Source: Daphnia pulex (taxonomy: Eukaryota > Arthropoda > Branchiopoda > Diplostraca > Daphniidae). Taken from it: a stretch of 64,000 nt of DNA. The stretch lies in NCBI RefSeq assembly GCF_021134715.1, contig NC_060017.1, positions 5,828,001 through 5,892,000 of the forward strand, written 5' to 3'. Position numbers and translations under genes: made by a program. The notes under the pieces are model-generated. The model saw only the letters and a list, made by a program, of their open reading frames with translations. It had not been told where the DNA came from and made no database searches. Positions 1 through 64,000 of the stretch are shown in pieces. How positions within the stretch are numbered: position 1 is the first letter of the stretch; each line of letters begins with the position of its first letter.

Positions 1-2187
<2,187 letters not shown>

Positions 2188-2493
2188 TTAGCTAATCCTT
2201 TGAACTTGGATTATCAACTAACTTTGTCTTCAAGCATTACTGAAAATAATGATTTATTTTGAAAACAATTCAACTATGTATTTCCTTCATTTGTCATACA
2301 TTCATCATCCCACCATTAACCTTTCCATCTTTTAGAAATACACGTGATTTTGAATGAACTTGGGAGTATTCATTAATTGATTTATTCCAGTTAATTTGCT
2401 TACAAAAATCTAACATCTTTGTAATAGAATATCAATGAAATTTAATTTCCCACTTATTTTATTAAAAGGTCCACAAGAAACAAATTGCGTGTT
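2188..2493. other. Su(z)12 / HINT3 tail-to-tail spacer
   Basis: AT-rich spacer holding the Su(z)12 3'UTR and, at its right end, the HINT3 3'UTR. A TTTATT at 2458-2463 reads as AATAAA on the minus strand, about 31 nt beyond the HINT3 stop. I saw no canonical AATAAA for Su(z)12. No ORF of interest. Confidence 0.6.
2458..2463 (-). terminator. poly(A) signal of HINT3
   Basis: AATAAA on the minus strand, about 31 nt past the HINT3 stop codon. Confidence 0.6.
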
Positions 2494-3329
2494 TTATAAC
2501 GAAGCGCTGTGCTTTTTGATCCATTCGATTGCTACTTCCGGCTGTAGGATGAAAAGAAAATTAAGTAATTTCAACTTTTAACACATTCAAAGGTTTTAAA
2601 TTCGTAAGTAGTACCGTTGCGAAATAAAATGTTCCGGGCCGAAATACTTGACGTCCTATAAAACTCATAGCACTCTCAGGAAATATCACGTGTAGGTGCA
2701 GATGTTTAATAGAATTAAAAGGAGGCCAATGAAATCCCATTCTACAATTTAGTTGAAATCATTACTACCAATTTTTTATGAGGGTAAGAATCCATATGAT
2801 ACCTGCAATCACTCAAGTCTCCTCCATGATTCTTCACAAGTTGCTGTCCTACAGCTACCATTTCTTCAACTAATAAAAAAATATTGATAAGTTTATTTGA
2901 ATTGATAATCAGGCAATTTACCCATGCTGACTGTTTCTATGGTAAGACTTTTAATATCATTGATGTGATCTCTAGGAATGACTAGAAGGTGGTTTTTAGC
3001 AGATGGTTTGATGTCATTAAAAGCCAAATATTTTACATCCTATTTATGAAAGGAAATACAGCATTAGGAAATGTATATCTTTATCTTATTAAGTACCTTA
3101 TTTTAATATATCTAAGCCATTTCTTACTGTGATTTTCAGGTAATAGCTAGTCTACATTAGATTAATTGATTCCCTGGAAGAAAATAAACCTATTTGCTAC
3201 AAAACGCATAATTTAATTGGTCAAAAATGAGAGAGGAAGAGCCTTAACCTGATGAACGATAGTTGCTGGCGCCAGACCTTCACAAATCTGGCAAAAAATG
3301 CATTTGATGGACTTTTGTACTGAAACCAT
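2494..3329 (-). CDS. HINT3: HINT3-type histidine triad nucleotide-binding protein
   Basis: HIT-superfamily hydrolase; HINT proteins cleave adenosine phosphoramidates and acyl-adenylates. Assembled by hand from five minus-strand exons: 3249-3329, 2922-3039, 2803-2869, 2615-2741 and 2494-2541. All junctions are GT-AG and in phase, giving 146 aa. The start MVSVQKSIKCIFCQICEG has the CxFC-type opening seen in HINT3. Exon 2 reads LAFNDIKPSAKNHLLVIPRD, typical of the HINT fold. Exon 4 carries the catalytic histidine triad HLHLHV. The end reads EVAIEWIKKHSASL. Its ATG lies about 800 bp from the SPT16 ATG in a divergent pair, with a MITE between them. The exons are too short to stand out as long ORFs. 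Confidence 0.9.
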
Positions 3330-3605
3330 TTTTAGGGAATTGTACTGTTTGTTTGTTTGTTTGTTTTTTTTTGAAGATAGGTGCACTGGCCGATTGTACT
3401 GTTTAGTTCAGTCATACGTAAAAATATTGACACTGACTGAGGGAATGGACTTTTCGCGTAGTCTGCAATTCTGTAAGGATGCCAAATTCCGAAAAGCAAC
3501 AAGTTGTTTGTCATGATTTCGAATTCGAAGTATTCACTTAGATTCATGCAGTAGGACATAAATATCCTGTAGCATAAAAATCTTAAAAAAAATAAAAAAA
3601 TATGC

Positions 3606-3612
3606 ATATTTC
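3606..3612 (+). repeat. Target-site duplication, left copy
   Basis: ATATTTC, identical to 3887-3893, directly flanking the MITE. Confidence 0.75.
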
Positions 3613-3886
3613 CAGAGCTATAGAATCCCTGGTCGGTTCTCGGCTGTGTTGGCTTCCCTATCCCGGTTTCAGGGTAAACGTGGTCCGATTTGGAAACTGG
3701 AATGAGCGCTCTAGTGAGTGTGTCAGCTACTACGCTCAGCTACTTTTGAGAGCCTAGATGGCTCTGTTTCTAGTTTCCAATGACAGGCCCCGCCCTAAAA
3801 CCCCCTGAAAATCGGACCACGTTTACCCTAAAATCGAGATGGGGAAGCCAACACGGCCGAGAACCGACCAGGTATCTATTGCTCTG
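3613..3886. mobile_element. MITE with long terminal inverted repeats and 7-bp target duplication
   Basis: A 274-bp foldback element. The left arm starts CAGAGCTATAGAATC, then CCTGGTCGGTTCTCGG; the right arm is its near-perfect reverse complement, ending GCTCTG at 3886. The inverted repeat runs about 75-80 bp per arm with a few mismatches and one indel, and a spacer of about 110 bp. Flanking 3606-3612 and 3887-3893 are both ATATTTC, a perfect 7-bp duplication abutting the CAGAG/CTCTG tips. It has no coding capacity, so it is a non-autonomous DNA transposon. CAG-type tips are common in hAT elements, but those usually give 8-bp duplications, so the superfamily stays open. It sits in the shared HINT3/SPT16 promoter interval. 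Confidence 0.85.
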
Positions 3887-3893
3887 ATATTTC
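3887..3893 (+). repeat. Target-site duplication, right copy
   Basis: ATATTTC, identical to 3606-3612, directly flanking the MITE. Confidence 0.75.
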
Positions 3894-4121
3894 TGAAAAA
3901 TCAATGGATAATATTATTATTAAAATCATAGTTGGCAACGCCCAGGTCTTTATGAACTTCATTCTGCTTTTTAGAGGGAAAAGCATGGGTTGCGTTGGGT
4001 AAACGGTCTGGCAGTTTTTTGTAACGAACCTCAGTACAATTTCGCCATTCCAGATTCGTAGTTTCAAGTTGAAATATTGCAGTTTCCCATTCGACTTGGA
4101 TGATCCCATTTGTTACTGAAA

Positions 4122-8547
<4,426 letters not shown>

Positions 8548-8786
8548 AAAACAAACGAGAAGGATGGGGTTTCTAACTGTACCGAAGGCTCAGTTTTACC
8601 GTATTTTTACTTTCCTTTATGGATCCTTGTTTTATGATCCTTATATTTAACTTGAAATCTTTCGTAAAGCTCGGTAAGTAACAAACTGTTACTCACTTTT
8701 GAATTAGTTGCCGAATGCTTCTCGTTTCAATTGTAATCCGTTCTTCAACCAAGTTAATACACCATTCAAGAACTTACTAGCTGATA

Positions 8787-8792
8787 AATAAA
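8787..8792 (+). terminator. poly(A) signal of SPT16
   Basis: AATAAA about 240 nt after the SPT16 stop, just before the convergent mRpL38 signal. Confidence 0.6.
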
Positions 8793-8827
8793 AAAAATTG
8801 CTACAGAAATCGAATGAAAAATGACAG

Positions 8828-8833
8828 TTTATT
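8828..8833 (-). terminator. poly(A) signal of mRpL38
   Basis: AATAAA on the minus strand, about 24 nt after the mRpL38 stop. Confidence 0.65.
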
Positions 8834-8856
8834 GTTTTCTAACATGATCAAAATCA

Positions 8857-10432
8857 TTACATGTCGCTGTAACGACCCCATTTCAATCGTTGCTTCCTAA
8901 TTTCCACCCGAAGCCAAGAAGGTAAGTTGTTGTTCTCGGGTAGAGCATTAGGATATTTGTACTCGGGTTCTTTAGGTTTGAATGGATCAACCGTCTTTAG
9001 GCGCTTAAGAAGTAATTCTTTTGATATTTGTTTTTGGTCGCGATGCTTGTCCATGTATCTAGAAAAACAATTTTTTTTTTTAGTTTTTTCACAATTCTCA
9101 AATATAACATAAAAATGCCATACAAGTTGAAAGGTTGTTTCTTGGGAAACCAAATTGGGGGCTTCTTATAAGGTTCGGGAAAATCAAATTCATAGATCGG
9201 TTCTTTCATATCTGCGCTTTAAGAAGTTATGTAAAAGTAGGCTGTGAATTTTAAATCAGATTTGGTGAGACTTACTTAAAGTTTTATGGAAAAAATCCGT
9301 TAATGAAATATCCCAGTCACTCTGAAAAAATGATAATCCTGCAGGTGTGATATAATCTTGGAATTCTTTATAGAATCTCTTCATATGAAATGTCCTGTTG
9401 GTAAGCTCTAGGCTAAAATGCAATCAATAATCAGCAAGTTTTTTATTCATTTTAATTGATAGAAAATTTACCATGGAGCAGTCCTTTGATAGGAGCTAAG
9501 ATCAATTTTTTTCTCTTGCTTGTACAGAACAAATACAAGTCTTTGACTTCCAGTTCCTCGTGGTGGAAAAGGTTGCAAATAACTAACAACTTCCTCTCCT
9601 TTATCAATGTTATTGCCAGGAATATTCCCACTGAAATCAAATTGTCTTTATAATGGAATAATCCTTTGACATAAAAAACACTCCATACTCACATGAACCA
9701 ATGCACATATTCAGCATCTTTTTCACTCAAATGGCCATCTGGATTTGTCAAAACCAAAGTCCACAGCGAAGATGGATCAGCTTCATATGACACAATAGGG
9801 GGCAATGCAGCCTGAAGTTGCACATAAGATATTTAATTAATACAAATTTTTAGAAAATTTACAAATGTGGCACCTCATAAGGCTTTATCTGATTTCCAAA
9901 ATAAACTGGCATGGTAGAACCATCAGTTTGTTGATATCCAATTGAAAGTGGAATTCTTGGCACGAAGAAAGCTTCTCCAAAAAGATCTTTAAAAATATTA
10001 TAATGCTCAGCTATAGCTTTGATTTGGAAGGGAGCAGCTGTTTTAAGCCATTCTTTTCTGATCTCTTTTAATGATATTTCTTCAATTGATGATGCTTCTG
10101 CAGATTTTTTCATTGATCGTTGCATCTCGAGTCTTGGACCATTTTCTTCTGCTCTCGAAGCCTTGAGGTGAGGTAAGCCTATATTAACCTTGAAATGAAG
10201 ACTGGGATCCTTTTCCGCAAGAGCAATTTCTAAAAATTATTGGGAAATGTCGAATAAAATTATTTTTATCTGAACCGGTAACAAACATTTCTGTACCTTC
10301 TAATCGCTGCTTCAGTGTTCGAGCAACGTCTGGCGCTTTTCCTCTAAGTTCACGATTAGGCTGTATATATACAGGCTGAAGTTTTAATAATAAATTACGG
10401 GCAAATTTGAATTGATTTATTAAATTAGACAT
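8857..10432 (-). CDS. mRpL38: Mitochondrial large ribosomal subunit protein mL38
   Basis: Component of the mitoribosomal large subunit, built on a PEBP (phosphatidylethanolamine-binding protein) fold. Several minus-strand exons run from ATG 10432 to TAA 8857. The N-terminus [20 protein letters not shown] is basic and hydrophobic, as for a mitochondrial presequence. Exon 1 ends at 10297 and continues into [20 protein letters not shown]. The PEBP core follows: [29 protein letters not shown] and [20 protein letters not shown]. The protein-specific tail reads [20 protein letters not shown] and ends [18 protein letters not shown]. Total is about 380 aa, the usual mL38 length. It is divergent with the zinc transporter (640 bp between ATGs) and convergent with SPT16. 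Confidence 0.93.
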
Positions 10433-11070
10433 TTTTTAATTTCCCAATTTGCCTTTTTATTTCTACCACATCCGATCGTCCGCTTCTTCACGTGTTGACA
10501 TGCGCAAACGCCATCTGGTAATTGTAATTCGAACCAAATGAATTAAGCACGATATCGAAGGCCTTTTGTTGTTTGTCGATTTCAGGCTAAATTCTTGCCG
10601 CGTGGTGAGCCGCTTACCATACATGTATATGAAATGGAAATAAACTATTGGTTTTGAAAAATACTATAATTACTATATTTAAAAAATATTCAAAAGCTTC
10701 AATGATTTTATGATAATAGAATGCTGAATTGCTGATTTTGTTTAGGATGAATTCTTGATTTCTTGGTCGTTATTCGTTAACGTTTTCGGCCTTGTGTTCA
10801 TATCGGGGCCTTACGCTACCGTTACCGACTTTATGGCGCGGCGATCTTCATGTTGTCTTTTATTGTTTATTAGTCTATCCATCTAAAGAGGTCGTCGTTT
10901 TAGACGAGCTAACGAAAATGTTTTGTTCTTTTGATCGTTTTAATAGTTTTCTCCTTCTTAATTGAATAGCTCTTATTATACGTGGGTCGGTGTCGTACTA
11001 AATAGTATTGTTGTCATCTTGCAAGTTTATAATCGTTGTATCAAATCTTAAGTAATCAATCTAATAAGAG
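10433..11070. other. Divergent promoter interval, mRpL38 / ZnT
   Basis: A 638-bp AT-rich interval with the start regions of two divergent genes. The sequence just upstream of mRpL38 (10440-10620) is the less AT-rich part. No clear TATA box, repeat or ORF; it probably holds the 5'UTRs of both genes. Confidence 0.5.
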
Positions 11071-13138
11071 ATGGCTGATTCGAATTTATCTGGTGGGCTT
11101 TCAATTCCGGGGTCTGCACAACGACGAAAAAAAGCCTTCAGTGTTTCTCTTCGCGAAAATGATTTTGACATTTCCGAAGTACCTTGTTTGGAAGAAGAAA
11201 TAATCTCTTTAGATAATGATAGAAATCTAACACCTGTTGCAGACAAATGTTATAGTTGTGGACAAACTTTACCATACAAAGCTCCAAATGAAAGGGATGT
11301 TAGCCAAAGCAGAACTCCAATTAACAACTGTAGTCCCAAAAATCATAGCTTGATTAAAAATTCAAGAACTGAGCTGCAACCACATACTACTTCACAGTTA
11401 GTATATATATATCTTACAGTCATCTATTTATTTTGTAGAAATCTTAATAAGTTTTTTGTTTCATAGTTTGGATTACGAGTCATGTACGTCTAGTGGAGAA
11501 AATCATCTTAGTTTGGGTAATACTTATAATTTTTTCCATTATATTTTTCAATCTACTACTGATAATCAATAATATTAACATTGTAGATCATTGCCATAGG
11601 GCAAGAGTGTTGACAACTGATTCAAAGGCAAAAAAGAAGCTTATACTGGCAAGCATTCTTTGTTTGGTCTTCATGGTAGGAGAAGCTGTGGGTACTATTC
11701 ATTCTCTAGTCTAGGCTCATATTTTTTAAAATTTTCTAAAAAAATTATATACTTCTATCAGGAGGATATCTTGCAAATAGTTTGGCCATAGCCACAGATG
11801 CAGCTCACCTTCTCACAGATTTTGCCTCATTTATGATATCACTTTTTAGTTTATGGCTTGCTTCGAGACCTCCTACCAAACGAATGAGCTTCGGTTGGTA
11901 CCGCGCAGGTATTTCGTGTTTCTTGAAGTGTTTTTGTGCATTTTAGTACATAAATCTTTTTCTTGTTTTTAGAGGTTATTGGTGCATTAACATCTGTTTT
12001 GATGATTTGGTAATTTCAATATTAATAATAACACTCACCACCAAATGTTACATTGAGTTATGTATGTAGGGTTGTAACAGGGATTTTAGTTTACCTGGCC
12101 ATTCAGAGACTTGTTAATAAAGATTTCGACATTGAAGCAAAAATCATGTTGATAACTTCGGGTCTAGGAGTGGTCATAAACTTAGTAATGGGTTGCACGC
12201 TCCATCAACATGGACACAGCCATGGGGGAAGCAACCACCAGCACAGCCACTCAGCTCCAATCCATGACGCTGAAAACCAACCTCTACTCTCTCATAGCCA
12301 TGTGGGACACACTCACGATGATGTTGAGAATATCAACGTTCGAGCGGGTAAGCAATACCTATTTTTGCGATTGACAGAAACTTTGGTTATTAACATATTG
12401 TATTTTACTTTGTTCTTACAGCCTTTATTCACGTTGTTGGAGATTTCGTTCAAAGTCTCGGCGTTTTCATTGCCGCAATAATAATTTTTTTCCAGGTTGG
12501 TTTTTGCCTTTTTGTCAACTGTCGAATATCATCGCTAATTCTGACTCATTTTTTTTTTTTATTTCATAGCCGGATTGGGCATTTATTGATCCTATCTGCA
12601 CTTTTCTATTTTCGATCTTAGTTCTTTTCACTACGATCGCAATTTTAAAAGATGCGTTGACTGTTTTGATGGAGGGTAATAGTTGTAATTCTTTTTCAAT
12701 TGATTTCATTTCATCTATTCAACTCTCATATTTTACAGGCTTGCCTCGGGGACTGGATTTTAATAGAGTACAGCACACGTTTTTGTCTATCGATGGTATT
12801 TCTACCAAATTTTGTAAGATTAAATGTGTGGTCTAATTTTTTTTTCTTCTGTTCATAAGGCGTGATTCGTGTACACAACCTTCGTATATGGGCTCTTACA
12901 ATGGATAAAGTCGCCTTGTCCGCACATTTGGCCATTCGTAAGCAATAGTAACTTAACACTTGTTTTTCAACTAACTTTTAGTTTTTTTTTAGGGCGTGGG
13001 TCGAAGACTCAAGAAGTGTTAATACAAGCTTCGCAACTGGTGCGTTCTAAATTTAATGTGTTTGAAATGACGTTACAAATAGAGAAATTTGAGGCTGGAA
13101 TGGAAGATTGTGTGCAGTGCCAAGATCCTGTAGATTGA
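11071..13138 (+). CDS. Zinc transporter ZnT (SLC30, ZnT2/3/4/8-like)
   Basis: Cation-diffusion-facilitator Zn2+/H+ antiporter that moves cytosolic zinc into vesicles. About 11 short exons, roughly 465 aa. The cytosolic N-terminus ([20 protein letters not shown]) leads to the subfamily motif DHCHRARV before TM1. Metal-site residues are present in TM2 ([10 protein letters not shown]) and TM5 ([11 protein letters not shown]), that is HxxxD in each. A histidine-rich TM4-TM5 loop follows ([25 protein letters not shown]). The C-terminal domain ([20 protein letters not shown]) ends with CVQCQDPVD, the CxxCQDP tail typical of ZnT2/3/4/8. TGA ends at 13138 and AATAAA lies at 13300-13305. Closest in type to Drosophila ZnT35C, but the exact orthologue cannot be named by eye. 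Confidence 0.94.
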
Positions 13139-13299
13139 TTCTTTTATAGAAACTGTGTATTTGCAATCTCAAGTCCAAACTCCCTTCTGAGAATTGCATT
13201 TTCTTATATTTGCTCATATATTGGCCTCGAACATATTAAAGCCTTACAAACGATATGTTTGCTTTGTTCGCTATGTAATTGGTTTGCTGCATGAAGTTG

Positions 13300-13305
13300 A
13301 ATAAA
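13300..13305 (+). terminator. poly(A) signal of ZnT gene
   Basis: AATAAA about 160 nt downstream of the ZnT stop, 14 nt from the opposite-strand signal of the convergent gene. Confidence 0.6.
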
Positions 13306-13318
13306 ATAATTGTACTCT

Positions 13319-13324
13319 TTTATT
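13319..13324 (-). terminator. poly(A) signal of the small convergent gene
   Basis: AATAAA on the minus strand, only 8 nt beyond the TGA at 13334-13332. It supports the minus-strand exons being a real gene end. Confidence 0.5.
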
Positions 13325-13331
13325 TCGCTCG

Positions 13332-13535
13332 TCATAGTTGGGGCACAGACAACGAAGTATCCATGCGGTCATTCTCAATACTTGCCAAGTTAACACGCAT
13401 AACATTAATACCCTTCTTTAATTCCTGTCGAGTAAAGATGAATAAACATTCTTAAATATGCTTTATCGTTAAATATACCTTAATTTCTGCTTGTTGTTTT
13501 GCAAGTCGTATTTTAGTTAAGACTAGATCTTTCCC
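13332..13535 (-). CDS. Unidentified small coiled-coil-like protein, 3' exons
   Basis: Two minus-strand exons, 13479-13535 and 13332-13424, joined in phase by a GT-AG intron. They encode GKDLVLTKIRLAKQQAEIK, then ELKKGINVMRVNLASIENDR and MDTSLSVPQL, then stop. The charged heptad-like pattern suggests a short coiled coil. The upstream exon edge uses a pyrimidine-rich acceptor ending CTCAG at 13536; reading further upstream in the same frame meets a TAA. A poly(A) signal follows the stop closely. I could not find the 5' exons: an inverted-repeat element at 13587-13735 lies right upstream. One candidate ATG exon near 13890-13907 on the minus strand (MLYCAPRW, then a GTAAAG donor) cannot be phased with confidence. 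Function unknown; it may be a damaged gene. Confidence 0.45.
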
Positions 13536-13586
13536 CTGAGCAGCAGGAGGATAGGAGGAGTCACATTATTTTCCTCTAGAAAAAAA

Positions 13587-13735
13587 AACGTAAAGGGTTT
13601 AAGCAACCGTTTTTCACAACGGAAAGCCAGAAGCCTTCTACGTTAAGGTTGCTTAAACCGAAAATACGTTATACGAATTACGAATACGGAATACCGTTGT
13701 GAAAAACGGTTGCTTTTATTAAACCCTTTTACGTT
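13587..13735. mobile_element. Second inverted-repeat (MITE-like) element
   Basis: About 149 bp. The left arm 13587-13622 (AACGTAAAGGGTTTAAGCAA, then CCGTTTTTCACAACGG) is matched in reverse complement by 13694-13735, which carries a small internal insertion (TTTAT region). A third inverted copy of the core GGTTTAAGCAACC lies inside at 13647-13659, so the element can fold two ways. No coding capacity and no clear target duplication. It differs in sequence from the element at 3613. Confidence 0.65.
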
Positions 13736-14185
13736 ATTACAGTAAAAGTTAAAACGCTTAAAGAGGCTGCAGTATGAATGAAGCCTTATGTCTAATAATG
13801 CTTTAAAGTATAATAATTACTTTAGTAAAATTTATAGGATTTTTTCAAAATAGAAAGTTGTCCGTTGTTTACAGTCTTTACCGCCATCTAGGAGCGCAAT
13901 ACAACATTGCGACAAACGAGACAAACACACAAAAATGGCCGACAGTTGAATTTTTTTTTTCATCAATGATCAATGAAAATTTTTGTTCAAATCTCAGTAA
14001 AAACTGTTAAACTACACTCGAGTTAGAGTGAAGGAGGTGCATAAAATATTTTTCGTAGTAACAACGTGAAACTTTTTCATGTAAGTTGAGTGTGAAAATT
14101 TTAAGTGACAAATTCATACATGTTCAATTGTTTTGTTTTTTTTTGTTGTTGTTATCACTAGATTTTCTAGTTGGCAAACGAAGAA
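13736..14185. other. Asx upstream region / 5'UTR
   Basis: AT-rich. A polypyrimidine stretch and TTTTCTAG acceptor end at 14170, just before the Asx start exon, so an upstream non-coding exon probably ends at a donor left of it (for example TTCATGTAAGTT near 14080). No other gene is supported on the plus strand. Confidence 0.45.
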
Positions 14186-17100
14186 ATGTCTGAAAGCTTT
14201 GGAATTGACGTTAGTGTGGCTGATTCGATAAGCCCTGAGCCACGAATGCTGAAGAGACCAACATTGCAGTTAGCCTTGAAGCAGCAGGCTAAACGAAGAA
14301 GGAGGAACACAAGCATAGCTACACAAGGAAATGTGAATGGAATGCCACCTATCCCAAGAGTGATTGTTAAAGTGTTGCCTCCATTGCCTTTAAATGAACG
14401 GAACAAAGTGCATGAAGGTACTGAATCAGAAACTGAAGAAGTTCAACCCATAACTCCGAGAAATGCTTCAGTAAGTGTACCAACTCAGACAACCATGAGA
14501 GAAGTGCTGGCATCCATTCCTGGTTTTAAAACAACAAAAAGAACTACAAGAAATTTATCTGCTGCAGCTCAAATACAAAGAGCTCAAGAGGGTTGTGTTG
14601 ATCTTCAAAATCCATCTTCAATTCTGGCCAAGGCAAATCTTCGTGGAATCCTTAACAAGCATACATTTGGGAGCTTACCCCCACTGTATCAACACAAACT
14701 TGTGCAATTGTTACCAGAGGTCGACAGATGTCCTGATGGCAGTTCAAAACTGAGTAGCACTGCCCTTAGCAACGAATTTTTTGGCCGTGCTTGTCAAAAG
14801 TGGAGAGATCGTCTTGCCGCGGGTGAATTTACCCCAGAATCCCAGCAGAAAATCAGAGCTGAAGCCGAGCGGGACAAGGGAAAGTTGGATCCATGGAAAG
14901 TAAAACATTTCGAACCGTTTTGGGGGACCAAAGGCGAATCCTCTTCTCAGGAGCTTTCTACCAGACTTCCTTCAAGTAGTAGAGCTTGTACAAGTGCAGC
15001 ACCATCCAAAAAGAAATCGACCCCCTCAGACGTAGTTGATGAAGATGAAACTCCACCCAAGAAGCGCATGGGTGGTCGGAAAATAGGAAGAAGACGAATG
15101 AAACGAAAAAAACCAATCAGAAAAATTGTCATATCTACTCTATTGAATAGTGAAGACAAAACCCAAATTACTTCAGAAGAAGCTACGTTAGTTTCCGAAG
15201 AAATCTGCTCCAAAGATGTTATGTCGGTCGAATCCTGTGAGATAGCTGAGATGCAGCCTATCGAAATCATTGAGATAATCGAACCTGTTCACCCCTCTAC
15301 CGACACAGATGAACCTGAAAGCGTTTCTGGGATTGAATTTGACTCTTCAAATGTTGAAAAGGAAGAAGTGTTCGCCTCAAACCCAACAGAAGAGAGCGAC
15401 TGCGAAGAGCAGTCATCAGTCCAAGCGACACCATCAAATGACTCAATTATAGAGATTTCAAATCGTCTGGAGGAACCATCGTTAACTGCTCCTCAACCAG
15501 TAGAGATCAATATTGGTCAAGACAAATTTGATGGTGAAGAGTGGGATGGTACAAAAACCCTATCAGCGGAATCGAATAACCAAGTCGGGGAAAATGCTAA
15601 TTTTGAAGTCCAGGAGATGTCCGCTGAAGTTCGTGCATCTGAGGAAGAAGACGTTTTGTGTCTCAGTAATCCTCCCACTATTAAGGACTCACTACCGTCC
15701 TCGGACACGGATGAAGAAAAGGAGTCCAAGGAACAAGATGTCGATGAACGACAAATGGAAATTGACGATAGCCAAGCATTAAATGAAATGAAAGATTTTC
15801 TTAGTAGCAGTGTAGGGCACTTTGTTCAGGAAGATTCGTCACCAGAAGATTTTTTCCAGAGTCATCAAGTGACGGAAGCTCTAGAGTTGTTGAGAGATAT
15901 TCACGACAGGGAAGAGTCTGTACCTGTGATAGCTGAACAGCAAAAGATCTCGTCGCCAGAAAATGTAACAACTCATAAGCAAGATGAATTAGATTCAGCT
16001 GTAGCTGGACGTTCGTCGCAAGAACAGCAACAGATGATTGAGCCTTCCGCAACGGATATTCAAGATTCACTTGTGAAAACGACTTCCGTAGCTATTCCTG
16101 CACAACAACCAAAAGATTTATTGCCGAAAACAACCGAAGTACCCCTGGAAAACAGGACAGATGATTCTAACCGTAAATCCGAGCCTGCTATTTTGACTGG
16201 AACGACGCCGACAAATGTTTCCACGAAACCTGAAATACTAGAAAGTTCACTTCCACGAGTCAGTACTTCCGAAGCGACTCCTGTTGTAATCGAAACACAG
16301 AGTGTGGCGAAAATTGAAGCGCCAGTTCAACAACCGACCACTGTAACCCTAACTCTGCCGTTTCCAGTGACACTGCCGCTGAACTTGCCTCTTACTTTGC
16401 CAATCTCACTTCCGCCAGGCACTACACTGGTCGTCTCAGATCCTTCCACTTTGGTGGGTATCCGTACGAACACTAGCCACACGACAACAGAAGGTAAAAC
16501 AATTTCATCGATAACTTCTTTGACACCGATTGCACCCAACAAACCTCGAGTAACCGCTTCATCGTCGTCTCCGTCTCGGATTCTTCCGCGAAGTAGTCAA
16601 CCCGTCAGTGCCAGCAACCCAGTTCCTGGAACTTCATCCTCTGGGGCAGGTGGTTTGATCGCCCCTCGTAACGGATCTGGCAAGCAAAATCAGCCATCAA
16701 GAGCTCCACCTGGAACGGTTAATCTCGAAAGATCTTATCGGATCTGCCAAGCAGTGATCGAAAATAGCCCAAATTGCGAACAACTCAAGGCCCAGCTACG
16801 TCCCCCGTCTGCGTTCTCTAGCAGTGTTGTCGTTTTACCACCATGCTCTCCAGTCACTGGTAGTACCAATATAACTGGCGCCAATCGATCAAGTACCAAT
16901 AAAAATGGATCCAAAAATAGTTTGGGGGCGAAACCAATTAAAGGTGGGCCGGTTATGAAAATTGCGAGTCAACAAGGGATTGGTGATTCCAAAAGTGTTC
17001 CTCAATCCATCGGCACCACTTCTCCGTCCAACATTATTCTTGTGCATCCAGCAACTGCCAATATGGGAGTCGTTGATCAACAGTCGACCATCGTTAATAA

Positions 17101-18148
17101 AGTAGCTGCTCCTTCTACTGCCCAACTGTCGAGACAGCAACTCATTTGTATAGCTCCAAACAATTCAGAGGTGGCGAATCATCCTTTGTCCAAGACTCCT
17201 CCAGCCAATCTCGCCGGGAACCGGACTATAGGAGTCTCTCAACAGCAACTCAGACCCGCATCAACTCCTCCACATCCGAAACCGCCCATGTTTGCTAGCA
17301 TCCCTCCACAGGCTCAACAATCATCGGTAACGGTTCAATCCTATCAACAGCAACCACAACAACAAGGTGTTTCTGTCACTCAGCAGGTAAATTATCTTCC
17401 GTTCAATAATTGGCCTCAGCAGCAGCAGCAGTCACAACAGCAGCCACGGCAACAACAAGGCAGTACTCCTAAGATAATAGCACCAGCTACTGTTCGTACT
17501 GGAACACATTCCCAGTCAGTTTTCGCCAATCTTCAGCAAGCAAATAGCAATACTTCTTTTATTCAAGAACAAAGTGTTCAACAACAAACGCCATTGGCTC
17601 CTCGAATTCAGCAGCCAATTAACATAAGACAACGTACAGTAAATACTACCCAGACGCAACCGTATGCTTCTTCAAGTGTCCAAGTCAACTTGCAACCGAT
17701 GCAAAATCAGCAACAACCAATGCAAACGTCAACTAGCCAGCAGCAACAAGGGACTCGCCAGCCTTGGCCAGGGCCACCGTTGCAGAATAAAAAGCAGATC
17801 AACATTTCCGGATCATCGGCAGTTCCAGCGCTAAATCCAGTGGCTACACCACAGACACCTCCATTCGTGCAAAATGATGTCCAGTTGGTGAGCATGGGAA
17901 TGTCAATGAGAGCTCAAGTGCCCGGAAATGGTAGCAGCATTACTCCACAACTGCCCATCCACTCAGATCCTGCTAATACCGGAAATTCTACCGACAACAC
18001 TAACGACGATGCAGTTGAAAAGGCTTCTCTATCGACTGACTGCGATTGCCAACTTAAAGCAATGGTTATGTGCCAGCGGTGTGGCGCATTCTGCCACGAT
18101 GACTGCATCGGGCCAACTCAACTCTGCTTTACTTGCATTGTCCCGTGA
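14186..18148 (+). CDS. Asx: Additional sex combs / ASXL (PR-DUB subunit)
   Basis: Partner and activator of the BAP1/Calypso deubiquitinase, which removes ubiquitin from histone H2A in the Polycomb PR-DUB complex. One uninterrupted exon of 1320 codons from ATG 14186 (MSESFGIDVSVADS) to TGA 18148. Around residues 142-250 is the DEUBAD/ASXH domain: SSILAKANLRGILNKHTF, LPPLYQHKLVQLLPEVD, NEFFGRACQKWRDRLAAGEF. A basic, probably nuclear-localising cluster follows (KKRMGGRKIGRRRMKRKK). The middle is acidic and Ser/Thr/Pro-rich; 1050-1190 is glutamine-rich. The last 35 residues form the atypical ASXL PHD finger, with cysteines in CDCQL, MCQRCGAFCHDDC and LCFTC. The vertebrate N-terminal HARE-HTH domain is not encoded in this exon. 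The reading frame is open upstream to the acceptor at 14170 with no earlier ATG. Confidence 0.95.
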   Translation: MSESFGIDVSVADSISPEPRMLKRPTLQLALKQQAKRRRRNTSIATQGNVNGMPPIPRVIVKVLPPLPLNERNKVHEGTESETEEVQPITPRNASVSVPTQTTMREVLASIPGFKTTKRTTRNLSAAAQIQRAQEGCVDLQNPSSILAKANLRGILNKHTFGSLPPLYQHKLVQLLPEVDRCPDGSSKLSSTALSNEFFGRACQKWRDRLAAGEFTPESQQKIRAEAERDKGKLDPWKVKHFEPFWGTKGESSSQELSTRLPSSSRACTSAAPSKKKSTPSDVVDEDETPPKKRMGGRKIGRRRMKRKKPIRKIVISTLLNSEDKTQITSEEATLVSEEICSKDVMSVESCEIAEMQPIEIIEIIEPVHPSTDTDEPESVSGIEFDSSNVEKEEVFASNPTEESDCEEQSSVQATPSNDSIIEISNRLEEPSLTAPQPVEINIGQDKFDGEEWDGTKTLSAESNNQVGENANFEVQEMSAEVRASEEEDVLCLSNPPTIKDSLPSSDTDEEKESKEQDVDERQMEIDDSQALNEMKDFLSSSVGHFVQEDSSPEDFFQSHQVTEALELLRDIHDREESVPVIAEQQKISSPENVTTHKQDELDSAVAGRSSQEQQQMIEPSATDIQDSLVKTTSVAIPAQQPKDLLPKTTEVPLENRTDDSNRKSEPAILTGTTPTNVSTKPEILESSLPRVSTSEATPVVIETQSVAKIEAPVQQPTTVTLTLPFPVTLPLNLPLTLPISLPPGTTLVVSDPSTLVGIRTNTSHTTTEGKTISSITSLTPIAPNKPRVTASSSSPSRILPRSSQPVSASNPVPGTSSSGAGGLIAPRNGSGKQNQPSRAPPGTVNLERSYRICQAVIENSPNCEQLKAQLRPPSAFSSSVVVLPPCSPVTGSTNITGANRSSTNKNGSKNSLGAKPIKGGPVMKIASQQGIGDSKSVPQSIGTTSPSNIILVHPATANMGVVDQQSTIVNKVAAPSTAQLSRQQLICIAPNNSEVANHPLSKTPPANLAGNRTIGVSQQQLRPASTPPHPKPPMFASIPPQAQQSSVTVQSYQQQPQQQGVSVTQQVNYLPFNNWPQQQQQSQQQPRQQQGSTPKIIAPATVRTGTHSQSVFANLQQANSNTSFIQEQSVQQQTPLAPRIQQPINIRQRTVNTTQTQPYASSSVQVNLQPMQNQQQPMQTSTSQQQQGTRQPWPGPPLQNKKQINISGSSAVPALNPVATPQTPPFVQNDVQLVSMGMSMRAQVPGNGSSITPQLPIHSDPANTGNSTDNTNDDAVEKASLSTDCDCQLKAMVMCQRCGAFCHDDCIGPTQLCFTCIVP

Positions 18149-19552
18149 ACTAAATCCCTCCCGCATTTTCTTTTCTGTTAGTTCTCTCTTTCTTCTTCTT
18201 CGTTTGTGCAAAAAAAAAAGAAGAATTCATTCGTCCAGTAACCAATAATCAATTGGCAACACAGCGCGTTCGGCTTTCCATTACAGTCGATTCCATAATT
18301 CATGAAGTTTAGATCGTTTCCACCTGAAGAATTTTTATTTTTTTTTTATCTTGGACTGAAGAGAATTCGAATTTCAGACTTAAACTCACCTACTTGAGCA
18401 ATTTTTTATTATTTTTTGTGTTGTAGAAGTTTTGCTATTGAAACTGCTGAAATTTTCGTTTTGACAAAAAATTCTCGTTCATTTAAGAAATCCCGCTAAA
18501 CCAAGCGGAAGTTGTCGAAAATTCTCTGAAAATTGTTTTCTTTATTTTCCGTAATGCAAAGCCTTTGAAACGTATAGCCATAAAATATTAGTATCACTTT
18601 GTCTTTTTCTGAATTTTTCTTCCAAAATTTCCGAGTATTGGATACTTTTTTGTTCTTTTTTTGTCTTTTTTTTACACCAACCCACTCCTAGTCTGATCTC
18701 TCTATTTCCAATATCTTTCTTTACATCTGCTGGTTTCATTCTTTTTCTGTTTGTGGTTTCTGTTTCTTTAATCTTTTCTTGTGTAACGATGATTGTTTAT
18801 TTGCATATGATTGATGATTCTTGTTATACCTTAAATACCTTATGGTGGTGAGTTGAAATTGAACTCTGGAAGTGAAATCAGAAAATGTGCCTCTTACGTC
18901 CCCACCATGTTATACTACTACCTGTGTCGGTCCGATGGTGAATTTTTTGTTTAATCTGCCCTCCCTCATCAGTGCACTGCAGGGAGCTATATTCTTTCAA
19001 ATTTCAATACACATGGTTTGTACAAAACAGAAGTCACTCATTAGCATAGGCATTTTAGCTTAGGTTACATACATTACCGCACTTCCGTTACGTCCTTAAA
19101 AACTTGGGTAAAAAAAAAAGATAATATTCTGATTCTTAAATGAAGAAAGTATTTGAATTCTTAAATGTAAATTAATAAGTTCGCGTTTGTATTTTGTATC
19201 AGATTATCAGATTTGTATTTCATTTTCAGAATTTAAAATTTCCATTGACTGTTCGAGCGAGATTTCGAAATTTGAAATTGACAACCCTGCATTGTTGACG
19301 AATTCGAATTTGACAGTTGAAAAACAAAAATCGTCAGCTACGAATTGACGAATAAAAATAATAACCTGGTTGAGATAATATCGAAGTAAACAGACCGGCA
19401 AATCTACAGTTATTAATTTATAGAAACTCCATTGAAATCATCAGTTTGCGTTACAACCTGAAAACGTAAGTTTAGCGTACGTAAGTTTCTTGAATGTGAT
19501 TCAAATAATAATAATTAGACCTAACGTGGTTTTGTTTTTACTGTTACGAAGG
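18149..19552. other. Asx 3'UTR and TBC-gene 5' region
   Basis: 1.4 kb, strongly AT-rich with T runs, fitting a long 3'UTR. The only AATAAA noticed is at about 19350, close to the next gene. A likely non-coding first exon of the TBC gene ends at 19465 (donor GTAAGT) and the acceptor before its ATG is at 19551. No ORF above 65 codons looks coding. Confidence 0.5.
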
Positions 19553-20928
19553 ATGGCGTGTTTTTTCAATAAAGCTCTTTCAAGGGAATCCTTGAGAAAT
19601 ATTTTACATGATTTTGAAATAATTCCAGAACAACACAGATTGAAGTTATGGACAATTATATTGAACCTGCCAAACAACAAGGCTCAGTACATGTGTTTGA
19701 GAGAAACAAAGAAAAAATTACCCAGCAATATTGTGCTACAGGAAGAAGATGGACTTGGAAGCAATACGAAAGTTTGCAATCGAGTCATTCAAAGCCTGCT
19801 TGCACATTGTCCATCACTAGAACAATTCCGTCATTTTAACTTGGCTGATTACGTGAAACCTTTTGCTGGACTTCTAGCATCACATGAGTTGATATATTTT
19901 GAGATCATGCTATCTATTTTTAGTAAGTATAATTTTTCCTTCCATAGCATAACAAGACATTTAATTGTGCATATTATTTATGTATTCAGTGAATTGGTGC
20001 CAACACTGGTTTGATCATATTCCTTTGCCTCCATACACACTCTTATCTATGCTGGATATTATAATGCTGAAAAATCATCCTGATCTGTACAGACACCTTG
20101 CAAACTTGGGAATAAGAGCTATTGATTATGCTTGGTAGGTTTTTTTTTTTCAAAAATGCTTTACTTCCTTTTGTTGACACATGCAGTGCTGTTAAAATTG
20201 AAATAGGAGATGGATGAGAACCTCTTTTCATACAGTAAGACAATCTTATTATAACGCTACACATATAATTATTATTGTGTTCATATGTTAGTATCATACT
20301 TAAAAATCTGTTTTTCTCTATAAAGATAGTTGATCCTCGGGAATTCCTTACATTATGGGATCATATATTGGTCAATGAACCCAATTTTCTGTATTTTATT
20401 CCACTGGCAGCTTGCAAACTCCAAGGTCGATACCTGATTGAGCTTTCGACACACGGTGAAATAATGGTTGATCAATATTTCTACATAGTAAATTTGAAAA
20501 TGGTCATATTTGACAGATGTTTTTTTTTTTTTTTAAATAGGAAGTGCTTCACAGTGCCACACCCCTTGATGCACAATCTTTGTTAAAAGAGGCTTATCAA
20601 ATGAATGCTGCAACACCCAAGGAATTGCAACTCAATCAAATGCATCCTTTCCACCCATTGGTTCCTGGTTATTACCCAACATTAAATCCCACTGAATTGA
20701 TTACTTTTCAAGATCACCCTTTTCAAACAGAGAAGAGTGATCTAAGCAATCTCAGCAGACTTCTTGGTAATGAAATAATTATACTTTATTTTTATATTTA
20801 ATGTTTTGTATTGTGTAATACTTAAACTTCAATTTTGTTATCAAGCCAAAGTTGAAGAAACTGGAGCTGAAGTAGATGAAGTCATAAAAGAAGGAATGGC
20901 ATTAAGGCGTTGGATGATTGGCAAATAG
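19553..20928 (+). CDS. TBC-domain protein related to TBC1D31, without WD40 repeats
   Basis: Six in-phase exons (19553-19922, 19990-20134, 20207-20234, 20326-20487, 20541-20766, 20846-20928) encode 337 aa starting MACFFNKALSRESLRNILHD. The segment around MNWCQHWFDHIPLPPYTLLS, then YAWRWMRTSFHT and VDPREFLTLWDHILVNEPNF, follows the TBC (Rab-GAP-like) region of TBC1D31/WDR67 closely, as does HPLVPGYYPTLNPTEL. Human TBC1D31, a centriolar-satellite/ciliary protein of about 1,066 aa, has N-terminal WD40 repeats and a long C-terminal coiled coil. Both are missing here: the protein ends soon after the TBC region at VIKEGMALRRWMIGK. I see no IxxDxxR or YxQ catalytic finger, so GAP activity is doubtful. 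The exon 4 donor (ATA/GTAAAT) is the least certain junction. The symbol is withheld because architecture differs. Confidence 0.8.
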
Positions 20929-21701
20929 GCAGCTGGAATCAGAGGCACACAGCGAAATGTAATCAAATTTAAGTTTTTCCATCTTATTGTAATTGCTTGC
21001 AAGAAACTGAAAGAAAATTTGTGTGAAATAGCCTGTATAAAATTTAAATTCAAAATCACTATTGTCCATATTGCCATTGTTTAAAAATTGTGACTATTTT
21101 CGAAATAGTTCTATCAAAACACAGAATTTTCAATAAAAAAACGTAAAAAAAATCACACAAATATTAATCGAATAATCCCAATATCAATCTCGATCCAAAT
21201 ACAAAAAAAACCATAACTTTTTAAAACTTCCAGATGTGTATATGTACGGCTTGGCAATGGTGTCGGATGTAGGTAAAAATAGAATTTTCAGTTTTTGAAG
21301 TGCACGTGATGTGCTTGATCCTGAGCTCTGCTGAGCTGCTGGTAGAGGACGAACAGCGGGTTGAAGCCGTTTGTCGGCAGTTATATTGTGAACACAAAGA
21401 CAAGAAACTATGTGTAGAGGAAATACAGTAGTGTGCTCAGTGCAGCAGACAGAATTACTGGCATGATCTGGTGCCAAACTGAAAAGCAGTCTTGCGTAGA
21501 GGTCGTTTTCTTTGTTGGGTCACTGTGATATCAAAAACACCTACACAAAACTTGTCTGACTTGTACAGGCTTCAGTGCTTCAACCCCTACACTTATTGTC
21601 AACATTCATGGTCTTCTTTACAAGCTTTGCTGTTCGATCTTGTTGGCCAGAAATACGTTCCTCGTTCTGTATTTTAACAGTCTCGGTGACTCATTAGTGA
21701 A
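20929..21701. other. TBC-gene 3'UTR and distal kcc promoter
   Basis: AATAAA at 21132-21137 probably ends the TBC transcript. 21140-21700 should hold the promoter and 5'UTR of the most distal kcc first exon. Minus-strand ORFs here (such as 21184-21477) show no protein-like composition or splice support. Confidence 0.5.
21132..21137 (+). terminator. poly(A) signal of TBC gene
   Basis: AATAAA about 204 nt after the TBC stop codon. Confidence 0.6.
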
Positions 21702-21816
21702 ATGGCAACAGAAACTAGTGGAACAACTATAGGAAAAGGCCGATTTGTCGTACGTAGCTACGGGGCTGCAACTACCACCAATGTCCCGACCAATCAAACA
21801 GAACAAGACGATCCAG
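21702..21816 (+). other. kcc: kcc alternative first coding exon A (with RF-x-V motif)
   Basis: 115 nt from ATG ([20 protein letters not shown]) to a GTTAGT donor; length is 1 mod 3, fitting exon 2. R14-F15-V16-V17 matches the [RK]-F-x-[VI] docking motif bound by SPAK/OSR1-type kinases; human KCC3a has a comparable VRFMV near its start. The rest is Thr/Asn/Gln-rich and ends acidic (TEQDDP). Initiation context is GTGAAATGG. It splices over about 25 kb to 47041. Confidence 0.8.
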
Positions 21817-24800
21817 GTTAGTGCACATATTTTTGGTTCATCACGTCGTGTTATTTCGTCCGTTTCGCTCCTTGTTGGTGTGTTCCTTTGTTGTGAGTGG
21901 ATTGCAAGGTGTTTGGTCATTCGATCACCAGATGGACTGGAAAGATTCCGGTTTTTTCCAACATAATTTTTCGATCGAATCTAGTATATTTAATCGTTTC
22001 ATATCTCGTAATTGTGTTGTGCTTCACTTTCGTTGCGAGTAAGTGAAACTTGAGGTCAATTAACTCACCCGAGTAGTTGTTAGTCCTCTAATTCCGTATG
22101 AAACAATAAGCCCTAGTTGCAGCAACTTGGCAATTTCCGGTAACATTTTCCCACTGTAAGCGTTTACGTTTGTCATTATTGCTGGAACGAGTCCATATCC
22201 CATCCCTTGAGAGAAGAAGAAATGTTTTTCCACCGAAATTATCTTTGCCACAGTTGTTGCTACCTTGGCTAATGACTGTTGAATTTGGCAGCTTCCGCTT
22301 GCAAAAGAGAAGAAGAAGAAAAAGCGATGAAAGCAAAAGTAAAAAAAGAAAGAAAGTTGGTTCGTTTCTAGTCTCGTACTTTTCATTTCGGTTGAAGGAA
22401 ATCAATTCGGATCAAGGTATACAGCATGATCCGTAGTAATCCAATTTTCCCAGGCAAATTTAATCACGTTTTTTCCCCCCTCCATTCAGTCGAAGCTTTT
22501 CTGTTCGAAATAGAAATTATATACGACTATCATAAAGATTACTTTATATGAGCCTGGGACGCTGTTGCCACCTGTCAGGCTCACAGGGCTGGAGCGGTGA
22601 AAACTGAAGCAACAAAAAGAGGATGAAAGACAGGCAGCAAAGAAAAGCGAAAAAGAGTCTAGAGAGAAAAAGGAAGAAGAAAGAAAGGCGTCGTACGTGT
22701 AATTCAGGAAACGAGGGAACGTGATGGACGATGTGTCGCACTCACGCTAGATTCACAGGCCAAGATTTTCTCTTCTTTTTTTTTAATTGAGCGATCCTGC
22801 CAACCGAGTCCTCTGAGTTCGTGAAAGCACGTCAACCGTTAAACGCGGAAGCGTTTTTCTTTTTCACCGGTGGAATTCTTGCGAATTCATGTGCTTTGAG
22901 TTTATTTATACATCAATCGGATGGGTAAACTCGATGGATAAACTTTAACTGCTTTTCACTGAAGCTCCCCCCCCCCTCTTTTTTTTGCATCCATCATTGA
23001 TCACGTGTTAAACTTTTGATCTTCTTCAGCTTATAAGCAAAATTGTATTTTTGTTTTCTTTACTTCCCATCTTAAAAGTATATTTCTGGGCCATATTTTC
23101 TTCTTTTCTTTTCAACTTTTCACTCGCCACCCTGGAGACCTGTGCTGGACGTTGCTATCAAACATTTTGGCACATTCGGCATGAACCTTTTTCGCTCGAC
23201 GCCATTGTTGCCGTGCAAAGAAGAACGAAGATGAATAGGCCCTCAAAGTTGGTTGTCAGCCAACGCATCGTGTGCGGTGTATGTGTGTTAATGTTTCACT
23301 GGAGAATTCTTGTTTTTTTCAGCGAGGCTTTTTGCGAGTTACTCGCATCTATTTTAATGCCATTTCACGTCCTATATAGTAGAGTAGTTTCTCCTCTATA
23401 TAGTCAACAGTGTTTTTCAAAAATTCAAACTCTTGGAAAGTTTGTCGCTCAGTTGATCTAAATTTACTTCCCTTTCTGAATTGGGAAGATGAGTAAAAAG
23501 TTGTTCTCATTTGTATCTGAGAAAAGTTTTCACCAGTGCGTGTGAAATTAATTTTAGCCAATGGGTGTCTGTCGTGTGGGAGGGTTGGGCTTTTCTTTGA
23601 CAAGAGAAAAGCAAAGAGAGAGAGAGAGAGTGCGGATTGAATGGAGAGAATCAAAGCTGTTCGAGGAACCCTGACTTCGACGTTATTGGTCTACTTCATT
23701 TTCATTTTTCCGCCATCCAGCTCTTGATTTTCCTTTCAAAAATTTCGCTCTCTCTCTCGCTCTCGCTGCGGGTATATGCACAATCTACGCGATGCACACA
23801 AGAGATCCTTGTGCTACTGTTAAAACAGCACGCTCCGAATAAACGAGTCGAGTCGTGTGTGTGTATGAGGAAAAGGAACGAGTGTGTGTGTGTGTATGGA
23901 TCAATAATCAGGGAGCGACCGAAAGGTTTTGTGTCGTCGTCGTCGTCGTCGACTCTGCGGGCTCGTCCTGACAAGGTGCTGACGGAGAAACTCTAATGGA
24001 TGTGTCACGAAGCTATCCCGGGGCTCGGTGAACTGCAAATTCGTCGCCAGACGGGAGAATCAGTCAGACAGGCAGACAGAGAGAGGCAAGCATCAATAGG
24101 AACGCTGGAACGGAGAGGGGGATTGAACTGACAGCAATCCGCGCGCAGCTCTCTTCCGCTTCGCCTCGTATACACGGCCCGCCGTATGTGCAGGTCCTTC
24201 GATATGAAATGAAGGGGGGACCACCTCCTCCGGGCCATGTATAAATCAATTATCGTCATGACGGATATATCAATAATGCGATTTTTTGTGCGGATGATCT
24301 CGGGGGCCGGCCGGCTGGGCTGGCTGCACAGCGACAGAGTCAGGGCGGATGGCAGATCGTCGTGTCGTTTGCTGACAAAAGTCACTTGGGCAAATATAGA
24401 CGCCGCCACCCTGCGTCTCCTTTTATTTCTTTCCTTTCATATTCGCTGGCTCATGTTTGTATCTTGATCGTCAAAACGTGAAGCTATTGATCCATTTTTG
24501 TTAGCAAAGGAAGATTGGTTGCAGATGGGCCAAGATGATCATTAGTCAGCGGATCTCTCGAAAGCCAAGGGAGTGGGGAGAGGGGAACAGAGCACAGATA
24601 TTGTACGGATGCAATAAAAGCTAATGAAGACGACAACTTCATATCGATCCGCTCAAGCGTGACGGGAGAAAATTCTTTTCATTTGTCGTCAATAGTTTTT
24701 TTTTATTATTCTCTCGTCTCGTACATACAAACGTTGGCAACTGCTCTTTAAACATTAGCAGCAGTCGGGACCTCTTTTCTTTCACTTCCCCGATCTCTTT

Positions 24801-27800
24801 CCTCCTGTTGTTTTATTTAAACTACCTCCCTCCCTTTCGAGCTCTTTTTTTTTCAATTGCAAATAATGTTGATGTTTGTGCTGCACTCTGGCACTGGAGA
24901 AGGAACCTCCCCCCCCATCTCAATGCTCTTCTTCTTTTTTCTGCTGACTGCGACGACAAGGAGCTGCTTCTACCGTGGTGCATCTACTTAAAAAAGACCC
25001 GATGGAAACATCGGAATGCTTTTTACACGTTCCTGTCAGGACCCGCCCTTGCGGAAGCGTTCCAAAGTTGACTAACCTTTTGCTAGGAGAAAATTTAAAC
25101 AGTCTCGAAAGAGAGCTGGAGATTTTCAAATCCGTTTTATTTATTTTTTTTTTCTTCTTCTTCCTTCTTCTCTCCCTGGTTATTGTGCGTGGGGGAAAAA
25201 GGAGGTGCAGTGCTCCTGTAGTCGAATTTCCATTCACAATGTTGCCTACACATCCGACAAAGCCTGTTCAGTACATAGACGTGCAGATTGGCTGTCTAAG
25301 CGATCTGTCATCCAGCTGACAGAGCTCTATGTGTAGGTAATCACTTTGATGAAAGCAGAGAGCACATATTGAGTAAGAAGTTACCGCGGGGAAAAAGGGG
25401 GGAGGGGAGTTAGTTGCCAGTGTCTAATAACAGGGACTATATCAACGATGTGGTTTCAATCAACTTGTTTGTCAAGCACGTCGTCTGTTTTCTTTCTTTT
25501 TTTTTTCTTTTTCCTTTTCCCGATCGATCATATTTTACGCCTATGCAGGTCTTCTGCATTGATAACGTAACTACTATACCTCGTTATGTCACCGCTGAAT
25601 AGTTTCGTTCAGCCATTACAATTTCTCTTCTGCCTTTTTGCCGGTAGTCGTTTATTTTTTTGGGGGGGGCTCGTCGAATCGAATGTCGACCGCAATCAGC
25701 CGAACGTTACACGTACGTGCGAAATTTGATTGCTTCGCTGATTTCCTTTTGACGCGATTTTCAGGCCCCGTGTGTTTTCACCTCAACTGCCGAGACGGAA
25801 TGCGGATGGATATTTTTCCTGGATCACTTTTTTTTTCTTTCCTTTTCGACGGACGTGACGAATGTTAATAATGAACGCAAAGAAAATGGAGTCAACACGG
25901 ACCGTCCAACGTAGCTATGGTCGGTTGCTGGGCAGCCTATCAAAAAAGGGGGGAAGAAACGTACCACTTTCCCTTGACTGTGCACACTTGTATTTCTTCT
26001 AAATGGATTGAGAATGGTAAAACAAAACCATACAAAAAAAAACATTAAATAGTAACAACTTTATAGTTCTACCCGAAAGAAGGAAAGAGATCTAAAAATC
26101 TTTAGAGTTAGAATCGTAAGTAGTAAGCGACATGCCGTTGTAGCGTTGCGCCATCACCCCCCAAAGAAAAAACATGTTTAGCTTTGGTGCTCTTTCGCTT
26201 CCGGATTTCGCCACTGCTGGATTCTGTGGGTAGTAGTCCCGGAGATGAGTGCTCGAGCCTGATTCCGGCCAAACACAAAATGTTACAGGAAATGGCGCAG
26301 CGGTTTATTTTCCATCCAACTTTCTTTTTTTCTCTTTCTCTCCCAACATTAAAAGGAAAGGATTTTGACGGACCTTGTTGGGTGCCGGCCCTGATTTTAT
26401 GCATTCCCCAACAAAAGCCCAAAAGTACCTATGAGCTCTTTGCAACTCTTTTGGGTAAAAGAAGTGGGGCTCCAGTCCTTATGTTGTCAGAAGAAAGCTA
26501 TCAAGGGCTGTAGTACTACTACATTAGTGTGTGTGTGGATGTGTTAGTGTTGGTAGCATCCCTTGAAAGCATGTCGAAAAGCAAATCCACTTTTGACTGC
26601 ATAACCGGTCCGTCGGCGGGAGTGGCGCGGTGCTGGGCCCTGTGGTGCCGCTGCCTATGTGTGTGTAATGTCAAAGGCTAGCCAAAAACGTCCTCCCTTA
26701 TGTCTTGGCTATTCAATCTTTCACAAGATCTTCTTGTTCTTCCTTGATTCTTCGCGATGTACACGCAAGAGTACTCTTTGAGTTCCCCCCCTAGCTTTTC
26801 TCCAGTGTCATCCGAGTCCCTCCCTCCTCTTTTTATTGTATGCAGATCCAATCCAGGCACGCTTTGGGGCCAGTGGGCATGTGCTGCGGGCTTGAACGTA
26901 ATCGTCCGTGTCAAAGAAGGAGGGGATTGACTAGTATTTTTTTTCTTCTTCTTTATTTCTTTTTTCTTTTTCCTTTCATTCTTTTTTTCATCTTCATCCC
27001 GATTTGGCATTTTGGAAAGAATCAGATGACGAGCGAGTGACTCTGTTTCTTCATGCCGCATTGATTTCCATCCCCCGTCATTTCTCGTTGTCAAGTCGAC
27101 AATAATGGAATTGTCATTAATTCTTTTGTTGGTCGGCGTGCGGAAAGAAGAAGAAGAAGAAGAGGACGACAGTTGACTTGGCTCGCAATCAAAAGAAATC
27201 GCAACCCGACCGCCTCACCAGCGGCAGAATAATTTTTTTTTTCTTCCAACGTGCATACTGTTCTGACAGTCAGTCTCTCCCCGCAACAGCCACAACGACA
27301 CTTTTTAGTTCGTTCAAGCCATGCATACTCAACCGCACAATGAGGACATTGAACTCCTTATTTTGATTTCTGCAGCTCCTTGGCCATGGGTTGTTGTTAA
27401 GAGTAGGGAATCTCGGTGACGTCACAAACAAATCATCGAGTCCGGATTTCTTGTGTGTTTTGTGCGTATAGACTACGTGATGTGTAGAGTTGTTTTTCTT
27501 TTTCCATCTCTATGGAGAAAGGTGGATGGGTTTTCGGGGGTTCCGGGAGCTAGAGTCTCACGTGATGGAGGCCATTAAAGGTCAATCACGATTCCGCTCC
27601 TGAACATACCTCGGGAACTAATCACTCAAGTAGGGAAAAAGAACTCGTATAGGCCCAAAGAAAAACTGACGATGTAACGTGTATATATAGCCGCAATCAC
27701 TCAATGACTGCCGGCTGTTTGCCGTACTATACACACACAAGAAAAAAAAGAGAGTCTATAGTGTAGGCGGAGCGGGATAAATCATTTTTTTAGACTGATG

Positions 27801-30800
27801 CTTTTTAATCCCCAGGTTTATAATTTATTTCGCATTTACGTGCTCTTCTTTTTTCCTTTTGACTTTGCCCTTTTTTCGTTTCTGGTTACTTGGTTAGCTA
27901 GCTAGCTAGAGCTCCCTTTTCTTGTTGTTTATTGCATTTGCAGTCGTGTCGAGGGGCTACTTCCTCCACCCTCTCGTGATTGCTTTTATTTGCTTTTTGG
28001 GTTTGTTTTGTGTCTATGTGTGTGTGTGTGTGCATTATATGTTGCCGGTTACTGTTGTGGCTGATGGCCTTTCCCCTCCTTTCCCTCCTTTTCCTTTTTT
28101 TCTGCTCAAAGTTTCGGTCGAGAATTGCGGAACAGGCGCAACTGTTCGTGTCCTCGGCGACCACGACGTGGGGCAGTTGTCAGGCATCCGCCGAGCTGAG
28201 CCGGTCTCAAGTCGAAAAATTCGTCAAGGAATTTCTTTTATTTTTTTTCTTTGGTTTTTATTTTATTTTTCCGTTCGTTTCCTCGTCGGACAAAAAATAA
28301 AGTGAACGAAAAGAAAAAATCTTAAACCATATCGAGGCCTTGTTGTTGGTGTTGTTGTTGTTCCCCCCAAAACCTCCCAAAAGGTTTTTGCGATTTGTTT
28401 TTCGGTGCCGCTGCACATTTGGATTGTGGGATTTCACGAAAATCGCCTAGCTGTCGATCGCCTCCGATATTTATTGGCTGTTCGCGGAACCCGGAACGGG
28501 CGGAAGACGCCAGCGGCACACAAAATGGACGTGGACAGCTACTCGTCTTTCGGTAGGCTACACACATCCTCTACTACCACCACCACCAACACGTTACGCA
28601 GCGTATATATAGAGAAAGAGTCTAGACTATTATTATTGTTATACCTAAGCTGGTTTCTTTCAAATTGGTTTCGCTTCTCTGCATCGATGGCTTCACTATT
28701 TTTTTTCCATTAACCTGCTGTATCTATTTCTTTTCGCCTTTTCCAGCACACGTATTATAGCCCGGTAAAAGGGATGGCATTTGAAATCACAAAATAGTTT
28801 AGCCTCTCTCTCTACATCGGCGTACAATTTAACGGTTACGCAATGTCACGCAATGTCAGATTTCTCTTCTCCATTTCATTTGGCTTATCTTGTCTCTCTC
28901 TCCCTTCCAAGTTTTTGTCGGTACTCTTCTTTTTCTCCTTTCCTTCACCAGGCACGTAGAAATATTCGGATAAAAAGGATGGGCGGTACTACGTGTCAAT
29001 ATCCGTTTGCACAAAGTTTTGAAAGGTATACAGTCTGCAGTTTTTTCTCCCGGGTTCTACTATGTTTGGTCGGGGCAGCATACATCCCCACCCTGGATGG
29101 ATATATGGACGGATGGCTGACTGGCCAGCCGAATGAGAGTGGACAGTTCAAGTGCTTCTCCGTCTCCTGTAGCAACTTAGTCACGGCTCCAGTCGCCTGC
29201 TCCGTATAGGGGGTCGTTGTTATGAAGTCTAATATTTCTAGAGTTATACATGTTTTGCCCGAAAACGTCACCTATTTTTCCTAAGGTTTCTATCCCCCCT
29301 TTTGGAGAGAAAAAATGAAAAACTGGGATTCCATCAGAGGCTATTGTGCCGCATAACTGCACGAAGAGTTTCTAGAACTGGACTGGACTGGTCAGCCAAT
29401 GCAAAAGGCGGAAGAGCACAGTCGCACTTGCACTAGTGGCGCTAGTGATGACTTTTGGGTGGGCGAGAGAAGGGGAAAAAAAAAAAGAGACAGTCCAGGG
29501 AGAGGGAGACGTGAGGGGGAGAGAAGAAGAAGAAGAAAAAAATCCCGATCCGTGACACGTTAGTGTCGCGTATCCGCTATTGGCTTTTCGTTTGGGTTAT
29601 ACCGGTAGTAGCCGGTCGATGTCGTTGCATTAGTGAAGCAGCCTCATAGCCTTTAGTTGACCACCAGCCGAGCTCCGGTCGATAGGTGGTGGTGGCGGCT
29701 GACGTGACTGTGTATAATTATACAGCCCCCAAGTTTGTTTTTTTCCCCGGCTAGTATCTAACCTAAACTAAAAATCAACTTATTTTTTTTTTTTGTTTCG
29801 GAAGGGTTGAAAGCGAATTTCGAATTGGGTTTGAGAAGTTGCCAAAGTTTTGGCGAGTGTGGGGTTGAAGAACAAGTTTTGAAGGCGGGACAAAGTGCGT
29901 GGAGGTGCTGTGTGATCCTTGCCGATCTCGGCAGCCGAGACGACAACCGCAAGAGCAAACGAGAACTTGGGTAACAAAGTTGAACGATTACGCCAGTTGC
30001 CGGGGTTGAGTGGCCAGGCAGCCGAAATGGACTCGGCGGATGAGAACAGATTGGCAGCGGCCCTCGAGCACGGCACCACCGTCTTGCACGCCAACGCTTC
30101 GACCATGACCAACAGCGACTCTTGTCATGACTGGACAGGTGATTTCCAGCATTATTCTAGACCTAATGCTCTCCCCACCAAATATCGATTTCATTATTTC
30201 CGGCATTGTGTACTACATATACGTGGTCTTAGCTTTTATGTCAAAGAAAACAGCCGAGTTTGGAAATGATTGTTGAATCGAAAATTCCATCCTATTTCTT
30301 TTTATTTTTTTATTTTCTCTCTGGGCTCCTTCTTATATTTTCACATCTGCCCACCGATTGGACGAATATTTGACTGCGTCAAGTTACGACCCCCAGTAGG
30401 TCACGAAAATTCGCTATGGCCCCTAATCTTGAAATCGCATGTTGTTACCGCAAAGTCAAAGTTTCTGGTTTTGTGTATTATTTATATGTTACTATATCTG
30501 GGACTAGAACGCAGTCTTCTTCTATTTTGATTATAATCGACTTGGAAATAAAAAAGCCAGCCAGAAAACATGTGCGTACGGTTTATAGAGTATGTACAAC
30601 ACAGTACACCAAAGAAAAGTTGTTATCATATCGCTGGCTCTGGCTACTCGTTATTTTCTAAATGAAGAAAATAACAAAACAACTGCTGGGTTTATTTTCG
30701 TCCAGTTATATTCGTGCAGTTTGGCTGTTGTTTTCAATGTTTCCGCATTTTTCACGTGTAGTCTCCAATTCCAAAAAAAGAAATGTGAAAATATTTCCCC

Positions 30801-33800
30801 TATTCCGGGAGAATATTTACATATATCGAAACGGCTGGATGGCAATCGGCAACAGCACACGTCTTATTTTATTTTATTTTCCCAAAAGGTCCAAAACCTA
30901 TAAATTGAATATCGGCGAATGCAAGCCAACTCTCTCTCTCTCTCTCCTTGATGAAAACTCGTGTCGAATGGAATGGATCGGCAAAGCCCCCGGCACCATT
31001 AATTTCGAGAATGGTCTATAACCTCTTAACGTTTTGGAAGGGATCTAAAAGTTTGCATACTCTGCACTTTCTCGTTTTTCTTTATTATTATCCCGATCCT
31101 GAAAATGTCAGATGACTGGGAAAACTTTTTTTCAAGGCTTGACTGGAGTCGCTCCGAAAACTCAAAGCCAGCCGAGTTAGTTTAAATTTCTGATTTTTTA
31201 AAGAGGCACAAAGTCAAAAACAAGTTGTTCCTGCTGCTCCTGCTGTTTGATATCGATCGTTTGGTCTAAGGGACTATCCTCCTCCTTGTATACATACCAC
31301 CCAAAAAAACAAGCGAAGTTCCACACTACCTGCTAATTAATTAGCTAATATCTTTTTCTTTTTGTTGTTGTGACGAACTTGAGCAAACTCCTTGATAGGG
31401 AAATTCCTGCCCGTACACGATGACTTGCCACTACAATAAGCCAAGACGAAGCGCGGTCGGTATGCAAATTCTTACGAAATGCCCGGGGGGGGGGGGAGTA
31501 TAGAATAGACCCAACCCAAGCCAATTAGGCCAAGCTGTGATGGAAGTGGGAAATCTGATGATTTTCACGCAAACGTTTTTTTTTTTTTTGTTTGCTGAAG
31601 ACCGTCGCTCCCTTTTCCAGGAGGTTTTAGTGCTATAAACGTGGCGAATAACAAACGATGGCGGTAGCCAATCAGGTTGTCGGTGACGTTAGCACGCGAG
31701 CAGTTCCTGCCCCAAATTGTTATTTGTTGGTCGACAGGCTTTTTTCAGTCAGGCCTCCTTACTTTGACGTGCTGGAACTATCAACTCTGATACCCACCAG
31801 CAACTAAGTCGGGGGTGGGGGAATAACATTAAATCACAAGGTGTGCAAACAAATGACATTTTTTTTATGTTTAATTTTATTATTATCTATTTGGCCCATT
31901 CGAACGTAAAGTCCAAAAAACGAATTACGTGGGACGACGCACCATGGCCGTGTGTGCTGTTTGTGTTGGTTTGTTTGTTGATAAATTTCCGCCCGTCAAG
32001 AAGAGTGACACAGCAGAAGCCTTAGTGTTTGAATGATGTCTAACAGAAACGGAGGTTGGGTTTAGAACTATCAAACACTGGTCTTAGTTTTGAGCGACTG
32101 TTGAATGCCTTTTGTAATATAATGAAGTCATCTTCATTACTAATTCAAGGGGGGAACGAGTAGAAACTCTCTCCACTTTGTCGAATTCATCGTTTTGTCT
32201 GTGTGTGTCGTCTGCCTCTTATTTCTTCTTTTGTTTCTCGTTTTTTTTTTGCGCCGGCACTGGAAAGTTAAGCTGGCTCGGAATTTCTTATAACTTGCCT
32301 CTCCTCATTTTAAAGTTGGAAAATAAATAAGTGAAGCGTGAAAAAAAAAAAAAGAAAAAGAACTTTGAGAAACAATTTGATCGTTCGTATTGATCAAATT
32401 TTTTCTCGTTTCCAACTTAAAATAAAAAAAAATCTGCCGTTCCACTATTTATAGCTAGTCAGATCTCTGTCCTTTGTTAATAGTAGGAAAGAACCGAGAT
32501 TTGTGGTTTGATAAGCTAATTCTCTTTTACGTAACCTGTTTTCTAACCCGCGGGCGGAGGTGTAGGATTGTTCCTGTAGCCAAAATGGCTGTGAAATGAA
32601 AGAAACCCGTTTCCAGCGTTAAATCAAGTAGCTTTTTTGATTGCAGAAGGACATTCTGATTCAGAAGCCTTCAAATGAATTGCCTCTCTAAAAGCGCTTT
32701 GATAGTATATATGGACACACCTTGTGAGTACGTGCGTACCTACATGGCGTGGGAGGTTAGAGATACACGTCGAGATGAAGCGAAAGTTGTAAAATCAGTC
32801 GGATCTCGACATCCGCTGCGACTGGGACAATTTGTAGCGGAAGAAAAGAAAAGAAAAAGCATTAAAACAAATTGGCATCTGAACAGTTAATGATGCCGTC
32901 CTCCAGAGACGTTGATCATGACGATTATCAGCTCGTTACTTCGCCGGAAACCCGCAAGAAATTTGGAAAACGTGAGTTCAAAAAAAACAACCCAATCCAA
33001 ACGTTTGTCAACGATACTAGGACACTGGTAGTACCAATGTAGTGTTTTGTTTTATGTTTGCTTCTAAATTGGGGCCGTCCTTTTCCGTTCACAAACAGAA
33101 AAGGACTTGGGAAAAATCAACCAATTACCCACGAAATCTCATTGCCTAGTATCAATAAGAGCGGAATGTTTCTGTCGCTTAACTTGATTTTCTCCTCTAC
33201 TCGTGACTTTGAAAGGCTGGTGGGCGGGTGAGTGCTGGGCACTTGAGTCAATTTGTTTGAATAATTCATGACCTGGTGGTTTCCTCTCTGTTGCTTCTGT
33301 GACTGTCCAATTGGCCGCCCCAAAAGGCAAGAGGTATAAGGTCGATTCCGTCATGACCCAATTTGTTTCACTTTTCCAACTCGACCGTTTCATTTGTTTA
33401 TGAACAAGGAGCCCCCCGAGTCTACGCGAGTCGACTTTATTTAAACCGGACCCTCTATCCAGGTTACGCGTTTGATGGTCAAGCCATTGCCACCGAATGT
33501 GTTTGGTAGAGGGGATCTCTCAGCAGTTTTATTATAGCCGGTAGGCGGAGTAGCAGTAGTAGTATTTGGCTTGTTATTTTTCCTTCCTTTTTTTACAGTT
33601 GGGTACTTGCCACTGGGTGTGTTTGTCTTTTGTATTTCCTTCTCCAATGCTCTCTCTGCTTTTCTCGGTGCAGAGAAGAAACGGTGACAGAACCCCAGAG
33701 AAGAGAGAGAGGAGAAATAAAAAGGAACAAACGAGATCGGTGCCCAGCAGAGAGTGAAATGCTGTACTACTCCCTTTCCATTTCTTTTTCGCTCTTCTTC

Positions 33801-36800
33801 TTTATTTATTTGATGTTTTCTTCTTTTACTTCGTCCTATCGACTTTTCTTTTAACCAAAGGTGTTGGACGCTAGTGCAAAGATATACCGCAAACGACGGT
33901 GGGCGGGGAAAAAAATGTCGGGAGCATTTGGTCATTGATCTGATTTGTAAAGCAAAAAGGTGGATTTCTTCCACCCACGCACGATCCTGACCAGTTCAAT
34001 TTTCTTGTTTTTTTCCTCAGCTGGATGAGTGGGAGACTTTCTCATTTGGCGAGTTTGATAACTGTCGGTTGTCTTTTACAGAGTGTAGTAGCAGCAGACG
34101 GTCTAATAAGTGGCGAACAGAGTCGCTGCTGTCGTTGCGACCCAAAGTTTCATTGGCTCCGCCTGACTGCACACATTGGGTTTACAAGAAACGGGTGACG
34201 AGTGTGTGTAGAGAGAGAAGTAGGAAAGTGTGTATAGTTGATTGGAACACATCACTTCTCTCTCTCTCTTTCATCTTCCGGCATTTTCTTTTTGGTGTTT
34301 CTCCCATCTTTTGCTCCCGGTTTTTCTTTTTTATTTTTATTGATGAAAAATCCTTTTCCTATTACGTGTCGTTCCGTATCATCGACATGCTCTAGTGGCT
34401 TTATATAATATCATTTTCTGACGGGGATTTCTGATTGCCTTGGCGCGACTGCAATGTGTACAGGCTCCCCCCTTTTTCTCTTCTTCTTCTTCCAGTACGG
34501 AGCTCCTCCCGATGTACGAATCGACCGGGGCACACACACACAGCACCACCCCGTGAGTGTGTATGTGTCTGTTTGGTGAACTTGTCGGGTCTCTCTCTCC
34601 GACTCTTTCCTCTCGAATGAGCCCCTTATTCGGCCTATACAGCTCAGGACTACAAGTCCTCCAGAAGACTAACGAATGGAGACTGTCGCCGACTCGATCA
34701 GCAGAAAAGTCACGCAGCTTTCAAAAAGACAGAAAACACAAGAGACACTGTGTCAGGAAACTACCCCCCCCCCCCACTTTTTTTTCTTTCTCTGTTTCAA
34801 GCGAACAAAAAAATTTATATTTTTTTGTTTGGTTTTGTTTCATTTTTTCACCACCCACCGGCGCTCCATTGGCGTTTGACTCATCGTGCATGTAGTCACG
34901 GCGTCGTCGTCGTCTTCTCCATTATCTTGTCACCCGTTTTTCTTTTGATGTCGGATTTGAACTGCCGCGTATATGGGCGATATATCCGAAGGGGGGACTG
35001 CCGACAGGTTCGCCTAGGAGACGACATTCTTTTCTCAACACGAATTTATGTTATTCGAAAATATTAATTCTTCTTTTTTAAATCTTTTATTGTTGTTTTT
35101 TTCTTTTGAAAAAGAATTTGAGAGATTCATCCCAGGCTTTTCTTGCCTGTCGAGTCGTGTGTTATCTCTGGCATTGCGCTTATCCGCCCCGAGATGATGA
35201 CATCGATATATCGACCGATGTCGTCCTCCCGATATATAATAGCTCCCGGTCTTCTTCTTTCTTCTTCTCCTTTTTCCCTCCTCTACGTGAGGTGGAGCGT
35301 TGGGCGCATCGGCAAATAACATATGATACGCCATCGTCTTGTACCAGTACCACCACCACCACTAGTGGGGGTGGGTGGTTGACGTGCCGAAATGGCGACT
35401 CTCCCCCCTCTATGACCCACGTCTATATCCACACAAGGCTGAGTAGGTACACGTCACATCATCCGATGGATCGATTGAAGCTATACACATACGTTACACA
35501 CATGCTGTGCTTACACACACACTGTGTGTGTGTCTCTCTCTCTCTATCTCTGTGTGTACAGTATGTGTCCAAAAAGGTGGAACGGGTTTTCAGCTTCGAG
35601 AGTTTTTCATGTCGCCTTTAGATTGGACCTTTGAGTCGGGGTCACGCCGTTCCTTTTTTTTTATTATTATTTTCGCCATTGTGGCAAATGGTTGAAAGTT
35701 GTGCACAGTCAAAGAGCGAGCAAGATAATGGGGAGGACCGAAAAAAAATAAAAAGAAGATAAAAAATAAACCCCCAAAAAGAGCAAACGAGAAAACAATC
35801 GATCAAGAATCCCCGCCCTCATCTGCCGATGTCAAATCAAAAAAAGAATAGGGAAAGGGGATTTTTTGATGAGGACGAATTCTTTTTTCGTGAGGAGAGA
35901 GCTCCTGGCTCCTGGGCGGCAGCTGAGAATTCTGCCCATTTTCAAGTGTTGATTAGAAAATTAAGAAAGGCGATGACAAGAGGCAAAAGAATACACACAC
36001 ACACACAGAGAGACAAGTGAGAGAAGAAGAAGAGAATGGGGGGAAATGAATTGTTCATCCTCGTTTTTTCTCTTCTCTTCTCCTCCTTTTTCTACTAGAC
36101 GCTAGGAGCCGGCCAAAAGAGGGCCGTCCTTTTTGAAGGAGGTGGCGCTCACTGTAACGGAGGAGAGAGAAGTAGGAGCAGGAGCAGTAGAGTCTCGTAT
36201 TTTTGAGGAGCGAGGAGGAGGCGACTCTCTGGTGGGAGGTGGTGGATGTGTGTGTGTGGGTGGGGTGGGGTTTGGTTGGTAGTTTTCAGGAGGTCGATAA
36301 AGGCGAGGCAGCCGAAGCTGAAGGAAGAGAGTGCGTCGAGAGAGAGCGAACGGCACAGACACAACTCGTCAACAGTTCCTCCTCCTCCTTCTCCTCTCTG
36401 AGCCCCCACATACGACCCGACTGGACAGCGCCAAATTTTTTCACTCGTGTCGTCCAGACTCCTTTTTGGCCGCTGCCCGTTGTCAGTTCCGTTTGCTCGT
36501 CCTCCGCTCTTCCGCGCGCTCACACACACAGACTCTCAATTCGGCCTTTTTTTTCTCTTCTCCTTTTGTCGGTCGAATTTCTTGACTTGTCCCGTCGACT
36601 TGAGTTGACTCCCATCGCTCCTGACATAGAGAAGAGACTAGACAGGGGAATCCAGGAGCCGTTAGATTCCGAAAAAAAGGAGCCCATTGCTCTGGTTGGC
36701 CGTCGGCTGAATGATCAGTGTCATCGGCCGTTTTGACAACTTGCGAGCATAAATATCGATCGGGAGCGAAAGGGAGGAGGAGGAGGAAGAAGAAGAAGAA

Positions 36801-39800
36801 CCGCGTGAGGTACGTGGCCCAGGAGCTGGTGGCTAACAAACACACACACTCCCTCCCCCTCACGAAAAAGGGGTGGAGGGGGGAAGCAGCAAAAAGAAAG
36901 AAAAAGGGAGGGGTGAAAAAAGCAGCAGCAGCACAGCTCTCTTGCTTTCGTGTGCGTGTGTGTGTGTGCGGATGTGTCTGTGAGTGTGTCGAGTGTGCAT
37001 GTGGCTCTGTGTCTCTCCGGTGTGTGTGTGTGTGAGTGAGCCGGGGTCAGAGATTTGTGCTTGGCGCTTAAACTCGGCTCTCCCCCACCAGTGTTGGCCC
37101 ATCTTCGCCGGACTGATGTGCTCCTGCTGCCATCCGTGCGACTCGTCCAGCGCAGTGTCAGTCGCTTTCGCCGGCGCCCAGGCGATTGTTTTGTATTGAA
37201 ACTTTACTCACGCCAATCCTTTTATTTTCGGCCGACGATTCAACTTGTACTTGACAAGGAGCTGGGCAGTTTGTGACGGTTTCTCTCTTTTTTCCGATTG
37301 CCTGGGGATCCTTGACGGTGGGAAATCCACTTTGGCAGAGAGCAGAAATCCAATCAATAGAAAAGAGATTGTCTGTTTGTTTATCTATCCATCAGATAGA
37401 AGGGGGTGAAGAATCCCAGTTTGTTTTTTTGTTACGACTAGAGAAGAGGGTGTTAACATATTTTTAAAAAAGAAAAGAAAAGAAAAAAACGAATAATGGC
37501 CGCGCCGGCAGATCGTTCACGCTTCACCACTGAGAAAGTTGACATCGATCACGATTGCCAGGCCATCGCCGCCAATTCTCAGGGTCTCATTGGTAAGTCT
37601 TCCATATTCCTTGTTTTCTTTTTCTTCGTGTGTGTATTTCCCGTCCGTCATTTTTCGCATATCCTTTTTTTTATTATTATTATTGTACGGCTACACACAC
37701 ACATATGCTGCCGAGGCTGACGGAAGAGAAGCAAAACGGGTGGTGGGGGATAAGTTTGTTATCGTAGGAGGCCTCCTCTTTTTGACTGTACCGCACCCAA
37801 GGCGAAAAAAAAAAGGATTGGCGACTTGCTTTTTTGGATGGAAACCTCTTCTAGGACCTCGGCAAATGTCTTTTCTCTCTCTCTCTTTCTCCTAATCCTG
37901 GGGAGCATTCCCTCCGGGTGCGGAGGATCCGTCATTGCCGCCATTCGCGCATTGATTCGACGGGAAATGTTTCCACGGCATTTTTTTTCTTTTTTGGGCG
38001 ACTCTCGTTCGCCCAACCGGCCGACCTGCTCCTAGCTCCTTTTGAGATGGAATTGAATAGGATCTATTGACAGGATTTTCTCCATTTTTATTTCTTTTCT
38101 CTAATGGCTGAAAGGGTGGGTGGGTGCACCCGAGTCTATATGTTGTATGCAGAGACATCTCCGGTTTCAATGCGAATAGACACTAACACCGGCGGGGTGG
38201 GGTAAAGATGGGTACACACAACTCTGAGGTTATTTGACTAGGAACAACCAAATGAAATGAATATACATCGTACAAGTGTTGGCAGAAGACATGTATAGCT
38301 CTTCTGCTGTAGGGCTGCCCGAAACCCCTCCATTCAAATTCTCGTGAAAAGACCAGCGCCAGCCAAAGAGAAAAAACTGAAAATAAAATAAAATAAAATA
38401 AAATAAAAAAAAAAGATGGTCCTGCGCTGTTATTGTGTGCGCTGCAGGGCACCGCCGAGTATTACAGAGCACATAAACAGAGCAAACGAAATCCCATACG
38501 ACACACAGAAACCATCCAGTATTTTATTATTAGTTTTTCTTTTGCCATCATTTCCCGTCTCTATATCTCTACTCAGTATTTGAATTTCATCTTCTTATTT
38601 TGGGGTATATTGAATTTGATTACGCACAACTCTTTGACATGTGGAAAAATTGAACAAACAAAAAAATATAACCATCCCGGTTCTATGTGGATAATGCGCC
38701 AAAGTCCAGGAGAGATTCTTTCCTTTTTTTTTATTCAAGACAAGTCGAAACGCTAAAGCTCAGACATGTCCTCTGCAATGAAGACTTTTCGGAGAGGGGC
38801 GAAGTCTTACGAGTTATGTAGTATTTGTCTCTCTTGTCTCTACCCCTTGTTGTTGTTGAGAGGGTTAGCGTTAGACTCAATCAACCTTAATATTTCCATG
38901 GGAATTGCTTTGTGTCGTGACAAAGGCGGAGAACAATGGCTCAAAATGGCCGTTCAAAATGTAATAGATCGCATCGCAAATGGAATGGAAAAAAGGAGGA
39001 CCAAGAAGAAGAAGAAGAAAAGACAATTGTTCCCTCCTTTATTATTTCTCAGTCACACACACGACCACAACACACACACACGTATGTACTACCTAGGCAG
39101 AGACATCGAGTCATTATTTCTTTTCTTTTTTTTTTTACTGGGAACTGAATGGGCTGCACGTAGTAGTAGTAGGCGAATGCCACCGGTGGCACTAAAAATA
39201 TATGGCGAAGAAGCCGAGAGAGAAAAAAGGGAAAAGAGCCGACGAGATCGATCGATCTTTTTTTCTTTCTTCTCTTTTCTGATCCGTGAGATGCGCCTTA
39301 TTCGTTATATGATGATCCCCAACCTCTCTCGGGCCTCTTTTCTCCGTGTAACTGGGCGGTATGTACGTAGTAGTGGTAGGCTCCATATAGCTCAAGTGAC
39401 GCGGACAAAGCTATATACGGTCAGTTATCCTTGTCGACTTTATCAGCCTGCCGGGCCCCATCCTGAATTATGTCCAGATCTACGCTGTCTATTTGCGGTA
39501 GGACCGAGATCGTCTCTTTTTTGTTTTTTTAAATCGAAAAAAAAAGATTCATTTTGTTCTGTTCGGCAATATGGATTACATGGGCACACGTGCAAGGCTG
39601 CAGAGCAGCAGCAGCTGTAAGGTCCGTTGTTGAATAAGTAAAAATGTTTGCCGCAATGTTTCAATGATCCATCGGATTCACCATGGTAATTCCTCCTCTC
39701 TTTTTCTTCTTCTTCTTTTTGAAAACACAAAACAAAAAATTCGCCAACCTCCGAATCGCTGGTCTGGAACAATCGAATCGAGAATTGAGTATTGTATAAA

Positions 39801-42800
39801 AGAAAATGAGAGAGGATTCTTCTGATATCAATGGATGTTTATTTTGGTAGAGATATACTATATATAATATCGCTGAGCCGCCATACCGCCATTGAAAAAG
39901 AGAGTGTGTTTGCTTTGGCTTTTTTGTCCTCATTGATAAATCGATGTATCATTTTGCTTTCTACCCTCGTTCGGCGGCGGCGTGGGGTTCGGTTCGTCGG
40001 TGGTGGCGTGTAATTCGTGCCGGTTTTTCTTTTTCCCCTTTTTCCTCCGGAGAACAGGGCCGGGTGATAAATCCTCTACACGCTGTGCGGTTATTGGATC
40101 GCTAGCCCAACAACATCTATAGATAAAGCCTATAGACTTACAAGTTACACCGCGTATAAATAAAACAACAAACAACAAGAGAATCTATGCTGGATGATGC
40201 TGCTGCTGCTCGGCACTCACGAAAAACCGGGGGAAACTTATTCCTCCACCCTTTTTTTTCTTCTTCTCCTTTCTCGCGGCTCCTTTTTGAAAACAGGAGC
40301 CACCAAGCTTTTCCTACTCCTAATGTATGCTGCTGCACACATTCACCGAGTTCTAATAGAGAAAAGAGAGCGAACTCTTGCGAGCAAAAGTTGGATGGTC
40401 CTGGGCTCTTTTTTCTCCCGAAATATATAAGAAAAGGAGCGAACTGGGACGAGCTGCGCCCCGGTGTTACAGGAGAAACTAGGGGCCGAGTTCCTGCTCC
40501 TAGAAACTGGGGAGAGGGAGGGGCGGTTGAAAGCGAACGGCCGATCGATGCGATCCCGAAAAGAAAAGAAAAAAGGCTCATCGTCCCGCCTTGTAATAAA
40601 AGTAGGACCCGCTGTCATCGTTTTCCTTTTTCTCTTGTTCTCCGGCCGGAGAAGAAGGTGAAAGCTGCGATTTTCCCGGTCTTTTTTTGGTTTTGGTTTG
40701 TTTGTATTTGAAAGACACAGACGTCTAGAATTTCTTTTTTTTTTTTCATCTCTCTTCTTCATTGGTGTTGTTTTCCCGCCGCCTGCCGGATGTGCAACTT
40801 TGGCTGGAAGATGACGCCGCCGCCATCGCCGGCCTACGCGAAAAATGGCAGAGAGATGTAGAGGAAACGGGATTTTCGTACCAAGTTTGAAACGCTCGGC
40901 GGTGGGAGGATCAAAGACGTTGTCGTGCATAATATCATAGAGGAGACGCCAGCGCCTGGCACTTTGTAGTTGTAGCCTTGTGTGTAAAGTAGATCTCTGT
41001 GTGTGTCTGGTCTCCTTTACCCAAGTGCAGCACAGTTACACCACCACCAGCCGATGATTGAATTAGGTCGTTGGCACACTCTACAGTTTAACCGAGTTCT
41101 TCTCACACGCTATACTGACTAGAGCGAGTGCCGAGCCGCTTGCGGATAACGTCCAACTCGAATTGTAACACGCATCGCGGCTGACTGATTGCGTCACACA
41201 CTATCACACACACCTATTTGCTTTGAATGGGTTATCCATCGGCTGCTGCCGGTGTGATACAGGCAATCTCTGACCAGTTGACAAGGCGTTAACCATCCAA
41301 ATGACGGGGAGGGTGTCGCGATTGAAGACACCGGAACAAACAAGGATCCTGGTCGTCGGTGGTCCTGGGTCCCCTCCTAATGGGAACAGGAGGTGTTTGT
41401 TACGGCACGGAATGTGAGGCAATCACTATATAGGAAGACGAGGCCAGGTGGTGTCCCGCACCCCTCGCATCATCACTCCTCCCTTTCTCCTCCTATTCCT
41501 CCAGCCTTCTAATCCATCCGCTTTAGTCCGCCGCCACACTGGGCGCTGCTTCTCCCACCACCCTATATTCTTGATCACCTAATGGTCCCTCGCTCCCAAT
41601 CCCGGCGGAAAGGCTTAATGGTCGCCGCTGGCCCAATTATTTCGCTCAACTTTTTTTGGGGGGGTTTCTTTTTCTTTGCTTGACCGATTACGACGGCACG
41701 CGCGCATGTTCACATGCAAACCCCTATCCCCTCCTTCAAGTAAATCCAGCGGTTGTTGCTGACGATCGTCTTTTCATTACGCAATTTTTTTTTTTATGAT
41801 TTCGCTTTGATTTTGGACTTTCGACACGGCAACTTTTCGTCTGGCGTTTGATTGATTCTCACTTTGATATCAGCTCAACTTGATGCAGATAAGGATAAAT
41901 AAATATGTGTCCGTTTTGAAATTCCCTGGCGAGTTGGAGGAGGACGGAGAAACTGATGGACGTCCATCTCCATTTCATGACATTGAGAGATAAGCAAAAT
42001 GTAGATTGGGTGCATCGCGACGCCGGCGGTTATATGCGCTCGTTACTGCTGCCATAAATATGAAATTCCGGCACGTCGCTCCTTAACAATGTGTGGACTG
42101 GCAGCAGCAGCAGCAGCAGCAGCAGTAGATAGTATTATAACTGGAGGGCAAGTAGATAGGGGGGATTAGCGTCGAGATGAAATAGCTAATGATATAGACC
42201 CTTTGCCATAATTGCCCCGTTCTATGCAGCATTTAAAAAACCCAAAAATTGAGCGGTCGTTAATAATCATTTGAATGGCGACTTTTCATTCCGCGCACGT
42301 CTACGAACTCTCACTCCTGATCCGCGCATAGATTGGAAGTTGATGCATGTTGACTGTTGAGCTGACGGAACGTTTGAGATTATATACATACCGCCATCAA
42401 AGTTTAGCGGGATATAGTAGTACTACGAAACGAAGTTTGAATGCAATGCAGCGCTCCCGCTTTCGGAAGTTTGTCGTCTTTTCAAACGAAAAAGTTTGGT
42501 GTTTTTCCCGCCGTCTTGTCAGCCCCCGTCGGCACTTTCTGAAGCCTGGGTGGACATGTACTAACAATTGGCGTTCGTTGATTTCCCTGTTTGTCTCTCC
42601 CCTGGCTCGTGTGTGCAAATTGCATTGGCTCAACAACAATTGCCATCTCTCTCTCTTTTGGCGCGATGGCAGCGGCCAACTTTTTCTTTCTTCTTCTTCT
42701 TCTTTGCTCGTATAGTTTGGCTCCTGTGTGGATTCTAACGAACAATAAATCAACATTAATGACTCTGGGGTCGCCACGTTGCGGGCCCGCTTCCAAGTCA

Positions 42801-45800
42801 ATTACTGTCCGACGACGACGCCATTTGTAATCGAAGGTGATGTTTGGCGGTGCCGCCTGGTTATTGGTGGTGGATGGTTGGAGAGATAAACATCATTTAG
42901 TGACGTGAGCGCATTGAGAAGCCGGCGGTGCGGAACGAGCAACTCGATATTCATTAAAGGATATATATTTGCTGCTGCTGCTGCTTGCTCTTGTTTAGAT
43001 GATGACGGACAAAGCGGCAGCAGCGGCGGCCCAGTGGCGTAGTAGTAGTAGACACTAATTGAATTCATGCCCAGTGAATAAACGACTCGCATTTATGATG
43101 TTGCAACTTTGAAGGGCGTACGGAATGCCACTCTCTCTGTGTGTGTCTCTCTCTCTTTACCGTAATGCCTTCCGCCAAAGAGATGGATAGTGCGTTATTA
43201 TTTTCTCTCTCTCCTTCTCTCGTTATTATGATGTGACTTGACTGCCTTCATCTCTCCATCCATCAGACTCGCATTTCCTCCTGCCCCCGTCCGTCCGAGA
43301 CAATAATCCAAGAGCCACCATGTCTGTTTACAGTGTCTTGCAGCACAACCATGTTTAAAAGGGGGTCAAGGAAGAAGAAGAAGAAGGAGGTATATAGTCT
43401 TTTGTCTCCTCAACCGGAATAAGAGCCCGTCCCTGCCCCTTTGCTGGACGGACCCAGGAGACCCGAGCACCGAATACTGGCGACTGTCGATCCGTAAAAA
43501 GACATCTAGGCGAATTCAGTGAAACTGTCGATATTTCGCTGGCAAGTCGAGTCGCAATGGAATGTCGTCGATGTAGGCCTAATGGAATGATCCCATTTTC
43601 AGATGATGAAATTGCTCCGGCCTACCAACTAAATAAAGAGCCCCGAGAACAGTAAAAAAGAAAAGAAAAAATAATGTTAAGTCGAATTGAATTCTTTTGA
43701 TAATCAAACTCAGAGAGGCTTCTCGTCAAAGACCGGTGGCGTATTTCACCGACTTATTTCACGTAGGAGCCAGAGGATCCTCTTCAAACCAGCAAAGTCC
43801 CTTGTACACACACACACACACAAGGCTGTAGGCTATAGGCTGCAAGGGTGTGTGTATCCGGGTGGGATTTCTTTGAAACGGGAAACGAGAGTTGACTTTG
43901 AGAGTTACTTTTTTTTTTATTTTTTTATTTTCTTGCTGGCCACCTATTCAAACACGGGACAAATTGATTCGAGCCCCTCCCGCGGTTATTTCCGTTCCAC
44001 TATCTCCGGCGGCTCATCTTTATACAGCCCTGTTAGACCAAATGGTCATGGGAAATCAATAGTACATAGCTTTATTTTCGCTCCGGTCGCTTGGGGAGGG
44101 TCTCTCTCTCTCTGATCTGATTTGGAGGTGTACTCGCACTGATAGGGGGCCCTGGCAGAGAGAGACAAGACCCCGAAAAATGTCGCCGATTCAATCAGTT
44201 AAACTTTGTGCAATCAAAATAAAATCTCATAGCTGAAACACGATATTGGATGGCGCGCGCGGGGGTTTATTTGAAATCGGCGCCCACTTCTTTTTTTTTT
44301 TCTCTTTTTTTGTGTGTGTTGTCTCTACAGCTAGACATGTATATAGCTCCTGGCGATCGATCTACCGTTTTCGTCTTGTCAGTTTGGATGTTCCCCGCAA
44401 TCTCTTTTGCTTTTTATTCCTTACACTATAATATATCTGTTTCAAGGAAATCGTGAGAAAGAAAAAGCGCAGATGACAAGAGTCTTCTCCTTCTCTGTTT
44501 CGGGGGTTTCCTTTTTGATATACTCTTGTCATCTCTGACTCGCTAACTACACGCCCTGTCGAGCTGGAATTGTCAACGTCACGACAGTTTTCCCGGCGGA
44601 AGAACGTAACCGCCGCGGAGTAAAGAGGGAAAAAGAAAAAGTCTGGGAGGAAAAACTTGTTCCTCTCGTGGTCCTGCCGCTGCTGGGTGCTCTGGTGTTT
44701 GTGCAAGTGTCAACATCAGATGACTCCGTGTAACGAGGAAGAATGTAACGAGATTGTCGGTCGGGTGTCCCTTAACGAATCGACTCGTTGACATTTTCCC
44801 TCCCGCCCGCAGAGAAAAAGTCAAACTCGTTTCGGAATTTCTTTTTGGTTGGGGAGCACAGCAAGCCCAGTCGGTGTAGTGTCGACGAGACGTCATTTAT
44901 CTTTTTTTCGGGCTGCTCCATCTCTTTGAGCTTATAAATGTCTAGACGAGGGAGAATAACAAACAAATCCAAATAAAAATAAAAAAACTTTTGTTGTTGA
45001 TTGACTCCCGTTTTCTGATCAACACGCATTTTTATTGTTTTGTTTTGTTTTTTCCCGTTCGGCTCTTGATCTTTCTCTCCCGATTTCACGGAGGAGGAGG
45101 AGGAGGAGGACGGGAGCGATCAATAATAAGGTCCCGAAACTATCTAAGACTGCCATCGCCCTGAAAAATAAAAATGATTCGTCTGGAAGGCTAGGGGCTT
45201 TTTGATTCGGCATTTATTGAAAACCAAATTCTCTGTGCTTCTGCATCCATATCTAATGATGCTTGGGGGGAGTTATGTGAATGAGATCTCTCTCTCTCTC
45301 TTTCCCTTTGTTCTGTGTTGACGTTCGCCTTTGTGCGTTCGCTCCCGGAAACAGACTCGTCGGCAACTTTTATGTTTTTTTTTTGTTTTCTTATGATTTT
45401 TGTTTGCTCCTTTTTCCCCGGTTAACGACCGGTTAGACCCATCTAATCTATATATCTCTCTCCCTCCTCTACTACTGCTATCCTATATAATAGTCCGTCT
45501 ACAGTTGCTGTATCCATGTCGGGAGTCCGCCTCCCATTTCTGCCAATCTCTGCTCTTTAGTCTTTGGCCTCCCGATTATGCCGATAAGATTTTCTTTGTT
45601 GATCGATTGATTCCCCCTTCGGCATTGAATAACCCGACCCGGATTCTTTACGAGCCATCAGATGAAAGACTATTGCAATTCGCTGGATGTTCGCCAACAT
45701 CCGAATTGTTTTCTTTTTCTTGATTTTCCCTTGAATTCCTTATCCTTCAAAAAGTATCAATTGATTGCACGGCTGATTAGCCCTAGCTGGCAGCTCTTTA

Positions 45801-48800
45801 AAAAAATAATAAAAAAGAGTCCTGTAATTGGCTATTAGTATCTTACCGTTACTTCATAGGGGGGGGGGGGGAATAAGGAAGTTTACATCCGGCAGGCTGT
45901 TGGATGTTTAAACCCGGGGCGAATCCGGGTGGGACTTTTGACAAGTTACAGATGACGTAAACACAGATTACCATAATCCTATATGCACACTGGATGGAGA
46001 CGGCCATATAATGCCAGCGACGGGTATAATAATAACAAGGTTACACATTTCACGGAGGCGTTTTTCCATTCGAGTTTAGAGAGAAAAACATGTGAAGGGA
46101 TTCCCGGCTCCATAGCAGTGCAGCTACGGAGCCATTTTTCTCCTGGGCAACTCTTACGGGGACCAGCAAACCAATTGGCGGATTTAAAAAAATAAAATAC
46201 AAAAATGGGTAGAACAAACAAAAACGAAAAAGAGGCCAGGAAAGTGCCAAAATGATGGATGACTGTAATGCACGTCAGCTGCTGGTGCCGCTGTGTGAAA
46301 CAGTGGAGCGGTGGGTGATGGAAAACAAAACAGAAGAAAAGATTTTCTTTTTCTTGCACGTTGCGCAAAAGGTATTCGGGCGAATTAAGAGAAAGAAAAA
46401 ACCGAAAAAAACTAAACCCACGCTAAGGATAATAGAGCCCAATCTTGCAGTGGAGAGAGAAGATGTTCACAGATGTGTTTTGATCTGGTATCTGATGATC
46501 GCCTTATTGCCTCCTGCTGGCCATCTTGCAGCGCTAGTTATTTGCACGCCAACGTTACTTGGTTTTTACGATGTTCGTTGTCTGGTTCGACTTATTGCCT
46601 GGCCAATTCCAACCCTTGTTCCGTTGAGATGAGAAACAAGATATCGCAGTCTAGTGCAATCTCCGGGAAATCAATTCGGACTCGTTTACTTATTTGTTTT
46701 TTCTCCTTCTTTGGGGCGGGTGGAGTGAGCTGATGACAAAATTCCGGGCAACTCGGACAAATCCGGTGTGTATACGTTGCCTTTTATGCGCGCTGATGAC
46801 TCTTTATTAAATTCGTTGCCGGCGGCGGTTGTCTCCGAAATGATGACCGTGCAATTTAGTGGAGGAATTCTGGCCAAAGGAAAGGAAAATGAGTGGAGCG
46901 TGGAATGTTTCATATATGTAGCGTCCAGTTGCACACAACTGCACACAGATTGGCCACTGAATCTAAATGCCTTATTTTTTTATTATTTTTTCTCCTTTTC
47001 CTTCCGGTCCATCGCTGCTTTTTCGCTTGGACATCCACAGGGGACGGCCATGAGGAACAGCCCTTTGTCACTGACAAGAAGGAGAATGACCTGAGCGGCT
47101 ACGAGCGCAATCTCTACCTCTATCATGTAAGTAAAACCATCAATTTTCTCGACTATTTTTCGCTATCCATTCGATTCGAATGGGGGTTATCGGTTCTGTC
47201 GACTGTTCCGCACTAGCGACTATAGCAAATCGGACAATGCATCTAGCGTTCAAAAAAAAAGAAAAGGAAAATGATAGTTGCATCAAGTATAAATAAATAA
47301 AAGGAGAGAGAGGAAAAAGAAATAAGACAAATGGGCCAACGAAATCAATTCGGCCAACAGCTGACAAACGAGTGAGTGGCGAGGAAGCTACTACTACACT
47401 GGCTTTGCCTTAATCTGATTGCATTCTCTCTCTCTCTGGCAAATGTATTTATCTGTCTACTTGTTTTTATTTGTATTCATTTTCTCCCTTTTCTCTTTTC
47501 GTTTTCATCTCGGCTGCCGATGTTTTAGGAGGAGAGCGAGGAAGGCCGCCCGCGAGTGGCTACGCTGGTCAGCTCGCTGGCCAACTACAGTGCCACTGTC
47601 CAGGCGCCAACGGATCCGGATGCGCCCGACAAGGCCAAGAGCTCGCCCAAGCTCGGCACCCTGGCCGGCGTCTATTTCCCGTGCATGCAGAACATTTTCG
47701 GTGTCATCCTCTTCATCCGTCTGACGTGGATCATCGGCACGGCCGGCATCGTCCAGGGATTTTGTCTCGTCACCATGTGCTGCACTTGCGTAAGTGACCC
47801 GCGTTGGCCAAAAAATTTCAATCACAACAAGAGCCTCCCCCTTGCAAACGTGAAATCAATGTTGTACATCGATTTCACTTCATTTGCACCGCGATGGGGG
47901 GTCGGTTATTTTTCCTTTTTTGTGTGTGTGTTATTGTGTCCGGCATGTTTTTTGGAAGCGATCCAATGGAAAGAATCCAAGTCACGAGTCGAACGAGGAG
48001 TCGAAAGAAACATTAGACACAAAAAGGGTTTGGGAGGGGGTTTCGATTGATTTTCTGGGTGGGAGTCGTATTTGAAAACAAATCAGAGTAGAAGCTGAGC
48101 CAAATCAATGTCGAATAAGATGGGAGAGAATACGAGAGTTAAAGATGAAGTCCTCACTTCACGGCTCTCGAAAAAGATCGCGTGGGATCTATTGTGTGTG
48201 TGTGTGTGTGTGTATGGGAGAGAGAAACGAACCTCTTACTCGAATGGGATTTGATGTTTTTCTATTTTTCTCTTTTGCACTTTACTTGTCTCCTTTTCTC
48301 TCCTTTTCCCCTTTTCTCCCCCAATCTCATTCTTCACTCGCCTCCGCTGGATGGGTTTTTTGTTGTGGCTGGTGCCGATCCTGCCTGCTTGCTGGTGGTG
48401 GGTGCCATTCGGATGATGACGACTGGCGCGTTTGTTTTGTTTGCCTCCTCCCGGTTTGTTGGCACCGGCAGACCATGTTGACAGCCATTAGCATGAGTGC
48501 TATAGCAACTAACGGCGTCGTGCCGGCGGGGGGTCCCTATTTCATGATCTCCCGTAATTTGGGTCCCGAATTCGGCGGCGCCATAGGCCTCCTGTTCTAC
48601 ATCGGAACCACTTTTGCCGCTTCGATGTACGTCGTCGGCGGCATCGAAATCCTGGTGGTGAGTAATATATACATAGCCCAAATAATAAAAAAAAGTTGTA
48701 ATCATCCAATTATTTTTCCAACATCTTCTTCTTCTACACTTTTGATTTTGTTTAGAATTACATTGCGCCTCAAATCGCTTTGTTTGGTGATCCGGCCAAG

Positions 48801-51800
48801 GACCCGGAAGTCCTTTACAACAATTTACGGGTCTACGGCACGGCCTTGTTATTTATCATGGGCATTGTGGTGTTCATCGGCGTCAAACCCGTCAGCAAGG
48901 CGGCCCCGCTGGTCCTGCTATGCGTCATCCTCTCCATCATATCCATCTACGTCGGCATCGGACTCAACTGGAACGGTTCTGATAAGCTGTGGTAAGTTTT
49001 CTTTCACCACACACTTGGCTCCTTCCTTCTAGGATCCTTTCTCTTTCCGTCTCTATTCTATTCTTGTGTGGCTACGTTCTCTCTGTGTCTCTTTTTTCCG
49101 GGTCCCTTTTTTTATTTTGCCCGGTTCGAGTCTTTGGCCATCTTAGACGAGTCCAAGAGTCTGACAACCGAAACAGATTGGTTCGGAGAAAAATAAAAAA
49201 AAGAGGAGGATCATTCTTCACTCTTGTGCGCTCTATTGTCCTCTGCTCGGCACAGTCGATCCTGTCTGCAGGCGTCCGTAAATGTGTTGAATATATATCA
49301 TGTTGTCGCTTTGGGCCAGCACGCGGACACTATATTGTCGCAAGGATAGAAAAGAGCACACGCGAGCCTGCCCGTCGCGCCCAAAAGGAGAGAAAGGATC
49401 GAAAAGGAAATGGCAGGAAACCAGCAGTCTCTCCCATTTTTTATTTTTCTTCTTCATAAAAAAGTGAATCCATTGACGGTCGTCGGCCATTTGGATTTTG
49501 ATGAAAGAATATTTTCAAAAAAAAGAAAAGGAAAAAATTGAAGATGAATTTCCCGTTCAACTTTGTCACAAAAGCCTCGACGACTGTGGTCTGTAAAAAA
49601 AAGCCATTTGAAAGATGAGTCTGAATAGATGATGTTTTTACTTTGTTTATGGGATCGAAACTTGGGGGGTATTGATTTTCGTCCCGCATCAGCGAGTAAA
49701 ATGGAAAATTAAAGATCTGCCGAAATGAGGCAAGTTCGCCGAAATAATAAAAAAACAGAAAAGTTCAGGTCCATTTTGTTGGATCCTACAGAAAAGAGGA
49801 TGAGCCTCCGCGCGCGGGCGGGCCGTCTCCTAAGATACTTTTGATGGCAATTGGTGAAAATAAAAAAAAATAATAAAAAACCTTGAGGGAAATGAGAAAA
49901 CGTATTAAAGAAACGGGGAATAAAGTCGAGGATTGAAGCAGAACCGTCCCTTTTCTTGTTCCCTTCCAACAACGTGAGGGACTAATACGAGAATAGACGA
50001 AAAGTTTCAAAGTGCTGAACACACACACACAGACAGACAGACATCTCGGCGTGGATGCCGAAAGTTTTTTAATTAGCCAAAAAAGTTTGCGATACTTTCT
50101 CTTACTACTCTAACCTCCCAGTTGGAAATGTATAGACATAGATATAGTACTAGAGGTGAAAACGTGGATATATTTGTGATGCAGAACTTTGCGTTATTGC
50201 ACAATGCACCGAGCTTGCAGGTTCAGTATACTCGCCGTTAGCTATTGCCATTCAGCATTTTTTGGCTGCTGTTCGATGGCAAATGTAATTTCATTTTCTT
50301 CTACCGCATTCGGTCCATTGCCGGGATCTAGGTGCTATCAAAATTCCCTACTATCTGTATAGCCAAAAGGAATGTGGGTGGGAAAGAAAAACAAGGAGCA
50401 GCGTCGGCACTTGTTCTCCTATTTTTATTAAGAAAAGAAAAAGAAGAAGAAAGAGAGCCGCTCGATGGCATTTTTCTTTTTCTTCTTCTTCTATTGTTTG
50501 TGTTATTCTTTTGATCCGGGGCATCGCGCCCTGGGAGCCCGGGGTATAGAGGCAGAAGACGAGGACAGGCTGATTAGAATTCTGGTGGTGACGATTCGTG
50601 TCGTCTTCGGCTGTTTGGACGTGGACGTGATGGCCAAGAGAAAGAAGTTTTTCCTGCCTTCCCATATGGAATTCCGCAGCTCTGGCTATTCCCACTTTGC
50701 AGTTCTCTTCTTTTCTCCCTCGAGTGAATTGTCTGCTGCTAGAAAGAAAAAAAAAGAATTGGTTTCATCTTGCCTTTATCCACTTAAAGGTAATATAAGC
50801 CCGGCGTACAAAGATAGAACATCATTGGCTACATATATACGTGTATAGAAGACGCTGCTGCTGTGCAGCCTCGTTTGCCGAGAGAATGAACTGTGGGTTT
50901 CCTGATGTCGGTGGAAGATACACAGTAGTAGTTGTGCAGATCGGCAGCACTTGGGACCGCTTTACGGACAGCGGGAAATGAACGGAAGCGTCCTCTTTTC
51001 CTTTCTTTATTTCGTTTTCTTTTCTTATTTCTCTTCTTTCTGCTCTTCCATCATTCCGCGTCTTTCCAGCAGAGAGGCTCAGTGCGGATGATGAAAACTC
51101 TCGTCGAAAGAATTGTTCCGACGACCGGCTAGCTATCTCTTCCACTGTACGCGCTACGTACACACACACACACAGGGCAGCAGCATATGATCCCGGGCTG
51201 GGTCGATAAATCCCCCCACTCGCACTGTTAGTCTTTTTTTTTCCTTTTTTCCTACGGTGGAAAGAGCCAAACAAGAAAAAAAAAGAAATTCAAATGCCAA
51301 ATGCCAAAAGAATATGGGAGCGGAAGATGAAAAGAATAGATTACACGTCGGAGTCGGATGCGAGGATATATGCAGTAGTGTAGTATAGTAGTTGTTGGGT
51401 ATAATGTATTTACGCTCCGACATTGCCCACCATCCATTCCTTTCCCAAACTCCTTGCCTCCGCCCCATGGCGATAGGCTAGTCATCATATTTTTTCGGTA
51501 TTCATATATTGATACGACCCAGTCGTTCTGGCATTCGGTTGTGGCGGCGGTTGGGGTGGCGGCACTTGTGTCGCTGACGCTGACGTTGCTACGGTAATTC
51601 GATGCAACCCGACGACTTCATGTATTTCGCCGCGAATCATTTTAGCCTGTCGTAATGGCTAGAAAAGAGATCCCGTCGGAGTTGCTGTGTGTGTATACAG
51701 CGCCCATCCACGCAAGAGAGATCCATTTGTCTTGTTTAGCCATGCACACGCCCATTGCCCCTAGTCTAGAGACGCTCTCTCGCTACTCCCAATTTTGTGG

Positions 51801-54800
51801 ATTGCCCCGGATAGTGCGGAACCAACAGGCTCCTTGCACACGTTCTCCTCGACGCTGAGTGTGTGTGTGTGTTGCTGCTGGGCAAACTTGCATTTGAATT
51901 CTAACTCAATAAAGCAATGTTGTGGCCCTTTCTGCATTGTAAATCTTCCCAACAGTCTACTTACACGGGCGCCATAATCCTTGTGCGATAAGATTCAACC
52001 CCCCTCCATAAATCTCTGCGTTATTGTTTGAACAACCATTTATGCAAATGCTGTCGATGTATAAAGCACAGGCTATATATATATCCAATGACAGTTGGCG
52101 GAATGAACGCAATCGATCAAATACAGTTTTTTCATCTCGTTTTCTCATTCTTTCATTTAATATTTTATTTTATTTTTTACAGGATGTGTTTGCTGGGTAA
52201 TCGATTGCTCTCACAAGAAAATTCGGGAAATTGCACCAAAGAGGAAGGATCGGCTTTGTGGAATTTGTATTGCAAGTACACAGACGAGATCGTGGAAGGA
52301 GTCACCAACATCGGTGCCAATTTGACCAGCAGAGCGGTCAAATGCGATCCTTACTTCCTTTCGCACAACACCTCGCTCGTTCCGGGCATCCACGGATTGG
52401 CCAGCGGAGTTTTCATGGGTACCGTCAAAATCACAACTTTTTTGAGATCCATTTGAGTTCCGCCGTAATGCTGCTGACGTCGATTCGGATTGATGTTTGC
52501 TTTTCTCGTTTGCTTCCCGCAGAAAACTTGGGAGCCTGGCATTTAGGTAGCGGCCAAGTAGTGGGCAAGACCATGAATGCCATCGACGTCGAGACTCTGG
52601 ATCAGCCGCCTTACAACCAGGTGTTGGCTGATATTTCCACGAGCTTCACCCTATTGGTCGGCATCTTCTTCCCCAGCGTGACTGGTACATAATAAAAGAG
52701 AAATAATATGCCCAAATGAAATATCCATTACGAAGCCAAACAATACGTAATGGATTTTTATCGGTTAGGTATCATGGCCGGCTGCAACCGCTCGGGAGAT
52801 TTGGCCGATGCCCAGCGATCCATCCCCATCGGAACCATCAGCGCCATTCTGACCACCAGCGTCGTCTACATCAGCGCCGTCTTCTTATTCGGTTCGACGT
52901 TTGACAACCTCATCATGAGAGACAAGTACGTCGTAATCAGGAGAAATATAGTCCAGCCGCTATACCGGAGAGGCCCTTTTTTTATTCCAAGTTTCTGGGC
53001 GTAAATATCTAAGAGGGCCGGCCTTTTATACGCTCCTACTCCCCATGCGGCGCTATCAATAACCGGTGGTATGCGTTTCCAGTTTCCACCGAAAGCCCGT
53101 CCGCTGCACAGTCAGCAGGAATTGAATTATCGCATGCAGCTGGTGGATGTTCCCCAATTCGCTTTACTCTTATTGACTGCTGCATAATGTGTCGTCTTGT
53201 CCAATTGAAACGGGGATGGGAACTCGGTCGGGGAGAGGGAAAATGTTGACAAAAAATTGTACGACGCTGTACTACTATACTTCATTTGATGGAACCGATG
53301 CATTGCACAGATGGGGGCGAGGTCATAGCCGACAGACCGGAATAATAATCGGAGACAAGAAAGAGACTCATGAAAGCCAAAGAAGGGGGGGGGGGTTGTA
53401 GAGGCTGTATATAGTTAACCGGCTTTGATGTGTTAAATTGTCTCGCTGGTGAGGTGAAGTAACTGCTGCTGCATCCTCAAAACGTGCTCGGGATTTTTAT
53501 TATTTTTTTTTTTTTAAGGAAAGAAGATAACTCGCAACGTTCGTTACACTTTGATTCACTGTGCAACTGGCGAACGGGGAGAGGGGACTGTCGAGCAGAT
53601 GCAATTCCTTATCCGATTTCTGGAGCATGTCGAATCATCAAAACCCGATCGACGGGAGAGCGGGGAGGAACAGAGACACGAACGACGCGAGTTCATGCGG
53701 AATGAAATCGGTTGCGCTCGGAAGCTCGTTTGCGATTTGCCACATACCCTAAATGAAGTGCTAATCAGGAGCCAGCCAAATCTGGAAGTGACGGCTGATG
53801 AGATTTCCGGGTTTAATCAAAGCTACAGCAGTTTGGTTTTGCATGGCCGGCTGTTTTTTTTTTGGTCTAGCTGCAGGAGAAAAGAAGAAAAAGAAAAGAT
53901 GGTTCCAGACTTGTAGCGAATAACTTTTGAATGAAGGAAAAAGGATAAAATATGGAGGGGCTGGCACGTCAAGCGTAATCGATACTTAACCCGCGGTTTC
54001 CAACCCGGGCCGATCGGTTAGTCTAAAAAGAAAAACCCCCGGCGCAATAAATCACCAGCAAGAAAGTAGGAGGGAAGTTGTTTTCCTGCCATACCCCCTA
54101 AAGAAGCGGATAAGCAGTTGACTACAGTTGGTGGAGCTCGGATTTCCCTTTGGGGTAACAAATCACGACACCATTTGCAATCAATGTCGCTGCCGAAAGT
54201 AATCGATGACTAAATACCGGCCATTGATTCCTTGCTCGAGTCATCGCCAACTGATCAATAGTCGAACGGATTCGACAATCTTATTCAATACTGATGATTA
54301 ACGCCCTTTTTATTAATTTTTTTTTTTAAATATAATTGTTGTACAGGTTTGGACAGAGCATTGGTGGCAGCTTGGTCGTTGCTAATTTGTCGTGGCCCAA
54401 CGAATGGGTCATTCTGATTGGAAGTTTTATGGCCACAACTGGTGCCGGCCTGCAGAGTCTCATCTCGGCTCCTCGGCTCCTCTACGCCATCTCCAAAGAC
54501 AATTTGGTGCCCATGCTGAACCCTTTTTCGACTCTGTCGGCTTCCGGCGAACCCACTCGCGCCCTCTTGCTGACTCTCGGTAAAAACAAATCATGATTGA
54601 AAAAAAAAAACAGCACCTTTTCCTTTCAACATTCCCATTGATTTTTGAAATGATCAAAGAGAACTAGGACTACTAACGAGAATTCTTTTTCACTTGGTTT
54701 CGGAATTACTAGCCATTTGTCAATTCGGAGTTCTATTGGGCAACATCGATGTTCTGGCACCGCTGCTCTCCATGTTCTTTTTGATGCTCTACGGATTCAT

Positions 54801-57488
54801 CAATCTCGCCTGTGCCCTTCAGACACTGTTAAGGACGCCCAACTGGAGGCCGCGATTCAAATACTACCACTGGTAAATAACAAGACAGACAGGCAGAATG
54901 AAGAATTTCTTTGATTCGAGCCACAATTTTCATTTTCCATTTCCAGGTCGCTGTCTTTCATCGGAGCTTCGCTCTGCGTCGCCGTCATGTTCATGTCTAG
55001 TTGGCTCTATGCTCTGATAGCCATCGCTCTGGCCACCATCATCTACAAGTACATTGAATATCGCGGGTAAATATGGAATGCAAATACTATCGACTTGAAT
55101 TAAAGCGCCGGTGGCCATGGCGCCATGGCTGCTGACGCTCTGGCTCGCCTTTGAAATGCTTAATGTCGTTTCGCATCATTGATGAACAGAGCCGAGAAGG
55201 AGTGGGGAGACGGAATAAGTGGCCTGGCTTTGAGTGCAGCCCGATTCAGTTTACTCCGGCTGGAGGAGGGACCGCCCCACATCAAAAATTGGCGTCCACA
55301 GATCCTGACCCTATGCAAAATGAATGCCTACCTCGCACCCAAACAGCGCAAACTGTTGGCTCTCGCCTCCCAGTTGAAAGCTGGCAAGGGATTGGCCGTC
55401 GCCTCGTCTATCCTCCAAGGTATAAATCACCTGTAGACTTGATCTATTTTTGAAAAGAGTTCCGTGTAGTCCATCTGCTAATCTCCTTAAATCCACCCTT
55501 GACACACGTTTATAGGTGACATCGCCATGTGCACCGACGAAGCGACCACGGCCAGACAGAACTTGCGCAAGGCTATGGATGACGAAAAGGTCAAGGGCTT
55601 TGCTAACGTGCTGGTTGCCAAGGATGTCGGCCAAGGCATTGTCCATCTGTAAGTCTCTCATCGGCCTGCGTACAATATTCATGATTCTAGAGGCGATCGA
55701 TATCAACGAATTGTCAATTTATTTTGGGGGAAATTTACAGGATCCAGTCGACCGGTTTGGGTGGATTGAAACCCAACACGGTTATCTTTGGATGGCCAAA
55801 CGGTTGGCGCCAGTCGATAGAGGAGGATCGATCGTGGCGCGTCTTTGTCGATGCCATTCACACCGCAGCGGCCAACAAGATGGCGCTGATTGTGCCCAAA
55901 GGAATCTCGTCTTTCCCCGATTCCACCGAGAAGGTGCGCATCATTTCCAATCACCCCCCGGCGCCTCTAATCCTATTTACTTTCCATATCGACAATTCAA
56001 TTGCACGTCATCATCGAATTGAAAATAATCGCTCGATTGGGAATTTCTCCGGTCGTGCAGATCTACGGCCATATCGACGTCTGGTGGGTCGTTCACGACG
56101 GCGGCCTGCTGATGCTGCTGCCCTTCCTGCTGCGCCAGCACCGCACTTGGCGTCACTGCAAGATGCGTCTGTTCACCGTTGCTCAGCTCGAGGACAATTC
56201 CATTCAGATGAAAAAAGATCTCAAGACTTCCCTCTACAATTTACGTATTGATGCCGAGGTCGAAGTCGTAGAAATGGTAAGTTGTGTTATACGGCTCCCC
56301 CCGACCATATTATTCAAAGCACTCCCGGGGCGGTTGGAGGTGACCTTCCGCATCCGCGGGTGACGCACACATTGATTATTTGTCTCGTTTGCCTCCCCCT
56401 GTCAGATGGATAGCGACATTTCGGCTTATACTTACGAACGGACTCTGGTGATGGAGCAGCGCAATCAAATGTTGAAAGAGATGCAACTCAACAAGCGAGA
56501 TCCATCTGGCGTGAGTGCGGTGAGTTGGAATAAAAAATGGACGTTTTTTCTAGCCAGTATCAATCTCGACTGTTGGATTGTGTTCGAAAAAGGCCGTAGA
56601 GTTAGCGAGAAAAAAAAACTCCTTTCGCCATAACATTATTTAGTGTACTCTGTCTGCTTTCCTAACAAACAATCTTCTCTTGACTATTTCTCTGAAATGT
56701 TTGCCCTCTCCTTCTCAAAGGAGGTCGGTGAGGTAAGTTCAATCTGGATTATTTCATTCCAAATTGTTATTTCCTCCCTAATGTGATGTCAAAGAATTTC
56801 CCCAACAACTGGTTGAAGCATTGGAAACTCATTGAAATTTATTTGCTCAGGTCCAAGCCGTCGTCGACCAGCACCGACACAACGTCAAGGTGCGCTTCCA
56901 GGATGAAGCCGGCCATCCGACCGAGGCGGATGGTTTGAAGGAAGTCAAAGTGGAGCAGCCGACGGAACCTGCCGCTGCGGCAGTTACTCCCTCCGCTGAA
57001 GCTTTGCCAGCGGCTGAGAATGCCATCCAGAAGAGCTCAATGGTTATTCCAACCGTTTCAGTCGACGCTCCGCCGGCGAGTCCAACGTCTTCCGAGCGGG
57101 TCGACCAGCCATGCCCGACTCCGGCGCCCACCAAGAGCAAGAAGGAAACTCTACAGGAGCCGGATGTCGAAAACGTCCGACGGATGCACACAGCCGTCAA
57201 GCTCAATGAAGTCATTGTCCAGCGGTCGCACGACGCCAAATTGGTCGTGCTCAATTTGCCATCGCCGCCGAAACAAACCCGCCTGGGAGGAGGGTCTAAC
57301 TGTAAGTCCTTGTCATCATTTTTTTGTGCAGTCGACGATGTGTACAATTATCTCATTGACGTTTCTTTTTTCTTTTCTCGTTTTTCTTTCATGCAGACAT
57401 GGAGTTTTTAGAGGTTTTAACGGAGGGTCTGGACCGAGTCCTCATGGTAAAAGGTTGCGGACGAGAAGTCGTCACCATCTATTCTTAG
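21702..57488 (+). CDS. kcc: K-Cl cotransporter (SLC12A4-7 family), whole gene span
   Basis: Electroneutral K+/Cl- symporter of the plasma membrane, lowering intracellular Cl- and cell volume. One of several first exons joins 18 common coding exons: 47041-47126, 47529-47789, 48472-48657, 48756-48991, 52183-52418, 52523-52684, 52769-52925, 54347-54579, 54713-54872, 54947-55066, 55190-55419, 55516-55648, 55741-55933, 56061-56276, 56406-56519, 56721-56732, 56851-57301 and 57397-57488. All junctions keep phase and give about 1,101-1,130 aa. Twelve-TM core motifs include [40 protein letters not shown] and [17 protein letters not shown]. The long TM5-6 loop, typical of KCCs, has NCT, NLT and NTS glycosylation sequons and paired cysteines. 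The C-terminal domain holds [47 protein letters not shown] and the end REVVTIYS. The Thr codon at 57190 matches KCC3 Thr1048, a WNK-SPAK inhibitory phosphosite. The region of the other site (KCC3 Thr991) is replaced by a Pro/Ala-rich insert. Confidence 0.97.
21817..28524. other. kcc 5' intron, part 1: no gene seen
   Basis: 6.7 kb without a supportable coding region. Contents include pyrimidine tracts, GA/CT runs (23612-23632, 23740-23765), GT runs (23856-23898, 28014-28032) and a CGT repeat (23935-23951). Many ORFs of 60-140 codons are low-complexity Lys/Arg/Glu or Phe/Leu/Ser strings from these tracts on both strands and show no protein-like pattern. Confidence 0.5.
28525..28552 (+). other. 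kcc: kcc alternative first coding exon B
   Basis: 28 nt encoding MDVDSYSSF plus one base before a GTAGGC donor; 28 is 1 mod 3, fitting exon 2. Good initiation context (CAAAATGG). A very short N-terminus with no RF-x-V motif, comparable to short-N-terminus KCC isoforms in vertebrates. Shortest and therefore least secure of the five. Confidence 0.55.
28553..30026. other. kcc 5' intron, part 2, including exon C promoter
   Basis: 1.5 kb. Mostly simple sequence and short chance ORFs. The right part (29540-30026) is less AT-rich and carries a TATA-like box at 29713-29722, probably the promoter and 5'UTR for first exon C. Confidence 0.45.
29713..29722 (+). promoter_or_regulatory. TATA-like box upstream of kcc exon C
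   Basis: TATAATTATA about 305 bp before the exon C ATG, preceded by a TGACGTGA (CRE-like) sequence at about 29700-29707. Consistent with a local promoter, but position alone cannot prove it. Confidence 0.35.
30027..30138 (+). other. kcc: kcc alternative first coding exon C
   Basis: 112 nt from ATG ([20 protein letters not shown], then [17 protein letters not shown]) to a GTGATT donor; 1 mod 3, fitting exon 2. Initiation context CCGAAATGG. Balanced amino-acid composition unlike the surrounding chance ORFs. No RF-x-V motif. Confidence 0.75.
30139..32889. other. kcc 5' intron, part 3: no gene seen
   Basis: 2.75 kb. Holds a G run (31485-31497), CT repeats (30931-30945) and a foldback at 32308-32423. 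One weak extra first-exon candidate lies at 31420-31459. No other coding signal. Confidence 0.45.
32308..32423. repeat. Imperfect foldback
   Basis: Outer arms around 32308-32323 and 32408-32423 (TTTTAAAGTTGGAAA against its imperfect complement) enclose an inner perfect 9-bp pair, AATTTGATC (32374-32382) with GATCAAATT (32392-32400). Could be a decayed element or chance in AT-rich DNA. Confidence 0.4.
32890..32971 (+). other. kcc: kcc alternative first coding exon D
   Basis: 82 nt from the first of two tandem ATGs ([20 protein letters not shown], then TRKKFGK) to a strong GTGAGT donor; 1 mod 3, fitting exon 2, whose joint codon becomes Arg. Using the second ATG keeps the phase. KFGKR is not an RF-x-V motif. 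Hydrophilic, protein-like composition. Confidence 0.75.
32972..37495. other. kcc 5' intron, part 4: no gene seen
   Basis: 4.5 kb with a C run (34764-34776), CA/GT runs (34531-34542, 35513-35530, 35994-36006, 36954-36968), GGA runs and long pyrimidine tracts. The large overlapping ORFs here (up to 177 codons, both strands) are low-complexity and mutually overlapping; none has consistent splice or domain support. Confidence 0.45.
37496..37592 (+). other. kcc: kcc alternative first coding exon E
   Basis: 97 nt from ATG ([20 protein letters not shown], then [12 protein letters not shown]) to a consensus GTAAGT donor; 1 mod 3, fitting exon 2. Initiation context [17 protein letters not shown] resembles the docking motif but has Thr where V/I is needed. 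Closest first exon to the common body, 9.4 kb away. Confidence 0.8.
38380..38409 (+). repeat. AAAAT pentanucleotide microsatellite
   Basis: About five to six tandem AAAAT units followed by an A run. Confidence 0.8.
42101..42126 (+). repeat. CAG trinucleotide microsatellite
   Basis: About eight tandem CAG/GCA units in non-coding DNA. Confidence 0.8.
48194..48212 (+). repeat. TG dinucleotide microsatellite in a kcc intron
   Basis: About nine TG units in the intron between the exons at 47529 and 48472. Confidence 0.8.
48992..52182. other. kcc intron within the TM-domain region
   Basis: 3.2-kb intron between the exon ending DKLW and the exon for the large extracellular loop. Simple repeats (CA run about 50018-50029 and 51160-51173, GT run about 51858-51871) and low-complexity chance ORFs only. 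Confidence 0.6.
52926..54346. other. kcc intron, 1.4 kb
   Basis: Between the exon ending FDNLIMRDK and the next, [16 protein letters not shown]. Contains a G run near 53387-53396. No other feature seen. Confidence 0.6.
55114..55129. repeat. Perfect 16-bp palindrome in a kcc intron
   Basis: GCCATGGCGCCATGGC is its own reverse complement. It lies in the 123-bp intron between the exons at 54947 and 55190. Confidence 0.6.
56721..56732 (+). other. kcc: kcc 12-nt microexon
   Basis: GAGGTCGGTGAG flanked by a CTCAAAG acceptor and a GTAAGT donor. It encodes Glu-Val-Gly-Glu and keeps phase 0 between the exons at 56406 and 56851. Skipping it would remove four residues without a frameshift, so it may be alternative. 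Confidence 0.6.
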
Positions 57489-59200
57489 AATCGAAACCAT
57501 CGAGGAGAGCGTGCTCCACCACAAAGCGTCGAGTGCTAGACAAAAAAGAAAAAAAAAAAGAACTGAATCAAAAGTTCTCTAGATACAAATGCGTCGAATG
57601 AGTGCACTTTGACATGACGCTTACTCATGCGCCCCATCTTCACCCCCCTCCAATTCCCATCATTGTCCGGCGAATTTTGCGCTCGGCTTTGCCATTTTTG
57701 CTTTGACGGTTACAACATCCTTTGCGTTCCATATAGTTTCGTTTTCTTCGTCGAGTTCACTATTTATTTATTCATCCAATTTTTTTGGTGTGTTTGAGTG
57801 AATGTGGTGTGTGGCGTCTCCCCTTTTTTTAATGATCTTTCTTCTATTTATCCGGTTACCTATTGATTTGCCAGCAGCGCATTTAAGGGTCATTTGGGAA
57901 AGGGTTTGGGAGTCTTGGACAATGGTTGCTTTTTTCTACACCGGTATTTGTTACGGTGAACCATTTGTTTTCTTTTTTACATCGACATATAGGGGTCATT
58001 AACTATTTACACCGTTAGTAAGATTGCCGATCACTGATCGCAGCAGTCTGTTGTTATGAAACGTTTTTTTTTCTTGCTTTCTTTCTTGGTGAAAAAGTCG
58101 ATTCACTGAGTGAAAAGGGGAATTCTTGTAGATCCTCCTTTTAATTTTTCATATGGAAAACTTACAGTTAGTTTCGGCGATAAGGGCAACGGGAAGGTGA
58201 AAATATGGAATCGAATGATTTTATTCGACGTTTTTCTCCGACAAACAAACAAACCGAAATGTTTCAGAATTTAGGCAAAAAGCAGTGCGTGTCGATACAA
58301 ATTTAATCCCCCCGATGAATGTGTCATGAAACTGTTCGATTGGACAATCGTTTTGCTCGAGAGATGTTGGTAGCGTGAACGGGCGTAGCCATCACAACCA
58401 GACTTAGACCTGCCGTGGGCAAGAAAAGAAAAATACTGTAGCATTGTTCTCTTCATTGTTCTCTAAATACTAAAAAAAAGTAGTGAAGTAGATAAAGATG
58501 AAATTGACTTGCGATGAGACGAGTTGTTATTTGATTGATTCCTACCGCTCTTGCACGATCCATCGCTTTGCGATTGGGGTCCAGCGACGGAAGTCAACAA
58601 CGTATTCATTCGTCAGTGTGCTAGGAAATTGCCACATAATATTCAAAAACCAAAAAAAAAAAAAAGGGAATTATAAATTAACAGCTGTGTTCACACGACT
58701 AGAATCGTTGTTTTCTTTCCGAAAAAGAATACTCACCATTATCCCTCCCCCATCACACACATATACTGTAGTCATGTACAAACAAAAAACATTCACTCCT
58801 CCCGGCCATTTTTTTTCTCTTTCCTTCTCTCTTTGGTCAGATGTCGTTAATTATGTGTGTTTATTCTTAATATCTTATTTCCCACCTTCATTGCCAATTC
58901 AAGGAGTGGAGGTCCCTCCCTCATCGTCAAATCCTAACACCTGATTCCATTTGATACATTTTTTTTTTTTCATATCTTCCTTTCTCTTGCCATGTCGCGA
59001 TTGATTAATTTTTTTTATAAGGAAGAAGTAAAACAACCATTCACTATTTCAGACATTCTGTAGGATGATTTAATTAATACAATGTAAAAAAAAATCATCA
59101 AAAATTATCATTTTAATTTTAGGATGTCAACCAAACGACGATAAAAGGAGTGTAGCCTGTAGTCAAAGAAAAGAAGCTATCAGTAAGTAGACCATATAAC
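57489..59200. other. kcc 3'UTR and downstream
   Basis: T-rich region after the kcc TAG. I saw no canonical AATAAA in this stretch, so the transcript end is not located. No coding signal. Confidence 0.45.
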
Positions 59201-62200
59201 CCCCAGAAATTGTGTCGAGTCACTGCGTTCTCTGCAACACATTTAATATCGTTTCCTTGCTAACAGCACCGTGCACCAAGGAACCATGGGAGCAGCACCC
59301 ATGTCTTTCATCTGATATGAAGAAACAAGACATGACCGGTAAATTGTTTAACGTGTCAATCTCGGCAGAGAGTTCATGTGATTTCATTTCCTATGCGTCA
59401 AGATGAGCGCATTGGATTGCCTGGGTTTCTCCGCTGCATCACCAGCTTTTCTCTTTTACAAAATTGACATTATTATAACAACTCGAATCAAGGTTATATA
59501 TATGCCTCGGAACGAGATGAGTCAACAGTCAAGTCGAGAAATCGGCAAATCGCTTCGCCTTCAAGTCTATACACTGGGTTGTCTATACGAAGGCTGTGCT
59601 ATTAGTTTGATATATTCTATGGCAAACGTGATCCGCTTTCTTTTCTTGTCCGTCGTCCGCACGCGGATTGCTGTACGTACAGGGCACAATGCGGAAGCCG
59701 CTTGATGCAATTGCTGAAACGTCAGTTTTTTATTCTTTCTTTGGCACAAAAATAGGACCTAATAGTAGCGGCCATCAAAAATAGATAAAAAGCAAAATGG
59801 ATAGCTGGGGCCGACGGCGTGTACGGGAATTTTTTTGGATTACCACGCACTTCCGGGACGTCCTTTGGAGCAAACGGATGACATCACCATTGTTGGATGC
59901 ACCACAATGCACATCAAAAACATTAGTTAGCCCGGTGCATGAATGATTTCCGACGTCGACAGCGGCAGCGGCTCAGGTATAGTATGCCAATAAAAACTTG
60001 ATATGTTTTTTATTTGACAAGCAATAAGACGGAAACTTTGACATATCTCTGATGGTCTGAATGCGGTTTAGGCAGTCGGTATTCCATATATACTAGCTAT
60101 AAAAAAGAAAAAAAATACACATCAAAAGGTTTGGAGATATGCGAAATGAATAGCTGCGTCGCTTGTGACCACCCCGCATATTTCCTCTAAGCTATAAGCT
60201 GCTACCTTGGTAGAAAGGGAATATAATAACTTTTGGGGGCGATAGCGCTTCCGGATCCGAGATGGATGTAAATCCTGCAGCATTGATAGCTACGCATCAA
60301 CGTGTATATGGCATCTGCACATTTCAGAACAAAGATCTTTTCTTCCAAGCGTCATTGCCATTCCCGTTTGATTCCATTTGCCTATTGGATGCGCGACTCT
60401 CGGACCTCGTTTGCCTCTTCCAGAAAAAATCATAGACAATCGAGTTGATGCGGAGGAGTTATACACGCGATCGAGTGACAGCAGCAGCGGCGGCCGATTT
60501 GATTGTCAATAACTAATACCGGCCAATAAAGACGATATGTTCCGTGTGTTGGCCCGCCTTACCGCTTGTGTTTGGGTAACGCCCAGGCTCATTCCACAAC
60601 AGCAGCAGACCGGCATCGAAGAACCTTATGATGCTTTTTGTGCCACTAAAAAAGCGTATACTATACGCCGAATGACGGTCACCATAAATATTATCAACGG
60701 ACGTCGTGTTTGGTTTTCCGACGGACGACCGAGGCGATCGATGCGTGGGTATAGCGCGGCAAGGCGACTTGACCAACAATCTAAATGGTAAAACGCCCAT
60801 TTTACTAGCAGTAACGAATTACCTCGATACATAAAACAACGTGTGCGTGCAACTACGTCAATGTCAAATGCCAAAATGTGGCGTATCCCGAGCCATCTGG
60901 GTAACGCATGAAATAACAAAGGGGGCGGAATCAACTCCCGCCGCTTGGTTGCGTGATTCGTGACATTGATTTCAGACAAATTTGGGTTGAACTAGTACGA
61001 CGCATCATGTGAGCCTAAAACCAAAGGAAATTGTGTCAATCGAAATGTATTATAATTTTAAAATTTCGTGCATTGCGAACATAGTATCTAAACTCATTTT
61101 TTAAATGTTGAATAACATTATATTAATGTCTGAATTAATAGTTGGAAATAATTGGCTAGATATTCATTAGTCTTCGTATGCTTCATCAGACGTCTACGTG
61201 ACTGGACTAGACTGTCGGTAGGTATATTATACACATAGCGCTGGCAATCGGCGAAGAATGTCACTTGCATGCCAATTTTATTATCTTTATATTCTTCTGA
61301 TTGCCCTCATGCCCCAGACAACAAATGGAAAAGAACTTGTTCCTCGCGTGTCTATCAATTTTGTCAAATTGAATGAGATCGTGACTGGAATCGTGCGTCA
61401 ACCAGCTGGTTGGCTGCTTAAGGGATGTTTAGTTTCATTATTCTAGCATTATATGGTCTTTAGTCTAATAGAGAAGGGTAGAATTTCGTCTGATGTTTGT
61501 CGATTTCATATAATTGGCACAATATGAGATTTAAAATTTATCTTAAATCGAGCCTCGCTTTTTGGACTCGATCGTCAACTCGTCATCTTTTTATTTTATT
61601 TTATTTCTTAGTTTGAAAGCTTGTCGTGTGAATTCTCCGGATGTTTAAGCCTTCTTTGCTGTAACTGGATGCAAACGAGATTGCATCAAATGCTCCGTTG
61701 GATCGAAGGCAACTATGACTGGAGAGCGAAGTAATCAGTCAAGCAAGAAAGAACTATCGAAGCAGAGAAATGCAAGCACTCTCATTTCTCACAACAACTG
61801 CTGGTCAACAGTTTCATCAGCCCGAGAACTTGGCCATTCACACTACCGTCTACTAGCGAGGCGAGAAAATCCGCTTTCTGCATTGCAAATATCTGCAAAT
61901 ATCTCGTCTCTCGCGAAATGTATTTCCCGCCTTATCCATTCTATAACCACGTGAGTAAGTGCCACCTGACGGGTTTTCTTTGAATCGACGTTAAGTTTCG
62001 GTTAAATCTCCCCAATGACGTGGTGTGAAGTAGTTTAAAGTTTGAGCTGTACCGGAAAACATCTCACCCATCGTTCGCATTGTGCCGTTTCTTTGGTGCT
62101 TACTTACTTTTTCCATCTAGTATTTACGTCTCCAAGGAGCCAAATGAAAGAAAATCGAATAACTTTTCTGACAAAACCCAGTGTATCAAATACTACACAA

Positions 62201-63713
62201 ATGTACTGTTGGAGACCTAAAACATGGAGTTTCATCAGGTGTCATGGACAATTCAGGATTTCAGGTGCCAGGGCGATCACGATGACCAAACATTATCCAT
62301 TTGCCAATTTTCCATGTGCAAGAGGCCAGCAAAGGTAAGCCAGTTTGAGTTAATTTGTTTCGGTGTGTATTCCTACTGCTGGCCGACCGCATGGCCAACC
62401 CTGTCGTTCACGCTTCAATTTTGAGGGACAGCTTGTCAGGTTATTCTGTTTTCAACGCAATTAAATACGATTAGACAACAAAGACGTGTGTTTTCTGTTT
62501 TCAAGAGGCTAGGCTTTTTGTTTCCAAGATCGCTGACATTTTTTCCCCTCTCAGCCCACGAAACTCGTAGCTTATTGAATAATGTTTTCAAACTAGGCTT
62601 GATTTGCAGATTTAATTATTGAATTCTTTTCATTTTTTCGGCCCAACCACGAAACGTTCAACAAAGAATGCCTATCATCGTCAGAATGCACCAATTTATG
62701 CCTGCTTTCGTCTTGATATTGGATACAAACTATGCCCGAATTCGATGACATGTGGTGGAATGTTACAATAGTTCTTGATTTCTGAGGATGTAATTAGAAC
62801 CAGGAATTTAAATTAAGGACTTCGTTATTAAATCATCCCTCTCCGAAAGTTTCAAACTCGATTCCTTGACTTGGGTTTGTTGCTCGACAGTCTCAAACCG
62901 AGTACAATGACTAATGTTAGGAAGTAATTACAGCATCGAAGAAGAGAGCCGAAAATTTTCCTAAGAATCGCCATTTCAATTACCCACGTAGGATTCTGCT
63001 GGTCGTTTCCCCCTACAACAGTTACAAACTATACTGTAAGTTTGCTGGGAATTGTTCATTACTGATTCATGCAGAATTAATCCCCGAGTTGAGGGATGGA
63101 TGGATGCTTGGTTACAGAAGAAGTTTCCTTGATTGATACGAATAATGCACTCGTACGTCTACAGACTTTCTGTTCAAATTACAAAGAATTCTTAATCCGA
63201 TAACCAATGCACATGAATAACTAATGCCTACAAGTTACTAGAAAAGGATAGTTCTGCTGCTGCTGCTGTCGCGTTTCTCTGTCGACCTTTTCTCTCTTTT
63301 AAATTTCGGTTGCCATGGCAAAAGTTGTTGGTCTTTTGTGTAACGAATCCATATGTGCCTGCCACTATACCTTCCACATGTCGTCGAGCTTGGTTCATCT
63401 CCGGTCCGTGTTCTCTTTTTCCGCACTAAATATTGCAACGGTTCGCCACCACAAAAGCCAAGACAGGAAATAAGATTATTTTCCGCAAAAGTCCCGCCAT
63501 TCACTTTGGTAGATTGGCGGTAAATGTCTCAAACCACGAATTTCTTTTTAGGACACAGATCTCGTTTTACTATGAGACAGTCAGACTTGGCGTCGGGTCT
63601 GCGCATTCTTTGTTCGGCCTTTCTCGGCATGTAATGGAGGCTGTATAAATATATATGGCAGCAATCGATAAAGAATAATAAAAGAAAAAAAGACCGTCTG
63701 TCGTGTTTTTCAG
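59201..63713. other. Intergenic, mostly empty
   Basis: 4.5 kb with scattered short ORFs. The best are 61258-61446 (signal-peptide-like start) and a putative exon at 62224-62334. AATAAA occurs at about 59988 and 60524 without a clear gene. No repeats of note. Confidence 0.4.
61258..61446 (+). CDS. Possible small secreted protein or first exon
   Basis: 62 codons. The start (MSLACQFYYLYILLIALMPQ) looks like a signal peptide with a TTNG region before a likely cleavage site. The rest is KELVPRVSINFVKLNEIVTG plus a short tail. A TATATTAT sequence lies about 35 bp upstream. No homologue recognised and no poly(A) signal nearby. It may be a first exon, but I found no convincing donor. Confidence 0.2.
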   Translation: MSLACQFYYLYILLIALMPQTTNGKELVPRVSINFVKLNEIVTGIVRQPAGWLLKGCLVSLF

Positions 63714-64000
63714 GGAATTGTCCAGCTGAGGGGGAAGAAAAAAACCGGCAACAACTTTTGATAACTTTGTACAACCAGCAAAATAGGTTAGACGAACTTG
63801 TCAGAACAGTCCAAGTACGGCCTCTCAAAATTGAATTGATGCGAATGCAGAGGGAGAACAAAAAAAGGGAGTCGCCTTTTCTATACAGCACGTATTTGCT
63901 TTTTATAGAATAACAAGTGTAACTGAAGAAATGACGTAGGCCTCTTTCTTACAGCGCCTGCAGAACAATAGTGAGGAGGAATCTTTTGCATTATGGATGT
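63714..64000 (+). CDS. Two exons of an unidentified gene at the right edge
   Basis: Exon 63714-63814 follows a TTTTTCAG acceptor and ends before GTACGG. It encodes NCPAEGEEKNRQQLLITLYN, then QQNRLDELVRTVQ. A second exon starts at 63955 after CTTTCTTACAG and reads RLQNNSEEESFALWM to the edge, in phase. Together they give a leucine-spaced, charged coiled-coil-like segment more protein-like than surrounding ORFs. Upstream exons were not found. The family is not recognised; frame openness over only about 145 nt could be chance. Confidence 0.35.

What the first reader, a model, noticed from the sequence alone, without database searches (positions are those of the whole stretch)
21702..47126. Five alternative first coding exons feed one K-Cl cotransporter body
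Across 25 kb upstream of exon 2 (47041) there are five short ATG-started exons (21702-21816, 28525-28552, 30027-30138, 32890-32971, 37496-37592). Each ends at a usable GT donor and has a length of 1 mod 3, the only phase that joins exon 2 (GG then GAC GGC CAT). Compatible phase in all five has a chance probability of about 1/243 if they were random. Vertebrate KCC2 and KCC3 are known to use two alternative first exons; five in one arthropod gene would be a richer version, giving N-termini of 9 to 38 residues.
Basis: partly seen in the sequence, partly recalled or inferred. Interest (0 to 1): 0.75.

Follow-up and report, generated by a model that had tools for sequence, protein, structure and literature searches.

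The report
Multiple alternative KCC first exons
A salt-transporter gene in what looks like a water flea appears to have at least three, perhaps five, interchangeable beginnings, one of which carries a likely docking site for a regulatory kinase; vertebrates do the same with two beginnings, so this is a richer version of a known arrangement and still needs RNA evidence.

Summary
Each starts with ATG, ends at a GT, has length 1 mod 3, and joins exon 2 (47041) in an open frame through a split codon. The body is a K-Cl cotransporter.

A scan that ignored phase is fairer. Its best three of 25 candidates were E3 (30027), E5 (37496) and E1 (21702), scoring 13.3-14.8, the next 7.8; all three have the right phase. 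E2 (28525) is suggestive. E4 (32890) cannot be told from noise.

Most likely these are alternative first coding exons with their own promoters, as in vertebrate KCC2 and KCC3. E1 alone of the five carries RFVV, fitting the RFx(V/I) motif that docks SPAK/OSR1 kinases; KCC2a is reported to differ from KCC2b in this way. The likely purpose is a choice between kinase-docking and non-docking transporters.

No RNA data or related genome was available: splicing, promoters and conservation are untested. The number of exons is unusual; the arrangement is known.

The parts
21702..21816 (+). E1: alternative first coding exon, 38 codons + 1 nt; in-frame TGA 15 nt upstream of the ATG (21687); possible 3' splice acceptor at 21681, so an upstream untranslated exon is possible
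21741..21752 (+). RFVV codons in E1, matching the RFx(V/I) SPAK/OSR1 docking motif
   Evidence: sequence; expected number of such motifs in the five peptides 0.049
28525..28552 (+). E2: putative first coding exon, 9 codons + 1 nt, full start context CAAAATGG, weak donor TCG|GTAGGC; suggestive only
30027..30138 (+). E3: alternative first coding exon, 37 codons + 1 nt; top-scoring candidate of the scan; in-frame stop 114 nt upstream with a possible acceptor in between (29935), so an upstream extension is not excluded
32890..32971 (+). E4: candidate first coding exon, 27 codons + 1 nt, poor start context; not separable from noise, though it shares D[VI]DHD with E5 (5 of 1000 shuffles reach that peptide score, best of 10 pairs compared; the DNA alignment is not unusual, 86 of 1000)
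37496..37592 (+). E5: alternative first coding exon, 32 codons + 1 nt; SRFTT is close to but does not match RFx(V/I); in-frame stop 42 nt upstream
47041..47126 (+). Exon 2, the common acceptor exon: completes the split codon (Gly for E1, E2, E3, E5; Arg for E4), then DGHEEQPF...
   Evidence: aligns with the GDG of KCC2 and KCC4 chains of the PDB
47529..54579 (+). Common exons 3-9 (47529-47789, 48472-48657, 48756-48991, 52183-52418, 52523-52684, 52769-52925, 54347-54579): transmembrane domain
54580..57488 (+). Remaining common exons, C-terminal domain, stop codon TAG at 57486-57488 (exon borders read by eye; a few also found by the scan)

Best explanation
This is the one intact KCC-type SLC12 gene that I found in this genome (by size and contig number a Daphnia; species name recalled). 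It has a 25-kb 5' region holding several alternative promoters. Each promoter starts a transcript in its own first coding exon (E1, E3 and E5 with good support; E2 plausible; E4 possible). That exon's phase-1 donor splices to the one common acceptor at 47041, completing the split codon, so every transcript encodes the same transporter with a different cytoplasmic N-terminus of 9-38 residues. E1 supplies an RFVV motif that would dock the SPAK/OSR1 homologue (Fray). The docked kinase would phosphorylate the conserved C-terminal threonine segments shared by all isoforms and switch that isoform off under WNK signalling; isoforms from E2-E5 would lack this dock. Shown here: anatomy, phase, coding character of three exons, the motif, KCC identity, CCT-type domains in the genome. 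Inferred: promoters, splicing, tissue-specific use, kinase docking and its effect.
For: 5 of 5 joins are open and in frame. E3, E5 and E1 are the top three of 25 candidates in a phase-blind scan and all are phase 1; 1 of 60 random imitations holds a candidate of 13 or more. Codon scores of E1, E3 and E5 are matched by 0-6 of 5000 intronic controls under four training sets, and per codon (0.19-0.24) lie in the range of the KCC body exons (0.12-0.26). In-frame stops lie 15, 27 and 42 nt upstream of the E1, E4 and E5 ATGs, which makes those ATGs the likely starts. The upstream neighbour, a TBC-domain gene, ends about 20.93 kb (by eye), so E1 could open the KCC gene. The join falls in a GDG shared with KCC2 and KCC4 chains. 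RFx(V/I) is present in E1 and absent from the 518 residues of exons 2-9. Three OSR1_C (CCT) matches over cut-off occur in the genome. C-terminal segments that in KCC2 carry the WNK-SPAK sites align well (that the sites lie in these segments is recalled, site numbers from passages of PMC4301019).
Against: No transcript data and no relative to compare. Core promoter motifs are not enriched upstream: a strict initiator is found for 2 of 5 exons and a TATA-like site for 2 of 5, near background density. E2 and E4 lack independent coding support; E1's +1 frame scores nearly as high as its reading frame. One of 60 simulations produced a chance candidate of 15.3, above all three. The score does not distinguish first exons from any ATG-bearing exon: 31 candidates of at least 13 occur in 400 kb of genomic strands, where real genes abound. 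My acceptor rule (11 of 16 pyrimidines) would itself miss 4 of the 8 body acceptors examined, so 'no acceptor upstream' is weak. A 4-residue motif in five peptides has a chance expectation of 0.05. In flies, kcc knockdown did not modify a Wnk wing phenotype (passage of PMC10593226).
Confidence: 0.75

Rival explanations
1. Only two or three of the exons are real first exons (E1, E3, E5); E2 and E4 are chance ATG-to-GT stretches that the reader picked because they fit the phase.
For: E4-like candidates occur in 43% of simulations; E2 and E4 codon scores are ordinary to moderate and E4's +2 frame outscores its own; hundreds of phase-1 stretches exist.
Against: E2's full start context plus donor is rare (3.5% of simulations). 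E4 shares D[VI]DHD with E5 and reaches the top 2.2% of intronic stretches when only ORFs of at least 200 aa train the model.
Confidence: 0.45
2. One first exon is the main one and the others are rarely used or decaying starts with no regulatory role.
For: Alternative starts are often weakly used (general knowledge); promoter signals are weak here.
Against: E1, E3 and E5 all keep coding character and a compatible phase, which unused exons would be expected to lose.
Confidence: 0.2
3. Some of the 'first' exons are internal exons reached from untranslated or coding exons further upstream, so the number of promoters is smaller than the number of exons.
For: E1 has a plausible acceptor at 21681; E3 has one at 29935 downstream of its upstream in-frame stop. 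The acceptor rule used would miss 4 of 8 body acceptors.
Against: No AG passing that rule within 150 nt of E2 or E4; those near E5 lie before its in-frame stop.
Confidence: 0.3
4. E1 belongs to a different gene lying between the TBC-domain gene and KCC.
For: E1 lies only about 0.8 kb past the stop of the upstream gene and 25 kb from exon 2.
Against: In-frame stop just upstream, phase compatible with exon 2, no other + strand ATG exon of similar strength in 18-28 kb, and an RFx(V/I) motif suited to this transporter family.
Confidence: 0.07

Closest known systems
Vertebrate KCC2 (SLC12A5) isoforms KCC2a/KCC2b
   Same: One gene, alternative promoters, different first coding exons joined to a common body; KCC2a's N-terminus holds a putative SPAK/OSR1 interaction site that distinguishes it from KCC2b (passages of PMC6391895; PMC8191313). 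The KCC2 chains show the same GDG at the place of the join.
   Different: Two first exons there; three to five here. Their use is reported there and only inferred here.
Vertebrate KCC3 (SLC12A6) isoforms KCC3a/KCC3b
   Same: Alternative promoters and first exons 1a (90 aa) and 1b (39 aa) with different tissue expression (passages of PMC9301082).
   Different: Two first exons, one much longer than any here.
Drosophila kcc (kazachoc)
   Same: Arthropod KCC gene; a 'variant B' transcript is used in the literature (passage of PMC12401179), so transcript variants exist. The WNK-SPAK/Fray-cotransporter axis is described as conserved in flies (passages of PMC10593226).
   Different: I could not read its first-exon structure with these tools; that it has several N-terminal variants is recalled and unchecked.

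Membership tests
K-Cl cotransporter (SLC12A4-7) | Sequence of transmembrane and C-terminal domains closer to KCC than to NKCC/NCC | tested here: met
   Body vs KCC3 chain 541.6 bits against 169 bits for SLC12A2 (NKCC1); C-terminal 222 aa matches 16 distinct PDB sequences at E up to 0.001, all named KCC/SLC12A4-7; Pfam AA_permease and SLC12
K-Cl cotransporter (SLC12A4-7) | Na-independent K-Cl transport | not testable with these tools
   needs expression and flux assay
KCC gene with alternative first coding exons (KCC2a/b, KCC3a/b type) | Two or more ATG-bearing exons with donors in the phase of one common acceptor | tested here: met
   5 of 5 compatible; three with independent coding support
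KCC gene with alternative first coding exons (KCC2a/b, KCC3a/b type) | Transcripts joining each first exon to exon 2 | not testable with these tools
   no RNA data among the tools here
KCC gene with alternative first coding exons (KCC2a/b, KCC3a/b type) | Separate promoters | tested here: inconclusive
   initiator and TATA-like matches near background level
SPAK/OSR1-docking N-terminal isoform (KCC2a type) | RFx(V/I) in one first exon, absent in others | tested here: met
   RFVV in E1 only, by inspection of the five peptides; none in exons 2-9; consensus from passages of PMC7606576 and PMC10593226
SPAK/OSR1-docking N-terminal isoform (KCC2a type) | Binding to a CCT domain | not testable with these tools
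   three OSR1_C (CCT) matches exist in the genome; binding untested
SPAK/OSR1-docking N-terminal isoform (KCC2a type) | Conservation in related species | not tested
   no relatives held for this genome (statement)

The most novel reading that the evidence does not exclude
All five exons are real, each under its own promoter, making one arthropod KCC gene do by promoter choice what vertebrates do with four KCC genes (number recalled): tissue-specific transporters that differ mainly in whether, and how, the WNK-SPAK/Fray kinase pathway can grip their N-terminus. E4 and E5 may have arisen from one duplicated exon.
Probability: 0.27. Interest if true: 0.55.

Novelty: new member of a known kind. 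Interest (0 to 1): 0.4.

Why it matters
If confirmed, an animal with one intact KCC gene would obtain regulatory diversity through alternative N-termini instead of gene duplicates, and a kinase-docking isoform made by a separate first exon would be shared by a crustacean and vertebrates, either as an old feature of the family or as a repeated invention. That bears on how freshwater crustaceans tune chloride and volume regulation. It is directly testable with existing kinds of RNA data.

Tried and rejected
Looked for a spliced (processed) gene copy that might record an exon 1-exon 2 join. The second KCC match (C10:6879826) is a partial 3' copy that keeps introns (read by eye), so it says nothing on the join. 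A BLAST comparison of it with the window did not run (wrong file name). A DNA search found 4 of 5 first exons only at their own place; E2, 28 nt, gave no row and is too short to count as tested.

Tested whether the N-terminal peptides align with KCC chains of the PDB. With E5 the alignment reaches into a KCC3 chain's N-terminus, 1.8 bits above the next chain, which I do not count. With E1 it starts at residues 32-53 in the KCC chains; four NCC (SLC12A3) rows align from residue 14 with 1-3 extra bits over the next NKCC/NCC row, also not counted. Pfam finds nothing in the E1 or E5 composites.

Looked for internal coding exons between E1 and exon 2. The best + strand candidate (34496-34552, score 15.5) has a pyrimidine-rich acceptor and a low codon score, and the frame scored does not fit a phase-1 join; - strand candidates reach 14.2 and 12.8. 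The scan is weak: among its top 14 in the KCC body it found 3 of my 8 assigned exons with exact borders, so I do not use its silence as evidence. Direct repeats listed for 21-47 kb are low-complexity runs outside the five exons. No Rfam match in the window.

Literature: ten searches, of which only the listed top 6-20 papers each were seen, listed no title on KCC first exons in Daphnia or another crustacean. The D. magna isoform paper PMC11061156 (passages only) says 5713 genes (58.8%) make two or more isoforms; its main text does not hold the words cotransporter, promoter or first exon. This is no proof that the isoforms are unannotated; RefSeq gene models were not available to me.

Limits of method: start and donor weight tables were typed from recalled typical animal values, not trained on this species. 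The coding table was trained on 81 ORFs of at least 130 aa from 20 stretches of 10 kb plus KCC exons (without KCC exons), and its background comes from the same region as the intronic controls. Simulation thresholds for E2 and E4 were set from the exons themselves.
Full report
What is there. The window is 5828001-5892000 of contig C1 of a 133.2-Mb genome in 13 contigs. That size and contig number fit Daphnia pulex, a name I recall and did not test. From 47041 to the stop at 57486-57488 lies a K-Cl cotransporter. The assembled 518 residues of exons 2-9 match a KCC3 chain at 541.6 bits and KCC1, KCC4 and KCC2 chains at about 507-529 bits, against 169 bits for SLC12A2/NKCC1. The C-terminal 222 residues match only KCC chains (16 distinct sequences at E up to 0.001). 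I found no second intact KCC gene: of 20 scored matches in the genome (a lower bound), those outside this locus are 36-50% identical except one 90% partial copy on C10, which keeps introns and looks broken (read by eye).

The five exons. All five claimed exons are exact, end in GT, have length 1 mod 3, and give open joins to exon 2 through a split codon, glycine for E1, E2, E3 and E5 and arginine for E4. The N-termini are [39 protein letters not shown] (E1), [10 protein letters not shown] (E2), [38 protein letters not shown] (E3), [28 protein letters not shown] (E4) and [33 protein letters not shown] (E5), each followed by DGHEEQPF.

Is it more than chance? I therefore scored every ATG-to-donor stretch in 18-47 kb without regard to phase, by start context, codon use and donor. 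Of 25 non-overlapping candidates on the + strand, E3, E5 and E1 came first (14.8, 14.3, 13.3), then 7.8 and less; the - strand's best was 10.0 of 11 candidates. All three are phase 1. In 60 third-order Markov imitations one held a candidate of 13 or more; it reached 15.3. In 400 kb of genomic strands, where real exons abound, 31 candidates reach 13, so the score marks coding exons, not first exons as such. Codon scores of E1, E3 and E5 were matched by 0-6 of 5000 stop-free intronic stretches in each of four training sets and per codon lie in the range of the KCC body exons. E2 was matched by 622-715 of 5000 and E4 by 111-424 of 5000. Two results lean the other way: E1's +1 frame scores 5.9 against 7.4 for its own, and E4's +2 frame 4.5 against 2.3. 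E2 has a full CAAAATGG context; in 200 simulations 3.5% hold a candidate as good. E4-like candidates, judged from its second ATG, appear in 43%. E4 and E5 share D[VI]DHD; 5 of 1000 shuffles reach that peptide score, the best of 10 pairs compared, while the DNA alignment is not unusual (86 of 1000), so this is a weak hint of exon duplication. E2's donor fell under the cut-off of the scan, so E2 could not appear in that ranking; E4 was outranked there by an overlapping phase-0 candidate.

Are they first exons? In-frame stops lie 15 (E1), 27 (E4), 42 (E5), 114 (E3) and 222 (E2) nt upstream of the ATG. By a rule of at least 11 of 16 pyrimidines and a pyrimidine before AG, no acceptor lies within 150 nt of E2 or E4; those near E5 precede its stop; E1 has one at 21681, just before its stop, so E1 may follow an untranslated exon; E3 has one at 29935. 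That rule would miss 4 of the 8 body acceptors looked at in the same call, so it excludes little. The upstream gene, with a TBC-type domain, ends about 20.93 kb (sequence, by eye), leaving E1 free to be the head of the KCC gene. Core promoter motifs were near background level, so promoters are inferred from anatomy only. A scan for internal coding exons in 21-47 kb found no clear candidate of matching phase, but it recovered only 3 of 8 assigned body exons with exact borders in its top 14, so its silence means little.

How it most likely works. Each promoter yields a transcript whose first donor joins the single acceptor at 47041. The join sits in a G-D-G that aligns with KCC2 and KCC4 chains, so it is at an old border between variable N-terminus and common body; that vertebrate introns sit at the same place is recalled. 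E1 contains RFVV, fitting RFx(V/I), the motif bound by the CCT domain of SPAK/OSR1 (passages of PMC7606576, and PMC10593226). The motif is absent from the other four peptides (inspection) and from exons 2-9; chance expectation for the five peptides together is 0.049. I did not scan the exons between 54.7 and 57.5 kb for it by script. The genome has three OSR1_C (CCT) matches over cut-off, whose genes I did not identify, and C-terminal segments that in KCC2 carry the WNK-SPAK threonines are well conserved (site numbers in passages of PMC4301019; their position in these segments recalled). The inference is a gene with kinase-docking (E1) and non-docking (other) isoforms, as described for KCC2a and KCC2b (passages of PMC6391895). 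E5's SRFTT lacks the V/I and should not count as a dock. A caution: in flies, kcc knockdown did not modify a Wnk wing phenotype (passage of PMC10593226).

What is not shown. No RNA, no relatives (one search states none are held), no binding.

Known or new. Alternative first exons in KCC genes are known (passages of PMC6391895, and PMC9301082). Three to five in one gene is richer, but of the same kind. The lists returned by my ten searches showed no title on this in a crustacean; public gene models may already list these isoforms. I rate it a new member of a known kind, interest 0.4.

Noticed in passing
window 56721-56732: A possible 12-nt microexon (GAGGTCGGTGAG, flanked by AG and GTAAGT, phase 0 both sides by eye) in the KCC C-terminal tail between 56519 and 56851 (sequence printed).
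   Followed up: partly
window 53518-53913 (+): A 132-codon open frame inside the KCC intron 52926-54346, of which 53519-53787 has protein-like codon use; no Pfam match, and that part found only here in the genome.
   Followed up: partly
L010, about 4840 to at least 7500 (C10): Partial copy of the 3' half of the KCC gene, introns kept, with small insertions and an apparent stop in coding parts; a segmental duplicate that looks broken (by eye).
   Followed up: partly
window 14171-18148 (+): A single 1325-codon open frame with ASXH and Asx PHD domains: the Additional sex combs gene.
   Followed up: partly
window 19553-20928 (+): Small gene with a divergent TBC domain (PDB match 9qzc, E 5.6e-9; no Pfam match); resembles TBC1D31 (name recalled; gene ends read by eye).
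   Followed up: partly
window 6724-8382 (+): Exons of the FACT subunit SPT16.
   Followed up: no
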